Source of the DNA: Microbacterium saperdae
GTDB taxonomy: Bacteria > Actinomycetota > Actinomycetes > Actinomycetales > Microbacteriaceae
Length of the DNA stretch: 64,000 nucleotides
Assembly (NCBI RefSeq): GCF_006716345.1
Contig: NZ_VFOX01000002.1
Span: 372,001 to 436,000 of the forward strand
Reading direction: 5' to 3'
The position numbers were made by a program, and so were the translations under genes. The notes under the pieces are model-generated. The model ran no database searches and had not been told where the DNA came from. It worked only from the letters and a program-made list of their open reading frames with translations. This document shows, piece after piece, positions 1 to 64,000 of the stretch. Each line of letters opens with the position of its first letter. Position 1 is the first letter of the stretch.

Positions 1-745
1 CGGCACCGCGATCTCGCAGGTGGGCTTCGCCGCTTCTCGCGACGACGTGACTCCGGTCCTCACCGGTGTCCAGCTCGAGGTGTCGGGTCACAACCTCAGC
101 CTCGTCGCGACGGACCGCTACCGTGTCTCGCTCCGTGACGTGCCGTGGGATGGAGAGACCGTCGAGACGACCGCTCTCGTTCCCGCACGCACCCTGCTCG
201 AAGTCGGAAAGACCTTCGGCCATGCGGGTACGATCCAGATCGCCTTCTCCGGGGCCGGCGACCGCGAGATCATCGCCTTCACCGCAGGCAACAAGACCGT
301 CACATCGCTCCTGATCAAGGGCAATTTCCCGCCTGTTCGCCGCTTGTTCCCCGAGCAGACCGATCACTACGCCGTCGTCAACACGGCTGATCTGGTCGAG
401 GCCGTGCGCCGTGTGGCTCTGGTGCTCGACCGGGCAGCTCCGCTGCGTTTCACCTTCTCGAACGACAGCGTGACCATGGACGCGTCCGGCAGCGAGCACG
501 CACGGGCATCCGAGTCGGTCGACGCGATCCTCAACGGCGGCGAAGAGGTCACCCTCGGCCTGAACCCGCAGTACCTGATCGAGGCGCTCGGCGCGGTGAA
601 GAGCGAGTTCGTCCGCGTGACGTTCACCTCGAGCGACAATGCCAACAAGCTGAGCCCGGTCCTCATCACGAGCCAGACGTCGGTCGACCAGGCCGGACTG
701 GATTCCTTCAAGTACCTGCTGCAGCCCAACCTGCTCCTGCGCTGA
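1..745 (+). CDS. dnaN: DNA polymerase III sliding clamp subunit beta, 5'-truncated by window edge
   Basis: The reading frame is open from base 2, so the start lies upstream of the window. About 247 C-terminal residues are present, roughly two thirds of a usual 370-380 residue clamp. The segment keeps the second and third clamp folds, with recognisable stretches such as LVATDRYR and GNFPPVRRLFP and the end LLQPNLLLR. The beta clamp forms a ring that tethers the replicative polymerase and other partners to DNA. It is followed by recF after 73 bases, the usual origin-proximal order; the gnd gene found between them in some actinobacteria is absent. Confidence 0.97.
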   Translation, partial: GTAISQVGFAASRDDVTPVLTGVQLEVSGHNLSLVATDRYRVSLRDVPWDGETVETTALVPARTLLEVGKTFGHAGTIQIAFSGAGDREIIAFTAGNKTVTSLLIKGNFPPVRRLFPEQTDHYAVVNTADLVEAVRRVALVLDRAAPLRFTFSNDSVTMDASGSEHARASESVDAILNGGEEVTLGLNPQYLIEALGAVKSEFVRVTFTSSDNANKLSPVLITSQTSVDQAGLDSFKYLLQPNLLLR

Positions 746-818
746 TCCGGGCTGCTCTCAGGGGGCGTCCCCCACTCGTCGTGTGTCCGGTGTCAGACGC
801 CGAAGGTAGTGTGAACCC

Positions 819-2042
819 GTGATTGTGGAGCACCTGAGTCTGGTCGATTTCCGCAATTACGCGACCGCGGAACTCACCCTGCATTCGGGACCGAACGTTC
901 TCGTCGGCCTCAACGGACAGGGCAAGACGAATCTGGCAGAAGCGGTCGTCTTCCTTGCGACGCTCGGTTCTCACCGGGTGTCGTCCGATGCGCCGATGGT
1001 GCGTGACGGGCAGGACTACGCGATCATCCGTGCTCGTCTCTCGCACGGGGAACGTCGCGTGCTGGTCGAGGTGCAGTTGAACCGCCAGGGATCGAACAAG
1101 GCGCGCATCAACGGGTCGCCGTCGAAGACGAACGAGCTCCCCCGGTACGCGCATGTCGTGCTCTTCGCGCCGGAGGACCTGCAGATCGTGCGCGGGGATC
1201 CGTCGTCTCGGCGCCGTTTCGTCGATCAGCTGCTGATCCAGCGCACTCCCCGGCTCTCCGCCGTCCTCGCCGACTACGACCGGGTGCTCAAGCAGCGCAA
1301 TGCCCTGCTGAAGTCCGCGCGGGCGCGGGGTATCAAGGGTGAGGCGCTGAGCACACTCGACGTGTGGGACGACAAGCTCGTCTCACTCGGATCCGAGATC
1401 ATCGTCGCTCGGCAGCGATTGGCCGCCGATCTGCAGAAACCGGTGGCGGATGCGTACGCGGCGATCGCCGGCGCGGATCATCGACCGCAGCTCGAGTGGG
1501 CCTTGTCGGTGCGGGGCGCCGATCCGGAAGAGGATGCCGGTCGTCCGGAGGCGGAGGGCGCTGCGGCGGTGGAGACCTCCGCAGACATCGCCGAGATGTT
1601 CCGCTCGTCGCTCCTTGCGAAACGGTCGAGCGAGCTCGACCGCGGTCTGACGCTGACCGGACCCCATCGTGATGACCTGATCCTGCGCGTGCGTTCTCTG
1701 CCGGTGAAGGGGTACGCGTCGCACGGCGAGTCGTGGTCGGTCGCGCTCGCGCTGCGCCTCGCCTCGGCGGAACTGCTCCGCAGCGAGTCGCCGGCGGGCG
1801 ATCCCGTACTGATCCTCGACGACGTGTTCGCCGAACTCGACGCCAACCGCCGTCAGCGCCTGGCCGATCTCACGGCGGGTTACGAGCAGGTGGTGGTCAC
1901 CGCGGCCGTGGAGGAGGATATTCCTGAGGTGCTGCACGCGCATGTGGTGCGTATCGACGCAGGCACCATCAGCGACGACCGTGTCCCTTCGGCACCGTCA
2001 GAGGCCCAGAACGAATCGGATGAGGAGGCGACGGATGATTGA
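819..2042 (+). CDS. recF: DNA replication/repair ATPase RecF
   Basis: An SMC-like ABC ATPase that binds single-strand/duplex junctions and helps load RecA at gaps. The 407-residue protein has the Walker A GLNGQGKTN near residue 32, the signature region around LTGPHRDDL and the Walker B LILDDVFAELD near residue 330. I take the GTG at 819. A TAGTGT hexamer sits exactly 6 bases before it and no good ribosome site is visible, so it may be leaderless. The last codons overlap the start of the DUF721 gene by 8 bases, indicating coupling. Confidence 0.97.
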   Translation: MIVEHLSLVDFRNYATAELTLHSGPNVLVGLNGQGKTNLAEAVVFLATLGSHRVSSDAPMVRDGQDYAIIRARLSHGERRVLVEVQLNRQGSNKARINGSPSKTNELPRYAHVVLFAPEDLQIVRGDPSSRRRFVDQLLIQRTPRLSAVLADYDRVLKQRNALLKSARARGIKGEALSTLDVWDDKLVSLGSEIIVARQRLAADLQKPVADAYAAIAGADHRPQLEWALSVRGADPEEDAGRPEAEGAAAVETSADIAEMFRSSLLAKRSSELDRGLTLTGPHRDDLILRVRSLPVKGYASHGESWSVALALRLASAELLRSESPAGDPVLILDDVFAELDANRRQRLADLTAGYEQVVVTAAVEEDIPEVLHAHVVRIDAGTISDDRVPSAPSEAQNESDEEATDD

Positions 2043-2544
2043 CATCAGCACGAACGCCGCCGCGGCATCCGACGCCCCCGAGACGGTGTCCACATACCTG
2101 CGACTGCGGGGTCTCAAGCCCAGCTCGAATTCCTGGAAGCGCAAGCGCCGCATCCGCGACGACGATGACAACGCGCCGTTCACCCCCGGTCGCGATCCCG
2201 GAACGCTGGGCGATGTGCTCGACAAGCTCAGTCGGGACTCCGGATGGCAGACCACGCTCGCCCGCGAGGATCTGGTGCGTCAGTGGGCGGATCTCGCCGG
2301 TGCCGACACCGCGAAGCACTCCGAGCCGGTCTCGCTCGAGCGCGGTCTGCTCACGGTCAAGTGCGATTCCACGGCCTGGGCGAAGAACCTCCAGTACATG
2401 CGCGCGACCATCGTCACGGAGATCGGCCGGCGCTATCCCGATGCCGGCGTGGAGAACCTGCGCTTCATCGGACCGGACGTTCCCTCCTGGAAATGGGGTC
2501 CCAGAGCCGTCCCAGGGCGGGGCCCGCGCGATACCTACGGGTAG
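2035..2544 (+). CDS. DUF721 / DciA-type protein
   Basis: 169 residues. The family core is seen in the middle and C-terminus: LARQ-like WADLAGADTAKHSEP, LTVKCDSTAWAKNL and VTEIGRRYPDAGVENLRF. DUF721 proteins in the recF-gyrB interval of actinobacteria are related to DciA, the ancestral helicase operator. The exact role here is inferred from family and position. The ATG at 2035 is chosen because a GAGGAGG-like ribosome site lies just before it and it overlaps the recF stop; the open frame reaches further upstream but inside recF. Confidence 0.9.
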   Translation: MIDISTNAAAASDAPETVSTYLRLRGLKPSSNSWKRKRRIRDDDDNAPFTPGRDPGTLGDVLDKLSRDSGWQTTLAREDLVRQWADLAGADTAKHSEPVSLERGLLTVKCDSTAWAKNLQYMRATIVTEIGRRYPDAGVENLRFIGPDVPSWKWGPRAVPGRGPRDTYG

Positions 2545-2620
2545 GACACCATCGGCAGGGTCCAGACGGCTCAGAGGCCCACACGCGGCCGTTGAGCGGC
2601 ATTTCACGACAAAACCCGGC

Positions 2621-2626
2621 TAGAAT
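2621..2626 (+). promoter_or_regulatory. candidate -10 element (TAGAAT) for gyrB
   Basis: TAGAAT lies 36 bases before the gyrB ATG in the only sizeable gap between DUF721 and gyrB. No convincing -35 hexamer at standard spacing is seen, so this rests on the -10 match and position only. Confidence 0.35.
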
Positions 2627-2662
2627 GGGAGTTCGTGATATCGATGTGGAGAATGCCCTCTG

Positions 2663-4777
2663 ATGACGCCTGAATCCCCTGCTGACGAGACGGAATCCAA
2701 CACCGAGGGAACCTCGAACCCTTCGACCGGCTCAGAGACCCAGACACCGGCAGACGAGGGAACCCAGTCCACGTCGATCTCCCCGAAGGTGAAGCAGCCC
2801 GGCGAGTACGGTGCGGACTCGATCCAGATCCTGGAAGGCCTCGAGGCCGTTCGCAAACGTCCTGGTATGTACATCGGATCCACGGGTCCGCGAGGTCTTC
2901 ATCACCTGGTCTACGAGATCGTCGACAACTCGGTCGATGAGGCGCTGGCCGGCTATGCCGACACCATCCTCGTCACGATGCTCGCCGACGGCGGGGTGCG
3001 TGTCGTCGACAACGGTCGCGGCATCCCCGTCGATCCGCACTCCTCCGACCCGACCAAGTCGACGGTCGAGGTCGTGCTGACGATCCTGCACGCGGGTGGA
3101 AAGTTCGGCGGCGGCGCCTACGCCGTCTCCGGCGGTCTGCACGGTGTGGGTTCCTCGGTCGTGAACGCGCTTTCGACGCGCTTCGACGTCGAGGTCAAGC
3201 AGAAGGGCTTCGTCTGGCGGCACAGCTTCGCCAACGGCGGCGCCCCGCAGCAGAAGCTCGAGAAGGGCGAGGCCACCGACGAGACCGGAACGACGATCAC
3301 GTTCTGGCCGGACGCCGAGATCTTCACCGAGACGATCGAGTTCGACTACGACACGCTGCGCACACGCTTCCAGCAGATGGCGTTCCTGAACAAGGGGCTG
3401 CGCATCGACCTGCGCGACGAGCGTCCGCAGTCGGCGTATGAGATCGAGGTCGACGGGCAGACGGTCTCGAAGCAGCCGGGCGACGTCTTCTTCTACGAGC
3501 GCGGTCTCGTCGACTACGTCGAGTACCTGAACAAGGTGCGCCATGCCGAGGTCGTGAACGAGGAGATCATCGCGTTCGAGTCCGAGGACATCGCGCGCAA
3601 GATCTCGCTCGAGGTCGCGATGCAGTGGACGACCTCGTACACCGAGAACGTCTTCACCTACGCGAACACCATCAACACGCACGAGGGTGGCACGCACGAG
3701 GAGGGCTTCCGTGCGGCGCTCACGACCCTGGTGAACAAGTACGCGCGTGCGAACAACATCCTCAAGGAGAAGGACGACAACCTCTCCGGTGATGACGTGC
3801 GCGAGGGACTCACCGCGGTCATCTCGATCAAGCTCGGTGAGCCGCAGTTCGAGGGTCAGACGAAGACCAAGCTCGGCAACACCGAGGCGAAGGCGTTCGT
3901 GCAGAAGGTCGTGGGCGATCAGCTCGGTGACTGGTTCGACCGCAATCCGACGCAGGCGAAGAACATCATCCGCAAGGCGCTCGACGCCGCGACCGCCCGC
4001 CTCGCCGCTCGCAAGGCGCGCGAGACCGCCCGCCGCAAGAGCGTCTTCGAGTCTGCTGCGATGCCGGACAAGCTCAAGGATTGCACCAGCAAGGACCCGT
4101 CGATCAGCGAGATCTTCCTCGTCGAGGGTGACTCCGCAGGTGGCTCAGCCGTGCAGGGTCGCGACCCGCACACCCAGGCGATCCTGGCGCTGCGAGGCAA
4201 GATCCTCAACGTCGAGCGCGCGCGCCTCGACAAGGCGCTCGGCAACAAGGAAGTCCAGGCGATGATCCAGGCCTTCGGCACGGGCATCGGTGAAGAATTC
4301 GACATCGAGAAGGCGCGCTATCACAAGATCGTGCTGATGGCCGATGCCGACGTCGACGGTCAGCACATCACGACGCTGCTGCTCACGCTGCTGTTCCGCT
4401 ACATGCGCGGTCTCATCGAGGCGGGTTTCGTCTACCTCGCGATGCCGCCGCTGTACCGCCTGAAGTGGTCGAACTCGGCGCACGAGTACGTGTTCAGCGA
4501 TGCCGAACGCGACGCCCTGCTCAAGCACGGTCTCGACAACGGCAAGCGCATCCCGAAGGATGCCGGCATCCAGCGCTACAAGGGTCTCGGTGAGATGAAC
4601 CCGAAGGAGCTGTGGGAGACCACGATGGATCACTCCACTCGTACGCTCCAGCAGATCACGATCGAGGATGCCGCTGCCGCCGACGAGATCTTCAGCGTGC
4701 TGATGGGTGAGGACGTCGAATCCCGACGCAGCTTCATCCAGCGCAACGCCAAGGACGTCCGCTTCCTCGACATCTAG
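2663..4777 (+). CDS. gyrB: DNA gyrase subunit B
   Basis: ATPase and TOPRIM subunit of the A2B2 enzyme that introduces negative supercoils. 704 residues with the GHKL ATPase motifs [13 protein letters not shown] and [14 protein letters not shown], and the TOPRIM elements [11 protein letters not shown] and ADVDGQHI that bind Mg2+. The first 40-50 residues are a low-complexity acidic Ser/Thr/Glu/Pro extension before the conserved [20 protein letters not shown]. Part of that extension (2721-2743) resembles one arm of the palindrome located after the gene. The start follows the open frame; the true start could be slightly later, but no internal Met precedes the ATPase domain. Confidence 0.98.
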
Positions 4778-4783
4778 TGGAGA

Positions 4784-4842
4784 CCTGGGTCCCTGAGCTC
4801 GTCGAAGGGACCCGGACGCTTCGACAAGCTCAGCAACCCAGG
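4784..4842. repeat. long palindromic element between gyrB and gyrA
   Basis: The 74-base gap is almost wholly an imperfect hairpin. Inner arms CTGAGCTCGTCGAAG (4793-4807) and CTTCGACAAGCTCAG (4819-4833) pair with one mismatch; outer arms CCTGGGT and ACCCAGG pair perfectly. It has the look of a REP-type intergenic repeat. It could act on mRNA stability or translation between the two gyrase genes. Confidence 0.75.
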
Positions 4843-4851
4843 AAATGACAC

Positions 4852-7409
<2,558 letters not shown>

Positions 7410-7413
<4 letters not shown>

Positions 7414-7814
7414 GCACAGTAGCCGACAAGCTGGCGAAGAAGTCCACGCGCAAAACCAGTGGCAAGCAGGTCCGCCTGCGTCTCGTCTACGTCGACTTCT
7501 GGTCGGCCGTGAAGCTCTCGTTCCTCGGAGCGGTGGCCCTCGCGATCGTCACGATGGTGTCGTTCTTCCTGATCTTCCTGGTGCTCCAGGCGACCGGCAT
7601 CATGGCGACCGCCAACGAGTTCATCAACAAGTTCTCGGATGGTGCGATCGCACTGTCGGAGCTGGTGGGGCTGCCTCAGGTCATGGCGTTCGCCGCGGTC
7701 GTCGCGATCCTCAACCTGATCGTGTTCACGGTGCTCGGCGCCGTGATCGCGGGAATCTACAACCTCGCCGTGAAGGTGACGGGCGGACTGCTCGTCGGCT
7801 TCATGTCGAACTGA
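7410..7814 (+). CDS. DUF3566 membrane protein
   Basis: 134 residues: a short basic N-terminus ([20 protein letters not shown]), then two long hydrophobic segments near residues 35-65 and 85-120. DUF3566 proteins sit directly after gyrA in many actinobacteria; their function is not known to me. The ATGA overlap with gyrA implies translational coupling, so it is the last gene of the gyrBA operon before a strong terminator. Confidence 0.92.
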
Positions 7815-7843
7815 CGTCTCCCGGGCCGACAGGCCCCGGCGAT

Positions 7844-7875
7844 CGAAGGGCGGATGCTGCGGCATCCGCCCTTCG
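7844..7875 (+). terminator. terminator of the gyrB-gyrA-DUF3566 operon
   Basis: A perfect 14-bp GC-rich stem (CGAAGGGCGGATGC with GCATCCGCCCTTCG) and a 4-base loop, 30 bases after the DUF3566 stop. It is followed only by TCGTT, the usual weak T-tract of high-GC actinobacteria. Confidence 0.8.
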
Positions 7876-7962
7876 TCGTTCCCGGCGGAGTAGGGAAAAC
7901 CCGAACGCAGGAGTCCGGATGACTCGGTGTCGGCGCGAACGGGGCGCCCGTACCTTGGAAGC

Positions 7963-9231
7963 ATGACCACTCAGACTGCGACTGCGCCGCCGGTGACGGC
8001 CGCGAAGCCGCCGCTGCGCATCTTCACGACCATCCTGCATCTGGCAGGGGTGGGCGTGATCGGCGGCATCATCTTCTCCACTCTCGGCGGGTTGCTCGGC
8101 ACCGGCCTCGGACTGCTCTTCGCCGCCGGCATCGGCGCCGTCCTCCTCGTGGGCCTGGTCTACGCGCTGTTCGGGGTCGGCTGGTTCGAGGTCGCCCGCG
8201 TGGGCGCTCTCTACCGCACGCCGATCGCACCGCTGGGTCTGCGTCGCCGTGATCGCCCCGGTTTCGGCGGGTGGCTCCGTTCGCTCGGCCGACAGGCCAT
8301 CGACGGACGCATGTGGCGGGCGATCGCCAACTTCGCCATCGCCGCCGTCCTGGGCTTCATCGTGCTCCGCCTCGCGTGGACGCTGGTGTGGTCGATCATC
8401 ATCTCGTTCGCACCGCTCACCTCGGCCGAGTCCGTGATGGGTCCGTTCGGCGGGGGCGGTATCCCCGTCGCCTGGGCGCCGCTGGTCGGCATCCTGGGAA
8501 TCGCCGCATCCGTCGTCGGCATGATCGGACTCGCGCTGCTGCACCGCACGCTGTCGCTGGCGATCGTCATCCGCAGTCGTGAGACCGAGCTCACCGAGAA
8601 GGTGCGCACCTCGACGGCGCAGCGGGAGGGCGCGGTGCGTGCGGCCGACCTCGAGCGGACGCGTATCGAACGCGACCTGCACGACGGCGTCCAGCCGCGA
8701 CTCGTGTCGGTCGGCATGACGCTCGGCCTCGCTCAGCAGAAGATCGACAACGACCCCGACACCGCGAAGGAGCTGATCGCCGAGGCGCACACCTCCACCA
8801 AGGCAGCGATCACCGAGTTGCGGCAGCTCGCCCGTGGCATCCATGCATCAGTGCTCGACGATCGCGGGCTGGATGCGGCACTGTCGGCGCTGGCCGGGCG
8901 CTCGCACATCCCCGTGAACCTGGACGTGCGGATGGACGGACGCTGCAGCAGGGATGCCGAGGCAGCCGTCTACTTCTCCATCGCCGAATCGCTCACCAAC
9001 GCCGCCAAGCACTCGCGGGCGAGCGAGGCACGCGTCACGGTGCGGATCCGTGAGGGCAATACGCTCTGGGCACGTGTCGAGGACAACGGCATGGGCGGTG
9101 CGCAGGTGCAGCCCGGTGGCGGCCTCGACGGCATCGCCAACCGTGTGCTCGCGGCCGGCGGCACCTTCCGACTCGACAGCCCCCAGGGCGGTCCGACCAG
9201 CCTGGAGGTGAACGTGCCATGCGCATCCTGA
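7963..9231 (+). CDS. NarL-type (HisKA_3) sensor histidine kinase
   Basis: 422 residues with four or more hydrophobic segments in the first 210. The dimerisation/phosphoacceptor box ERTRIERDLHDGVQPRL has His near 239, and the HATPase shows ESLTNAAKHSRA and VEDNGMGG. It would phosphorylate the response regulator that overlaps its 3' end. The sensed signal is not evident. The start at 7963 is chosen from TACCTT six bases upstream, which suggests a leaderless mRNA; an in-frame start 36 bases earlier is less likely. Confidence 0.92.
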   Translation: MTTQTATAPPVTAAKPPLRIFTTILHLAGVGVIGGIIFSTLGGLLGTGLGLLFAAGIGAVLLVGLVYALFGVGWFEVARVGALYRTPIAPLGLRRRDRPGFGGWLRSLGRQAIDGRMWRAIANFAIAAVLGFIVLRLAWTLVWSIIISFAPLTSAESVMGPFGGGGIPVAWAPLVGILGIAASVVGMIGLALLHRTLSLAIVIRSRETELTEKVRTSTAQREGAVRAADLERTRIERDLHDGVQPRLVSVGMTLGLAQQKIDNDPDTAKELIAEAHTSTKAAITELRQLARGIHASVLDDRGLDAALSALAGRSHIPVNLDVRMDGRCSRDAEAAVYFSIAESLTNAAKHSRASEARVTVRIREGNTLWARVEDNGMGGAQVQPGGGLDGIANRVLAAGGTFRLDSPQGGPTSLEVNVPCAS

Positions 9232-9908
9232 TCTGTGAGGATTCCGTCCTGCTGCGTGAAGGTCTCGTCCGCCTCCTCGAGGACGCCGGCCATGAGGTCG
9301 TCGCGGCTCTCCCCGACACCGCTGGTCTCGCCGAGGCGGTCGCCGGAACCGATCCGGAGCTCTGCATCCTGGATGTGCGGCTTCCCCCGACCTTCACGGA
9401 CGAGGGCATCCGTGCGGCTCTGGGTCTGCGGTCCACGCATCCCCAGCTGGCGATCCTGGTGCTCTCGCAGTACGTCGAGGAGCGTTACGCCTCGGATCTG
9501 ATCGCAGCGCAGGGCGGACCACTGGGCTACCTGCTCAAGGACAGGGTCGCCGATGTGTCGGATTTCCTCGCCTCGGTGCAGCGCATCGCGGAAGGTGCGA
9601 CCGTGCTCGACCCCGAGGTCGTCGCGCAGCTCCTCACCCGCCGCAACCGTGATGACCGGATGCTCCGCCTCACGGAGCGCGAGCGCACCGTGCTGGCGCT
9701 GATCGCCGAGGGCAAGTCGAACCAGGCGATCGCCGCACTGCTCTTCCTCTCGGAGGCGAGTGTCGAGAAGAACATCACCGCCATCTTCCAGAAGCTGGGC
9801 TTCGAGCAGGACGAGTCGGGAAACCGCCGCGTGCTCGCCGCCCTCGCGCACATCGAGAACACCGGAGGCCCGACGCCTCCGGCCGGCCAGACAGGAGTGG
9901 CACGATGA
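9219..9908 (+). CDS. LuxR/NarL-family response regulator
   Basis: 229 residues: a CheY-like receiver with phospho-acceptor Asp52 in CILDVRL and the conserved Lys in YLLKDRVAD, then a C-terminal GerE helix-turn-helix (LTERERTVLALIAEGKSNQA). It overlaps the kinase gene by 13 bases, so the two are translated together. It probably controls its own operon, including the DUF4097 gene. Confidence 0.93.
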   Translation: MRILICEDSVLLREGLVRLLEDAGHEVVAALPDTAGLAEAVAGTDPELCILDVRLPPTFTDEGIRAALGLRSTHPQLAILVLSQYVEERYASDLIAAQGGPLGYLLKDRVADVSDFLASVQRIAEGATVLDPEVVAQLLTRRNRDDRMLRLTERERTVLALIAEGKSNQAIAALLFLSEASVEKNITAIFQKLGFEQDESGNRRVLAALAHIENTGGPTPPAGQTGVAR

Positions 9909-10837
9909 CCACCGAGCAGAACGACTTCCAGGGCGGGCACACCCCGCTCACTCCCCCACCGGCGTCCGGCCGTCAGGACTCCGTCCCGCCGGCATCCGTG
10001 CCGCCGACGCCGACAGGACCCCCTGCGGCCGGGCGTTCCTCCGGCGCCACGGCCGTCATGATCGTCACGGCCGTGGTCGGGGGGATCGCGCTGTTGGGTT
10101 CCGGCGGTGCCGCTGCGGCGGCCGCGGCGGGGAGCATCCGATCCACGAGCACACCGGATTCGGTGCAGACCGTGTCGATCGACGGCGTCGCCGGGATCGA
10201 CCTCAGTGCGGATGCCAGCAGCATGCGTGTCGAGTACGGCGATGTCGATGAGGCGGAGCTCGCGATCACGAACGGACGTGGCGCTGCGTGGACCTTCGAG
10301 CGCGACGGCGACGAGTTGGTCGTCCGCAGCCCGGAGGGCGTGTGGGGTTGGTGGTTCGGGAGCTGGTTCGGCGACGAGGAGGTGGCAGTCCTCACGCTGC
10401 CGGAAAGCCTGCAGGGGAAGTCGCTCGACGCCGACCTCACCCTCAACGCAGGGAGCCTCGACGTCCTCGGTGACTTCGGTGTTGTCGACATCAACGTGAA
10501 CGCCGGTGCGCTCGACGTGCAGGGCTCGGCTACGAGCTTCGAGGTGAACATGAATGCGGGTCGTGCGGATGTCCTGCTCGACGGTGTCGATGAGGCCGAC
10601 CTCGGGGTGTCAGCCGGCGATCTCACCGTGGAGCTGACCGGCACGGCGCCCAGCCGGACCTCGATCGATGTGAGCGCCGGATCATTGGATCTGACCATGC
10701 CTGATGTCGAGTACGACATCACGCAGGATGTCAGCGCAGGCTCGCTCGATGCGAAGGTCGAGCAGTCGCCCAGCGCCCGGCGCACGATCGACGTGTCGCT
10801 CTCCGCGGGCAGCGCGACCATCCGACCGGGCCGCTGA
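9905..10837 (+). CDS. DUF4097-type membrane-anchored beta-repeat protein
   Basis: 310 residues. A Pro/Ala-rich cytoplasmic N-terminus is followed by one transmembrane helix near residues 48-76. Behind it is a repetitive extracellular region with recurrent NAGSLDV, NAGALDV, SAGDLTV and SAGSLDL units, typical of the right-handed beta-solenoid of DUF4097 proteins. It overlaps the regulator gene (ATGA). Such proteins often accompany two-component systems of envelope stress, but the role here is inferred. Confidence 0.85.
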   Translation: MTTEQNDFQGGHTPLTPPPASGRQDSVPPASVPPTPTGPPAAGRSSGATAVMIVTAVVGGIALLGSGGAAAAAAAGSIRSTSTPDSVQTVSIDGVAGIDLSADASSMRVEYGDVDEAELAITNGRGAAWTFERDGDELVVRSPEGVWGWWFGSWFGDEEVAVLTLPESLQGKSLDADLTLNAGSLDVLGDFGVVDINVNAGALDVQGSATSFEVNMNAGRADVLLDGVDEADLGVSAGDLTVELTGTAPSRTSIDVSAGSLDLTMPDVEYDITQDVSAGSLDAKVEQSPSARRTIDVSLSAGSATIRPGR

Positions 10838-10843
10838 TGCCTG

Positions 10844-10879
10844 TCGAGGGCGAGGGTCCACAGGGGTCCTCGCCCTCGA
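10844..10879 (+). terminator. terminator after the kinase-regulator-DUF4097 operon
   Basis: A 12-bp perfect stem (TCGAGGGCGAGG with CCTCGCCCTCGA), a 12-base loop, then a TTCGGATTTTCC tract. It separates the operon from the tRNA pair. Confidence 0.75.
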
Positions 10880-10922
10880 TTCGGATTTTCCGTGAATCTC
10901 GGGTAAAGTTTCGGAGGTTGAC

Positions 10923-10996
10923 GGGGCTATAGCTCAGGTGGTTAGAGCGCTTCACTGATAATGAAGAGGTCCCAGGTTCAAGTCCTGGTAGCCCCA
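10923..10996 (+). tRNA. tRNA-Ile (GAT anticodon)
   Basis: 74 bases. Acceptor GGGGCTA pairs with TAGCCCC, followed by discriminator A. Anticodon stem CTTCA/TGAAG encloses the loop CTGATAA (anticodon GAT). T-arm GGTTCAAGTCC is present. CCA is not encoded. A TAAAGT hexamer at 10904-10909 may be its -10 element. Confidence 0.96.
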
Positions 10997-11022
10997 CACT
11001 TTCAATTCAATATTTCCCTCAC

Positions 11023-11095
11023 GGGGCCTTAGCTCAGTTGGTAGAGCGCCTGCTTTGCAAGCAGGATGTCAGGAGTTCGAATCTCCTAGGCTCCA
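11023..11095 (+). tRNA. tRNA-Ala (TGC anticodon)
   Basis: 73 bases. Acceptor GGGGCCT pairs with AGGCTCC and includes the G3:U70 identity pair of alanine tRNAs; the anticodon loop is TTTGCAA. Its last bases are the left boundary of the mobile element, and the recombinase gene on the other strand ends inside it. The tRNA is intact because the crossover lies at its very 3' end. Confidence 0.96.
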
Positions 11096-12740
11096 CCCAA
11101 AGTGTCTTACGGGAACACGCGACATCGCTAGACGTGGTGTGTTCCCGTTTCGCTTCCTTGCCTTCGTCGCCGTCCGCGTGTGCTTCGCGGAAGATCGTCG
11201 CGAACGGTTCGGCGAGGCGTGGGCGTAGTTGTTCGTCGTCGGTGATGTCGAGGCGCGTGTAGAACGCTTGGTTCGCGAGCCGCCGGTCGGCATCGTCAGA
11301 GTGGGCGTAGGCGCGGTGCGCGTCGGTGAGGAGCCGCAGCGAGTCGTGGAGGAATGCGCGCCCGCCGGTGTAGTGTTCGCTGTGCTCCGCGAGGCGACGG
11401 TTGATGTCTGCGAGGCCCGCACGGATGCGGTCTTGGTGCCGCTTCAAGGTGGGCAGGTCGATGGCGTCGGCGAAGTGCGCGGCGAGGAGCTTGTCGGATT
11501 CGGCTTCCAGGCGTGCCCGGTTCGCGGCCAGATCAGCGACTTCCTGATCCTGGCCCGCGTTGCGTTTGTCGAACGCTGCGTCCACGTCGGCGGCGAGCCG
11601 CTGATAGGTGGCGTCGCTGATCGTGATCGAGGCATAGGAGTCCGCCACGAGCCGTTCCGCGACAGCGACGGGCACGGCGCGTCTCGTGCAGTTGGTCTTC
11701 TTCGCGGCGCGGCCGGAGCACACGAAGTAGGCGTACGTGGTGCCGCGCGGGTTGGTGGCGAAGTCCAGCAGCATCCGTGATCCGCAGGTGCCGCAGTGCA
11801 GGAGCCCTTTGAGGTGGTGGGCGTGCTGAACATGCCGGGTCATCTTCGCCGTCCGCGCTTTCAGAAGTGATTGCACTTTGTCGAACAGTTCCGGTTCCAC
11901 GATCGGTTCGTGCGCGCCGGGATGCAGTGCGCCCTTGTAGCGGATCACTCCCGCGTAGTACGGGTTCGTCAGCAGTTTGTAGAGGGTGTTCTTCCCCAGC
12001 GGCTTCGAGGGGCGCTTCGGCGTCGGCACCGTCAACAAACCCCGTGCTGTCAGCTCACGCAGGAGGCCGGTGACGGAAATCTCGCCCTCCGCGTAGCGCT
12101 CGAACGCCCAGGTGATGAGCGGGGCACGATCAGGATCAACCTCGACCGTGCGCATCTCACGGCCTGCCTCATCCGTCTTGCGGACGTTGAGGTAGCCGAT
12201 GGGTGCGCGCATCGGGGTGCCACCCTGCGCGACCTTCTGCGACAACCCCTTAGTGACTTCGGTGGCGAGGTTGCGACTGTAGAACTCGGCGATGGAGGAC
12301 ATGATGCCGTGCACGAGCATCCCCGAGGGCGTGTGATCAATGGACTCGGTTGCGGAGACGAGCGTGACCCCGGCGGTCAGGAGGGCTTGGTGGATGGCGA
12401 CGTCGTCGGCGCGGTTGCGTGCGAGGCGGTCGAGCTTGTGCACGATACAGAACTGCACCCGCGTCGCCGCGATGAACGCCAGCATCTCCTGCAACCCGTC
12501 GCGGTCGGCGGAGCGTGCAGACTCCCCGGCGTCCACGAACTCCCGCACGATCCGCGCGCTCAGCTCGTCGGCCTTGCGATGGTTCGCCTCGCGCTGCGCC
12601 GGGATCGAGAACCCTTCCTCGGTGCCGCCGCGCTCGGCCTGCTCACGAGTGGAGACGCGCAGATAGGACACGGCCAGCAGCACCGGCTTGTTCTCCGCGT
12701 GTTCGTTGGTCGGCGTGAGGGTGGGAGCGGTCATGCTCAT
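11034..12740 (-). CDS. large serine recombinase (integrase) of the element
   Basis: 568 residues in the integrated form. It has a resolvase domain with catalytic Ser30 in SYLRVSTREQ, a KLDRLARN helix, a 'recombinase' domain (residues about 170-290), a zinc ribbon with Cys near 313, 316, 338 and 348, and a coiled-coil C-terminus. The start at 12740 has AAGGAG six bases upstream; the open frame beyond it is not needed. The last 20 codons run antisense through tRNA-Ala and end in its D-arm region, giving the tail EPRRFELLTSCLQSRRSTN, so the true C-terminus is replaced on integration. The excised form would be a 639-residue fusion with 26907-27182. Confidence 0.93.
   Translation of the reverse strand: MSMTAPTLTPTNEHAENKPVLLAVSYLRVSTREQAERGGTEEGFSIPAQREANHRKADELSARIVREFVDAGESARSADRDGLQEMLAFIAATRVQFCIVHKLDRLARNRADDVAIHQALLTAGVTLVSATESIDHTPSGMLVHGIMSSIAEFYSRNLATEVTKGLSQKVAQGGTPMRAPIGYLNVRKTDEAGREMRTVEVDPDRAPLITWAFERYAEGEISVTGLLRELTARGLLTVPTPKRPSKPLGKNTLYKLLTNPYYAGVIRYKGALHPGAHEPIVEPELFDKVQSLLKARTAKMTRHVQHAHHLKGLLHCGTCGSRMLLDFATNPRGTTYAYFVCSGRAAKKTNCTRRAVPVAVAERLVADSYASITISDATYQRLAADVDAAFDKRNAGQDQEVADLAANRARLEAESDKLLAAHFADAIDLPTLKRHQDRIRAGLADINRRLAEHSEHYTGGRAFLHDSLRLLTDAHRAYAHSDDADRRLANQAFYTRLDITDDEQLRPRLAEPFATIFREAHADGDEGKEAKREHTTSSDVACSRKTLWVEPRRFELLTSCLQSRRSTN
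11092..11118. other. predicted attL: crossover core plus element-side arm
   Basis: Core TCCAC at 11092-11096, then 13 bases, then the arm CGGGAACA (11110-11117). Its inverse TGTTCCCG occurs at 27154-27161 on the other element end, so in the circle the two arms flank the core as expected for a serine-integrase attP of about 50 bp. Confidence 0.6.
11109..11148. repeat. inverted repeat inside the recombinase 3' end
   Basis: Perfect 10-bp arms ACGGGAACAC (11109-11118) and GTGTTCCCGT (11139-11148) with a 20-base gap, near the left element end. The left arm is also part of the predicted attP arm, so the right arm may be an accessory recombinase site or part of a hairpin terminator reading rightwards. 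Confidence 0.6.
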
Positions 12741-13054
12741 GCGGTGCTCCTTCGACGGTGCAGCAACTCGGGTTCTTGTTCGTCTTCTACCCTGCCTCGC
12801 CGGTCTGACATCAGGCTCAGATTCTCCGGAGCTGGGAGGCCGTAAGGGTCGGGTCGGCCGTCTCGGTAGGCGTCGTAGCGGGTCTGGGTGATGTTCAGCA
12901 CCCACTCCACCAGCTTCCCCACATCCGGCTCCGCACGGCGGATCGAGCGGAGCCGAAGCACCGGATCGCCGCCTGGCCCTGACCCGAGCGCAGCCCTATC
13001 TTGCGCCGCGCGTTGGTGGCGCTGACGGGTCGGGGCTGGGGCCAGGACACTCAC
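12737..13054 (-). CDS. small hypothetical protein coupled to the recombinase
   Basis: 105 residues from a GTG start with a GAGG stretch just upstream. Its stop overlaps the recombinase start as ATGA, a strong sign of translational coupling. Basic N-terminus; a helical middle part (VGKLVEWVLNITQTRYDAYR) is the most protein-like region. I do not recognise a family. Possible roles are recombination directionality factor or regulator, but that is only position-based. Confidence 0.6.
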   Translation of the reverse strand: MSVLAPAPTRQRHQRAAQDRAALGSGPGGDPVLRLRSIRRAEPDVGKLVEWVLNITQTRYDAYRDGRPDPYGLPAPENLSLMSDRRGRVEDEQEPELLHRRRSTA

Positions 13055-13155
13055 CTCAATCTAATGCGATAGCAGATACGCCATATCAAGGTAACACACT
13101 CTTGGCGTAACGGCCATTGTTTGAGATGAATCCGTGGTTCCACTACCCTGGAAGC

Positions 13156-13851
13156 ATGAGTCAAGACGTGGAGGATGTTCCGCTGCTGGTCTTCTCCGAC
13201 CTGCCAGCGGGCTGGGTGATACCCGATCCTCCCGTGATCGCCTCTTCCGCTGAGTCGGTCGCCATTGATGCGGCGCTCAAGTATGACAAGCGGAGATACC
13301 CCACACCGGGGCTGGACGGAGAACTGCGCGGGTACAACGACGGTCGCGATGGACGTTGGTTCCTCATCGAGCATGTGCAGTCTCATACCCGTGTGCTGCT
13401 GCGGTTGCAGCGCCAGTACCTGATGCATCAGGAGCCGATGGGTGAGGTGCGGATCACGGGGATCATCTACCTGCCCGAGCAGGCCGGTGACCCGGTGGCA
13501 AGCCCGATGCTCCGCAACCTTCCCACGTCGCGGATCGAGGCGGCGATCAACCGCCGCCAGTTCGCCGTCACCGGAGTCACTCGGTTTGAGGGCGGCACCC
13601 TCACCATGCCCTCAGGCCGCGTCATGCGCGCCGAGGACGTGATGAAGCCACTCGGGAACCCGAAGCGCACCCCGGACTTCTACGAGGTTGTCGCTTTGCA
13701 GCACACCCGCCTCGTGGATGACGGGGAGGCGAATCCGACGGCGAAGATGGCGGAGCTGAGTCGGGTGCCGCTCTCGACCGCTCAGGGCTGGGTTGCTCGC
13801 GCCCGCGCCAAAGGACTGTTGCCGCCCGGAAGACGTGGACGCGCGGGGTAA
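13156..13851 (+). CDS. hypothetical protein with C-terminal helix-turn-helix-like region
   Basis: 231 residues, divergent from the recombinase operon. The N-terminal two thirds have no family I can name. The C-terminus (MAELSRVPLSTAQGWVARARAKGLL) has the spacing of a DNA-binding helix-turn-helix and ends in PPGRRGRAG, a tail common in actinobacterial mobile-element proteins. The start at 13156 is taken because TACCCT lies six bases upstream, suggesting a leaderless message. It may regulate the divergent recombinase. Confidence 0.75.
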   Translation: MSQDVEDVPLLVFSDLPAGWVIPDPPVIASSAESVAIDAALKYDKRRYPTPGLDGELRGYNDGRDGRWFLIEHVQSHTRVLLRLQRQYLMHQEPMGEVRITGIIYLPEQAGDPVASPMLRNLPTSRIEAAINRRQFAVTGVTRFEGGTLTMPSGRVMRAEDVMKPLGNPKRTPDFYEVVALQHTRLVDDGEANPTAKMAELSRVPLSTAQGWVARARAKGLLPPGRRGRAG

Positions 13852-13894
13852 CTAGCGCTGTCCGCCGTTGTTGGAGTTATTGCGGGCGTTTTCT

Positions 13895-14581
13895 CTACAG
13901 GCTCCGCCCCGGCCCCTGCGTGCCCGAGCCTGGGCGGTGCTGCCAGGGGTCATGGAACGGGTCGAGGCCGTCATCGATGCCGCTCACCGAAGTACGCTTG
14001 ACAGGTTCCGAACTACGCTTCACAGATTGCCGCCTCGGCGTGTCTTTACGGGCGTGTACGCGGGCGGCGATGTCTTCGGCGATGTAGCGGTGGCGCGGCA
14101 GGAGCTGACTGGTCGGGTAGGTCGCGGTCAGCAGGTCGATGCAGTCCTGCGCGGAGGTGTACCCGAGCCGGTTGAACAGGATCGCGGCATCGTTCAGGTC
14201 GCGCTCGTCGCGAGAGGCGTGCAGCTTCATCGCCAGCAGGTAGCTTGGCGACGGTACTTGCACGAGCAGCGATTCCGACTCGAACACGGTGCGCGGGTGA
14301 TCGTCCGCGCCGGGCAGGAACCCTTTGGCTGCGTCGTTGAGCCAGTCAGGTTCGAGCCCGTGCGGGCCGCTCATCTCTTCCGCGATCCGCCGCACTTCAG
14401 GTGCCGGTACGAATAAGGCGTCCACGTCCCGCGTCAACCGGCCCCGGTCATACGCCAACGCCATCGCCGCCCCGCCGACGACGAACAACTGCGCAGACAC
14501 CCCGGCTGCTGCGAGTCGGTCAGACAGCTCCTGGAAGAGGGCGAGCACCCCGTCAGCGTCGAGTTGCCCGCGATCGTTCAT
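13895..14581 (-). CDS. AbiEii/DUF6036-type nucleotidyltransferase (toxin-like)
   Basis: 228 residues. The nucleotidyltransferase fold is marked by VVGGAAMALAY followed by RLTRDVDALF (GG and DxD metal site), and further by LLAMKLHASRDERDLNDA, typical of DUF1814/DUF6036 enzymes. Members of this group act as toxins in AbiE and MenAT systems by modifying tRNA. The start overlaps the upstream partner (ATGA). The C-terminal 50 residues are poorly conserved in look and may be an extension. Function as a toxin is inferred. Confidence 0.82.
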   Translation of the reverse strand: MNDRGQLDADGVLALFQELSDRLAAAGVSAQLFVVGGAAMALAYDRGRLTRDVDALFVPAPEVRRIAEEMSGPHGLEPDWLNDAAKGFLPGADDHPRTVFESESLLVQVPSPSYLLAMKLHASRDERDLNDAAILFNRLGYTSAQDCIDLLTATYPTSQLLPRHRYIAEDIAARVHARKDTPRRQSVKRSSEPVKRTSVSGIDDGLDPFHDPWQHRPGSGTQGPGRSL

Positions 14582-15069
14582 GCCCTCGCCAGCGAACGGG
14601 AAGTGATGAGAATCCCGCGCCGCCGGAACGCGTCCGGGCTCTCCCGATCCGCGTCCTCACGAAAGATCACAGGAACCGCCGGATACCACGCGGTCGTGCA
14701 CCGCGACGGGTCCAGCGCCCACGCAGGGGCAGCCCACCCGTCACGGTCGGCGAGGTAGTCGGCGAGAGCTGCGAATGCCGCATCGATCTCCGCCGCACCT
14801 ACACGGGCCGGTTCGTCGGTAAACACTTCGGCGGCAAGGCTCGGGCCGCCTCGTCGCAGGGCGGAGGTGTAGTCGTCCAACGTTTGCAGGACGCCGAACC
14901 GCCAACACACGTCGAGAGGCTCTCCATCGCTGAGGAGTCGGCGGCAGTCGGCCGCGTTCTGCGCTGCCGTGTGACGCACCCCGATGCCCGGAGCGGGCGT
15001 GGCCTCGGGGGCGTCGCGGGCAGCGTCGAGCAATGCGGTAACCGAGAGCACTTCACCCTGAAACACCAT
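14578..15069 (-). CDS. partner (antitoxin-like) protein of the nucleotidyltransferase
   Basis: 163 residues. The start at 15069 is supported by AAGGAGG seven bases upstream. No helix-turn-helix is obvious. The C-terminal FRRRGILITSRSLARA is a motif I associate with genes placed just before DUF6036 nucleotidyltransferases in actinobacteria. Coupled by ATGA to the downstream enzyme. An antitoxin role follows from operon structure only. Confidence 0.7.
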   Translation of the reverse strand: MVFQGEVLSVTALLDAARDAPEATPAPGIGVRHTAAQNAADCRRLLSDGEPLDVCWRFGVLQTLDDYTSALRRGGPSLAAEVFTDEPARVGAAEIDAAFAALADYLADRDGWAAPAWALDPSRCTTAWYPAVPVIFREDADRESPDAFRRRGILITSRSLARA

Positions 15070-15408
15070 GACCACGCCTCCTTCCTCGGCCTCCATTCTC
15101 TCAGACACACCCGGAGAAGTCCCGGGATCATCGCGCGCGCCACAGCGACGCGACATCGGGGCGGAGCGCCCGATTTTCAAGTCCATAGGCACCGCCTCCA
15201 TCAACACCGATCCCTGACCCCAGCGCCGAGCAGACCGCACCCAGAAACGCTGCAACAGCAACGCTTCTCACCGCGCCCTTCGCCTGCCCTCACCTCTCGA
15301 CTCAACCGACCTTCCCACTCTCATGTAGTTGCCAATATCAGAGAGAATGAACGTATCCTAAGTGCCGTAGTTGCTGATACGCTAGATGCTCAGTGGGGCG
15401 GCGGAAGG
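15070..15408. other. gene-free interval between the nucleotidyltransferase pair and the relaxase
   Basis: About 340 bases, lower in GC towards the relaxase. It holds the promoters of two divergent operons. The inverted pair CGTATC (15352-15357) and GATACG (15376-15381) lies 28 bases before the relaxase start region and is a possible oriT or operator, but without further support. Confidence 0.35.
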
Positions 15409-18400
15409 ATGGTGGTCGAGATGCATGGCGGCGTGATTCCGTTCCGGGGAACCGGGGCTGATGCGCTGCGTTATGTCGAGGCCGACCGCTCCCGCGCCGA
15501 CGACTACTACTTGGGCGCGGAAACCTCGGTGGCACAGTTCACGGCCCTGGACGGGTCGGGTGCGGTGACCGCTGAGCTGAGTCTTGACCCTGCGGGGTAT
15601 GCGGGGTGGGTGGACTGGGTGAACCCGCTCACGGGCGAGTCGATGGGGAAGCCCCGCCGCGCGGGGTCGGATCGGCGGGGCTCGCCCCGGTTCATGGAAA
15701 TGGTCATCAACACACCAAAGTCACTGTCGATCGCGGCGGCGCTGCACCCGGAGGTCTCCGACGCCTTGGATGCCGCCCAGCAGGATGCCCTCGCGGAGAT
15801 TCGGCGCTGGCTCGCCCGCCACTCCGTGACTCGCGTTGGTCCGTTGGGGGCGCAGGAGGTCGTGCCCATCGAGCAAATGCAGGTCGTCGGGATCACGCAC
15901 CGCACGAGTCGGGCGGGTGATCCGCACCGGCACATTCATATGCAGATCGGCACCCGCGTCTTCGCGGCAGGCAAGTGGCGGGGCCTGTTCACCGCCGCCT
16001 TGTTCAAGCAGCAAGGAGCGATCCGCGCCCTCGGCACCGCCGTGATCGCCGCCAGCCCCGAGCTGGTTGACGTGCTTGACCGGCATGGCCTGACCCTCGA
16101 CCCCGCCACTGGCGAAGTGGTCGAGTTGCAGCCGTTCAATGCGTTGATGAGCAAGCGCGGTGCGCAGGTGGGTAAGAACCTGGAACGCCTCGAAGCCGAC
16201 TGGGAGAAAGATCACCCCGGCGAGAGTATGGGGCCGGTCGTCGCGACACGCCTGCGAGCGGAGGCATGGGCGCATGAACGTCCCGCGAAGAAGCCGACCA
16301 CTTTGGCTGAGGAAGCCGGATGGGTGACGGAGTTGCGCGAGGCCGGATACAACCCCGAGGCTCTGCGTCGCCTCGCGCCGCGTGCATCGGTGGGGTTGGA
16401 TGACCTGAGCGTGCAGGAGGTCGCCTCTCGCACGCTGGATCGTTGCGCCGCCGCTACATCGGCGTGGACGGCGCACACGGTGACCGAGCACGCGATGCGG
16501 ATCATGACCGAGCACGGCGTGACCGCTGCCCCCGAGGAGGTGCGCGAGTTCGTGCAGGTTGCAACGGCGCTGGCGCTGGAAGACTGCTTCACGGTCCTTC
16601 CCCCCGGCGCGCCACGGCTGGAGCATGTGGCGCATCTGACGAGCGTGCACGTCATGCAGGTCGAGACCGAGCTGCGCGACCTCATCACCGCCCGCGTACC
16701 CGAACGGGAACCGAAGCACCCGGACGTGCAACGCCTCGCAGAAGCTGTTGGACTCGACACCGGACAGACCGAAGCAGCGGCAGCGGTCACGTCCGCTGAT
16801 CCGTTGGTGATCGTGGAAGGGGCAGCGGGGAGCGGGAAGACGACGATGCTTGCCACCGCCATCCAAGCCGCGAATGAGCGGGGTGGTGTGGTGCGGGTGG
16901 TTGCGCCGACGAAGAAGGCCGCCGATGTCGCACATCAGGCCCTCGGTGTGCCTGCTGATTCGGTGGCCGCGCTCGTCCATGCCCACGGATACCGCTGGAA
17001 CGCCGACGGCGTATGGATACGCCTCGCCATCGGTGACATCGACCCGGAGACCGGCCGCGCATACACCGGCCCACCGGAGGCAACGCGGCTACTTCCGGGT
17101 GGGCGGATCGTGGTGGATGAGGCAGGGATGCTCGACCAGGACAGTGCGCTCGCCCTGTTCACCGTCGCCGCAGAGCACGGCGCAACCCTTGCCCTGATCG
17201 GCGACCGCGCGCAACTCCCTGCCGTGGGGCGCGGCGGTGTACTCGACATGGCCGCGCAGATTCGGGGCCGCACCATCGACATGTCAGAGGTGCATCGCTT
17301 CACCGACCCCGTCTACGCCGAACTCTCCATCCGGTTGCGGGGCCGGGATGATCCCGCCGCGATCTTCGAGCAGCTACAGAACCTGGGTCTGATCCAGTTG
17401 CACGCCGACACCGACGAACTGCACGAGCACATCGCCACGCAACGGGGCGACAGTCAGGCAGTCACCGTCGCCACCAATGACGAAGCCACCCGGTTGAACG
17501 CCCGCATCCGCGACGAGCGCGTGCACGCCGGAGCCGTAGACGACGCCGCGACCACGACCGGCAGCGACGGCCTCCCCATCGGGCGGGGCGACCTGATTCA
17601 GACGCGGAAGAACGACACCAGCCTGGGGGTGGCGAACCGGCAGCAGTGGATCGTGCAGCACGTCGAGGAAGACGGCACCGTCTGGGCGGTCGAGGCAGAG
17701 AACGGCCGCAAGCGAGACCACACCGTGCGCATGCCCGCCGCGTATGTTGCCGAGCATGCGCACCTGGCTTATGCCTCCACCGCCTACGGGGTGCAGGGGG
17801 TGACAGTTCCCGTGTCGCACACGATCCTCACCGACGCGATGAGCGGACCTGCCGTATACGTCGGCATGACCAGAGGCAAGGACGAGAACCGGCTGCACAT
17901 CATCGCCGAGAGCCTGCCGGAGGCGCGGGAGCAGTTCGTTGAGGCGTTGGAACGCGACCGCGCCGACCGTGGCCTCACCGACGCAACCCAGCAAGCAGCG
18001 GAGGCCGTGCGTGGGTTGGTCGATGACGGCCCGGTGAAGGTCGTACGCTCCGAGATAGCAGCCCTCGAACAGCTTGCCGAACAAGCCGAGGCCAGTGCCG
18101 CGCGGTGGCAGCAGGCCAGTGATGGCCTGGAAGAGCTGCACGCCCGGCAACGGTTCGAGCGCGAGCAGGCGGCTGAGGCCAACGGTACGGCGAGACAGCA
18201 GCTCGAACTCGTACGCGCCAAGGTCGCCGAACCACTCATCGCGCAGGCACGCGCCGCGTTGACGGAGTGGCAGTCTGCTGACGCTGCCGAGCAGGTCGCA
18301 AGCGCGAAGGTACGCACGGCGGGGAGGTTCAAGAAGCGCCGCGCCACCGCTGAGCACGGCACCGCCCAGACCGTCGCACGTGATGCGAAACGACGCCTTG

Positions 18401-18876
18401 TGAAGGGGTGGGGCGAGCCTGCCCGATGGGGCGAGGCTCAAGCTGATTGGGTTGAGCGCGTCACTGGGCCCCAGGTCAACGCTGACCCCCGTGTGGTCGA
18501 GGCAGAGCAACGGCGTGCCGCCACAGGGCGGGCCCTTCACGCTGCGATCGAGCCGAACCCGTGGCCGACCATCGGCGTCTACGCCCGCGTCTTCGGCGAC
18601 GACGCGGTGAGGAAGAACCCCGGTGCATACGTCAACGCCCGACCCGCACGCCAGGCCGAAGACGCGACCCGCACCGCACAGCAGGCCCGCGCCGAAGCCG
18701 AGACGCTACGCGCCCTGACCCCGTCCGAAGCGATCGAACGGATCGCGCAGACTCGCGCAGCCGAAGAAGCAGAACGGGAAACCGCCCGCATGCTCGCAGA
18801 ACGCGGACGCCAGCTCCGTGCCTCCCGCTCGGCCCATAGCGGTCCGAGCCGCGAGGGGCCGAGCCTGGGCCGGTGA
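15409..18876 (+). CDS. MobF-family conjugative relaxase (TrwC/TraA-like)
   Basis: About 1155 residues. The TrwC relaxase domain starts with paired Tyr in DDYYLG (about residue 33), and the metal-binding His triad is PHRHIHMQIG (about 170). The SF1 helicase follows: Walker A EGAAGSGKTTM (about 471), Walker B VVDEAGML, GDRAQLPAVGRGG, and the UvrD-like VYVGMTRGKDENR near 810. A long Glu/Ala-rich coiled-coil tail closes it. It nicks oriT and unwinds the strand during mobilization. ATG at 15409 or 15421 are both possible; the longer open frame upstream lacks protein-like sequence. Confidence 0.93.
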   Translation: MVVEMHGGVIPFRGTGADALRYVEADRSRADDYYLGAETSVAQFTALDGSGAVTAELSLDPAGYAGWVDWVNPLTGESMGKPRRAGSDRRGSPRFMEMVINTPKSLSIAAALHPEVSDALDAAQQDALAEIRRWLARHSVTRVGPLGAQEVVPIEQMQVVGITHRTSRAGDPHRHIHMQIGTRVFAAGKWRGLFTAALFKQQGAIRALGTAVIAASPELVDVLDRHGLTLDPATGEVVELQPFNALMSKRGAQVGKNLERLEADWEKDHPGESMGPVVATRLRAEAWAHERPAKKPTTLAEEAGWVTELREAGYNPEALRRLAPRASVGLDDLSVQEVASRTLDRCAAATSAWTAHTVTEHAMRIMTEHGVTAAPEEVREFVQVATALALEDCFTVLPPGAPRLEHVAHLTSVHVMQVETELRDLITARVPEREPKHPDVQRLAEAVGLDTGQTEAAAAVTSADPLVIVEGAAGSGKTTMLATAIQAANERGGVVRVVAPTKKAADVAHQALGVPADSVAALVHAHGYRWNADGVWIRLAIGDIDPETGRAYTGPPEATRLLPGGRIVVDEAGMLDQDSALALFTVAAEHGATLALIGDRAQLPAVGRGGVLDMAAQIRGRTIDMSEVHRFTDPVYAELSIRLRGRDDPAAIFEQLQNLGLIQLHADTDELHEHIATQRGDSQAVTVATNDEATRLNARIRDERVHAGAVDDAATTTGSDGLPIGRGDLIQTRKNDTSLGVANRQQWIVQHVEEDGTVWAVEAENGRKRDHTVRMPAAYVAEHAHLAYASTAYGVQGVTVPVSHTILTDAMSGPAVYVGMTRGKDENRLHIIAESLPEAREQFVEALERDRADRGLTDATQQAAEAVRGLVDDGPVKVVRSEIAALEQLAEQAEASAARWQQASDGLEELHARQRFEREQAAEANGTARQQLELVRAKVAEPLIAQARAALTEWQSADAAEQVASAKVRTAGRFKKRRATAEHGTAQTVARDAKRRLVKGWGEPARWGEAQADWVERVTGPQVNADPRVVEAEQRRAATGRALHAAIEPNPWPTIGVYARVFGDDAVRKNPGAYVNARPARQAEDATRTAQQARAEAETLRALTPSEAIERIAQTRAAEEAERETARMLAERGRQLRASRSAHSGPSREGPSLGR

Positions 18877-18939
18877 GCGGAGAGGGCGGCGGTGCTCCGT
18901 AGCCTCGGACTGGCGTCGGAGAGATCATTTTCGGATCGA

Positions 18940-18966
18940 TGTCACACTCCGGGCGCCTGAGGCAAC
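18940..18966 (+). promoter_or_regulatory. candidate ECF-sigma promoter 1 (TGTCACA-N16-CAAC)
   Basis: TGTCACA at 18940-18946, 16 bases, then CAAC at 18963-18966; 81 bases before the cysteine-rich secreted protein gene. Same arrangement as before the sigma operon and the DUF6973 gene. Confidence 0.6.
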
Positions 18967-19047
18967 GTTACAGGTGAAGCCACAGCGTTTGGGCTGTCGC
19001 TCAGATTGTCCTCATCGCAGTCGTCACTTCCCGAAGGAGCTACCCTG

Positions 19048-19365
19048 ATGTCACTGATAACCACCCTCGCGGCGATACCACTCGTCGCCACTCTTGCTCT
19101 CGGTGGATCCGGGACAACCGTGGGAAACTTGTCTGATTCCGTTCCTGTCTTCACAGCAGCAGTGCCGTCGGCCGCGGTCCTCACGGTTGACGCTTCGGCG
19201 CAGGCTGGTCGGATCGCACCAATGCACACGAAAGCGTCTTGCGACCGCCAGATGAATGCGGGCGCAAAGAAATGCTCGCGGATGCGTCCGCTGCAAGTGG
19301 CTGCAATCTGTCACGCTGCGAACATGACGCGTTACGCTGGATGCTTGGCAGGCGCAAATGGTTGA
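19048..19365 (+). CDS. small secreted cysteine-containing protein
   Basis: 105 residues. GAAGGAG lies nine bases before the ATG at 19048. A signal peptide-like N-terminus (MSLITTLAAIPLVATLALGG) is followed by a Ser/Ala/Val linker and a basic C-terminal part with four Cys (SCDRQMNAGAKKC, ICHAANM, YAGC), enough for two disulfides. No family recognised. It overlaps the DUF6968-like gene by 8 bases. Predicted to be under the element's ECF promoter. Confidence 0.75.
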   Translation: MSLITTLAAIPLVATLALGGSGTTVGNLSDSVPVFTAAVPSAAVLTVDASAQAGRIAPMHTKASCDRQMNAGAKKCSRMRPLQVAAICHAANMTRYAGCLAGANG

Positions 19366-19699
19366 CGACGACGAGCGGCAGATCGTAGCTAGCCGACTAT
19401 TCCAGACCGATGACGGTGACTTGACGCTCCAGATTCTCGCGGGTGGTGATGGTTCGACGTCGTTTGGATACCAGTTTCTCAACGAGAGCGGCGAGGTGAC
19501 TGAGTCGCTCGACACTTACGGCGCCGACTCTCTGCAGGCGTTGCTGTTTTGCATCACTGCCGCGGGCGACTACCTGCAACGCTATGTCCCATCGGCGTCG
19601 TTCGCCGAGCTCGGCGTCACTGCAATGCTGACGACCGATCTCGGCGCAGTGGGTGAGTGGCGAGCACAGGTTTCGATGCCTGCTGTCTTGCCCGCATGA
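19358..19699 (+). CDS. DUF6968-like small cytosolic protein
   Basis: 113 residues, acidic, no signal. The stretch TYGADSLQALLFCITAAGDYL resembles the GVDSLQAL core of DUF6968 proteins, whose role is unknown to me. Overlaps the secreted gene before it and, by ATGA, the transposon-split gene after it, so three genes once formed one tightly coupled operon. Could be an immunity-type partner of the secreted protein; this is speculation. Confidence 0.68.
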   Translation: MVDDDERQIVASRLFQTDDGDLTLQILAGGDGSTSFGYQFLNESGEVTESLDTYGADSLQALLFCITAAGDYLQRYVPSASFAELGVTAMLTTDLGAVGEWRAQVSMPAVLPA

Positions 19700-19714
19700 G
19701 TACGCGACGCGCTC

Positions 19715-19722
19715 GGAAGTTT
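19715..19722. repeat. 8-bp target-site duplication, left copy (GGAAGTTT)
   Basis: Direct repeat immediately outside the left IS inverted repeat; identical to 22948-22955 outside the right end. Eight bases is the usual duplication length for ISL3-family elements. Confidence 0.85.
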
Positions 19723-21166
19723 GGCTCTCCTGACTGTTCCGTGGGTCATGCTCGGTTGGGGAGGGTGGGCCGGTGGCCGCCGAGGTTGAGCGTGGCGAGG
19801 GCGATGAGCGCGTCGGGTGAGCGGAACCCGAAGGCGACGCGGGTGATGAGCCGGATCTTGGTGTTGACCGATTCGATGCGCCCGTTGGAGAGGCCGTGCT
19901 CGATCGCGGCGAGGATCGATGCCCTGTGCTTCACGATGCGGCGCTGCAGGTTCACGAACGCGGGGATGCGGGAGCGGCGCGCCCAGCCGATCCACTTCTG
20001 TAGCGCGGCGTCGGCGTCGGCGTGGCCGAGCTGGAACACCAGGCGGAGGCCTTCTTTGAGGAGGTAGGCGCGGTGCAGTCTCGGATCGGTCTTCGCGATC
20101 CACGCGAGCTTCTCGGCCTGCCTGTCGGTGAGGTTGTCCGGGTTCTTCCAGAGCGCGTACCGGGCGCCCTTCAAGCCTCGGGCCCGGTCGGACGCCGGTC
20201 GTGTCGGAGCGTCGTGGCGGGGCCGGCCGACGCTCCGGGCCGGCTCGGTGCGCGCTTGCCGGCGGGCGTCGTTCCACGCGCCTCGGCGAACCTCGTCCAG
20301 TGCCTCGGTGGCCCACTTCACGACGTGGAACGGATCCGCGCAGCGGATCGCGTTCGGGCACTTCTCCTCGACGACGGCACCGATCCAGTCCGCCCCGTCC
20401 GCGGACACATGCGTGATCTGCGCGCACCGCCCCTGCCCGGATGCTTCCAGCGCGTCGAAGAAGCCGCCCAGGGTGGCCTTGTCCCGGCCGGGCGCGGCCC
20501 AGACCAGCCGTCCGGTGTCGTGATCCACGACGATCGTGAGGTAGCGGTGGCCGCGTTTGTAGCTGATCTCGTCGATCCCGATCCTTCTCAGCCCCGCGAA
20601 CCGGTCGTGCAGCTTCTCGGTGTCGCCCCAGACCCGGGTGATGATCGATCCGACCGTGCGCCACGCGATCCGCATCAGCTCGCACGCTGCGGTCTTCGAG
20701 CATTGCGTGGCCAGCCACGCGACCTGCTCATCGAACGTGATCGTGTGCCCGGCCGCGTGCCGAGCCCACGGCACCGCCCGCACCGTTGCGCCGTGCTCGG
20801 AGCAGAACACCCTGGGCGCGTCCGCTTCAAGGTAGACCGGGATCGTGCCCAGATCCAGAGCCCGCCACCGGCGTCGGCCTTCGCCCGGGTCATACCGCGG
20901 GCAGCGCCGCAGGCACCGCCCGCACCGACTCGACGCTGACCGTACCGGCCGCACGTGAGCGATCAGCACCCCCTCGTCCTGGTCGAACTCGACCTCTTCA
21001 ACGACTGTCTTCTCGACGCCCAGTAAGGCGCACCATAGAGTGGCATTCCGCACGCCGTTCTCCGCACTCTGGTTCCTGTTTCTTGACAATCCAGAAACCT
21101 AGACGAGAGAACGGTGTGCGCCCGTTTCAGACCCACTCGACCACCCACGGAAGAGTCACAAGAGCC
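19723..21166 (-). mobile_element. insertion sequence, ISL3 family, complete (1444 bp)
   Basis: Terminal inverted repeats at 19723-19744 and 21145-21166 match in 19 of 22 positions (ends GGCTCT, internal TGACT and TTCCGTGG). It contains one transposase gene on the minus strand. Its right flank (CAAAATCT) differs from its left flank, as expected if it is one arm of the composite unit. Confidence 0.88.
19746..21089 (-). CDS. ISL3-family transposase
   Basis: 447 residues, the usual family length. N-terminal zinc-binding Cys cluster (RCGRCLRRCPRY), then the DDE catalytic region: RIGIDEISYKRGHRYL, HVSADGADWI and the Glu in NGRIESVNTKIRLITR. The frame is intact, so this copy may be active. Confidence 0.93.
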   Translation of the reverse strand: MSRNRNQSAENGVRNATLWCALLGVEKTVVEEVEFDQDEGVLIAHVRPVRSASSRCGRCLRRCPRYDPGEGRRRWRALDLGTIPVYLEADAPRVFCSEHGATVRAVPWARHAAGHTITFDEQVAWLATQCSKTAACELMRIAWRTVGSIITRVWGDTEKLHDRFAGLRRIGIDEISYKRGHRYLTIVVDHDTGRLVWAAPGRDKATLGGFFDALEASGQGRCAQITHVSADGADWIGAVVEEKCPNAIRCADPFHVVKWATEALDEVRRGAWNDARRQARTEPARSVGRPRHDAPTRPASDRARGLKGARYALWKNPDNLTDRQAEKLAWIAKTDPRLHRAYLLKEGLRLVFQLGHADADAALQKWIGWARRSRIPAFVNLQRRIVKHRASILAAIEHGLSNGRIESVNTKIRLITRVAFGFRSPDALIALATLNLGGHRPTLPNRA

Positions 21167-21276
21167 CAAAATCTTGCGGTTTCCACAGCCTTGCCGTCTT
21201 GCCATGCCTTCTGCGTGCCACTCGCGACGGAGATCGCTTCGGTCCCGTTGATGGGCACGAGTTGCACTAGGAGCAT
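21167..21276 (-). pseudogene. N-terminal fragment of an unknown gene cut by the IS end
   Basis: The minus-strand frame MLLVQLVPINGTEAISVASG... ARFW reads cleanly up to base 21167 and then runs into the IS inverted repeat. It looks like the first 37 residues of a real protein captured with the passenger segment. No family named; the start at 21276 lacks a good ribosome site. The rest of the 21167-21470 interval shows nothing else. Confidence 0.35.
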
Positions 21277-21470
21277 TTTACTCGTCGCAGCGGCAGAAGA
21301 GCTCCTTGCCAGCGATACGGTCTGGGCAAGGGTACCGAGGGAGAGCGCTTGACGACGAGGCCTTCGGTGTTGCTCAGCCGTTCTTCCGACCCCGCGCGTG
21401 GTGGCGGCAACGGGAGGAACTTCCAACTCGCGGTCGCCCAGCGCGGATGAGCCCACGCCCTCGTGGCTGG

Positions 21471-22433
21471 CTAGTTCCGGTCGAGGATCACGAAGATCGG
21501 CCTGTGATCAGAGCTCTCAGACCATCGCGTGCCCGGTGCATCGAGGACGCCGAACCAGGTGGGGAGCCAGTCGTCGCCGGCGAAGACGTGGTCGATCTGT
21601 GCTCCGAGTTGGGCGGGTAGTAGTGCGGGCCAGGTTCCCGATTCCGGCTGACCGAGCGTCGCCGCGACCTCCGAGCATGATCCGAGCCGGTCGCTTCCGA
21701 GATTTGCGAGCGTCGCGTTGAAGTCACCGACTGCTATGGCGTCTCCGCGGTCGCACCGATCCCGTACCCACGCGACATGTTGCCGCCAGAGATCGGCTCC
21801 CTCTGTGAGCATGGGGCGTTGCAGGTGGGCAACAGTGAGAAAAGGGGCATCGTGGCGTTCAGGCACGAGATAGATTCCGGCCCACGGAGGTGTGTCACCG
21901 TTGTGCATGGTGTATTTCCCCAACCGGTCAGCTATCAGAATCGTGGCCGAGGAGCCGTCCCACCCGTACACGCTCATCTCATTCGCCTCGGCAAAGGTCG
22001 CGAATCGACCCTCTGCGGTGCTCGTGAAATACTCCGGGAGCACGATGATGTCTGGGCGCGTTTGCTCCACGAGAACCATCAGGTCGTCGTCGACATCGCG
22101 TTGATCGGTGTTCCACGACAGAATCCTCAGTTCATCTTCGGAGTGGGCGGCGGGGACGTCACTGGCCGTACCTCCACCCAAAGTGATCAGGAACGGCAGG
22201 ACAAGCAGCGCCGTGAGCACCGCGACGATAGCCGCCGCCCTGCGCCCGCTCATAACCAGAAGAGATATCGCGATCAGGGCTACGGCAATTGCCGCGACGA
22301 GGAGCGTCAACGACCGAAAAGCCACCAGCGCGAACACGAGGGGTGACGCCGTACCCCTACCTAGGATCGGGAGAGTTAGCGCGGCGAGCACGATGACCCC
22401 CGCGACAACGACGCCGGCTGTGGCGATCTTCAC
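21471..22433 (-). CDS. EEP-family (endonuclease/exonuclease/phosphatase) membrane protein, transposon passenger
   Basis: 320 residues: three hydrophobic segments in the first 95, then an extracellular-side EEP domain with the family motifs LRILSWNTDQ, PDIIVLPEYF, AVGDFNAT, GAQIDHVFA and SSDHRPI carrying the metal/phosphate ligands. GTG start at 22433 with AGGGGAGG upstream. Substrate could be nucleic acid, a phospholipid or a sugar phosphate; the membrane anchor favours an outside substrate. All catalytic motifs are intact, so it is a working passenger gene. Confidence 0.88.
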   Translation of the reverse strand: MKIATAGVVVAGVIVLAALTLPILGRGTASPLVFALVAFRSLTLLVAAIAVALIAISLLVMSGRRAAAIVAVLTALLVLPFLITLGGGTASDVPAAHSEDELRILSWNTDQRDVDDDLMVLVEQTRPDIIVLPEYFTSTAEGRFATFAEANEMSVYGWDGSSATILIADRLGKYTMHNGDTPPWAGIYLVPERHDAPFLTVAHLQRPMLTEGADLWRQHVAWVRDRCDRGDAIAVGDFNATLANLGSDRLGSCSEVAATLGQPESGTWPALLPAQLGAQIDHVFAGDDWLPTWFGVLDAPGTRWSESSDHRPIFVILDRN

Positions 22434-22578
22434 TCGTCTGCCTCCCCTTCAACAGCATCCGCAGTTCGGCGATCGGGCGTGTACGCCGACGCATCGCGAC
22501 TCGTGCCTCATAATGGTAGGGCGCGAACCCTGGCGCTTCCCTGACTGCTGGCAGCGGGTCATCCGGGCCTATCGCCAC

Positions 22579-22947
22579 CGGAGCAGAACACCCTGGGCGC
22601 GTCCGCTTCAAGGTAGACCGGGATCGTGCCCAGATCCAGAGCCCGCCACCGGCGTCGGCCTTCGCCCGGGTCATACCGCGGGCAGCGCCGCAGGCACCGC
22701 CCGCACCGACTCGACGCTGACCGTACCGGCCGCACGTGAGCGATCAGCACCCCCTCGTCCTGGTCGAACTCGACCTCTTCAACGACTGTCTTCTCGACGC
22801 CCAGTAAGGCGCACCATAGAGTGGCATTCCGCACGCCGTTCTCCGCACTCTGGTTCCTGTTTCTTGACAATCCAGAAACCTAGACGAGAGAACGGCGTGC
22901 GCCCGTTTCAGACCCACTCGACCACCCACGGAAGAGTCACAAGAGCC
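22579..22947 (-). mobile_element. right-end fragment of the same IS (369 bp)
   Basis: Copy of 20798-21166 with a single difference (C at 22894 for T at 21113). It keeps the right inverted repeat and the first 97 or so transposase codons but no catalytic region. It serves as the right end of the composite transposon. The 145 bases before it (22434-22578) hold the EEP promoter region and a possible tail of a truncated gene. Confidence 0.9.
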
Positions 22948-22955
22948 GGAAGTTT
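22948..22955. repeat. 8-bp target-site duplication, right copy (GGAAGTTT)
   Basis: Matches 19715-19722; the codons AAG TTT are shared by both halves of the broken gene. Confidence 0.85.
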
Positions 22956-23250
22956 TGGCCACTTCTGCTCGCGCTTGCGGGCGTAGCACTGATTCTCGCT
23001 GGAGCAGGATGGGCAATCTACGAGGGGTACGCATCGGACGCGGAGATGCGGGCTGGCCGTGGCCTTCCTGCATTTGTTATGGGCGCAGTGGGCCTTGCCT
23101 GCTTGCTCAGTAGCGTCGTCGCAAGCATCAGAGGCTCACAGAGGCCACCCAAGCCACCTGAGTAAGCGACATGCCCTTCTGTTGCGGACGGAGATGGACG
23201 TCGCCTCCGCATAGTCTCCGTGTCTATCCAGACGTGGAAACGAGAGGTTC

Positions 23251-23304
23251 GCGAGCCGCGGTGGTGACCAACCCACCGTGCGCATAGGTACCGCCGCGGC
23301 TCGC
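23251..23304. repeat. large inverted repeat before the ECF sigma promoter
   Basis: Perfect 11-bp arms GCGAGCCGCGG (23251-23261) and CCGCGGCTCGC (23294-23304), with a second small stem CGGTGG/CCACCG nested inside. It ends 13 bases before the TGTCACA box. It could be a terminator for the upstream operon, an oriT-like structure or a regulatory RNA; there is no T-run. Confidence 0.65.
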
Positions 23305-23316
23305 GCACCCCTTCGT

Positions 23317-23343
23317 TGTCACACTTCGCCGTTGCGGGGCAAC
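23317..23343 (+). promoter_or_regulatory. candidate ECF-sigma promoter 2 (TGTCACA-N16-CAAC), autoregulatory
   Basis: TGTCACA at 23317-23323 and CAAC at 23340-23343, 56 bases before the sigma gene start. Its position ahead of the sigma gene suggests autoregulation. Confidence 0.6.
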
Positions 23344-23399
23344 AGAGAAGATAGAAGACGGTGTCTGGCTGGGAGCTGCATGGAAAGGGAGGAGGTGGC

Positions 23400-23903
23400 G
23401 TGAAGAAGTTCTCGACGTTCTTCCGGGAGAACTACTCCTTTGTCGTCGGTGTTGCCGAACGTCGCCTCGACTCCGTTCAGGATGCGGAGGAGGTTGCGAC
23501 GGAGGCGTTCCATCTCGCGTGGCAGCGGTACCAGGCGGGCGAGCCGCTGAGTGTGCCGTGGCTGTACGGGGTGGTGCGGAACCTGATCGGAAACGAGTAT
23601 CGGCGGCGCGGTCGGCGGGCCTCGCTGCAACGCCAACTCAACCAAGATTTCGCGTTGAGTATCCCGGTCTCCGAAGACCTGTATGCGGATGTGCGGGACG
23701 CGGTCGAACGTCTCCCACGGATGCACCGGGAGGTGTTGAAAATGACCTACTGGGAACGCCTCACTGCGCGGGAGATCGCCGCTGTACTCGACGTCAACAG
23801 CGCCGTCGTGCGGGCCAGGTTGATGCGAGCCAGGCGTCTCCTGCGCACGGCGCTGAGCGACATCCAAGATCGGACCGATAGGGAGGTGCCCACTCGTGAA
23901 TGA
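23400..23903 (+). CDS. ECF-type RNA polymerase sigma factor (element-borne)
   Basis: 167 residues. Region 2 is MKKFSTFFRENYSFVVGVAE... EVATEAFHLAWQRY with VPWLYGVVRNLIGNEYRR. Region 4 is LPRMHREVLKMTYWERLTAREIAAVL with a helix-turn-helix. The GTG at 23400 is chosen for AGGAGG five bases upstream; the open frame begins 39 bases earlier. It overlaps the next gene by 8 bases. Close in design to the sigma gene at the end of the window (63463-63939). Confidence 0.92.
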   Translation: MKKFSTFFRENYSFVVGVAERRLDSVQDAEEVATEAFHLAWQRYQAGEPLSVPWLYGVVRNLIGNEYRRRGRRASLQRQLNQDFALSIPVSEDLYADVRDAVERLPRMHREVLKMTYWERLTAREIAAVLDVNSAVVRARLMRARRLLRTALSDIQDRTDREVPTRE

Positions 23904-24891
23904 TCTGCTGAGCACTCTGCTGCACGCCGCGGACCCTGGGACGGTGAAGCGCGGTGACCCGCTCTCCGAGCGCGGTCTGCGGGAGCTTGCCGCCTGCGAA
24001 GCTCGAGAAGAAGCTACGGCACGCTCGTCACGACGCACGTCGATCTTTTCCGCCCGTCGTTCGGTGCGGTGGCCGGTGCCTTTGGCTGCCGGGGGTGCGT
24101 TCCTTGTCCTGCTGTTTGTCGCGGTCTTCGCGGTGACAAGTGTGCTACGTCCCGTTCCGGCGGTCGCGGCGACCCCGCCGTTGCTTGAACTGGCGTCGGT
24201 TCCGCAGTCGGCTCCTGAGCTGTTGAAGGAGATGGAGAGTATGCGCCGCGCAGGGGAGCCGCCCGCCCGCACAATCCGGGTACAGAGTTGGGCGTTGAAC
24301 ACCTCGATCGCCGAGGACGGCACGATCGAGTCTTCGGTGGTGGAGCCGCAGTGGAGCGAAACGACCGTCCTCCCCGATGGGAGTATGCATTATCGGCTCA
24401 TCGCTGCCGAACCGTTCCCCGGGCAGGACGATGACGGTCTGCCCGAGCCGGGCACGGTGCTCGTGGACGAAGTGTTCCTCCCCGGCGACTGGGATTCCCC
24501 GGTGGAAGAAGAACCTCCCACCCTTGTTGGTGACGTGGCCGAGTACCTGGTCGCGTTGACCGGCGAGGACACGCTCACCGCGGGGCAGACGATCCGTGAG
24601 ATCAGCACGATCGTGTCGAACACCCTCCTCACCCCCGGGCAGGAAGCCGCACTCATCGGCTATCTGAGCACGCTGGGTGGCATCCAGGTATCGGGTTCCA
24701 CGACGGACCGGCTCGGACGGACCGGGATCGTGTTCAGCGCGACCGACCGTGACCCCGGGCAGTTCGAAGACCGGCTGATCATCTCCCCGAGCAGCGGGCG
24801 CATCCTCGCCGTCGAAACCCTCTACATCGGCTCCGCCCGTACCGACATCGAATCCCCGGCCGTGATCGACTACACCGCCTGGGAACGCTAA
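23896..24891 (+). CDS. CU044_5270-type membrane protein, probable anti-sigma partner
   Basis: 331 residues: about 55 cytoplasmic residues, one transmembrane helix (PLAAGGAFLVLLFVAVFAVT), then a large extracytoplasmic domain ending in VSGSTTDRLGRTGIVFSATD and a VIDYTAWER tail. This architecture is that of CU044_5270 proteins, which are encoded next to ECF sigma factors and are thought to restrain them in response to an outside signal. Homologous to 62480-63466, sharing TTDRLGR and the V-I-x-Y-T-x-W ending. Confidence 0.85.
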   Translation: MNDLLSTLLHAADPGTVKRGDPLSERGLRELAACEAREEATARSSRRTSIFSARRSVRWPVPLAAGGAFLVLLFVAVFAVTSVLRPVPAVAATPPLLELASVPQSAPELLKEMESMRRAGEPPARTIRVQSWALNTSIAEDGTIESSVVEPQWSETTVLPDGSMHYRLIAAEPFPGQDDDGLPEPGTVLVDEVFLPGDWDSPVEEEPPTLVGDVAEYLVALTGEDTLTAGQTIREISTIVSNTLLTPGQEAALIGYLSTLGGIQVSGSTTDRLGRTGIVFSATDRDPGQFEDRLIISPSSGRILAVETLYIGSARTDIESPAVIDYTAWER

Positions 24892-24941
24892 CCAACCCGA
24901 CCCCTCGCTACACCATCATCGATAGAACGGATACCCGATCC

Positions 24942-25442
24942 ATGCACCGTCCCCGCACGCTTCTCGCGACCGCTGCACTCGTCCTCGTTGCGCTGATCAA
25001 TCCGACCGCCGCGTCGGCCACGACACCACCGGCCACTGCCATGCAGGAGCGTGTGGAGGACATCATCGACGAGTACGGCGGCGTGCAGACTGGATGGAAT
25101 GAGGTGGCCTGGGACGAAGGCGCGATCATCCTCACCATCGACCCGGACGACAGCACTCTGGCGGGAACGGTGAGCGCGAGGGCGGAAGTTGCGCGGGACA
25201 ACTGCGCGGCCGGGAAATACTGCGCGTACGGTAAGGCCGGTTACGGCGGAAACAAGCTCACCTACTCCGCTTGCCCTGCAACCCACACCTCCTTCAGCAT
25301 CATCGGGTCCCCGCGTTCCATCAAGAACAACCGCACCTCCGGCACTGTCAAGGCATACAACGGCAGCACCCTGAAAACCACGCTGACCGCAGGCAACGGC
25401 AACTCCAACACCACCGGCGTCACCAAGATCACCTGCACCTAA
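24942..25442 (+). CDS. secreted peptidase inhibitor I36-like protein
   Basis: 166 residues. Signal peptide MHRPRTLLATAALVLVALINPTAASA, a linker, then a compact Cys domain (NCAAGKYCAYGKAGYGG, YSACPATHT, SIKNNRTSGTVKAY, TKITC) with the look of the I36/SMPI-like beta-gamma-crystallin fold. Four Cys can form two disulfides. It follows the anti-sigma-type gene by 50 bases and is probably in the same transcript. Confidence 0.83.
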   Translation: MHRPRTLLATAALVLVALINPTAASATTPPATAMQERVEDIIDEYGGVQTGWNEVAWDEGAIILTIDPDDSTLAGTVSARAEVARDNCAAGKYCAYGKAGYGGNKLTYSACPATHTSFSIIGSPRSIKNNRTSGTVKAYNGSTLKTTLTAGNGNSNTTGVTKITCT

Positions 25443-25484
25443 CACCCGACCGGGGTTCCGACTGACATCACACGGGTGGATCGT

Positions 25485-25517
25485 CGTTCCAACACCACGT
25501 GGACCATCGTTGGGACG
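25485..25517 (+). terminator. possible hairpin after the I36 gene
   Basis: Arms CGTTCCAAC (25485-25493) and GTTGGGACG (25509-25517), 9 bp with one G-U pair, 42 bases after the stop. No T-run; weak evidence. Confidence 0.4.
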
Positions 25518-25543
25518 CCGCTGTGAAGGGAATCGTAATCCGA

Positions 25544-25570
25544 TGTCACATTCGGAACGTTCGCGGAAAC
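25544..25570 (+). promoter_or_regulatory. candidate ECF-sigma promoter 3 (TGTCACA-N16-AAAC)
   Basis: TGTCACA at 25544-25550, then 16 bases, then AAAC at 25567-25570, 55 bases before the DUF6973 gene. Matches the two other copies in box and spacing. Confidence 0.6.
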
Positions 25571-25625
25571 AACCAGAGTGAAGAGTCTGCGCACCCAGCA
25601 GGCTCCGTCACGAAAGAGGAAAACC

Positions 25626-26300
25626 ATGCGTGTGTCCCGCCTTGTTCGCTCGGCTGCCGGTGTCGTCGCCGCCGCCGCCCTCGTATTCACGGTGGTGTCG
25701 CCAGCTGCGGCCGCCGATGACGATCAGCAACAGCTCGTGGAAGAGGTCTTCGCCTCCGATGTCCCGCTGGAGACATTCGACGCTCTGAGCTACGACGAGC
25801 AGAGCCTGGTCATCGACGCCGTTACCCGCGACGGGCTGCCCGCCGATGTCACCGAAGCTGATGTCTTCGTCGGTGAAAGCACGAGCGTTCAGCCGTTCGC
25901 GTCGGGGTACAACGACCTTGTGATGAACGTGGTCGAGATGCTCGCATGCGTCCAGTTCGTCGACCTCGTCTCCTGCAATATCGCCAAGGGCAATGCGGAT
26001 ACGGCCGCCGCGGATGCAGCTAACCGGTTCTCGTCCACCTCGCTGCACAACGGTAAAGGCGACGCCTACCGGCATTGCTACTGGAACGCCCTGATGACCC
26101 GCCACATCGGCGCCAACGCGGCGATGAAGATCGCCGCGAACCACGAGTCTCTCAGTTCCGGCCCAGCGAAAGAGAAGACCATGGACACCTACAACAACGC
26201 CAAGGGCCGTACCGCAGGCAGCAACGCCAGCAGCGACTCCGCCGCCCGCAGCACCTGCTACACCTGGGCCAACAACGGCACCCTCCGCACCCTGAAGTAG
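25626..26300 (+). CDS. secreted DUF6973-type protein
   Basis: 224 residues. Start at 25626 after AAAGAGGAAAACC. Signal peptide ending in PAAAADD, an acidic pro-region (residues about 30-95), then the core with HNGKGDAYRHCYWNALMTRHIG, which I match to DUF6973 (invariant His-Asn-Gly, Asp, Arg-His, Trp). The clustered His/Asp/Arg suggest a catalytic site, and the fold is found in some secreted toxins, but the activity is not known to me. Four Cys sit in the mature part. Followed by a strong hairpin and a lipoprotein gene. Confidence 0.82.
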   Translation: MRVSRLVRSAAGVVAAAALVFTVVSPAAAADDDQQQLVEEVFASDVPLETFDALSYDEQSLVIDAVTRDGLPADVTEADVFVGESTSVQPFASGYNDLVMNVVEMLACVQFVDLVSCNIAKGNADTAAADAANRFSSTSLHNGKGDAYRHCYWNALMTRHIGANAAMKIAANHESLSSGPAKEKTMDTYNNAKGRTAGSNASSDSAARSTCYTWANNGTLRTLK

Positions 26301-26306
26301 TCGCCG

Positions 26307-26341
26307 GTGCCGGACCACCGCGACGGACAGTGGTCCGGCAC
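26307..26341 (+). terminator. strong hairpin between the DUF6973 and lipoprotein genes
   Basis: Perfect 12-bp stem GTGCCGGACCAC / GTGGTCCGGCAC with an 11-base loop, then TCTTCC. It begins 7 bases after the DUF6973 stop and ends 22 bases before the lipoprotein start, so it probably sets a high ratio of the first product to the second. Confidence 0.75.
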
Positions 26342-26362
26342 TCTTCCAGAAAGGACTCGGCT

Positions 26363-26815
26363 GTGAGGATGAAACACGGCACCATGCTGACGGCAACGAC
26401 AACCATCGCCCTCACTGTCACGCTCACCGGGTGCACCTCAAACGACAGCGACCTCGCCGCGCAGGTGCTAGACGCCATCCCGACGACCTCCGCAACGCAG
26501 GTGACGCTTGAGCTTGCCGAGATCCGTCCCGGCGGCTGGGACAGCTACCTGGTTGTCTGTCCCTACGAGACTCTCGAGTCCGTAAATGAACGGCTCGGGT
26601 TTACCTGGGACGACGGCCCCGACCTCACCCTCGATGATGCACACCAAATCCTCGTCCTCACCGATGCAGATGCCATCGAGGAATATGCCACGCTTGACCG
26701 CAACCGGATCGACCTCTGCACAACAGAACAATGGTCGCTGACCGAAAAAGCGACCCCCATCACTCTGATCGAACAAGATGGCGTATGGACAGGTTCGCCC
26801 CGCAACGATCGTTGA
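26363..26815 (+). CDS. small lipoprotein
   Basis: 150 residues. GTG at 26363 with AAAGGA seven bases upstream. A signal peptide is followed by the lipobox TLTGC, then an acidic domain with two further Cys and a C-terminal ITLIEQDGVWTG. No family named. Being a surface lipoprotein directly after a secreted DUF6973 protein, it could be its partner or immunity factor; this rests on position only. Confidence 0.8.
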   Translation: MRMKHGTMLTATTTIALTVTLTGCTSNDSDLAAQVLDAIPTTSATQVTLELAEIRPGGWDSYLVVCPYETLESVNERLGFTWDDGPDLTLDDAHQILVLTDADAIEEYATLDRNRIDLCTTEQWSLTEKATPITLIEQDGVWTGSPRNDR

Positions 26816-26906
26816 AGTTGTTAAGCTGAGACAGTGGCGAACGCCAACAGGCTCAGCTCCACAGTTACGTCTGTTCCAGAACGTCGGTCGAGGCTGTCAA
26901 CGACTG

Positions 26907-27182
26907 TCATCGAGTCTTGGCCCAGACCGTACCTCGGTGAACGCCATACTGCTTCGTCAACATGAGCACGCTGACGCCGTCCGCGCGGGCTGTTCGCATA
27001 GCGTGCACTTCGCTGTCCGTAAGCCGTGTTCGAGGTCGTTTCTTTGGTTCCGCAGATGCCCCGATCAGGGCGTCATCGGCATCATCCTCGGACTCGGCAT
27101 CTCCGCGTAGGCCTTGATTCCATGCGGAAACCAGCTTCTGAACCCGTGGTCGCCTGTTCCCGCAGCGTACCATTGCTTCCAC
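26907..27182 (-). CDS. stranded C-terminal helix-turn-helix part of the recombinase
   Basis: From the core codon GTG GAA the frame reads VEAMVRCGNRRPRVQ... and ends in a clear helix-turn-helix, LTDSEVHAMRTARADGVSVLMLTKQYGVHRGTVW, like the C-terminal domain of resolvases. No ribosome site precedes the only near ATG (27171-27173), and the longer frame (to 27218) starts inside a terminator hairpin. Joining element ends at TCCAC puts it in frame behind recombinase residue 549. I read it as the recombinase's own C-terminus, silent while integrated; it could instead be a small free-standing regulator. Confidence 0.72.
   Translation of the reverse strand: MEAMVRCGNRRPRVQKLVSAWNQGLRGDAESEDDADDALIGASAEPKKRPRTRLTDSEVHAMRTARADGVSVLMLTKQYGVHRGTVWAKTR
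27153..27182. other. predicted attR: element-side arm plus crossover core
   Basis: Arm TGTTCCCG (27154-27161), 16 bases, core TCCAC (27178-27182). Together with 11092-11118 it gives an approximately symmetric 52-bp attP centred on the TC of the core. Confidence 0.6.
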
Positions 27183-27203
27183 ACTGTGTTGAGACAGTTT
27201 GAT

Positions 27204-27240
27204 CAAGGCTTCGAGCATCGCTCGGGGCCTTTTTCTTTTC
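27204..27240 (+). terminator. strong terminator, probably the original one of the tRNA-Ile/tRNA-Ala operon
   Basis: 12-bp stem AAGGCTTCGAGC / GCTCGGGGCCTT (two G-U pairs), 3-base loop, then TTTTCTTTT. It reads rightwards, yet no rightward gene ends in the 389 bases before it. In the empty chromosome it would lie about 22 bases after tRNA-Ala. Confidence 0.85.
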
Positions 27241-27260
27241 CCCGACGCTGTTCCCGATCA

Positions 27261-27301
27261 GTCATCCACAGGTGTTAACAACTCTGTTAACAACTCGGGA
27301 G
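27261..27301. repeat. AT-rich 41-bp block, inverted copy of 47937-47977
   Basis: The reverse complement matches 47937-47977 at 35 of 41 positions. It contains a tandem GTTAACAACTC (27274-27284 and 27286-27296) and the DnaA-box-like TCATCCACA. Confidence 0.7.
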
Positions 27302-27308
27302 CCGACGA

Positions 27309-27605
27309 TCAGCGTGACAACGAGCGGATTCTCGCGTTGTGGGCCACGATCGCGACGATCGCGACAGCCGGACCCGCCAACACGACGATGAGCGCCCACC
27401 AGCCGGCACTCTGCGCGATCAATGCGGCACCGAAGATCGTCAGAGCGGCCCCGAGTGCGCGCATCGCCACCGACCCGCGCGGCTCGCTCACGGGTCGAGT
27501 CCAGTAGGGAATCGGCGCGTCGCGGTTCGCGCGGACGGTGGCGAGCAGAGCTGCCAGGAACAGGATCACCCCGGCGAGAGCGATCGCGATGCCGAAGACG
27601 TTCAT
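27309..27605 (-). CDS. small membrane protein, three hydrophobic segments
   Basis: 98 residues from ATG 27605 (MNVFGIAIALAGVILFLAALL). Hydrophobic stretches near residues 4-22, 45-63 and 65-85 are joined by a loop with PYWTRPVSEPRG. No family named. First chromosomal gene to the right of the element; transcribed towards it. Confidence 0.75.
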   Translation of the reverse strand: MNVFGIAIALAGVILFLAALLATVRANRDAPIPYWTRPVSEPRGSVAMRALGAALTIFGAALIAQSAGWWALIVVLAGPAVAIVAIVAHNARIRSLSR

Positions 27606-27667
27606 GCTTTCGACCGTATCAACCTCCGCTCTTGCGTGCCGCGAACGGCCCATGATCTGCTGGCAGC

Positions 27668-28273
27668 ATGACGTTCTTCCCGCCGGACCCAGAGATCACC
27701 GAACCCGAGGAGAGCGAGAACCCGCAACCGCGGTGGTGGAGCAGTCCCCAGGGCGAGCTGCCCGCGCTGCTGCCGATCTCGGAGATTCTGGCGGTGACCG
27801 ACCATCTCGCGATCGCACTGGTCGCCGTGGCGGTGTATAGCGACGGGGTGGAGTTCCGGGTGGATCGCCGCCTTCGCCGCAACGGACTGCCGATGACGGA
27901 ATGGAACGAGCTGTGCTCGACGTTCATGGAGTACATGCCGTTCGCCGGCCCCTCGGGTCAGGCCGGGCGACTTCGCTACGGCATGGTGCTCGGCAACGGT
28001 GAGAAGGTGCTGGCCGACTCGCCGTACTCCGGCGCGGGTGACCCGATGTCAGAGCCGCACGGGTACGTCCTGAACAACCAGGGCCAGGGCGGTGGCGGCG
28101 GGGGCAGCACCTACTCCGGCGGCGACCAGCTCTGGCTCTGGCCTGTGCCTCCGGCCGGTCCGATCGAACTCGTGGTGCAGTGGCCCGCGCTCGGCGTCGA
28201 AGAGACTCGTGTGATGCTCGACGGTACGGCGATGCGCGAGCTCACCGACCGAGCGAAACCGTACTGGCCGTGA
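27668..28273 (+). CDS. hypothetical protein of an actinobacterial type
   Basis: 201 residues. An acidic Pro-rich start is followed by a beta-rich domain (LAVTDHLAIALVAVAVYSDGVEFRV), a Gly-rich loop (NNQGQGGGGGGSTYSGGDQLWLWPVPP) and an end with VQWPALGVEETRVMLDG. Similar proteins of unknown role are common in actinobacteria. Divergent from the membrane protein gene; 19 bases before the next gene, so probably co-transcribed. Confidence 0.8.
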   Translation: MTFFPPDPEITEPEESENPQPRWWSSPQGELPALLPISEILAVTDHLAIALVAVAVYSDGVEFRVDRRLRRNGLPMTEWNELCSTFMEYMPFAGPSGQAGRLRYGMVLGNGEKVLADSPYSGAGDPMSEPHGYVLNNQGQGGGGGGSTYSGGDQLWLWPVPPAGPIELVVQWPALGVEETRVMLDGTAMRELTDRAKPYWP

Positions 28274-28292
28274 GCGCGGAGGGGAGACGACG

Positions 28293-28754
28293 ATGACCGC
28301 GAAGAAGCGTCGAGTCGCTCAGGCCCGCACCGAGGCGGAGTCCGACACGAAGTCGGCAGACTCGTTGCGACAGGGCCAGTTCGCCGTCTGCGACGGGGTG
28401 GAGTATCGGCTGGGAACCCGAGGTGGCAGCTGGACGCTGCTGGCCACGAAGCCGTTGCCCGGTTTCACGAAGTTGCGCAGCGGCGTGTTCTTCCGGAAGA
28501 TCGCGGCGGATGAGCAGATGGAGTGCTTCCGGATCAGTCATCGCGGGACGTATCGAGGGATCGATGTGAGCATCTACGGCAGTGACCGCGGACGAGTCAT
28601 GGCCGTGACGAACGACATTCGCGCGAGTGGCGACGGTTTCGAACTCTTCGATCGCGACCAGTGGATGAAACTGATCGATCGGGAAGACGGTGACCTGCGC
28701 TTCCAGGAGGTTCGCACGTCGATCCCTATGCCGTGGCGGAAGAAGAGCGCCTGA
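28293..28754 (+). CDS. hypothetical protein
   Basis: 153 residues, basic N-terminus then mixed alpha/beta. No motif I can assign. Follows the previous gene closely and shares its strand. Downstream, a short direct repeat (CGGCGCCTGACC) fills the gap to the convergent gene. Confidence 0.75.
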   Translation: MTAKKRRVAQARTEAESDTKSADSLRQGQFAVCDGVEYRLGTRGGSWTLLATKPLPGFTKLRSGVFFRKIAADEQMECFRISHRGTYRGIDVSIYGSDRGRVMAVTNDIRASGDGFELFDRDQWMKLIDREDGDLRFQEVRTSIPMPWRKKSA

Positions 28755-28787
28755 CCGGACGGCGCCTGACCAGACGGCGCCTGACCG

Positions 28788-29408
28788 TCAGCCGGTCACA
28801 CCACGCTGACGGGCCTTGGCGTCGAGGTCCTTCGCGTCGAAGAAGCGGTCTCCGTCCACACGGAACGGCTCGGCGTCGAGCCAGATCGCATCGCCGTCGA
28901 CCCGCAGCACGCCTACGTACATGATGCGGTCCTCGTCCGACGCCCAGATCGTCAGCAGCCGGTCGTCGGCCACGGCCTTCTGCATCGCCGAGAGTCCGGC
29001 GACGATCGTGTCGCCCTCACTCCGACCCGCGCGGATCGCATCCAACACCGGCTCGAGCGGGAACGCTGCGCTGACGCCGTGGATGACCGGATTCGTGAGC
29101 ACCCCGCCGCCCTTGATCCGCCAGCGGCGGGCACCGATGAAGATCATCACGATGCTCACGACGAACACGACGGGAGGCAGGGCGAACGCCCCGGCGATCG
29201 CCAGACCGCTCCTGACCCGACCGCCGAGGAGATCGACGGTCGCTTCGGGGTTCAGATAGATCAGCAGCGCGAGCACCACCATGAGCCCCGCGATGATCCC
29301 CCATGTCATCGTCTTCTTCGGCGATCGCTCCGGCTGGAAGAGATCTCGACGGGTCGCGAACCAGGGGTACAGGTTGCGCGACTTCGAGCGCAGCGGAGTG
29401 AACGTCAT
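28788..29408 (-). CDS. hypothetical protein with two transmembrane helices
   Basis: 206 residues from ATG 29408. N-terminal FTPLRSKSRNLYPWFATRRDLF, two helices (about 36-54 and 70-95), then a soluble C-terminal domain with a YVGVLRVDGDAIWLDAEPF stretch. No family named. The frame upstream of 29408 is non-protein-like and overlaps the next gene. Confidence 0.78.
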   Translation of the reverse strand: MTFTPLRSKSRNLYPWFATRRDLFQPERSPKKTMTWGIIAGLMVVLALLIYLNPEATVDLLGGRVRSGLAIAGAFALPPVVFVVSIVMIFIGARRWRIKGGGVLTNPVIHGVSAAFPLEPVLDAIRAGRSEGDTIVAGLSAMQKAVADDRLLTIWASDEDRIMYVGVLRVDGDAIWLDAEPFRVDGDRFFDAKDLDAKARQRGVTG

Positions 29409-29446
29409 CCGGCCATCCTCCCTCACCGCGCTGACACTCTCGAGTG

Positions 29447-30274
29447 TCAACGCACGCGTCGCCCGAACCGCTCTCGTGTCGCCTCGTCGGGCGTGTAGAC
29501 CACGAGTTGGATCTCGGTCTGATCCGACGGGCGCAGCTGGTGGTGCTCGAAGACCAGGCGGCCGAGCTCGGGATGCTGGAACACGCGCTCGCGGGACTGG
29601 AATCCGCGGATGTCGTGGCTCTCCCAGCGCTCGCGGAATTCCGGGCTCGCCTCCACCAGGCGCGAAACGAGATCGCGATAGCGGGGGTCGCCCAGCCGAG
29701 GGCCCGCCTCGGCGCGGAACTCGGCCAGGAAGCGGCGGCTGGTGACATCCCAGTCGTCGAGCAGCTCGCGCACGGAGGGATCGGTGAAGATCAACCACAA
29801 CAGGTTGCGCTGCTCGGGCGGGGTCTGCGCCACGTTCGGGTACAGGGCTTCGTAGGCCGCATTCCACCCGGCGACGCCCCAGTCGGGCGCGAGCGCGTAG
29901 GCCGGATGCTCCTCGAGTGCGTCGAGGAACCGCTGCACATGCGCCGGGGCGGTCTCGACGGCTGCTCCGCCCCCCGGTCGTGCCGGAGCGAAGCCTGCGA
30001 GCGTCAGCACGTAATCGTGCTCGGTCACCGTGAGGTGCAGCGTGGTGGCGACGGCATCCAGCACCTGGCGGGAAGGGTTGATGTCGCGCCCCTGCTCGAG
30101 CCAGGTGTACCAGGTGACGCTGACGCCGGAGAGGTAGGAGATCTCTTCGCGGCGGAGGCCGACGGTCCGGCCACGTCCCGCCGGAGGGAGCCCGAAGGCG
30201 GCGCGGTCGAGATGCTCGCGCCGGGCCCGCAGGAAGGCGCCGAGCTCACTCCGCTGCTGTTCGTCGCTCGCCAT
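29447..30274 (-). CDS. helix-turn-helix regulator with MmyB-like ligand domain
   Basis: 275 residues. N-terminal XRE-type helix-turn-helix (LRREEISYLSGVSVTWYTWLEQG), then the MmyB-like domain (APDWGVAGWNAAYEALYP, DPSVRELLDDWDVTSRRFLAEFRAEAG), thought to bind a fatty-acid-like ligand. A repeated CACTA/TAGTG operator lies just before its start, so autoregulation and control of the divergent ilvD or another gene are possible. Confidence 0.9.
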   Translation of the reverse strand: MASDEQQRSELGAFLRARREHLDRAAFGLPPAGRGRTVGLRREEISYLSGVSVTWYTWLEQGRDINPSRQVLDAVATTLHLTVTEHDYVLTLAGFAPARPGGGAAVETAPAHVQRFLDALEEHPAYALAPDWGVAGWNAAYEALYPNVAQTPPEQRNLLWLIFTDPSVRELLDDWDVTSRRFLAEFRAEAGPRLGDPRYRDLVSRLVEASPEFRERWESHDIRGFQSRERVFQHPELGRLVFEHHQLRPSDQTEIQLVVYTPDEATRERFGRRVR

Positions 30275-30284
30275 GGATACAAAC

Positions 30285-30305
30285 CTAGTGCTCTCACTAC
30301 TAGTG
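30285..30305. promoter_or_regulatory. operator-like TAGTG/CACTA cluster
   Basis: TAGTG (30286-30290), CACTA (30295-30299) and TAGTG (30301-30305): two overlapping inverted repeats sharing the middle arm, 11 bases upstream of the MmyB-like regulator and 46 before ilvD. Confidence 0.55.
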
Positions 30306-30351
30306 TCAGCGCCGTCTTCCTTCGAGTGCCGTCAGACGCCAGGGTGGAAGA

Positions 30352-32256
30352 ATGCCCACCCCCCTTCGCTCCCGTACCGTCACGCACGGCCGCAACGCCG
30401 CAGGAGCCCGTGCCCTGTTCCGCGCCGCCGGCGTCAACCCCGCCGACTTCGGCAAGCCGATGATCGCCGTCGCCAACAGCTTCACCGAGTTCGTCCCCGG
30501 CCACACCCATCTGCAGCCCGTCGGGCGCATCGTCTCCGACGCGATCTCCGCTGCCGGCGGCATCCCGCGCGAGTTCAACACCATCGCGGTCGACGACGGC
30601 ATCGCGATGGGCCACGGAGGGATGCTGTACTCGCTCCCCTCGCGCGACCTGATCGCCGACTCGGTCGAGTACATGGTCAACGCGCACCAGGCGGACGCCC
30701 TGGTCTGCATCTCCAACTGCGACAAGATCACCCCCGGTATGCTCATGGCCGCCCTGCGCCTGAACATCCCGACCGTCTTCGTCTCGGGCGGACCGATGGA
30801 GGCCGGACGGGCCACGCTCGTCGACGGCTCCGTGCGCACGCTCGACCTGGTCGACGCGATCTCCGAGGCCGCGAACGACACCGTGTCGGATGCCGACATG
30901 AAGCGCATCGAGGAGAACGCCTGCCCGACCTGTGGCTCCTGCTCCGGCATGTTCACCGCCAACTCGATGAACTGCCTCGTCGAGGCGCTCGGCCTCGCGC
31001 TGCCCGGCAACGGCTCGGTGCTCGCCACCCACACCGCCCGCCGTGCGCTGTACGAGAAAGCCGGCGAGGTCGCGGTCGAGATCACCCGCCGCTTCTACTA
31101 TGACGACGACACCTCGGTGCTGCCGCGCGAGGTCGCGAGCTTCGCGGCCTTCGAGAACGCCATGGCCCTCGACATCGCGATGGGCGGATCGACCAACACG
31201 ATCCTGCACCTGCTCGCCGCCGCGCACGAGGCCGGCATCAGCTTCGGGCTCGACGAGATCGATGCGGTCTCGCGCCGCGTGCCCTGCCTCGCGAAGATCG
31301 CGCCGAACCCGGCCTACGGCCGCATGTACTACATGGAGGACGTGCACCGCGCCGGCGGCATCCCCGCGGTCCTCGGCGAGCTGCGTCGCGGCAACCTGCT
31401 CGACGAGAACGTCAGCACCATCCACTCCCCGTCGTTCGAGGCCTGGTTGGACGACTGGGACATCCGCGGCGGCAAGGCGACGGATGCCGCGAAGGACCTC
31501 TGGTACGCAGCCCCTGGCGGGGTGCGCTCCTCGAGCGCGTTCTCACAGTCGGAGCGCTGGGCGGCCCTCGACGAGGATGCGGCGACCGGCTGCATCCGCG
31601 ACGTCGAGCATGCCTACTCGGTCGACGGCGGTCTCGCGGTGCTCCGCGGCAACCTCGCGGTCGACGGCGCCGTGGTGAAGACCGCCGGCGTCGACCCCTC
31701 GATCCTGGTGTTCTCGGGTCCCGCCGTCGTGTGCGAGTCGCAGGAGGAGGCGGTCGCGAAGATCCTCGGCAAGAAGGTGCTGCCGGGCGACGTGGTCGTC
31801 ATCCGCTACGAAGGCCCCCAGGGCGGACCGGGGATGCAGGAGATGCTGCACCCGACCTCGTTCCTCAAGGGCCGCGGCCTGGGCAAGGTGTGCGCGCTGA
31901 TCACGGACGGCCGCTTCTCGGGTGGAACATCGGGGCTGTCGATCGGCCACGTCTCCCCGGAGGCCGCCGCGGGTGGTGTGATCGCCCTGGTGCAGGACGG
32001 AGACATCATCGACATCGACATCCCTTCGCGCTCGATGTCGCTGCAGGTGAGCGAGGCCGAGCTCGAAGAGCGGCGTGCCCGTCTGCTCGAGGGCCCCGGA
32101 TACCAGCCCGTCGACCGCGCCCGGCCGGTGTCGCTGGCGCTGCGTGCCTATGCGGCGATGGCGACGTCGGCGGACCGCGGTGCCGTGCGCGACGTCGAGA
32201 AGGTCGAGCGCGCCCTGCGGGCGCAGGAGCTGCAGAGCGCCGCCGCCCTCGTGTGA
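30352..32256 (+). CDS. ilvD: dihydroxy-acid dehydratase
   Basis: Dehydrates dihydroxy-isovalerate and dihydroxy-methylvalerate in valine, leucine and isoleucine synthesis. 634 residues. The Fe-S Cys are in [10 protein letters not shown] and [19 protein letters not shown]; further family motifs are [23 protein letters not shown] and [27 protein letters not shown] lies six bases before the ATG, so it may be leaderless. Stands alone, divergent from the regulator. Confidence 0.97.
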
Positions 32257-32281
32257 CGAGCGCGTACGGCTTCACTCACCG

Positions 32282-32341
32282 GTGAGGGGTCAGAACACGC
32301 CGCGCGTGCGCACGGGCGTACGGCGTGTCTCGACCCCTCAC
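32282..32341. repeat. 60-bp palindrome, copy A of a three-copy family
   Basis: Arms 32282-32302 and 32321-32341 pair almost fully (GTGAGGGGTC... and ...GACCCCTCAC). Lies between the convergent ends of ilvD and the cupin regulator and covers the regulator's stop codon; may act as a two-way terminator. Confidence 0.8.
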
Positions 32342-32925
32342 GCGGGCGGGGTCGAGAGCGTGCGGGTGATCGGACGCTCGCCGTCGGGGACGAAGAGGTG
32401 CAGGATCTCCACCGCCAGCTGATCGGCCGGGCCGAACCAGTGCGGGGTCGAGGAGTCGAACTCCACGTTCTCCCCCGGTTCGAGCAGGTGCTCCTGACTT
32501 CCGAGGATCAGCCGCAGGTGTCCGGCGAGCACATGGATCCAGGCGTGACCCTGGTGGCTCACCAGTGTGGGCTCGCGCGGCCCGAGCACATGCTTGAACG
32601 CCTGCACCCGACCGGGATATTGCGTGAGCGGCACGGCCACTCCTCCCGCGCTGAGCCGCTGCGGCTCCAGGTTCACTCGCGGGTCTCCGGTCTCCGGTGC
32701 GGCGATGAGCCGGTCGAGCGAGACGGCGAACGCGCGTGCGAGCGGGATCAGTGCGTCGAGTGTCGGCTGTCGGTGGCCGGTCTCGATCCGCGACAACGCG
32801 CTCACGGACAGGCCGGAGAGTGCGGCGACTTCGGCCAGGGTCATCCCCCGGGAGGAGCGCAGGCGGCGCAGACGCGGGCCGATGGCCTCCAGCACCGCAG
32901 CGGTCTCGGCATCCATGCCTGTCAT
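32338..32925 (-). CDS. XRE regulator with C-terminal cupin
   Basis: 195 residues from ATG 32925. Helix-turn-helix at about residues 15-65 (MTLAEVAALSGLSVSALSRIETGHRQPTL), then a cupin domain (TLVSHQGHAWIHVLAGHLRLILG, LEPGENVEFDSSTPHWFGP). Typical one-component sensors of a small molecule. A perfect 17-base palindrome just before the start is the probable operator; the divergent oxidoreductase is the likely target. Confidence 0.9.
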   Translation of the reverse strand: MTGMDAETAAVLEAIGPRLRRLRSSRGMTLAEVAALSGLSVSALSRIETGHRQPTLDALIPLARAFAVSLDRLIAAPETGDPRVNLEPQRLSAGGVAVPLTQYPGRVQAFKHVLGPREPTLVSHQGHAWIHVLAGHLRLILGSQEHLLEPGENVEFDSSTPHWFGPADQLAVEILHLFVPDGERPITRTLSTPPA

Positions 32926-32926
32926 C

Positions 32927-32943
32927 TTTGCAGAATCTGCAAA
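32927..32943. promoter_or_regulatory. perfect palindromic operator (TTTGCAGAATCTGCAAA)
   Basis: 8-bp arms around one central base, ending one base before the regulator's ATG, so binding would block its translation start region or promoter. Confidence 0.7.
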
Positions 32944-33020
32944 CGAGCTGGATGCCGATGAACACGCGGTTCGACGATGGAATCCGCTCGCGGAACACAC
33001 CGAGCGAGAAGGAGCGCATC

Positions 33021-33056
33021 ATGACCGTACGACGTCCGTCCCCGAGCATCCGATGA
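33021..33056 (+). CDS. 11-residue leader ORF coupled to the oxidoreductase gene
   Basis: AGAAGGAG six bases before an ATG gives MTVRRPSPSIR and a TGA that overlaps the next ATG as ATGA. The downstream gene has no ribosome site of its own, so this leader probably delivers ribosomes. Two Arg and three Pro codons in eleven could cause stalling. No peptide function is claimed. Confidence 0.5.
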   Translation: MTVRRPSPSIR

Positions 33057-33952
33057 GGGCACTGCTGCTGGGCGCCCGCGGCGCCGTCGGTGCCGTGATC
33101 CGCCGCGAGCTGGAGCGAGACGAACACACCGTGACCGCGGCCAGTCGCGCCGAGGCGGGCGGGATCCGCATCGATCTGCGCGGAGACCTCGCACCACTGG
33201 CCGTCCTCGCCGCCGACCACGACGTCGTGATCAACGCCTCCGGCATCGAGCGCGCCGACCTCGCGACCGCGACGGCGCGCACGCCCCTGGTCGACATCTC
33301 GGCCACCGGGAGCTACCTCGCCGCGCTGCGAGACGCCGCACGCGGACCCGTCGTGCTCGGCGCCGGACTCGCCCCCGGCCTGACCACGGTGCTCGCTGCC
33401 GCGCTCGACTCTCGTCCGCATGACCAGATCGACGTGCTCGTGATGCTCGGCAGCGGGGAGAAGCACGGGCCGGCCGCGGTCGCCTGGACCGCAGGACTCG
33501 TCGGCACCGACGTGCATCTGCCGCCCGAGGCCGGAAGGGTGCGCAACTTCCGCACGAGTCTGCGCGCTGAAGGGCCGGACGGTCGCACCCGCCGCTACCT
33601 GCGCGCCGACTTCCCCGACCACATCCTGTTGGCACCGACCGGGGCACCCGTCATCCGGTCGTACCTCACTCTCGGATCGGCGGCGATGACGGCATCCCTC
33701 GAGCTCGTGGGGCGTCTGCCCGCACTGCGCGGAGTGCTGTCGATCGCCCCGCACCTCGGCAGCGACGACTGGCATGTCGTGGCGCGCAATCGTCGCACGG
33801 GCGAGCGTCGGCAGGCCGCGGGCTCCGGACAGTCCGAGGCGACCGGCCGCCTCACTGCCCTCGCGGCCCTCCGCATCGCGGGCTCGGCACACGGTGCCGT
33901 GACGATGGCCGACCTGGTCACGGTCGACGAGGCCGGGGTCCTGCTGGGGTGA
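33053..33952 (+). CDS. NAD(P)-dependent saccharopine dehydrogenase-like protein
   Basis: 299 residues. N-terminal Rossmann fold (MRALLLGARGAVGAVIRREL, then DHDVVINASGIERAD), followed by GAGLAPGLTTVLAAAL, as in the saccharopine dehydrogenase/trans-acting enoyl reductase group. The substrate is unknown. The start at 33053 follows from the Rossmann motif at the N-terminus and the coupling to the leader ORF. Divergent from the XRE-cupin regulator, its likely controller. Confidence 0.82.
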   Translation: MRALLLGARGAVGAVIRRELERDEHTVTAASRAEAGGIRIDLRGDLAPLAVLAADHDVVINASGIERADLATATARTPLVDISATGSYLAALRDAARGPVVLGAGLAPGLTTVLAAALDSRPHDQIDVLVMLGSGEKHGPAAVAWTAGLVGTDVHLPPEAGRVRNFRTSLRAEGPDGRTRRYLRADFPDHILLAPTGAPVIRSYLTLGSAAMTASLELVGRLPALRGVLSIAPHLGSDDWHVVARNRRTGERRQAAGSGQSEATGRLTALAALRIAGSAHGAVTMADLVTVDEAGVLLG

Positions 33953-34006
33953 GGGGTCAAGACACGCCGTGCCTCGGCATCTGGCCAGGGCGTGTCTTGA
34001 CCCCTC
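33951..34006. repeat. 56-bp palindrome, copy B of the three-copy family
   Basis: Perfect 18-bp arms GAGGGGTCAAGACACGCC (33951-33968) and its inverse (33989-34006), 20-base loop. Overlaps the stop of the oxidoreductase gene and lies before the convergent LacI gene. Confidence 0.85.
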
Positions 34007-34063
34007 GGCGAGCTGGTTCGGGCGAGGTCGGTTCGCGGACTGGTTCGGGCGAGTCGCGCGGGC

Positions 34064-35092
34064 TCAGTCGGTCGATCCCACGGGCGCGACCGTCGAGCGC
34101 CGTGCGATGAGTTGCATCGGGATCACGACGCTCTCGTAGGCGCGTGTGCGATCGCTCAGGCGGGCGACGGCGAGGCGGGCGGCCTGGCGGCCCAGCGCCT
34201 CGACGTCGCCGGTGACGACGCTGATACCGAGCACCTGTGCCCACTCCGGTTCGTCGAAGCCGATCACGGCGGGTGATGACTGCGGATGATCGGCGATCTC
34301 CTCCATCACACCGAGGAGTATGCGGTTGTTCCCCGCGACCACCGCGGTCGGCGGCGTCTCGAGCGCGAGCAGTCCGCGCATGCACTCGCGCGACGAGGGC
34401 ACGTCGTGGGCGTCGGTGCGCAGCAGCTCACGCCAGTCCGAGCCCTCGCCGTCGAGCACGTCGCCCATGCCGGCGAGGCGCTGGCGATACGTGGGAAGCC
34501 AGGCGTAGTCGCCGATGAACGCGATGCGGTGGTGGCCGGCGTCGATCAGGTGGCGGGCTGCCAGGCGTCCACCCTCGCGGTTGTCGAACACGACGGAATC
34601 CGCGTCGAGGTTCTCGGCGGGGCGGTCGACGAAGACGACGGGGATGCCGCGGGCCTGGAGCTGGGCGTACTCGGAGTGGTCGGTCATGGCGGAGACCGTG
34701 ATCACCGCCTTGGTCTGGCGGTCGGCGAGGTCGTGGGCGACGCGCTGCTCCTGCTCGGCGGACTCGCGGGAGTTCGCGACCGAGAGGTGCATGCCGCGCG
34801 GACGGATCTCGTCTTCGATGGCCTGCGCGAGTGCGGAGTAGAACGGGTTGGTGAAGTCCCCGGTGATCAGTCCGATCGATTCGGCCAGTCGGCCGCTGGC
34901 GAGCAGGCTGGCGGCGGCGTTGCGCTGATAGTCGAGCTCGGCGGCGGCGGCCAGCACGCTCGCGAGGGTCTTCGCGCTCACATAGGACTCGCCGCCGAGG
35001 GCTCGCGATGCCGTCTTCAGACTGACGCCCGCGCGTGCGGCGACCTGCGCGAGGGTCGGTCGCGGCGCCGCCTCATCGTCTGTTCGTGTCAT
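34064..35092 (-). CDS. LacI-family transcriptional regulator
   Basis: 342 residues. N-terminal helix-turn-helix and hinge (TLAQVAARAGVSLKTASRALGG, YQRNAAASLLASGRLAESIGL), then a periplasmic-binding-like effector domain (NREGGRLAARHLIDAGHHRIAFIGD, AVVAGNNRILLGVMEE). Start at 35092 with a GGGGGAC purine run upstream. A perfect palindromic operator lies between it and the divergent GH92 gene, so it probably represses mannan-type glycan use and itself. Confidence 0.93.
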   Translation of the reverse strand: MTRTDDEAAPRPTLAQVAARAGVSLKTASRALGGESYVSAKTLASVLAAAAELDYQRNAAASLLASGRLAESIGLITGDFTNPFYSALAQAIEDEIRPRGMHLSVANSRESAEQEQRVAHDLADRQTKAVITVSAMTDHSEYAQLQARGIPVVFVDRPAENLDADSVVFDNREGGRLAARHLIDAGHHRIAFIGDYAWLPTYRQRLAGMGDVLDGEGSDWRELLRTDAHDVPSSRECMRGLLALETPPTAVVAGNNRILLGVMEEIADHPQSSPAVIGFDEPEWAQVLGISVVTGDVEALGRQAARLAVARLSDRTRAYESVVIPMQLIARRSTVAPVGSTD

Positions 35093-35194
35093 GCGTCCCC
35101 CTCGCCCGCCGGGGGCGGATAGCTCATTATCGCGGTCGCGCATCGGCAGATGCACCTTCCCTGCACCGCGAGTGCTGTGGTAGCGTCCTCATCG

Positions 35195-35212
35195 TATGAC
35201 AGCGATGTCATA
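35195..35212. promoter_or_regulatory. LacI-type operator (TATGACAGCGATGTCATA)
   Basis: 7-bp perfect arms around GCGA, 72 bases before the GH92 start and 102 bases from the regulator start. TGACA-N4-TGTCA is a usual LacI-family layout. Confidence 0.75.
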
Positions 35213-35283
35213 TCGTCACGCGGTCTCATCGGAAGACCCGCGGCAGACGGACGACACACAGCAGTGGAGTTTGAGGAGCAACC

Positions 35284-38200
35284 ATGAGGGTCCCCAGCCC
35301 GAGGAACGCACGACCCGCCCGCCGATCATGGGCGGCAGCAGGCGTCGCGGTGACGGTGAGCCTGGCCATGCTGACGCCGGTCCAGGCGTCCGCCGCGGCA
35401 GGCTCGACGTTCGCGTCATCGTTCGAGTCGGCTGATGCCGCACCCGCGCTGATCGGCACCGGCGATGCGGTCAACGTCACCGGCAGCCAGTTCGCCCCCG
35501 GCAGCGTGCTCGGCGGCGTCACCGCCGTGACGGCATCCGCCCAGAACACCCCGAACGAGGGCGCGGCCTTCGTCGCCGACGGCAACGCCTCCTCGAAATG
35601 GCTGGCCTTCACGAACAAGGCATGGGTGCAGTACCAGCTCGCGCAGCCGCAACCCATGGTGCGCTACACCCTCACCTCCGGCAACGACGAGCCCGATCGC
35701 GACCCGAAGGACTTCCGGGTGCAGGGCTCGAACAACGGCACCGACTGGGTGACCGTCGATGAGCGCAGCGGCGAGATGTTCAGCGGGCGCGGCGAGACCC
35801 GCTCCTTCACCCTCGCCACACCGAGCGTCGCGTACACCTACTACCGCCTCGACGTGCTCGCCACCAAGACGCCCAGCAAGAACATCGTGCAGCTGGCCGG
35901 CTGGGAGCCCATCGCCGTCGACGGCGCGACTCCCGAGCCCGCCGACCTCAAGCTGCAGATCGGCAACGGCCCCACCAGCTCCGACACGGCCAAGACGGGT
36001 GTCGGCTTCTCCGGCACCAAGGCCCTGCAGTACACCGGACGCCACCTCGCCGCCGGACCCGCCTCGTCGACGAGCGTCCTCTACGACGACGTCGACCTCG
36101 CGGTCGCGGATGACAGCGAGCTGTCGTACCTCGTCTTCCCTGTGCTCGACGGCGAGCAGACGTATGCCGCCACGTTCGTCGCGGTCGACCTGACCTTCGA
36201 CGACGGCACCTCCCTCTCCACCAGCGGAGCGGTCGACTCCTACGGCTACGGCGCGAACGCGCGGCAGCAGGGGCAGGCGAACGTGCTGTGGCCGAACCAG
36301 TGGAACAAGGTGACGGTCGACCTCGGCCAGTTCGCCGGACGCACGGTCGACGACATCCTGTTCACCTACGACCACCCCGGTACCGACGTCAAGGGCGTCG
36401 AGGTCCCCACCGGTGAGACGGCCTTCAGCGGATGGCTGGATGACGTCGCGATCGGTGCAGCGGAAGAGATCGACCCCGCCGACGGCCTCGTCTCGTACGT
36501 CGACACCCGCCGCGGCACGAACTCGACCGGCGGATTCTCGCGCGGCAACAACCTGCCCGCGACCGCGTGGCCGAACGGCTTCAACTTCATCACCCCGATG
36601 ACCAACGCCGACAACGTCGGAACGATCTACCAGTACCAGCGGGCCAACAACGCGCAGAACCTGCCGGCGCTGAACGGCATCGGCTTCTCGCACCAGCCGA
36701 GCATCTGGATGGGGGACCGCAACCAGATCGCCGTGCTCCCCGCCGCGAATGCGAACCCCACGTCGTCGCTGAACGACCGCAAGCTCACGTTCCACCACGA
36801 GAACGAGACCGCCCGGCCGGACATCTACGGCGTCGAGTTCGACAACGGCATCAACACCGAGGTCACCGCGACCGATCACGGCGCCATCTACCGCTTCGAG
36901 TTCACCGGCGACGCCAGCTCCGTGCTGATCGACCAGCTCGTGGACAGCTCGAAGCTCACCATCTCGGGCGACACCGTCAGCGGATGGGTCGACGGCGGTT
37001 CCGGCTGGCCGGGACGCACCCGCATGTTCGTGTACGGCACGTTCGACCGCGAGCCCACGGCATCCGGTGCCACCACCCGCGGCGACCGCAACGGCACCGC
37101 CCGCTACGCGGCATTCGACACCACCACCGACCGCACGGTCGAGCTGCGCCTGTCGTCGTCGTTCATCTCTCAGGACCAGGCCGAGGCCAACCACGGATTC
37201 GAGCTCGAGGGCGTCTCGTTCGACCGGGCTCACAAGGCAGTCCGCGATGCGTGGAACGAGCGACTCAGCGTCGTGCACGACGTCAAGGGCGCGAGCGACA
37301 CCCAGCTGGTGACGCTGTACTCGAGCCTGTACCGCCTGAACCTGTACCCCAACTCGCAGTTCGAGAACACGGGCACCGCGACCAAGCCGGTCTACAAGTA
37401 CGCCAGCCCGGTCTCCGCGACCAGCGGATCGGCGAGCGACACCCAGACCAATGCCAAGATCGTCGACGGCAAGATCTACGTCAACAACGGCTTCTGGGAC
37501 ACGTATCGCACGGCCTGGCCGCTCTACTCGCTGCTCTACCCCGATGTGACCGAGGAACTGGTCGACGGCTTCGTGCAGCAGTACCGCGACGGTGGATGGG
37601 TCGCCCGTTGGTCCTCCCCCGGCTACGCCGACCTCATGACCGGTACGAGCTCCGACGTCGCATTCGCCGACGCCTACCTCGCCGGTGCCCTGAGTACCGA
37701 CACCGCGCTCGAGGCCTACGACGCCGCCGTCAAGAACGCGACCGTGCTCCCGGCATCCAACGCCGTCGGACGCAAGGGTCTCGGGCAGTCGATCTTCCTC
37801 GGCTACACCGAGGCGAGCACCCACGAGAGCGCGTCGTGGGGACTCGAGGGATACATCAACGACTTCGGCATCTCGGAGATGGCGAAGGCCCTCTCCGAGG
37901 ACCCGAAGACGCCGACCGACCGCGTCGCACAGCTGAAGGAGGAGGCGACCTACTTCGAGGCACGTGCTGAGCACTACGTCGAGATGTACAACCCGGAAGC
38001 GGGCACGTTCACCTCGCGCAACGCCGACGGCAGCTGGACCTCCGGTGCCGACTTCGACAAGAAGGCCTGGGGCGGTGCCTTCACCGAGGCCAGTGCCTGG
38101 ACCTTCGGATTCCACGCGCCGCACGACGTCGACGGACTCGCCGCGCTGTACGGCGGACGTCAGGAGCTGGTCGACGTGATGCACGACTTCCTCACCACTC

Positions 38201-41200
38201 GCGAGAAGGCCGACTACTCCGGTATCCACGAGGCACGGGAAGCGCGTGATGTGCGACTCGGCATGCTCGGCATGTCGAACCAGATCGCGCACCACATCCC
38301 CTACGTGCTCGCCGAGGCGGGCGACCCCTCGGGGGCGCAGGAGCTGATCCGCGACATCCAGGACCGCCTCTTCGTGGGTTCCGACATCGGCCAGGGCTAC
38401 CCGGGCGATGAGGACAACGGCGAGTTCTCGGCCTGGTACGTGTTCTCGGCCCTCGGCTTCTACCCGCTCGAAGTGGGATCGGGGAACTACACGATCGGCA
38501 CGCCGCTGTTCGACAGCGCGACCCTCTCGATCGGTGACACCGACCTCGTCATCAACGCTCCCGGAGCGTCGACGGGCAAGGACTACGTCGCCGGAGTCAG
38601 CATCAACGGCACGGCCATCGATCAGACCACGTTCGACGGCGACCTGGTGCGTGAGGGAGGAACGCTCGACTTCACGATGAGCGCGACGCCGTCGACGTGG
38701 GGCACCAAGGACCTGGGCGAGAAGCTCGAGGTCCCGACCACGCTGGTGGATGCCACCAAGGTCGGCCGCGGCACGCTCACGGCGACCGACGGCACCCCCG
38801 TCGGCTCGCTGATCGACGACAACATGAACTCGAAGGTCACCTTCGCGGGAGACTCGACCGAGCTGGTGTGGACCTCGCAGTCCGGACCGGTCTCGATCGG
38901 GCAGTACACCCTGACGAGTGCTGCGAAGGCGGATGCCCCGTCGAGCTGGACGCTCGAGGGCTCCATCGACGGCCAGACCTGGACCGAGATCGACAGCCGT
39001 GACGGCGAGACGTTCACGTGGGACACCCAGACCCGACCGTTCACGGCCCAGGGCGCGGACGGCTACACGAGCGTGAAGCTCACGTTGACCTCGAAGAGCG
39101 AGGCGCTGTCGCTGTCGGAGATCGAGCTGTTCGCGTCCGCATCGGCTGCTGACGGACTCGCGATCTCGGCCGGCGCCCCGCAGCGGGTCAAGGTCGACAC
39201 CGAGTTCTCCGGTTCGCTCGCGACGATCGTCGGGACCGAGACGGAGGCCTCGGGCTACGCCGTCACGGTCGACTACGGAGACGACACCGAGGTGACCGAT
39301 GTGAAGCTGGCACGGGATGACCTGGGTGGCTGGAAGGTGAGCGCTCCGCACACCTTCACGGCTCCCGGCACGTACTCGGCTGGGGTCACGGTGCGCGACT
39401 CGAGCGGCGCGGTGGCCCAGACCACCGCGACCGTCACGGTCTACCGGGACGAGACGCTGGTCGGCGCCTTCAACAACGTCTGCATCGGCGACCTCGGGGT
39501 CACCGCGGCCAACTGCGATTCGCAGGGCCACGGGTACTACCGCGACAAGCTCGCAGCCGACGGCTTCGTGCAGGGCGAGACCCTGACGATCCCCGGCACC
39601 GAGCTGACGTACGACCTCCCGGAGGTGGCGGCGGGTGCGCCCGACAACATCACCGGCGAGGGCCAGACCGTGCGCCTGTCGCTCGGCGCGGGTGCCACGC
39701 AGCTCTCCTTCATCGGTACGGCGACCGAGAGCAACCGCGACTCGCAGGCCGTGCTGCACTTCACCGACGGCACCACGCAGACGGTGACGATCAGCCTCGG
39801 CGACTGGGTCGGGGCATCCGGCAACCCCTACAAGCAGAACACCGTGCTCACGATCTCGGAGGGTCGTCTCTCCGGAACGGGTGCGGAGTCGGGAGGAGCC
39901 AAGAACACGGCGATCTACGCGACCGCGCCGATCGCACTCGATGTCGATGACAAGGGGGCCCCGAAGGTCGTCGAGTCGCTGACGATGCCGAAGGAGACGG
40001 GTTCGTTGAACGACGGACGCGTGCACGTCTTCGCGATCGGCTCGGACGGCGACCGCTCGGCCGCTGCACCGCTCAACGTCGAGCCCGGCACGGTGCCGGG
40101 TCAGATCGCCGGCGAGGCGTTCGACGCGACGCTCGCCACGGTCACCGGAGGCACCGCAGACAACACCGCGATCGTCAATTGGGGTGACGGTTCTCCCGTC
40201 GCCGCGGTCGAGATCGAGGACGGCGCCGTCGCCGCCGGCCACACCTACGCCACGGCCGGCACCTTCACGGTGACCGTCACGGCGGATGACGGCGTGCAGT
40301 CGGCGGATGCGACCCTCCAGATCGCGGTCGAGGAGCCGGAGCCGGAGTACGCCCCGGAGATCGCGGCACCCGAGGAAGCCCACCCGGGCGATTCGGTCGA
40401 GGTCACCGGCACGGGCTTCGCCCCGGGCGAGGACGTATCGATCCGCATCGACGACGAGGAGCCCGTGGTCGTGAAGGCCCGCGACGACGGCTCGATCCGT
40501 GGCGACATCGTCGTGCCGGAGGATGCCGTGGACGGCGATCACCCCGTGGTGGCTCTGGGCGACGTGTCGAACGTCGAAGCCCGGACGTCACTCCGGGTCA
40601 CCGCCGAGACCACGGCGCCGCAGAGCACCGCGGTCACCCTGACCGCGGGCACCGACGATGCGGTCGCCGGCGAATCGGTCGCACTCACCGCGACGGTCAC
40701 CCCGGCCGACGCGGCCGGCAAGGTCGACTTCTTCGAGGGCGACACCGTGGTCGGCTCGGCCACCGTCACCGCGGGCACGGCGACCGCCGATGTGCTGATC
40801 GCGACCTCGGGAACCCACACCTTCGTCGCACGGTTCGTGCCGTCCGACCCGGAGGCCTTCGGTGGCTCCGAGTCGACGCCGCTCACGCTCGAGGTCCGCG
40901 GCACCCCGGTGCTCGAGGCCGAGCTCGTGATCGGTGCGAAGAGCGTGGTGCAGGGCGGCAGCGTCGAGGTCATCGGCCGCGGCTTCGCCTCGGGTGAGAA
41001 GGTCACCTTCACACTGCACTCCGACCCGATCCGCCTCGGCGAGGTCACGGCAGACGGAACCGGAGCCTTCCGGGTGCAGCTGACGGTGCCGGCATCCGCT
41101 CCGGTGGGCGCTCACACGCTCATCGCGGAAGGCGCTGACTCCGGCCTGAGTGCCGAGGGTGCCCTCCGGGTGACCGCGGCGGCCGGTGGCGGCGACGGCC

Positions 41201-41307
41201 TGGCAGGCACGGGCGGAGCGATCCCCCTGACGCTCATCAGTCTGTTGCTGGCGCTGCTCGCCGCCGGTGGCGTGCTCGTCATCCGCCGGCGTCGCGTGGA
41301 GTCCTGA
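35284..41307 (+). CDS. cell-wall-anchored GH92 alpha-mannosidase, multidomain
   Basis: 2007 residues. Signal peptide (to about 39); F5/8C carbohydrate-binding region (about 50-205); GH92 (about 400-1100) with RGTNSTGGFSRGNNLPATAWPNGF-type start and GYPGDEDNGEFSAWYVFSALGFYP; second F5/8C (about 1155-1285); PKD (about 1300-1390); a beta domain (1390-1600); PKD (1600-1683); several Ig-like domains; sorting signal LAGTG at 1973-1977, a hydrophobic helix and RRRRVES. GH92 enzymes are calcium-dependent exo-alpha-mannosidases acting on high-mannose N-glycans or fungal mannan. The LAxTG signal fits class E sortases, one of which is encoded at 48444. Confidence 0.94.
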   Translation: MRVPSPRNARPARRSWAAAGVAVTVSLAMLTPVQASAAAGSTFASSFESADAAPALIGTGDAVNVTGSQFAPGSVLGGVTAVTASAQNTPNEGAAFVADGNASSKWLAFTNKAWVQYQLAQPQPMVRYTLTSGNDEPDRDPKDFRVQGSNNGTDWVTVDERSGEMFSGRGETRSFTLATPSVAYTYYRLDVLATKTPSKNIVQLAGWEPIAVDGATPEPADLKLQIGNGPTSSDTAKTGVGFSGTKALQYTGRHLAAGPASSTSVLYDDVDLAVADDSELSYLVFPVLDGEQTYAATFVAVDLTFDDGTSLSTSGAVDSYGYGANARQQGQANVLWPNQWNKVTVDLGQFAGRTVDDILFTYDHPGTDVKGVEVPTGETAFSGWLDDVAIGAAEEIDPADGLVSYVDTRRGTNSTGGFSRGNNLPATAWPNGFNFITPMTNADNVGTIYQYQRANNAQNLPALNGIGFSHQPSIWMGDRNQIAVLPAANANPTSSLNDRKLTFHHENETARPDIYGVEFDNGINTEVTATDHGAIYRFEFTGDASSVLIDQLVDSSKLTISGDTVSGWVDGGSGWPGRTRMFVYGTFDREPTASGATTRGDRNGTARYAAFDTTTDRTVELRLSSSFISQDQAEANHGFELEGVSFDRAHKAVRDAWNERLSVVHDVKGASDTQLVTLYSSLYRLNLYPNSQFENTGTATKPVYKYASPVSATSGSASDTQTNAKIVDGKIYVNNGFWDTYRTAWPLYSLLYPDVTEELVDGFVQQYRDGGWVARWSSPGYADLMTGTSSDVAFADAYLAGALSTDTALEAYDAAVKNATVLPASNAVGRKGLGQSIFLGYTEASTHESASWGLEGYINDFGISEMAKALSEDPKTPTDRVAQLKEEATYFEARAEHYVEMYNPEAGTFTSRNADGSWTSGADFDKKAWGGAFTEASAWTFGFHAPHDVDGLAALYGGRQELVDVMHDFLTTREKADYSGIHEAREARDVRLGMLGMSNQIAHHIPYVLAEAGDPSGAQELIRDIQDRLFVGSDIGQGYPGDEDNGEFSAWYVFSALGFYPLEVGSGNYTIGTPLFDSATLSIGDTDLVINAPGASTGKDYVAGVSINGTAIDQTTFDGDLVREGGTLDFTMSATPSTWGTKDLGEKLEVPTTLVDATKVGRGTLTATDGTPVGSLIDDNMNSKVTFAGDSTELVWTSQSGPVSIGQYTLTSAAKADAPSSWTLEGSIDGQTWTEIDSRDGETFTWDTQTRPFTAQGADGYTSVKLTLTSKSEALSLSEIELFASASAADGLAISAGAPQRVKVDTEFSGSLATIVGTETEASGYAVTVDYGDDTEVTDVKLARDDLGGWKVSAPHTFTAPGTYSAGVTVRDSSGAVAQTTATVTVYRDETLVGAFNNVCIGDLGVTAANCDSQGHGYYRDKLAADGFVQGETLTIPGTELTYDLPEVAAGAPDNITGEGQTVRLSLGAGATQLSFIGTATESNRDSQAVLHFTDGTTQTVTISLGDWVGASGNPYKQNTVLTISEGRLSGTGAESGGAKNTAIYATAPIALDVDDKGAPKVVESLTMPKETGSLNDGRVHVFAIGSDGDRSAAAPLNVEPGTVPGQIAGEAFDATLATVTGGTADNTAIVNWGDGSPVAAVEIEDGAVAAGHTYATAGTFTVTVTADDGVQSADATLQIAVEEPEPEYAPEIAAPEEAHPGDSVEVTGTGFAPGEDVSIRIDDEEPVVVKARDDGSIRGDIVVPEDAVDGDHPVVALGDVSNVEARTSLRVTAETTAPQSTAVTLTAGTDDAVAGESVALTATVTPADAAGKVDFFEGDTVVGSATVTAGTATADVLIATSGTHTFVARFVPSDPEAFGGSESTPLTLEVRGTPVLEAELVIGAKSVVQGGSVEVIGRGFASGEKVTFTLHSDPIRLGEVTADGTGAFRVQLTVPASAPVGAHTLIAEGADSGLSAEGALRVTAAAGGGDGLAGTGGAIPLTLISLLLALLAAGGVLVIRRRRVES

Positions 41308-41328
41308 CCCCCAGGGACTCCGCACGAC

Positions 41329-41365
41329 GAAGCCGCCCATCCCGTTCCCCGGGGTGGGCGGCTTC
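41329..41365 (+). terminator. terminator of the GH92 gene
   Basis: Stem GAAGCCGCCCA / TGGGCGGCTTC with a CCC/GGG-extended inner part, followed by TTCGTCGTCC; 21 bases after the stop. Confidence 0.75.
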
Positions 41366-41385
41366 TTCGTCGTCCCTGTGGCGGT

Positions 41386-41441
41386 GAGCGGTCACGACAC
41401 GCCGCGCCATCGCATCCCGCTACGGCGTGTCTTGACCCCTC
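41386..41441. repeat. 56-bp palindrome, copy C of the three-copy family
   Basis: Left arm 41386-41404 and right arm 41423-41441 (CGGCGTGTCTTGACCCCTC). The left arm has two changes from copy B. Between the convergent ends of the GH92 and M24 peptidase genes. Confidence 0.8.
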
Positions 41442-41459
41442 GTCGGCGGGATCGGTCGG

Positions 41460-42575
41460 TCAGACCGAGGTGAGCGTGTGCGGCGCGACGTTCAGGCGCT
41501 CGCATCCTTCGGCCGTCACGACCACGATGTCCTCGATGCGCGCACCCCACTCACCGGTGAAGTAGATGCCGGGCTCGATGCTGAACGCCATGCCCTCGCG
41601 CAGCACCAGGTCGTTGCCGGGGGCGATGTAGGGCTCCTCGTGCACCGAGACTCCGATGCCGTGGCCGGTGCGGTGCAGGAACGCCTCCCCGAGCCCCGCC
41701 GCGGCGAGCACGTCGCGGGCGGCGGCATCGACCTCCGCGGCGGTGGCGCCGGGACGAGCCGCATCGACCGCGGCCTGCTGCGCGCGCACGAGCACGCCGA
41801 TGCGCTCGGCGGTGGCGGGATCGGGCTCCCCCACGGCGTAGGTGCGCGTGCTGTCGGAGTTGTAACCGCTGGGCACCGCGCCGCCGATGTCGACCACCAC
41901 GATGTCGCCGGCCTGGATCACGCGGTCCGAGACCTCGTGATGCGGATCCGCACCGTTCGGACCCGAACCCACGATCACGAACTCGACCGTGCGGTGGCCC
42001 TCGGCCACGATCGCCTCGGCGATGTCCGCCGCCACCTCGCGCTCGGTGCGACCGGCGCGCAACCACTCCGGCACACGACGGTGCACGGCATCGATGGCCT
42101 CACCCGCGCGGCGAAGCTCTGCGATCTCGGCGTCATCCTTGACCATGCGGCTCTCGCGCAGCACGGGGGTGGCGAGTTCGAGCGTCACGCCCAACCGCTC
42201 CCCGATCGGGATCACGTGCAGCGCGGGCAGGGCATCCGAGACGCCGACCCGCGTCGCAGTGCCGATCGCATCGGCGACGAGGTCGTAGGGCTTCTCGCCG
42301 TCGACCCAGTCCGCAAGGCGCAGTCCGAGTGCGCCGACCGCGGTCGAGCGCACCTTCGCGAGCTCCATCCGCGGGACCACGACGGTCGGCGCGAGCCCGG
42401 GGCCGAGCACGAGTGCGGTCAGGCGCTCGATCGTGTCGCCTTCGACGCCCACCAGGTACTGCAGGTCCGGACCGGGACCGACGATGATCGCGTCGAGTCC
42501 GGCATCGGCGGCGAGGGCGGCGGCGCGGTCGAGGCGGGCGGCGTACACAGACGAGGAGAAGGGCAGGGTGCTCAC
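41460..42575 (-). CDS. M24-family metallopeptidase (Xaa-Pro peptidase type)
   Basis: 371 residues. N-terminal creatinase-type domain (LDAIIVGPGPDLQYLVGVEGD), then the pita-bread catalytic domain with metal ligands in VVDIGGAVPSGYNSDSTR (two Asp), HRTGHGIGVSVHEEPY (His) and FSIEPGIYFTGEWGARIED (two Glu). GTG at 42575 is preferred because the frame upstream is antisense to the DUF1801 gene. Cleaves peptides with proline in second position, presumably. Confidence 0.92.
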   Translation of the reverse strand: MSTLPFSSSVYAARLDRAAALAADAGLDAIIVGPGPDLQYLVGVEGDTIERLTALVLGPGLAPTVVVPRMELAKVRSTAVGALGLRLADWVDGEKPYDLVADAIGTATRVGVSDALPALHVIPIGERLGVTLELATPVLRESRMVKDDAEIAELRRAGEAIDAVHRRVPEWLRAGRTEREVAADIAEAIVAEGHRTVEFVIVGSGPNGADPHHEVSDRVIQAGDIVVVDIGGAVPSGYNSDSTRTYAVGEPDPATAERIGVLVRAQQAAVDAARPGATAAEVDAAARDVLAAAGLGEAFLHRTGHGIGVSVHEEPYIAPGNDLVLREGMAFSIEPGIYFTGEWGARIEDIVVVTAEGCERLNVAPHTLTSV

Positions 42576-42637
42576 GGCGTCCACGCTACTGCGCGGTATC
42601 GCCGCTGTCTCCGCCCTTCTCGTGCAGGCCCGTGTCG

Positions 42638-43087
42638 TCAGCTGATCGCGAGACGAATGCGGTCCGCGAGCAGCTTTCGGTTCGCAGATGTCAACTCGAG
42701 CAGGGCGTACGCGGTCGGCCACATCGTGCCGTCGTCGAGGTTCGAGATGGGCTCGAAGCCGAAGGTGCCGTAGCGCACCTTGAACTTGCTGGCCGGCTGG
42801 AAGAAGCAGAGCACCTTGCCGTCCTTGCCCCACCCCGGCATCCCGTAATAGGTGCGCGGCATGAGGTCGGGGGCGACCTCCGTGACCAGCTCGTGCAGCG
42901 CGGTGGCGAGCTTCTTGTCGTTCTCGTCGGACAGCTTGTCGATGGCGGCCTTCAGGTCGGCCTCGCCCTCGGCGCGCTGCTCCTCCGGGGTCTTCTTCGC
43001 GCGCGACCGCCGGGCCTTGGCCTCCTTGGCGGCTGCCTGCATGGCCTCGCGCTCTTCGGCACTGAAGTTCTTCTCGTTGTCGGCCAC
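42638..43087 (-). CDS. DUF1801 / YdhG-like protein
   Basis: 149 residues. A highly charged Lys/Glu/Ala helix (residues 1-60) precedes the DUF1801 core, seen as LMPRTYYGMPGWGKDGKVLCFFQPASKFKVRYGTFGF. Related proteins have been called iron chaperones or are uncharacterised; no firm function. GTG/ATG start with AAGGAACGGCC upstream. Confidence 0.85.
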   Translation of the reverse strand: MADNEKNFSAEEREAMQAAAKEAKARRSRAKKTPEEQRAEGEADLKAAIDKLSDENDKKLATALHELVTEVAPDLMPRTYYGMPGWGKDGKVLCFFQPASKFKVRYGTFGFEPISNLDDGTMWPTAYALLELTSANRKLLADRIRLAIS

Positions 43088-43200
43088 GGCCGTTCCTTTC
43101 GCGATGCGATCTGTGATGACTTCAGAGTACGGACGCCGCCGCTCGCTGTGCTTCTCGATTCGTGATCGATCGGTTCTGGCATCCCTGCCAGACTGACGCC

Positions 43201-44793
43201 ATGACGACTGTCTTCACCGGCCGTATCCGTCCGTTCTCCCCCCTGATCGACACGGAGGTCGAGGCGATGGCCGTCGAGGACGGTCGAGTCGTACGGGTCG
43301 GAACGACGGCGGGTCTGACCGCGCGGTACCCGGATGCCGAGACGGTCGCCCTAGCGGGATGGGTCATGCCGGGCCTGATCGAGCCCCACGGGCATCCTTC
43401 GTTCTCGGCGATCGTGCTCTCGGATCTCGTCGTCGACATCCGCCCGGTCGTCGTGCCGGATGCGACGGGCGCGCTCGCGACGATCGGACAAGCCGTGGCC
43501 GACGCCGAGGGAGCGGTGTTCGTGAACGGCTGGGATGCCCTGCTGCAGCGCGGGCTCCCCGACCCCGACATGCGCTTCCTCGACGAGCTCGCCGGCGCCG
43601 TACCGCTGGTCGTGATCCACAACTCGGGTCACTCGGCCTACTTCAACGCGGCTGCCGCGGTCGCCGCGGGCATCGACGCATCCACGCCGGATCCGGTCGG
43701 CGCCTCTTTCGGTCGTGCCGACGACGGCGCGCTCACCGGCGTCGCGCTCGAGGCCGCCGCCGTGGAGATGGTCCTCGCTCCCCTGCTCGCCACCGCGCAG
43801 CAGCACATGCCGGCGTTGCTCACCGGGCACCTGCGGGATCTCGCCGCGCGCGGGGTCACGACGGTCTCGGACCTGTCGTGGAACGCCGAGCTCAACCCGC
43901 TGATCGCGGCGCTCCAGACGCAGGGACAGCTGCCGGTGCGGTTGCGCTGGTACGAGATGTCGCGTCCGGGTGGGGTGGCGGCCGCACGCGGAGCGGACGA
44001 TCCCCTGTTCCGACAGACCGGGGTGAAGACCTGGTCGGACGGTTCCCCGTGGATCGGCAACATCGCCACGTCGTTCCCCTACCTCGATACGCCGGCCACG
44101 CGAGATCTGGGCCTCGAACCCCTGCACGTCGGCGAGGCGAACTACACGGCCGATGAGCTCCTGGCGATCGCCGAGCCCTATGCCGTCGGCGGATGGCAGC
44201 TCGCCTGCCACGCGCACGGCGACCGTGCGATCGACGCCACCCTGGACGTGTACGAGCAGATCATCGCGCGCCACGACCTGCGCGACCATCGATTCCGGCT
44301 GGAGCACTGCGGGGCGATGACACCAGCGCAGTTCGTGCGCGCGGCGGATCTGGGCGTCACGGTCAGCCTCTTCGTCGACCACATCACCTACTGGGGCGAA
44401 GTGCTGGTCGACGACCTGTTCGGTGCGGAGCACGGCGGCGCCTGGGCGGATGCCGGAGCGGCATTCGCGGCCGGACACCGCGCGACCTTCCACAACGACG
44501 GGTGGGTGACCCCGAACGAACCGTTCCGCAACATGGCCGTCGCCGAGACACGCACCACGCGCAACGGCTTTCGTATGCCCGGCGGCACGCCGGTCACGCG
44601 CGAGCAGGCGCTCCTCGCGCACACGGCGAACGCCGCCTGGCAACTGTTCAGCGAGCACGAGGTCGGAGCGCTGACGCCTGGGCTGTTCGCCGACTTCCTG
44701 GTGGTGGACCGGGATCCGGTCGCCGTGTCGGCGGAGGAGCTCGCGCAGACCGTCGTCGTGTCGACCTACCTGGCCGGACACCGGGTGGTCTGA
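43201..44793 (+). CDS. YtcJ-like metal-dependent amidohydrolase
   Basis: 530 residues. Amidohydrolase fold: composite beta-sandwich, then a TIM barrel with GLIEPHGHPSF (first His pair), GWQLACHAHGDRAID, HRFRLEHCGAM, FHNDGWVTPNEPF, and the end LTPGLFADFLVVDRDP. YtcJ-type enzymes hydrolyse amide or N-formyl bonds; substrate unknown. The ATG at 43201 is 6 bases after CAGACT, so a leaderless transcript is possible. Confidence 0.9.
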   Translation: MTTVFTGRIRPFSPLIDTEVEAMAVEDGRVVRVGTTAGLTARYPDAETVALAGWVMPGLIEPHGHPSFSAIVLSDLVVDIRPVVVPDATGALATIGQAVADAEGAVFVNGWDALLQRGLPDPDMRFLDELAGAVPLVVIHNSGHSAYFNAAAAVAAGIDASTPDPVGASFGRADDGALTGVALEAAAVEMVLAPLLATAQQHMPALLTGHLRDLAARGVTTVSDLSWNAELNPLIAALQTQGQLPVRLRWYEMSRPGGVAAARGADDPLFRQTGVKTWSDGSPWIGNIATSFPYLDTPATRDLGLEPLHVGEANYTADELLAIAEPYAVGGWQLACHAHGDRAIDATLDVYEQIIARHDLRDHRFRLEHCGAMTPAQFVRAADLGVTVSLFVDHITYWGEVLVDDLFGAEHGGAWADAGAAFAAGHRATFHNDGWVTPNEPFRNMAVAETRTTRNGFRMPGGTPVTREQALLAHTANAAWQLFSEHEVGALTPGLFADFLVVDRDPVAVSAEELAQTVVVSTYLAGHRVV

Positions 44794-44837
44794 CTCACGG
44801 ACCGTGAGGGGCCGGATCGGGGTCTAGGGTGAAAGCT

Positions 44838-45260
44838 ATGGACCTGCGTGTCGCGGCTTACGCGGTCGTCACCGATGACGACGGCCGGCTCCTGCTCGCG
44901 CGCTGGACCGAGGGTCGTCGCGTCGCCTGGACCATGCCCGGTGGCGGACTCGAGCCGGGCGAGCCCCCGGAGGATGCCGTGCGCCGCGAGCTCCGCGAGG
45001 AGACGGGGTACAGCGTCAAGGTCGGTGAGCTGCTGGGCGTCCACTCCCGGGTGATCCCGGCGACGCAGCGGGTGCAGAAGGCGGCGGAACCGTTGCACAC
45101 CCTGCGCATCGTCTACCGGGCGCAGGTCACGGGCGGCAAGCTGCGGTTCGAGACCGACGGCTCCACCGACATGGCCGAGTGGTTCTCGCGTCGCGCGGTC
45201 GCCGATCTGCAGCGGGTCAAACTGGTCGACATCGCGATGCGGATGGCCGGAATCTACTGA
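44838..45260 (+). CDS. Nudix hydrolase
   Basis: 140 residues. The Nudix box spans GGGLEPGEPPEDAVRRELRE and the following ETGY, with all Gly/Glu ligands intact. Preceded by VTDDDGRLLLARWTEGRRVAW. Cleaves a nucleoside diphosphate linked to another moiety; specificity not readable. The ATG at 44838 is 7 bases after TAGGGT (leaderless type); GTG at 44829 is an alternative. Confidence 0.92.
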   Translation: MDLRVAAYAVVTDDDGRLLLARWTEGRRVAWTMPGGGLEPGEPPEDAVRRELREETGYSVKVGELLGVHSRVIPATQRVQKAAEPLHTLRIVYRAQVTGGKLRFETDGSTDMAEWFSRRAVADLQRVKLVDIAMRMAGIY

Positions 45261-45264
45261 CCGG

Positions 45265-45786
45265 TCAGTCCCGACGCTCCTCCGGAACGGAGATGTCGGC
45301 GACGGTCGCACCGTACGCGGCGATCAGATCGTCGGCATCGACGAACAGGCTGTAACCATGAGCCCCTGCGCCCATCGCGATGCGCTTCCCGACGATCGAC
45401 TCGTCGGCGTAGATCGGCCAGTCCGTCGTGCTGCCGATGGGCACGATGGTTCCGCGCTCGTATCCGGTGGCGGCGAGGGCGAGTTCGGCTTCGGGCAGGC
45501 GCAGCTTGTTCACGCCGACGAGGGCGCGCAGCTTCGGCCACGAGATCGAGCGTCCGCCGGGGATGAGCGCGAACAGGTACGTGTCATCCGCGCGCTTGAC
45601 GACCAGGGTCTTCACGATGCCGGACGGGGGGATGCCGAGCAGCTCCGCCGCCTCGAACAGGCTGTTCGCCTGCGGACGCTCCCTGATGTCGATCGCCAGG
45701 CCGCGTGCCGCAGCGGCATCGCGGACCCGGGCGTGCTGATCGCCCCCGTCACCCGAAGGTGCGGAGGCGAGATCAGTGGAACTCAC
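45265..45786 (-). CDS. YbaK/EbsC-type aminoacyl-tRNA editing protein
   Basis: 173 residues, single editing domain: FEAAELLGIPPSGIVKTLVVK (catalytic Lys), FALIPGGRSISWPKLRAL, TDWPIYADESIV and MGAGAHGYSLFVDADDLIA. Members hydrolyse mischarged tRNA such as Cys- or Ala-tRNA-Pro. Coupled to the upstream gene by a GTGA overlap. Confidence 0.9.
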   Translation of the reverse strand: MSSTDLASAPSGDGGDQHARVRDAAAARGLAIDIRERPQANSLFEAAELLGIPPSGIVKTLVVKRADDTYLFALIPGGRSISWPKLRALVGVNKLRLPEAELALAATGYERGTIVPIGSTTDWPIYADESIVGKRIAMGAGAHGYSLFVDADDLIAAYGATVADISVPEERRD

Positions 45787-46283
45787 GCGTCGGGTGCGGA
45801 CAGCGGGTCATCGGCGACCCAGAGCTCGTCGTCGGCACGAAGGGCCTGCCATGCGGCGTACAGCACGCCGACGGCGGCTGCGGCACCCAGGATGATCGCG
45901 ACGACCGAGCCGAGACCCGGGCCGCTCTTCTGAGGCTTGGTGGCCTTGCGCACCTGCTTCTCGATGCCGAGGCGCTTCGCGTTCGCGACGTCCCAGGCAG
46001 TCAGTGCGCTGCCGACGACTCCGCCGACGATCGGGACGACCCTGTCGTCGACGACGTGCTTGCCGAAACTGACACCACGGTCCACCACCGGGGCGACCCG
46101 GCGGTTGTAGGTGTCCTGGACCACGGGCAGCACCTGCTCGCGACCGAGGCTGCCGAGCTGACGGCTGGCCTCGCGGGCGACATCGGCGGCGTGGCCGACC
46201 AGAACCTGCTGCGACTCCCAGAGCTGGGTCGCGTCGTTCTGCAGTCGGCGCAGTTCCTTCTTCCGCTTGCGGCTGAGGCTCAC
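45783..46283 (-). CDS. hypothetical protein, one transmembrane helix near the C-terminus
   Basis: 166 residues. GTG at 46283 with AGGAGA upstream. Basic start (SLSRKRKKELRRLQND), a long amphipathic helical middle, one helix (SVVAIILGAAAAVGVLYAAW), and an acidic end (DDELWVADDPLSAPDA). Conserved in style with actinobacterial proteins of unknown role. Overlaps YbaK by 4 bases. Confidence 0.8.
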   Translation of the reverse strand: MSLSRKRKKELRRLQNDATQLWESQQVLVGHAADVAREASRQLGSLGREQVLPVVQDTYNRRVAPVVDRGVSFGKHVVDDRVVPIVGGVVGSALTAWDVANAKRLGIEKQVRKATKPQKSGPGLGSVVAIILGAAAAVGVLYAAWQALRADDELWVADDPLSAPDA

Positions 46284-46456
46284 GATGTTCTCCTGTCGAT
46301 TGGAGGTGCGGGTTCCCCATCTTGCCAGAAGAGGCTGGATGCAAGGCGGGAAAACACCTACCCCTTGCCAACTCGCAGACCACGATGTACCTTCAGTCCC
46401 CCTGTTCGGGCACGGGAACAAAGCCAACTCATGGGAAGCTCTGCGAGAATGAACGC

Positions 46457-47014
46457 ATGCCTCACGCCTCTCACGTCGCAACCCTGCACACCAACCACGG
46501 TGACATCGTCATCAACCTCTTCGGTGACCACGCCCCGAAGACGGTCAAGAACTTCGTCGGCCTCGCCGACGGCACCCAGGAGTGGACGCACCCCGCCACC
46601 GGCAAGCCGGGCGAGGGTCCTCTCTACAAGGACGTCGTCTTCCACCGCATCATCCCGAACTTCATGATCCAGGGCGGAGACCCGCTCGGACAGGGCGTCG
46701 GCGGCCCCGGCTACAACTTCGACGACGAGATCAACAACGAGCTGAACTTCAACGCTCCCTACATCCTCGCGATGGCCAACGCCGGCCTGCGTCGCAACGC
46801 CATCACGGGCAAGCCCGAGGGCACCAACGGTTCGCAGTTCTTCATCACCACCGACCCGACCCCGTGGCTGCAGGGCAAGCACACGATCTTCGGCGAGGTC
46901 GCCGATGACGCCTCCAAGGCCGTCGTCGACGCGATCGGCGCCGTCGCCACCGGTGCGGGCGACCGCCCCATCGAGCCGGTCGTGCTGCAGTCGATCGACA
47001 TCGTCGCGGCCTGA
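46457..47014 (+). CDS. cyclophilin-type peptidyl-prolyl isomerase
   Basis: 185 residues, cytoplasmic. Cyclophilin motifs VVFHRIIPNFMIQGGDPLG (catalytic Arg), LAMANAGL, GSQFFITT and HTIFGEV. Accelerates proline isomerisation in folding. The ATG is 6 bases after GAGAAT, probably leaderless. Followed by the rhomboid gene in 21 bases. Confidence 0.96.
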   Translation: MPHASHVATLHTNHGDIVINLFGDHAPKTVKNFVGLADGTQEWTHPATGKPGEGPLYKDVVFHRIIPNFMIQGGDPLGQGVGGPGYNFDDEINNELNFNAPYILAMANAGLRRNAITGKPEGTNGSQFFITTDPTPWLQGKHTIFGEVADDASKAVVDAIGAVATGAGDRPIEPVVLQSIDIVAA

Positions 47015-47035
47015 CGACACCTTCGGCCGATCCGG

Positions 47036-47923
47036 ATGTCGACGCCTGAGTTCACGAGCAATCGCGACAACTTCTGCTACCGGCATCCGGATCGGCAGAG
47101 CTTCGTGCTCTGCCAGCGCTGCCTGCGCACCATCTGCCCGGAGTGCCAGACACCGGCACCCGTCGGGGTCATCTGCCCCGAGTGCATGCAGGAGCAGCGC
47201 AAGAACCGCACCCCCGCGCAGAAGCGCGCCGAGCGTCGCTGGGGCGGCGGCGGATCCATCGCCGCGGCTCGCAGCGGCAAGCCGGTCGTCACCTACGCGC
47301 TGCTCGCGATCACGTCGTTCATCGGGCTGCTGCAGCTGATTCCGGGGCTCGGTCCTCAGATCACCGATGCGCTCCTCTTCGCGGCGCCTTATCTCTACCC
47401 GAGCATCTCGCCGTACCCCTTCGAGCCGTGGCGCCTGCTCACTGCGGTGTTCGTGCACGGCGGGTTCGTCCACCTGGCCTTGAACATGCTCGCGCTGTGG
47501 ATGCTGGGCCAGAGCCTCGAGCCGATGCTCGGCCGCGCCCGCTACCTCTCGCTGTATCTGATCAGCGGCCTGGGCGGCTCCGTCATGGTCGCGGTCCTCG
47601 CCCCCACCACCGCGACCGTCGGTGCCTCCGGCGCCGTCTTCGGCCTCATGGCTGCGCTGTTGATCATCGGTCGCCACATCGGCGCGAACGTCACCGGGAT
47701 CCTCGTGATCCTCGGGATCAACTTCGCCTTCGGGTTCTTCGTCGGCGGCATCGCCTGGCAGGCGCACCTGGGTGGCGCGATCGTCGGTGCCCTCATCGCC
47801 TTCATCTACACCCGCACCAAGCGACGAGAACAGCGCATCTGGCAGATCGTTCTGCTCGCCGTGACCGTGGTCGCGCTGCTCCTCGTCGTGTTCCTCGTCC
47901 CCCCGCTGATCCTTCTGTCGTGA
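47036..47923 (+). CDS. rhomboid-family intramembrane serine protease
   Basis: 295 residues. N-terminal zinc-binding part with Cys/His pairs (NFCYRHPDRQSFVLCQRC, CPECQTPAPVGVICPECM), then six or seven membrane helices with catalytic Ser in VGASGAVFG and His in WQAHLGG, plus the HGGFVHLALNM loop. Usual neighbour of the cyclophilin gene near actinobacterial origins. Confidence 0.95.
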   Translation: MSTPEFTSNRDNFCYRHPDRQSFVLCQRCLRTICPECQTPAPVGVICPECMQEQRKNRTPAQKRAERRWGGGGSIAAARSGKPVVTYALLAITSFIGLLQLIPGLGPQITDALLFAAPYLYPSISPYPFEPWRLLTAVFVHGGFVHLALNMLALWMLGQSLEPMLGRARYLSLYLISGLGGSVMVAVLAPTTATVGASGAVFGLMAALLIIGRHIGANVTGILVILGINFAFGFFVGGIAWQAHLGGAIVGALIAFIYTRTKRREQRIWQIVLLAVTVVALLLVVFLVPPLILLS

Positions 47924-47936
47924 CCCTTCCGTCCTG

Positions 47937-48020
47937 ATCCCGAGTTGTTAACAGGGTTGTTGACCCCTGTGAATAACACCGGTGTAATTCTCCCCAGGCT
48001 GTGGAGAGATCTGTGGATAA
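47937..48020. other. AT-rich intergenic block with DnaA-box-like sites
   Basis: 47937-47977 is an inverted, diverged copy of 27261-27301 and contains TGTGAATAA; a perfect DnaA-box sequence TGTGGATAA is at 48012-48020. Lower GC than its surroundings. It may bind DnaA, but too few boxes are present to call it an origin. Confidence 0.5.
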
Positions 48021-48058
48021 CTTGTTGAGGGCTTGTGGGGTTCTGGGGAGTGGATACG

Positions 48059-48091
48059 CGAAGGGCCCCTCGCATCGCGAGGGGCCCTTCG
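48059..48091. terminator. bidirectional terminator between rhomboid and crgA
   Basis: Perfect 15-bp stem CGAAGGGCCCCTCGC / GCGAGGGGCCCTTCG with a 3-base loop, between convergent genes. Confidence 0.85.
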
Positions 48092-48111
48092 GGAAAGTCG
48101 TGGAGTGCGGG

Positions 48112-48351
48112 TCAGCGCCAACGGGTGGTCATCAGGAAGCCGATCAGGGCGATGCCCAGGCCGATCGCCAGGTTCCAGTTGTCGAGACCGGGAATCGGGA
48201 ACTGCATCCCTGAGATGTAGAACACGAGGATCCACGCCAGACCCAGCAGCATGAAGCCGATCATCACCGGCTTGAACCAGACGGCGTTCGGAGCCGCCTC
48301 GCCCTCGGCGCGCTCGACGACGGGCTCTTCACTCTTGCGCTCTCGTGCCAT
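48112..48351 (-). CDS. crgA: cell division protein CrgA
   Basis: 79 residues. Acidic/basic cytoplasmic start (MARERKSEEPVVERAEGE), then two membrane helices with WFKPVMIGFMLLGLAWILVFYIS and NLAIGLGIALIGFLMTTRWR, the CrgA signature ending. CrgA coordinates FtsZ, FtsI and RodA/PbpA at the septum, matching the neighbouring pbpA/rodA cluster. Start at 48351 from length and motif; the upstream extension is not protein-like. Confidence 0.95.
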   Translation of the reverse strand: MARERKSEEPVVERAEGEAAPNAVWFKPVMIGFMLLGLAWILVFYISGMQFPIPGLDNWNLAIGLGIALIGFLMTTRWR

Positions 48352-48443
48352 TCCGTCATTGTACCCAAGAGTGCTGTCTCGAATCGATGTCGGGTCTCCC
48401 TCTCCTCGGCATCCGTTCAGCACCGAGCGATAGGATCGCGGCC

Positions 48444-49238
48444 ATGACTGCATCCGTCGCGCCTGGGGGGCGACGCCCGCGTCGTTCCCGGCCACGGTCC
48501 CGGGCGACGTTCGCGAGCGTTCTCGGCGAGCTCCTGCTCACCGCCGGCGTTCTCGTGCTGCTGTTCGTCGCCTGGCAGATGTGGATCGGCGACATCATCA
48601 TCAGCGCCCAGAAGAACGAGGAGGGTGCTGCGGTCTCCGCGGCGTGGGCTGCGGCCCCTGCGCCCGAGCTCCCACCCCTGATCGAGAAGGACGACGGTAC
48701 GACCGAGTACGAGCCGGTCATCCCCGCCGTGCCCGCCGACACCGAGGAGCTGGGGCGCATGCACGTGCCGCGGTTCGGTGCCGACTACAACTTCGGCATT
48801 TACGGCGGTACCAGCCGCGCACGCACGCTCGATGATCTCGGCATCGGCGTCTACACGAACTCGAAGATGCCCGGCGAGGTCGGCAACTTCGCGATGGCCG
48901 GTCATCGCACCACGTGGGGCAAGCCCTTCAATCAGCTCGACAAGCTGCAGCTGAACGACGCGATCGTGGTCGAGACGCCCGACGGCTGGTTCACCTACCG
49001 ATTCCGCACCCTCGAGTACGTGAAGCCGACGCAGACCGACGTGCTCGCCGACGTGCCGCAGGTGCCCGAGGTGCAGACGGGCGAACGCTACATCACCCTC
49101 ACCGCATGCTCGCCGCTGTACTCGCTCGCCGAGCGCATCGTCGCCTACGGGGTCTTCGAGAGCTTCCAGCCCCGGGCCGAGGGGCCGCCGAAGGCGTTGA
49201 CCGATCCGCCGCCTCCCCCGGCCGCACCGTCGGTGTAG
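48444..49238 (+). CDS. class E sortase
   Basis: 264 residues. Arg-rich cytoplasmic start, one membrane helix (about 28-50), linker, then the sortase fold with His in AMAGHRTTWG, Cys near 222 in LTACSP and the catalytic Arg in ERIVAYG. Class E enzymes recognise LAxTG signals; the GH92 protein at 35284 ends in LAGTG and is a likely substrate. TAGGAT lies 7 bases before the ATG, leaderless type. Confidence 0.94.
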   Translation: MTASVAPGGRRPRRSRPRSRATFASVLGELLLTAGVLVLLFVAWQMWIGDIIISAQKNEEGAAVSAAWAAAPAPELPPLIEKDDGTTEYEPVIPAVPADTEELGRMHVPRFGADYNFGIYGGTSRARTLDDLGIGVYTNSKMPGEVGNFAMAGHRTTWGKPFNQLDKLQLNDAIVVETPDGWFTYRFRTLEYVKPTQTDVLADVPQVPEVQTGERYITLTACSPLYSLAERIVAYGVFESFQPRAEGPPKALTDPPPPPAAPSV

Positions 49239-49267
49239 GTTGTGGAAAGCGACGAGGGAGAAGACTG

Positions 49268-49423
49268 ATGTACGCCGGACTCTGGCGCCTGTTGCCCGGC
49301 CCCTGGTGGGTGCGACTGCTGATCGTGCTGATCGTCGTCTCCGCGGTGCTCTACGCCCTGTTCTACTACGTGTTCCCCTGGGTGAGCCCGATCATCTCCC
49401 CCGGTGAGATCGACCTCGAATGA
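49268..49423 (+). CDS. 51-residue membrane protein
   Basis: MYAGLWRLLPGPWWVRLLIV... one hydrophobic helix followed by SPIISPGEIDLE. Short proteins like this, starting YxxLWRxLPGPxWxR, sit between the sortase and the pabA-like gene in actinobacteria; function unknown. Its stop overlaps the next start (ATGA). Confidence 0.85.
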   Translation: MYAGLWRLLPGPWWVRLLIVLIVVSAVLYALFYYVFPWVSPIISPGEIDLE

Positions 49424-50052
49424 CCCGTGTGCTCGTGGTCGACAACCACGACAGCTTCGTGCACACCCTGGTCGGTTACCTGCACGAGCTCGGCGCGACG
49501 ACCACGATGATCGAGTCGGATGCCGTCGACACCCTCGGTCTCACGCGGCTGCTGCCCGACTTCGACGCCCTGATGCTCTCGCCGGGACCGGGTTCTCCGG
49601 CTGACGCCGGGGTATCGCTCGAGGCCGTGCGCCTCGCCGCACGCACCCGCATGCCGCTGCTCGGCGTGTGCCTGGGACATCAGGTGATCGGTGCCGCGTT
49701 CGGTGCGCCCGTGACCGAGGCACCGGAACTGATGCACGGGATGGTCTCATCCGTGCATCACGACGACTCCACGCTCTTCGCCGGGCTGCCCTCGCCGGTC
49801 GACGTCGGGCGCTATCACTCACTCGCGCTTGCCGAGGCGGATCTTCCGGCGGAGCTGAGAGTGACGGCGCGCACGGAGAGCGGCACGGTGATGGGCATCT
49901 CCCACACCGACCTGCCGATCCACGGTGTGCAGTTCCACCCGGAGAGCGTGCTCACCGACGGCGGCTACCGACTGCTGGCGAACTGGCTCGATTCGCTCGG
50001 AGACTCGTCCGCCGTCGAGCGCGCCGAAGCCCTGCACCCGCTGTCGCGCTGA
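49420..50052 (+). CDS. glutamine amidotransferase, anthranilate/aminodeoxychorismate synthase component II type
   Basis: 210 residues. Class I glutaminase triad: Cys84 in LGVCLGHQ, and His/Glu in VQFHPESV. N-terminal VLVVDNHDSFVHTLVGYL and LMLSPGPGSP are typical of TrpG/PabA. Provides ammonia for anthranilate or aminodeoxychorismate synthesis; the partner subunit is not in the window, so trpG or pabA cannot be chosen. Confidence 0.9.
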   Translation: MTRVLVVDNHDSFVHTLVGYLHELGATTTMIESDAVDTLGLTRLLPDFDALMLSPGPGSPADAGVSLEAVRLAARTRMPLLGVCLGHQVIGAAFGAPVTEAPELMHGMVSSVHHDDSTLFAGLPSPVDVGRYHSLALAEADLPAELRVTARTESGTVMGISHTDLPIHGVQFHPESVLTDGGYRLLANWLDSLGDSSAVERAEALHPLSR

Positions 50053-50056
50053 ACCC

Positions 50057-51748
50057 CTACTCGCCTGTGCAGTAGCGGAGCTCGACCGGTGATCCGATCG
50101 GGACGTCGCCCGGCGCCACCGACATCGAGACGACGGTCGGAGGATCCGTCGCCGGGCAGTCGGCCGACTCGACGGGAGTGGCGGTGAGTCCGAGCGACTC
50201 CAGGTTCGTGGTCGCCGCAGCGAGGGTCCATCCGGCGAGGTCGGTCAGAGTGACCTTGCCGCTGGCCACGACCAGATTGACCACCGTGCCGGGAGCGACT
50301 TCGTCGGCTTCCTGCTCGCTCGCAGAGATCACGGTGTCCGCCGCGATCGATTTGTCATTGCGTTGGATCACCGTGCCCAGTTCGAGCCCGGCGGCGGTCA
50401 ACGCCTTCTTGGCATCCGTGAGCGACATCCCCTCGAGCTGGGGAACCGTCGACGTCTCGACGCCGGAGGACACGTAGAGAGTGACCGTGTCACCCTCACT
50501 GACGGTCTCTCCGGCCTCGGGATCGGTGCGGATCACATTGCCTTCGGTGATGTCGGTACTGGTCTCGACCACCAGCTTGGTCGTGAGGTCGAGGTCCGAC
50601 AGGTCGGACTGCGCCCGCTCGGATGAGACGTTCACGAGGTTCGGCACGACACGGGACGTGGTGGGCACCTCGGGAGGACGCATGCTGATGGTCCAGACCC
50701 AGAAGAGCACGGAGGCGAGGAGCACGGCGAGGAGAGCCACACCGGCCCAGATCCAGGCGACGGGCGGACCCGACTGCGTGCGGGCCATGGTCGTGTCGGT
50801 GCTGAGCTGCCGCAGGGAGCGTGCGGTCTCCTGCGCCTGGCGGGGGCTCGGGCCGTACAGCTCGCTGGTGAGGGCGCCGAGCTCCTTGCGGCTCGGCGCG
50901 TGGCCGCTGGCCGCGCTGTCGAGAGCGGCGCGGAAGTGTGCGGCATCCGGGTAGCGCTGGTACGGGTCCTTCGCGAGCGCGCGCAGCACCACGGGGTCGA
51001 GCGCGCCGGGGGCGTCTTCGTTGACCTCGGTCGGGGGGAGCGGCGTCTCGCTCACGTGCTGGTACGCGACGGCGACCGGCGACTCACCGCGGAAGGGCTG
51101 GCGTCCGGTGAGCAGCTCGTAGAGCACCACACCGGTGGAGTAGAGGTCGGCGCGGGCATCGACCGGCTCGCCCTTCGCCTGCTCGGGTGAGAAGTAGGCG
51201 GCGGTGCCGATGATCTGCGTGGTCTCGGCGACGGTCGACGATGAATCCGACACCGCGCGGGCGATGCCGAAGTCCATGACCTTGACCTGGCCCTTGTCGG
51301 TGACCATGACGTTGCCCGGCTTGATGTCGCGGTGCACGACACCTGCGCGGTGCGAGTAGTCGAGCGCCTCGAGGATGCCGTCGGTGTAGCGGACGGCGTC
51401 CTCCACCGGCACGGGGCCTGAGGCGATGATGTCCTTCAACAGCGTGCCGCTGATGAGTTCCATCACGATGTAGGGAGGGTCGTCCGACGAGCTGTCGGTG
51501 TTCGAAGGGTCGCCGGCGTCGTACACGCGCACGATCGACGGGTGCGACATCCGTGACGCGGCCTGAGCCTCGAGACGGAACCGGGTGCGGAACGCGGTGT
51601 CCTTGGCGAGTTCGGGGTCGAGGATCTTGATCGCGACCTCGCGGCCGAGCGTCAGATCCTGGCCGCGGTAGACCTTGGCCATTCCCCCGCGCCCGATGAG
51701 CTCGCCGACGCGGTACCTACCCGCGAGAACGCGTGACTCTGTGGACAC
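50057..51748 (-). CDS. pknB: PASTA-domain serine/threonine protein kinase PknB
   Basis: 563 residues. Kinase domain 1-280: IGRGGMAKVYRG, VAIKIL, VVHRDIKPGNVMV, MDFGIAR and a TxxYFSPEQAKG activation end. One membrane helix follows (VAWIWAGVALLAVLLASVLFWVW), then three PASTA repeats (starting VVPNLVNV, STVPQLEG and TLTDLAGW) outside. Senses muropeptides/lipid II and controls cell-wall growth and division. Last gene of the cluster; ends 4 bases from the convergent pabA-like gene. Confidence 0.95.
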   Translation of the reverse strand: MSTESRVLAGRYRVGELIGRGGMAKVYRGQDLTLGREVAIKILDPELAKDTAFRTRFRLEAQAASRMSHPSIVRVYDAGDPSNTDSSSDDPPYIVMELISGTLLKDIIASGPVPVEDAVRYTDGILEALDYSHRAGVVHRDIKPGNVMVTDKGQVKVMDFGIARAVSDSSSTVAETTQIIGTAAYFSPEQAKGEPVDARADLYSTGVVLYELLTGRQPFRGESPVAVAYQHVSETPLPPTEVNEDAPGALDPVVLRALAKDPYQRYPDAAHFRAALDSAASGHAPSRKELGALTSELYGPSPRQAQETARSLRQLSTDTTMARTQSGPPVAWIWAGVALLAVLLASVLFWVWTISMRPPEVPTTSRVVPNLVNVSSERAQSDLSDLDLTTKLVVETSTDITEGNVIRTDPEAGETVSEGDTVTLYVSSGVETSTVPQLEGMSLTDAKKALTAAGLELGTVIQRNDKSIAADTVISASEQEADEVAPGTVVNLVVASGKVTLTDLAGWTLAAATTNLESLGLTATPVESADCPATDPPTVVSMSVAPGDVPIGSPVELRYCTGE

Positions 51749-51789
51749 GAACTACCCCCTGGCAAAACTGATTCTGAGCTGGAATAAGG

Positions 51790-53570
<1,781 letters not shown>

Positions 53571-53574
<4 letters not shown>

Positions 53575-55025
53575 CTGCCCAGCACCGCCTCTATGACCTT
53601 CTTCGCAATCGGAGCGGCGATCGTGTCGCCGGATCCTGATTGTCCCTGACCGCCGCCGTCCTCGACGACGACTGCTACTGCGACCGCCGGGTCGTCCGCG
53701 GGGGCGAACCCCGTGAACCACAACGTATGCGGCTTGTTTCCGTTCTCGGCTGTACCGGTTTTACCCGCCACGTTGACCCCGTCTATTCTTGCACCCTGCG
53801 CCGCGCCCGTAGAGACGCTCGCGACCATGGCGGCAGTGACCTCGTCGGCCGTGTCCGCGTCCATCGCGCGGCCGAACTCGCTGTTGTCGAACGCGCGGAT
53901 GACCGAGAGGTCGTCTCCGATCACGGCGTCGACCATGTGCGGGTTCATGACGACCCCGTCATTGGCGATTCCCGCTGCGACCATCGCGATCTGCAGGGGG
54001 GTCGCGGTGACCTGCCCCTGTCCGAAACCGGTCAACGCGGTCTGCGCATCGTCGAGCCCACGGGGGTAGCTGGACGGCGTCGACGTGAGCGGCGTGTCGA
54101 AGCTCTTGTTGAAGCCGAACTTCTCGGCCATCTCGCGGATCGCGTCGTCGCCGAGTTCGACGGCGAGTTCCGCCATCGGGATGTTGCAGCTCAGGCGGAT
54201 CGCCTCGGCGATCGTCACCGTGGCGCCGGGCCCGCAGGCACTGCCCCAGGCGTTGGACACCTTGCTGGACGAACCGGGGAGTGTGTACGAGGCGGGGTTC
54301 GGAAGCGTGGACTCGGGGGTCCAGTCGCCGCTCGCGAACGCGGCAGCGGCGACCACGATCTTGAAGGTGGATCCGGGTGGGTTCAGGTCGCCGGCGATGG
54401 CACGGTTGGACAGCGGCTTCGAGGGGTCGGCGGCGAGCTGCGCGTAGGCGGAGTTCGCGGCATCCGCATCGTGGGTCGCGAGCAGGTTCGTGTCGAAACC
54501 GGGCGTCGAGACCATGGCCAGGATGCGTCCGGTCTTCGGCTCGATCGCGACGACGGCGCCCGTGAGGCCGTCGAGCGCCTCGTAGGCCGCGCGCTGGGCC
54601 GCCGTGTCGAGCGAGAGCTCGACGCTGAAACCGCGCTGCGGCTGACCTGAGATGATGCGCTCGATCTCGGCGAAGAACGCGTTGGAACCGGTGCCGGACA
54701 GATCCGTGTTCATGGCCTGCTCGATGCCCGTCCGGGAGTCCAGAGCCGCATTGAAGTAGCCGGTGACCGGTTCCCACATCGCGGCATCCGCATAGACGCG
54801 CTGGAACTGGTACTGGTCGTCGCTGGGTACCGAGGTCGCGATCGCGGTGCCGTTGACGATGATCGATCCGCGCTGGATCTCGTAGCTGTCGAGGCGCGTG
54901 CGCTTGTTGTTCGGGTTCTGCGCCAACGCATCGGCCTCGACGACCTGGATCCAGCTGGTGGCGGCGAAGAGCGCGATGAACATGAACAGCATCACGATGC
55001 TCAGACGGCGGAGTTCACGGGTCAT
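53571..55025 (-). CDS. pbpA: class B penicillin-binding protein (PbpA type)
   Basis: 484 residues. N-terminal membrane helix, dimerisation domain, then transpeptidase motifs: PPGSTFKIV (catalytic Ser), LSCNIPMAELA (SxN) and VAGKTGTAEN. Cross-links peptidoglycan with the RodA-type partner upstream. Part of the actinobacterial envelope cluster. Confidence 0.95.
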
Positions 55026-55092
55026 GAGGCGTCACCCCCCGCTGCGCAGAGGATCGAGAAGGAGGGGAGCTGGCCCGGAGCCTGTCGACGGG

Positions 55093-56478
55093 TCATCCGA
55101 TCACCACCCGGGGCTGGCGGCGGACGCCGTCGGAGATGCGCAGGAGCAGCGCCACGATGAGCCAGTTGGCCACGAGCGAGGAACCTCCGGCGGCGAGGAA
55201 CGGGGTCGTCAAGCCGGTCAGCGGGATGACCCGCGTGACGCCGCCGACCATGATGAACACCTGCAGCGCGATCGTGAACGAGAGGCCGGTCGCGAGCAGC
55301 TTGCCGAAGTCATCCTGACCCGCGAGGCCGATGCGCACCCCGCGGCTCACGAACACCATGTAGAGGCACAGGATTGCGAAAAGGCCGATCAGGCCGAGTT
55401 CTTCGCCGAGGCTGGTGATGATGTAGTCACTGTGCGCGAGGGGGGTGACCTCGGGTCGGCCCTGGCCCCATCCGGTGCCGATCAAGCCGCCGCGCGCCAG
55501 GCCGAACAGGCCCTGCATCGGCTGGTAGCCCGCGACGTCGGGGTCGACGTAATTCGGGTCGAACAGGAACAGCCAGTTGATGAAACGGCCGCGCACGTAG
55601 CTGAGGATCTGGGTGGCCACGGCGACGCCGGCGACCACGAGACCCAGACCGATCACGACCCAGCTGGTCTTGCCCGTCGCCACGTAGAGCATCGCGACGA
55701 ACATCCCGAAGATGAGCGTTCCGGTGCCGAGGTCGCGCTGCAGCACGATGATGCCGAGCGAGATGACCCAGACCACGAGCACCGGTCCGAGCTCGCGCAT
55801 GCGCGGCCATGTCATGCCGAGGAAACGCGTGCCGACCGAGGTGAGGCTCTCGCGCGTGCGCACCAGGTAGCCGGCGAAGAAGATCGCGAGGCAGATCTTC
55901 GCGAGCTCGCCGGGCTGGAAGGCGAAGACACCGCCCAGCGACACCCACACCGCCGCGTTCGCATCGGCGATGCGCAGTCCCGGTACGAAGGGCAGCAGCA
56001 GGAGCAGGATGCCGGCGAGGCCGAAGATGTAGGTGTAGCGGAAGAGGATGCGGTAGTTGCGCAGCGCGATCACGACCGCGATGGCGCCCGCGAGAGAGAT
56101 CGCCGTCCACGCCAGCTGCTTGGTGGAATAGGCATCCCAGCCGGTGTTCTTGAACGCGATGTCGATGCGGTAGATCATCGCGATGCCGAGTCCGGTGAGC
56201 AGTGTGGCGATCGGGAGCACGAACGGGTCGGCGTCGGAGGCCACGGCCCGCAGCACGAAATGCAGCGCGAACGCCAGCACGGCCAGGCCGCCGCCGATCC
56301 CGAGGACCACGGGGTCGATCACACCGAGCGCGCCGAGCTGCACGAGGGTCAGCGATGCCCCGGCGATGGCGCACGCGAACAGCAGCAGCCAGAACTCACG
56401 GTTGCGCTGCGTCTGGGGCAGGCGGATGCGCTTGAGCGCCTTGATGACGCTGGTGTCGGCGGAGACGTCGGTACTCAT
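55093..56478 (-). CDS. rodA: FtsW/RodA/SpoVE-family peptidoglycan polymerase
   Basis: 461 residues, ten or more membrane helices. SEDS motifs: FAFQPGELAKICLAIFFAGYLVR, LQRDLGTGTLIFGMF, GLFGLARGGLIGTGWGQGRPE, YIITSLGEELGLIG and GVTRVIPLTGLTTPFLAAGGSSLVANW. Glycosyltransferase partner of PbpA. Start overlaps the pstP stop (ATGA). Named rodA by cluster position; an FtsW-type role cannot be excluded. Confidence 0.94.
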   Translation of the reverse strand: MSTDVSADTSVIKALKRIRLPQTQRNREFWLLLFACAIAGASLTLVQLGALGVIDPVVLGIGGGLAVLAFALHFVLRAVASDADPFVLPIATLLTGLGIAMIYRIDIAFKNTGWDAYSTKQLAWTAISLAGAIAVVIALRNYRILFRYTYIFGLAGILLLLLPFVPGLRIADANAAVWVSLGGVFAFQPGELAKICLAIFFAGYLVRTRESLTSVGTRFLGMTWPRMRELGPVLVVWVISLGIIVLQRDLGTGTLIFGMFVAMLYVATGKTSWVVIGLGLVVAGVAVATQILSYVRGRFINWLFLFDPNYVDPDVAGYQPMQGLFGLARGGLIGTGWGQGRPEVTPLAHSDYIITSLGEELGLIGLFAILCLYMVFVSRGVRIGLAGQDDFGKLLATGLSFTIALQVFIMVGGVTRVIPLTGLTTPFLAAGGSSLVANWLIVALLLRISDGVRRQPRVVIG

Positions 56479-57782
56479 CCGTCACCTCCGGCCGGGGTCT
56501 CGGTCGGCATCGGCATGGGCGATGGCGTCGGAGAGGGCGTCGGGAGGGCGTTCGCATCGGCCCCGGCCCGCAGCCGGTCGACGATCGCCATCGCATCCGA
56601 CAGCGATCGGGCCGAGATCGTGCGCTCCACGGAGGCGCGCTGGTACTCGGGCAGGTTCGCGAGCAGGATGTCGGTGTCCTGCACCGGCGTCGAGAGGGTG
56701 ATCGGCCCGATGTTCTGCTGCACACCCTGGAAGATCACGACGCTGTCGTCGTCGGCGCCGATGAAGTAGCGCGTCTGCGTCCAGCTGTAGGCGGCGAACG
56801 CCGCGAAGCCGAGCATCGCGATGACCACGAGCACGCCGGCGATCCAGCCCAGGCGGCGACGCTTCGCGCGTCGGCGGTCCTCTTCGATGAGCTCCTCGAG
56901 GTACTCCGCTGCGGGCTCGAAGTGGCTCGGTTCGTTCGCGGCCTGGCGCACGGGGTGCAGCCAGTTCGAACGGGCGGGACGGGCGGAGGGCACGAGCAGG
57001 CCGGAGGGGTTCGAGGCGGCTCCGACGATCGTCGGGGTGCCGGAGGAGAGCGGATGCTGTCCGCCCACGTCGACCAGCACGATCGTGACGTTGTCGGGCG
57101 CTCCGCCGTCGAGGGCCTGCTTGAGCAGGTTGTCGGCCGTGCGGCCCGGGGCGAGGCCCAGGCGCATGGCCTTGAGCACACGGGTCTCGTCGACCACGCC
57201 GGAGAGGCCGTCGGAGCACAGCAGCCAGCGATCGCCGGGCTGGGTGTGCATCACGAACAGGTCGAGCTCCGGATCGGAGTCCATGTCGCTGAGCACGCGC
57301 ATCAGCACCGAGCGGCGCGGGTGGTAGCGCGCCTCCTCGGGGGTGATGCGACCGGAGTCGACGAGACGCTGCACGAAAGTGTGGTCAGCCGTGATCTGGG
57401 TCAGCGCGTCGTCGCGGTAGAGGTAGATGCGGGAGTCGCCGATGTGGCCGATGACGGCGTAGTCGTCGACCATGATGATCGCGCTGACCGTGGTGCCGAG
57501 GCCCGCGAGTTCCGGACGCTCCTTGGCGGCGCGGATGAGGTCTCCGGCGGCGGTGGTGACGGCGGCCTGCAGCGATGCCTGCGCGTCTTCGGTGGACGCG
57601 TAACCCTGGTCGAGGGGCTCGAGTCGCTGGATCGCGATGCTCGAGGCGACGTCGCCGCCGGCGTGGCCGCCCATGCCGTCGGCGACGGCGAACAGGTTCG
57701 CCCCGGAGTATCCGGAGTCCTGGTTGTTGGAGCGGACCTTCCCGGTATGGGAGATCGCAGAGCTCGAGCCTTCGAAGACCAT
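56475..57782 (-). CDS. pstP: PP2C-family serine/threonine phosphatase PstP
   Basis: 435 residues. PP2C motifs VRSNNQDSGYSG, FAVADGMGGHAGGDVAS, HIGDSRIYLYRD, LLCSDGLSGVVDE and APDNVTIVLVDVG. A membrane helix lies near 312-335, followed by an extracellular part and a Pro/Thr/Met-rich tail. It dephosphorylates PknA, PknB and their substrates. Confidence 0.95.
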   Translation of the reverse strand: MVFEGSSSAISHTGKVRSNNQDSGYSGANLFAVADGMGGHAGGDVASSIAIQRLEPLDQGYASTEDAQASLQAAVTTAAGDLIRAAKERPELAGLGTTVSAIIMVDDYAVIGHIGDSRIYLYRDDALTQITADHTFVQRLVDSGRITPEEARYHPRRSVLMRVLSDMDSDPELDLFVMHTQPGDRWLLCSDGLSGVVDETRVLKAMRLGLAPGRTADNLLKQALDGGAPDNVTIVLVDVGGQHPLSSGTPTIVGAASNPSGLLVPSARPARSNWLHPVRQAANEPSHFEPAAEYLEELIEEDRRRAKRRRLGWIAGVLVVIAMLGFAAFAAYSWTQTRYFIGADDDSVVIFQGVQQNIGPITLSTPVQDTDILLANLPEYQRASVERTISARSLSDAMAIVDRLRAGADANALPTPSPTPSPMPMPTETPAGGDG

Positions 57783-57789
57783 GCCGGGG

Positions 57790-58314
57790 TCAGGCTCGCA
57801 GCTCGAAGGTCGTGGCGCCCACCTTGATGGGCGTGCCGAGCGAGAGGTTGACGGGGGAGCCCGAGACCCGCTGACCGGCGACGAAGGTGCCGTTGGTGGA
57901 GTCCAGGTCCTGGATGGCCCAGCTGTCGCCGCGCAGCATGAGGCGCGCGTGGTGGCTGGAGGTGTAGTCGTCGCGGATCACGAGGGCCGACTCGCTGGAG
58001 CGTCCGATCGTGAGGGAGTCGGCGCCGAGAGGGAGCTCCAGCCCGGCCTTGGGGCCGGACGTGATCACGAGGCGCTTCGCGGTGGCGATCGTCGCGGGAC
58101 CCGTCGAGGGCTTCGCGGATGCCGGCCGCGGAGCCTGCACGGGAGCCGGAGTCGCGCTCGCCGCGGGAGCACCGCCCGCCGTCGCCTCGACGGGGAGCTT
58201 GCGCACCTTGACGCCGAACAGGTCGGCGCGCAGCGAGTAGATGACGCCGAAGACGAAGAACCACAGCACGACCAGGAAGCCGATGCGCAGCAGAAGAAGG
58301 ACGAGTTCACTCAT
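57790..58314 (-). CDS. fhaB: FHA-domain membrane protein FhaB (FipA type)
   Basis: 174 residues. N-terminal membrane helix (VLLLLRIGFLVVLWFFVFGV), linker, then an FHA domain (LTIGRSSESALVIRDDYTSSHHARL, DSTNGTFVAGQRV) that binds phosphothreonine. Partner of the kinases in septal and elongation control. Seven bases from pstP. Confidence 0.93.
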   Translation of the reverse strand: MSELVLLLLRIGFLVVLWFFVFGVIYSLRADLFGVKVRKLPVEATAGGAPAASATPAPVQAPRPASAKPSTGPATIATAKRLVITSGPKAGLELPLGADSLTIGRSSESALVIRDDYTSSHHARLMLRGDSWAIQDLDSTNGTFVAGQRVSGSPVNLSLGTPIKVGATTFELRA

Positions 58315-59027
58315 GACAGGGCTCCGAACGCCCGGGTGGAGTCATCCGTCGGGCGCGAAGGCGTCGCGACCGGGACGATCTTGAACACCAGGTCGGTGCG
58401 GCCGATCGTGATCGTGGTGTCGGAGGGGAGCGCGGCTTCGCGCAGCTTCTGCCCGTTGACCTTGGTGCCGTTGGTGGAGCCGAGGTCGCGCATCATGGCG
58501 CGCTCGCCGTCCCACAGGATCTCGGCGTGCTTGCGGCTGGATCCGGCATCCGCGATCGTGATGTCGGCATCCGTTCCCCGGCCGATGACCGTGCGGGCGC
58601 GGGTGATCGAGTGACGGCGTCCGTCGACATCGACCACGGCCTGCCAGCTGACGCGGCCTTCGACCGTGCCGGAGCTGACGCGCACGGTGCCGGTGGCGAC
58701 CTTGTCATCCGCTTCGAGAGAGATCGCGAGCGGACCGGCGAAGCTGTACCCCTGTGCCTTGGAGTGCTTGGTCAGGAGGGCGTGCAGTTCGTCGGTCAGC
58801 GCGCCGCCGAGCCCGCGCATGCGATCCGCGTCGTCGGGGCTGAGACGCACGACATAGCTGTTGGGCGCGATGATGCGGTCGCGGCTCACGACCGCGGCTT
58901 TCGTATCGGCCTCACGCCGGAGCGCCGAAGCGATCTCCACCGGCTGGATGCCGCTGCGGAAGGTCTTCGCGAAGGCGCCGTTCACGGCGCGCTCGAGACC
59001 CTTCTCAAAGCTGTCAAGTAGTCCCAC
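58311..59027 (-). CDS. fhaA: FhaA: DUF3662 plus FHA domain protein
   Basis: 238 residues. GTG at 59027 preceded by AGAGGAG, giving the usual start VGLLDSFEKGLERAVNGAFA. DUF3662 (1-130) is followed by an FHA domain (RTVIGRGTDADITIADAGSSRKHAEI, DLGSTNGTKVNGQ). First gene of the fhaA-fhaB-pstP-rodA-pbpA-pknA-pknB cluster; overlaps fhaB by 4 bases. Confidence 0.94.
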   Translation of the reverse strand: MGLLDSFEKGLERAVNGAFAKTFRSGIQPVEIASALRREADTKAAVVSRDRIIAPNSYVVRLSPDDADRMRGLGGALTDELHALLTKHSKAQGYSFAGPLAISLEADDKVATGTVRVSSGTVEGRVSWQAVVDVDGRRHSITRARTVIGRGTDADITIADAGSSRKHAEILWDGERAMMRDLGSTNGTKVNGQKLREAALPSDTTITIGRTDLVFKIVPVATPSRPTDDSTRAFGALS

Positions 59028-59217
59028 TGGGCTCCTCTGGCATGCCAACTGGTAGGGACATCGTAGCCAGGTGACCTGGAAGTGCGCCCCGCAGCGGCGT
59101 CGTTGAGCGAAATCCGGGCGCGTCCCCGACCCCGAACCGCCGGATGCCGCGCTGATTTCTCGGCGGTCCAGACGCGTGATATCCTCGCAAAGTTGAGTTC
59201 TTCGGAACGAGACGCTC

Positions 59218-59300
59218 GCGCGAGTGGCGGAATGGTAGACGCGCTGGCTTCAGGTGCCAGTGTCCTTATGGACGTGGGGGTTCAAGTCCCCCCTCGCGCA
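59218..59300 (+). tRNA. tRNA-Leu (CAG anticodon)
   Basis: 83 bases with a long variable arm (class II). Acceptor GCGCGAG / CTCGCGC plus discriminator A; anticodon stem CTGGC/GCCAG with loop TTCAGGT. Confidence 0.95.
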
Positions 59301-59309
59301 CAGCGAGAT

Positions 59310-59341
59310 GAAGGGCCCGGTCCGGTTGGATCGGGCCCTTC
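59310..59341 (+). terminator. terminator of tRNA-Leu
   Basis: 14-bp stem GAAGGGCCCGGTCC / GGATCGGGCCCTTC (one G-U), 4-base loop, then ATCGTTCTC. The 235 bases from here to the next gene show nothing else clear. Confidence 0.85.
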
Positions 59342-59575
59342 ATCGTTCTCGGGAGACATCCGTCGCCGGTCGCAGAATCGCCGATTCGCGCTCCTTCAGC
59401 TCTTGTTCCCGTCTGCGTCAGGTGTGGGGCCGGCGGAGGCGACCTCGATGCCCGGCCAGTCGCGGAACACGCTGCGACCCTGCTCGCCATCGTCCGATCT
59501 CCTGCCGCCGTGGACAATCCTCCGCGCTCGCGACATGTACAGGGTGTAGGTGTTGACGAGCGAAGGGCATGAGCC

Positions 59576-60166
59576 ATGGACGAGAACGACCTGGAAACGC
59601 GACTGCGGGCTACGGCCCCCACGGTGACCGGCCCGCTGGGGCTGTCAGCGCATCGGCAGCGCATCCTGACCGACCTTCGATCGCGGCGCCGTCGTGCGAC
59701 GAGGCTCTGGACCGGTGCCGCCGTGGCCACGGTGGTGATGGTGGGTGCAGGGTCCGTCGCCGTCGCGGGCAACGGCATGGAGACCCCCTGGGGGTGGACC
59801 GCTGACAACGTGTTCTCGATCCCCGGCCCCGACGGCAAGACCTGCTTCGCCGGCATCCAGGTCCACGCCGAGGGCGTGCCGGATGACGCGGAGATCGTTC
59901 TGACTGCTCGCGACATCGTCGCGTCGATCGAGCTCACCGACCTCGACACGTCGGATCGCGAAGCCGAGCTCGCCGCCGAGATCGGCACGCCCTTCGACGA
60001 CGGGTCGCCCGGCACGGTGTTCTACACCCCCGAGGAGATGAAGCAGTCAGCGGTCCACGAGGCGGTCGCGGAGATCCTCTGGGCAAAGCTCGATGCCAGG
60101 GGACTGACCAGTCCTGAGGAGAACGTCCCCGTGAGCCTGTTCTCCGAGAACCGCGGCTGCAACTGA
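59576..60166 (+). CDS. membrane protein, probable anti-sigma factor
   Basis: 196 residues: about 40 cytoplasmic residues (LRATAPTVTGPLGLSAHRQRILTDL), one membrane helix (AAVATVVMVGAGSVAVAG), then an outside domain with two Cys (KTCFAGIQVHAEG, ENRGCN). No family named. Directly coupled to the sigma gene after it (TGATG), so an anti-sigma role is inferred. Confidence 0.8.
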   Translation: MDENDLETRLRATAPTVTGPLGLSAHRQRILTDLRSRRRRATRLWTGAAVATVVMVGAGSVAVAGNGMETPWGWTADNVFSIPGPDGKTCFAGIQVHAEGVPDDAEIVLTARDIVASIELTDLDTSDREAELAAEIGTPFDDGSPGTVFYTPEEMKQSAVHEAVAEILWAKLDARGLTSPEENVPVSLFSENRGCN

Positions 60167-60687
60167 TGCGGAGCAGGGCAGCGCAGACGGACCTGTTCGA
60201 CGAGCAGATCCGCGCCAACGAGGCCGACCTGTTGGCCTACTTCCAACGCCGAACGCCCAACGGAGCGGATGCCGCGGATGCCTTCGGGGAACTGCTGCTG
60301 ATCGCTTGGAAGCAACGCGGGAAGATCCCCTCCGAGGCGATCGCGGCGCGCATGTGGTTGTTCGGCGCCGCACGGAACGTCCTCCAGAATCAGCGGCGGT
60401 CCACGCAGCGCGCATCCGAGGCGGTGCAGCGTCTCGCCGACACGATGCGCGTGCTCGTGCCCGAGTTCTCCCGCGATGAAGACAGCGTGATACTGCGCGC
60501 CGCGATCCAGGACCTGCCGCCGGAAGATGCCGAGCTGATGAAGCTCGTCTACTGGGACGGTTTCCGCTCGCACGAGGCGGCGGCGATCCTCGGGCTCAAC
60601 CCCTCGACGGCACGCTCCCGGATCGCCAAGTCGCTCGGCGAGCTCCGGCGCGTGTTCGTCGTGGACGTCGTCGGCCCGAAGCAGTGA
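60166..60687 (+). CDS. ECF-type RNA polymerase sigma factor
   Basis: 173 residues. Region 2: EADLLAYFQRRTPNG... DAFGELLLIAWKQRG... MWLFGAARNVLQNQRR; region 4: LPPEDAELMKLVYWDGFRSHEAAAILGLNPSTARSRIAK. Unusual order, partner gene first. Overlaps the next small gene by GTGA. Confidence 0.88.
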   Translation: MRSRAAQTDLFDEQIRANEADLLAYFQRRTPNGADAADAFGELLLIAWKQRGKIPSEAIAARMWLFGAARNVLQNQRRSTQRASEAVQRLADTMRVLVPEFSRDEDSVILRAAIQDLPPEDAELMKLVYWDGFRSHEAAAILGLNPSTARSRIAKSLGELRRVFVVDVVGPKQ

Positions 60688-60827
60688 GCACCGGCAGGCA
60701 TCCCGTGCCGCAGCGCGACATCGACCCCGCAGACCTCTTCCTTCCTCCGACGGAGCCCATCGACATCACCTGGATGCAGGCGGCGCTCGCCGGCACGCTC
60801 CCTGAGGATGTTGACTTCCCGCGGTGA
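60684..60827 (+). CDS. 47-residue protein at the end of the sigma operon
   Basis: GTG at 60684 overlaps the sigma stop as GTGA; the frame reads VSTGRHPVPQRDIDPADLFL... to a TGA at 60825. Acidic, with no membrane helix. The coupling supports a real gene; no family recognised. Confidence 0.55.
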   Translation: MSTGRHPVPQRDIDPADLFLPPTEPIDITWMQAALAGTLPEDVDFPR

Positions 60828-60953
60828 CTCGATATGGTCGGTGGTTACGCCTGCTGGCCTCCAGCAGGGAAACCGACGCAGGTCTGTGAGCGACCGGGGC
60901 CCGACTTCGCCCCGTGCACCACGCCTGCGTCGCTGTCTATCGAAGGATCTGCC

Positions 60954-61346
60954 ATGACTTCACCCGCCGTGTGGATGCCGCCTGCCACCCTTGCCGCCCT
61001 CCAGGCCGAGATCGCGACCCTGGAAGCCCAGGGGAGCGAGGCGACTCTCTCCGACAAGGCTCGTGCGGTGGAGCTGCGCGCGCTCGTGCGGAACGCGGAC
61101 GTCGCGGTGAAGCCCAACGACGGTCTCGTGGAGCCCGGGATGCTCGTCACCGTCGGGTTCGCCGATGGCAGCACGGACACCTTCCTCCTCGGCGAACGCA
61201 CCGTGCTGGCCGATGATCGTGCCCTCTCGCCGCGCTCGCCGCTGGGTGCTGCCGTCAACGGCAGATACGTGGGCGACGACGTCACCTACACGGCGCCCAA
61301 TGGCCCTGCGACCGTCTCGGTGCTCGCGGCGGAACCCGCCGCCTGA
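60954..61346 (+). CDS. GreA/GreB C-terminal-like protein
   Basis: 130 residues, start after GAAGGATCTGCC. A short helical N-terminus (LAALQAEIATLEAQG) then a beta domain with VTVGFADGSTDTFLLGE, SPRSPLGAAVNGRYVGDDVTYTAP, the FKBP-like fold of transcript cleavage factors. The long coiled coil with acidic tip is missing, so cleavage activity is unlikely. It may bind RNA polymerase. Confidence 0.8.
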   Translation: MTSPAVWMPPATLAALQAEIATLEAQGSEATLSDKARAVELRALVRNADVAVKPNDGLVEPGMLVTVGFADGSTDTFLLGERTVLADDRALSPRSPLGAAVNGRYVGDDVTYTAPNGPATVSVLAAEPAA

Positions 61347-61359
61347 CCGCGGGAACGCG

Positions 61360-61917
61360 CTACGCCGGGCCCACGGCCTTGCCGAGGAAATGGTCGGCAT
61401 ACGGCGACGTGCTGAACGGCTCGACCGGCACGTAGCCCGCGCGTTCGTAGAGCCGACGCGCTTCGACGAGATCTTCACGCACGGTGAGCCGCAACCGGTG
61501 CAGTCCGCGTTCGGCTGCGATCGTCTCCAGCTCTCCGAGCAGCGCGCGGGCGGCGCCCGATCCGCGAGCGACCGGATCGAGAAAGACCCGGGTGACCTCA
61601 CCGACGCCAGGGGCGACCACACGAACTCCTGCGCAGCCGAGTACGCCCGCCGGCGATTGCGCGAGGACGAGGTACCCCGTCTCGCCCTGGAGGTCGTCGC
61701 TCGGTTCGTCACTCATCGCGCGAGCGACCTCTTCCGACGTCGCCGGTCGACCCCAATACCTGCTCACGATGTCGGCGAAGAACCGGGTCAGCAGCGACGT
61801 CGCCTCCGCGGCGCGGGGGTCGACCACCGTGAACGTGAGGCTCGGCCGGTCATCACCGTCGCGCTCGGGGGAGCGTGCGGGATCGTGGGGGATCGGGTCT
61901 GCAGAGGAGAACGGCAC
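61360..61917 (-). CDS. GNAT-family N-acetyltransferase
   Basis: 185 residues. GNAT core: LVLAQSPAGVLGCAGVRVV, EVTRVFLDPVARGSGAARALLGELE (acetyl-CoA loop, degenerate RxxGxG/A), LRLTVREDLVEARRLYERAGYVPV. Substrate unknown. Convergent with the GreA-like gene. Confidence 0.88.
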   Translation of the reverse strand: MPFSSADPIPHDPARSPERDGDDRPSLTFTVVDPRAAEATSLLTRFFADIVSRYWGRPATSEEVARAMSDEPSDDLQGETGYLVLAQSPAGVLGCAGVRVVAPGVGEVTRVFLDPVARGSGAARALLGELETIAAERGLHRLRLTVREDLVEARRLYERAGYVPVEPFSTSPYADHFLGKAVGPA

Positions 61918-62045
61918 CCGTCGACTCTAGGCGCGCGCCTTGCGACTGACGGAGATCACGCCGGTGTCTGACTCCGTGACCGGCCGGCATCCCTATCGTG
62001 TGAGCGAGGCCTGGTGCAGAGGCCGCACCCGCCCGATGGCTGCGC

Positions 62046-62327
62046 CTAGAACGTGTCGAGGTTGACGAGGTTGTTGGCGCCCAGACCATCCGCATGGGTG
62101 CGCAGGTAGGGGCTCCCTCGGCCCGGTCTGACGACGGCGACTCGCACGCGGTCCGCGCCGGAGCCCACGTGGGCCTCGCCCCCCTTGACCTCGAGCCAGG
62201 CGACGAGCGACGGCTTGTCGATCTCGCCGACCTTGCCGGATTCCGGGTTCACCCACCGGTACCGGACGATCTCATCCGCCGTACGGGCCGTGCTGCCGAA
62301 CCGTACTCTCGTGATCTCGATTGCCAT
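62046..62327 (-). CDS. DUF3892 protein
   Basis: 93 residues: MAIEITRVRFGS... ADEIVRYRWVNPESGKVGEIDKPSLVAWLE... GRGSPYLRTHADGLGANNLVNLDTF, the DUF3892 pattern. Unknown function. ATG 62327 chosen; a GTG nine bases earlier is possible. Confidence 0.82.
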   Translation of the reverse strand: MAIEITRVRFGSTARTADEIVRYRWVNPESGKVGEIDKPSLVAWLEVKGGEAHVGSGADRVRVAVVRPGRGSPYLRTHADGLGANNLVNLDTF

Positions 62328-62479
62328 ACCTGCCACCCCGTCGCATCGCCGCGGCTGTCGCGGACGCTCTCCAGTCTTCGTGAGGCACGCGACCTCGACG
62401 TGCGGGCCGGGTGCAGCTCTTTCGTTGCTCCTGCGGAATCCTTACCGAATTCGCCTCACGGTGCGGGGGCGCATCGAGC

Positions 62480-63466
62480 TCAGCGCCCGGCATCCCACAT
62501 CGTGTACGAGATCACGCCCACGGGGAGCGTGTCGAGCGGCTCGGTCAGCTCGCTCTCGGTGCCCACCATGCGGCCCGTCTCGACGGAGAGGAACACGGTC
62601 TCGACCCGCTCGGGGATGGTCGACGCGACACGGAGGCCGATGACGTCGCGCCCGAGGCGGTCCGTCGTCTCACCGAGCACCTGCACGTCGCCGGTGTCGG
62701 CCAGCAGGCGCAGCAGCGTCGCATGCTGCTCATCGCTCAAGGTCCAGTACTGCATCAGCCCGGTGATCGCGGCGAGCAGCTCGCCGGATGACGAATCCGG
62801 GGTGGCGCCGAACACGGCCAGCGCGGCCTCGAGCTCGGCAGGCGAACTTCCGGAGAGGTTCGCCGCTTCGGGGGCCAGTGTGAACTCCTCCGGGGGGATG
62901 ACGACCTCGTCGATCAGGTCTCCGGGCTGGTACTCGCTCGGTTCGACACCGGCGGGCCGCTCGGCATCCGACCAGTACGGGTCACCGGCGACGATGGTGC
63001 TCGTGGCCGTCTCACCCGGGGCCCACACGAAGGTGATGTCCTGAGGGACGACCTCGACGTGGCCCTCCTCCATGTCGACGCTCCAGCCCCAACCGACGGA
63101 GTGGACTCGCGACTCCTGTTCGACGTCTGGCGGAGCGAGCAACGCCTGCTCGGCATCATCCACGACCTGGGCGAGCGAGCCGGAGGACCGGTACTCGAGC
63201 GGCGGCGGAGTGAGCGCCACTGCCTGCCCGGTCGGAGCGAAGACGTTCGCGGCGACCACGGCTGCCACCGCGACGGTCGCGACAGCGGTCGTGAGTCCGG
63301 CCCAGAGGAGCGTCTTGCGCGGGCGCGTCTTCCGGGGGCGCGCGGTTCCCCGGATGATGCCCTCGCGGATCGCGATGTGCGCGGCGGAGAGCCCGGCGGC
63401 ATCCTGTTTCGGCGCGGGGTTCGCTGCCCGCAGGAGCCGGTCGAGTTCGTCATCGGAGACGTTCAT
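62480..63466 (-). CDS. CU044_5270-type membrane protein, probable anti-sigma partner
   Basis: 328 residues. Cytoplasmic start (MNVSDDELDRLLRAANPAP), helix (LLWAGLTTAVATVAVAAVVAA), large outside domain ending in QVLGETTDRLGRDVIGLRV and VISYTMWDAGR. Chromosomal homologue of 23896-24891. Start overlaps the sigma stop (ATGA). Confidence 0.87.
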   Translation of the reverse strand: MNVSDDELDRLLRAANPAPKQDAAGLSAAHIAIREGIIRGTARPRKTRPRKTLLWAGLTTAVATVAVAAVVAANVFAPTGQAVALTPPPLEYRSSGSLAQVVDDAEQALLAPPDVEQESRVHSVGWGWSVDMEEGHVEVVPQDITFVWAPGETATSTIVAGDPYWSDAERPAGVEPSEYQPGDLIDEVVIPPEEFTLAPEAANLSGSSPAELEAALAVFGATPDSSSGELLAAITGLMQYWTLSDEQHATLLRLLADTGDVQVLGETTDRLGRDVIGLRVASTIPERVETVFLSVETGRMVGTESELTEPLDTLPVGVISYTMWDAGR

Positions 63467-63939
63467 GATCCTTCGCCACCGCTTTCCAGCTGCGCGCGGA
63501 GTTTCGTGCGCGCACGGGTGAGCATCGTCCAGACGGCGCTCTGACTCGTCCGCAGCACTTCGGCGACCTCGCCGGCGCTCAGGTCATCCCAATACGTGAG
63601 CACGACGATCTGTCGCTCGCGGGCGCTGAGGGTGGTGAGCGCCGTGCGCAGTGCCAGCACCTCCATAGGATCCAGCTCCTCCGACGGGCTTTCGAGCCCA
63701 CGGACCAGGGCTTCGAGAGCCCGATCACGGGAGCGGTCGCGTCGGGAGCGATCACGCAGCTTGTTGTTCGCAGCGCGGAGGAACCAGGTGAGAGGCATCG
63801 GCCGGTCGGCGTCGAGCTTGCGCCAGGCCACCGTGAAGATCTCCGCGGTGATCTCATCGACCTCGTCGTCGTCGTCGATGTAGCACTCGAGGTGTCGGTG
63901 CACCCGCGGCCAGTAGTCGTCGAAGAGGCGCCGGAACAC
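63463..63939 (-). CDS. ECF-type RNA polymerase sigma factor, start uncertain
   Basis: 158 residues from GTG 63939 (AAGGA just upstream). Region 2: LFDDYWPRVHRHLECYIDDDDEVDEITAEIFTVAWRKLD; region 4: LSARERQIVVLTYWDDLSAGEVAEVL with a helix-turn-helix. The frame stays open to the window edge (about 20 more codons), so a longer form cannot be excluded. Same operon order as the element-borne pair. Confidence 0.88.
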   Translation of the reverse strand: MFRRLFDDYWPRVHRHLECYIDDDDEVDEITAEIFTVAWRKLDADRPMPLTWFLRAANNKLRDRSRRDRSRDRALEALVRGLESPSEELDPMEVLALRTALTTLSARERQIVVLTYWDDLSAGEVAEVLRTSQSAVWTMLTRARTKLRAQLESGGEGS

Positions 63940-64000
63940 GACATCCTTGAGTTCCGTCCCCTGCGGATGCGCGGCGCGGGTCGACTCGCTCTTGTGCCGA

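Follow-up and report, generated by a model that had tools for sequence, protein, structure and literature searches.

A split recombinase gene at tRNA-Ala

The window, by which we mean the whole 64-kb stretch of DNA analysed here, carries an integrated element at the 3' end of a tRNA-Ala gene (Table 1). The element encodes a serine recombinase and a MobF relaxase and may be of the integrative and mobilizable type. The attL copy of the core TCCAC is the 3' end of the tRNA itself. This core is short, with 67 plus-strand copies in the window, and the junction is fixed by an uninterrupted site in two of the three same-genus regions examined. These sites read tRNA-Ala...GGCTCCACACTGTGTTGAGACAGTT, with identities of 224/245 and 208/223 across the join; the third region gives a match of 30 nt only.

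Table 1. Features of the element and its target site (window coordinates).
Feature	Position	Strand	Basis
tRNA-Ala (TGC), target of integration; attL restores its 3' end	11023..11097	+	ARAGORN
Large serine recombinase, integrated form, 568 aa	11034..12740	-	Pfam Resolvase, Recombinase, Zn_ribbon_recom
Integrated element, about 16.1 kb, both ends TCCAC	11092..27182		empty site in two relatives
attL core TCCAC; minus strand GTG|GA, codon V549	11092..11096		sequence and empty sites
attP arm CGGGAACA, recombinase side	11110..11117		sequence; similar in relatives
Small ORF, 105 aa, directly upstream of recombinase; possible partner protein	12737..13054	-	
MobF/TrwC relaxase-helicase; true start probably later in ORF	14401..18876	+	Pfam TrwC; NCBIfam MobF above cut-off
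Detached 90-residue recombinase tail with C-terminal HTH, plus stop	26907..27179	-	homologous tails begin at core; HTH model
attP arm TGTTCCCG, tail side	27155..27162		sequence; similar in relatives
attR core TCCAC	27178..27182		sequence and empty sites
Hairpin resembling a terminator, presumably that of the host tRNA-Ala and now past attR	27205..27231	+	

The recombinase starts at the ATG at 12740, with GAAGGAG upstream. Its Resolvase N-domain, Recombinase domain and zinc ribbon all score above the Pfam cut-offs, which identifies it as a large serine recombinase, and its score for the CcrB/DsiB type, 105.5 bits, is below the CcrB family cut-off of 900. The stop codon of the 105-aa ORF overlaps the recombinase start as ATGA; tblastn finds matches to this ORF in at least 39 of the 68 related loci described below, nearly all just upstream of the recombinase, and many of these matches span only 42-67 residues. 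At the other end, the last 19 residues of the integrated recombinase are antisense to tRNA-Ala. The minus-strand codon is GTG|G at both cores, in identical phase, and when the element ends are joined the frame is open for 694 codons from an upstream GTG. Counted from the ATG at 12740, the joined frame has 639 codons, 549 from the serine recombinase and 90 from the tail. A first-pass annotation of this DNA had proposed TCCAC at both ends in a common minus-strand codon phase, an integrated enzyme of 568 residues and an open fusion frame of 639 residues. These proposals hold, and none of the empty sites has a different junction; its count of 20 residues antisense to tRNA-Ala is corrected to 19.

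Joining the element ends also brings together two 8-bp arms that form a perfect inverted repeat, TGTTCCCG-33 nt-CGGGAACA, with the core at its centre. An inverted repeat around the crossover is expected of a serine-integrase attP, and the inferred attP is a short site of this kind whose arms are split between the two element ends. As expected, a search of the integrated window with the joined-arm pattern gave 0 matches.

A structural model of the tail contains a confident three-helix helix-turn-helix (HTH; helices 55-66, 71-78 and 82-89; block pLDDT 87-94). Searches with the tail alone returned no match in Pfam and a best E of 0.19 against PDB sequences, and Foldseek with the tail model gave nothing below E 0.001, with resolvase structures among the weak matches. 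The HTH that the first-pass annotation saw at the end of the tail is present in the model; Pfam support is weak, with an HTH_7 match (E 0.03) in a full-length relative, P0087. In the P0087 model, which includes a long helical hairpin (377-473), the core ends near residue 516, a low-confidence linker (519-593) holds the junction (543) and the HTH follows. The models place the attachment-site cut in a predicted linker between the recombinase core and the three-helix HTH.

The same layout in related elements

Dozens of related elements share this split layout. Of 68 related loci, 54 have a recombinase frame whose end runs antisense into a tRNA or tmRNA; the remaining loci either run off the contig (5/68) or have a frame end that is not in a called tRNA (9/68). 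Under a strict count, which requires a tRNA no more than 25 nt from the match end, 48/68 loci qualify, and a second, partly overlapping set gives 54/60 loci with identities down to 48%. The filler after the core varies with the tRNA and the flank, being 19 residues long here and over 300 in some relatives. A family-wide attP-in-gene layout explains why, by a loose motif, 107 of the 120 relatives listed (of 4727 matches) have tRNA-antisense-like C-terminal residues. Nearly all of the named relatives are actinobacterial records.

The tails show the complementary pattern. With weak matches included, a probe made from the 90-aa tail has matches in 35 of 39 genomes and a two-HTH tail probe in 21/39. 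Every linked 90-aa tail (30/30) lies at the opposite element end on the recombinase strand, 4.9-19.8 kb away, and 51 of the 59 fetched tails start at an in-phase GTG|G. The detached tails are under purifying selection (median dN/dS 0.31; pN<pS in 528/528 pairs). Based on these data, the split recombinase layout is a property of the whole family. The earlier proposal that attP lies inside the recombinase gene and that integration replaces the C-terminus is supported both here and family-wide by the empty sites and the related loci.

Tandem chimeras and reassorted tails

Proteins that join the recombinase and the tail exist in databases, so the search for fusion homologues suggested by the first-pass annotation was successful. 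The full-length copies whose surroundings were inspected are tandem chimeras, in which the upstream recombinase carries the tail of the next element, and we therefore no longer take a full-length protein as evidence of a circle. The other full-length proteins in databases combine recombinases and tails of different subfamilies, a pattern that fits tandem chimeras and, because tails reassort, would equally fit circles of reassorted elements. Among the matches listed, P0087 is the only close recombinase with a same-type tail, and its 4.3-kb contig is compatible with a circle or a tandem. No circular form or joined attP was seen in the records searched. The plasmid, phage and viral collections yielded 0 records covering 80% of the full-length query, a further search was without match, and a pattern search of these collections for full-length copies yielded 8 pattern stretches, none confirmed. 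Circular elements of P. freudenreichii (LT604882 and LT618784) are named in a passage of PMC5644110.

Tail identities are uncorrelated with recombinase identities (Mantel r = -0.003, p = 0.50), whereas the two recombinase halves correlate in a control (r = 0.46, p = 0.0003); of six recombinase segments, a single one shows a weak correlation with the tail (r = 0.15, p = 0.025). These correlations indicate that co-inheritance of recombinase and tail has been lost and that tails have been reassorted between elements. The route of reassortment we infer from the layout: with the halves of the gene left at opposite ends of the integrated element, reassortment between elements becomes possible. A more tentative idea, to which we give slightly less than even odds, is that the attachment site acts as an in-frame domain-shuffling joint and that stacked elements control each other's recombinases via swapped tails. 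Integration would then remove the DNA-binding module, tandem insertion would supply the upstream enzyme with the module of its neighbour, and modules would be reassorted by recombination within the split element.

Possible roles of the tail

We propose, with a probability of about 0.7, that attP lies inside the recombinase gene, that the circle makes a 639-residue enzyme that uses the tail while the integrated form makes the bare core, and that integration is thereby self-limiting. The attachment site would separate the coding region for the recombinase core, predicted to be complete, from that for the HTH tail, predicted to bind DNA. On the inferred circle the gene would be whole and would encode the 639-residue enzyme, and the tail would likely be used for attP-state work, most simply favouring or stabilising integration. 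Integration would remove the tail and for that reason leave a bare core plus a filler set by tRNA and flank; integration would limit itself, and excision would depend on other factors. A second element inserting between the first and the tRNA would give the first recombinase the newcomer's tail, an arrangement seen in assembled genomes. The tail may help set the direction of recombination, and promoting integration is the role we favour. In synthetic integrase-RDF fusions, an artificially fused module can change the direction of a serine integrase (PMC5737554, in part); those fusions are engineered, whereas the module here occurs naturally and should be present only once the element ends are joined.

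Several known systems resemble this one. SSV-type suicidal integrases, tyrosine recombinases described in excerpts of PMC8371274 as exclusive to archaea, have attP inside the integrase gene, as attL, attR and the empty sites indicate here. Their gene is also split by integration, and chimeric integrases between related elements are discussed in the same excerpts. Both SSV parts are described there as inactive, with the catalytic domain in one; in contrast, the enzyme here belongs to the serine recombinases, is bacterial and gives up nothing but the appended HTH tail, retaining the catalytic, recombinase and zinc-ribbon domains. A widespread bacterial serine-recombinase family would offer a milder version, in which an extra DNA-binding domain is or is not part of the gene depending on the state of the DNA. 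Reaction direction could in this way be tied to integration state by the gene layout itself, and how the two are linked is a central question for serine integrases. The family also suggests that there are natural integrases for several different tRNA 3' ends. In mycobacteriophage BPs, attP likewise lies within an ORF and integration shortens the C-terminus, but the protein switched there is the repressor, which is active in its short form (PMC4557955, in part), and the gene that contains the site here is a recombinase.

In the literature listings of a library largely without subscription papers, no title or abstract beginning described a family of bacterial recombinases whose own gene contains attP. 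The nearest published text, judging from the portion of the source available, is section 11 of PMC3146451 on the Dehalococcoides ssrA islands, where the 3' end of the serine recombinase dsiB overlaps attL with no stop inside the island. Its authors remark that the enzyme is perhaps fully functional only on the circle or beside an island holding the 3' fragment. That section defines no tail domain, and the target is ssrA rather than a tRNA; the actinobacterial tail, its HTH, the signs of selection, the attP arms, the tandem chimeras and the reassortment described here go beyond it.

If the tail were instead needed for activity, integration would inactivate or cripple the enzyme, and exit would need full-length enzyme supplied in trans or by a neighbour in tandem. 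This is how archaeal suicidal integrases are portrayed (PMC8371274, in part), and tandem neighbours do recomplete the gene, but the truncated protein still has the three serine-integrase Pfam domains and, unlike the archaeal cases in which the catalytic part is separated, the core is predicted to fold without the tail (P0087 model). We consider this unlikely. It is also quite improbable that the tail keeps the circle circular, acting like an RDF or as an inhibitor and preventing attP x attB recombination until a signal overrides it. Integrase-RDF fusions lower attP x attB recombination (PMC5737554, in part) and the tail should be attached to the enzyme only while attP exists; against this, the tail is a predicted HTH with no named-family match in the Pfam, PDB sequence or Foldseek searches.

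Alternatively, the detached tail could work by itself as a small regulator that is produced solely while the element is integrated. Of 32 detached tails, 10 have a candidate start with a Shine-Dalgarno-like 4-mer, versus 3 and 2 in the other frames, and the core GTG itself accounts for 5 of the start sites found, so some detached tails may be translated separately. Such a start is absent from 22/32, including the tail in the window, as the first-pass annotation had said of its ribosome site, and we dropped separate translation as a general rule; a promoter scan near attR found none. Given in addition that a Met stands at tail residue 3 in 23/32 and that conservation begins at the core, with the DNA upstream of it differing between elements, we regard such a regulator as very improbable. 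Finally, a chance in-frame join or decaying relic, which a core of only 5 bp might suggest, is dismissed on the purifying selection on the tails, their common phase in 51/59 and the attP arms that are similar in relatives.

Junction, rebuilt frame and family

The tRNA call on the window sequence places the first copy of the core TCCAC at the end of the tRNA-Ala gene. In two of the three same-genus regions examined, we find an empty tRNA-Ile/tRNA-Ala stretch that runs directly into what here lies beyond 27182, with identities of 224/245 and 208/223 across the empty sites; the third gave a match of 30 nt only. Because the site is uninterrupted in these two regions, the element spans 11092-27182, and the identical join in both confirms TCCAC, the junction proposed in the first-pass annotation. 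Joining the element ends gives TGTTCCCG, 33 nt, CGGGAACA, with the core at the centre, and creates an uninterrupted frame of 549 + 90 codons that bears out the earlier claim of a single rejoined gene. The start codon of the recombinase is ATG 12740, with GAAGGAG upstream. The 105-aa ORF preceding the gene is matched in at least 39 of 68 related loci, and our guess is that it is a candidate directionality factor or partner protein.

A phmmer search with the joined protein matched 4727 proteins, and we classified the C-terminal ends of the 120 listed. A loose pattern finds a tRNA-antisense-like end in 107; five have neither such an end nor a helix-turn-helix (HTH) tail. The fusion-protein search suggested at first pass returned eight listed relatives that continue into HTH tails (P0021, P0027, P0040, P0048, P0058, P0087, P0094 and P0097). 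The recombinase frame ends antisense in a tRNA or tmRNA at 54 of 68 genome loci (Ala 40, Val 8, Lys 3, Met 1, Glu 1, tmRNA 1), at a contig end at five and otherwise at nine. A strict limit (25 nt from the match end) retains 48 of the 68, and the six lost are divergent or partial matches, which stop sooner. Of the nine other loci, L045 is a tandem case, L033 ends similarly but lacks a called tRNA, L073 holds a partial gene, and the remaining six are divergent (43-52% identity). A second set, the best 60 loci of two genome searches (identity down to 48%, window included), shows this kind of end at 54 under the loose limit.

Detached and rejoined tails

Two tail probes, one of 90 aa with one HTH and one of about 160 aa with two, were run on 39 genomes covering 40 of the 68 loci, and matched in 35 and 21 genomes, respectively, weak matches counted. 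From 60 of 101 listed places we classified 59 tails, the 60th being a Leucobacter contig treated separately. An in-phase GTG|G stands at the start of 51 of the 59, among them 39 of the 40 tails of 90 aa; the remainder have a different core or align poorly. For 30 of 40 short tails the recombinase shares the contig, and in all 30 it is encoded downstream on the strand of the tail, at 4.9-19.8 kb (median 11.6). Judged from sequence, the detached tails are selected as protein; dN/dS has a pairwise median of 0.31 (NG86, 528 pairs) among 33 short tails, none fused to a recombinase. No start with a Shine-Dalgarno-like site was found in 22 of 32 detached tails tested.

Tails also occur in tandem chimeras, joined to the recombinase of the neighbouring element. 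For instance, Leucobacter sp. wl10 carries a full-length recombinase and, after it, a second element whose own recombinase, about 50% identical, ends antisense in tRNA-Val; the end of this second element is the tail of the first enzyme. In a second example, Acidipropionibacterium jensenii has a 666-codon frame of recombinase plus tail (16658-18526); the recombinase that comes next, at 28285-29793, terminates in tRNA-Ala. Upstream of 8 of the 59 tails lies an in-frame recombinase of another subfamily, one resting on a 26-residue match. The window-type tail occurs in 13 database proteins; precomputed Pfam gives recombinase domains in 10, and an eleventh, P0126, matches a recombinase end. Over the match, which takes in the tail, these 11 share 47-60% identity with the query. 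P0133 carries the tail with another domain. P0130 (353 aa) has a tyrosine integrase domain in frame with it, and is perhaps an element inserted beside another tRNA element.

Fused places are rare: of 396 genomes of the order, each scored at two candidate places, 67 gave a match. The recombinase runs into the tail at three listed places, in G611 (with a stop), G427 (32% identity) and G484; in G623 the match begins 8 residues before the core and contains a stop. None of the other recombinase matches extends past residue 558 (core at 545). The genus search confirmed one fused place (G878).

In the predicted fold of P0087, the core ends near 516, low confidence covers 519-593, the junction falls at about 543 and the HTH occupies 598-635; pTM is 0.33 and domain placement is not informative. 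The window tail modelled alone gives the same HTH (mean pLDDT 68, about 90 in the HTH). Given this core, linker and HTH layout, integration would remove only an appended module.

Reassortment and a probable second host element

Recombinase and tail identities are uncorrelated across 28 linked pairs (Mantel r -0.003, p 0.50; three of 31, window counted, were dropped for short recombinase matches). Controls gave r 0.46 (p 0.0003) for recombinase halves, 0.48 for tail halves, and 0.16-0.64 (p 0.05 at the lowest r) for six 90-column recombinase segments against the rest; one of the six also shows a weak correlation with the tail (r 0.15, p 0.025). The simplest reading is exchange between elements while the halves sit at opposite ends. 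A window-type recombinase of Kineosphaera limosa (L048) lies 10.5 kb from a two-HTH tail (L169), likely a reassorted element.

The host genome has a second recombinase, 52% identical, that ends antisense in tRNA-Arg. On that strand, 44 kb upstream, there is a tail of the two-HTH type; by eye, it has an in-phase TGC core and a TTGGAAC/GTTCCAA repeat across the join. This locus is probably a second element with the split-recombinase layout.

Features of the element and of the second host locus (window coordinates unless a contig is named)
Feature	Location	Strand	Remark
105-aa ORF	12737-13054	minus	directly upstream of recombinase; stop overlaps recombinase start as ATGA
AbiEii-like nucleotidyltransferase	13895-14581	minus	
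ISL3-family transposase	19746-21089		inside element
Truncated second ISL3 copy	about 22357-22878		300 nt identical; inside element
Probable second split-recombinase element, about 44 kb	host genome G000, contig C1 1937349-1981300 (L207, L239)		at tRNA-Arg; core GTGC by eye

Proposed mechanism and cargo

The data show that the gene is split and where its junction lies, that the layout is conserved and the tail under selection, that tandem elements recomplete the gene, and that its two parts have lost co-inheritance. We propose that the element would form a circle, that the 639-residue product would be made from it, and that the tail would bind DNA and promote integration; this role is favoured because a complete enzyme is expected precisely in the state that has attP. 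Two alternatives remain, a suicide model in which the tail is needed for activity and an inhibitor model in which it blocks attP x attB. According to PMC5737554, an artificial fusion can alter serine-integrase direction, so the tail could plausibly influence direction.

Among the papers listed by full-text literature searches, we noticed no report of this split-recombinase family. Passages elsewhere term suicidal integrases exclusive to archaea (PMC8371274) and tRNA-gene integration by serine recombinases rare (PMC3218068). In a passage of PMC3146451, dsiB is noted to run through attL, the authors' guess being a circle or a 3' fragment from a neighbour.

The AbiEii-like nucleotidyltransferase is possibly half of a toxin-antitoxin pair. 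Within 23361-26300 an ECF sigma factor gene precedes an ORF that has no Pfam match, at a guess an anti-sigma, and beyond this pair lie I36 inhibitor-like and DUF6973 ORFs.
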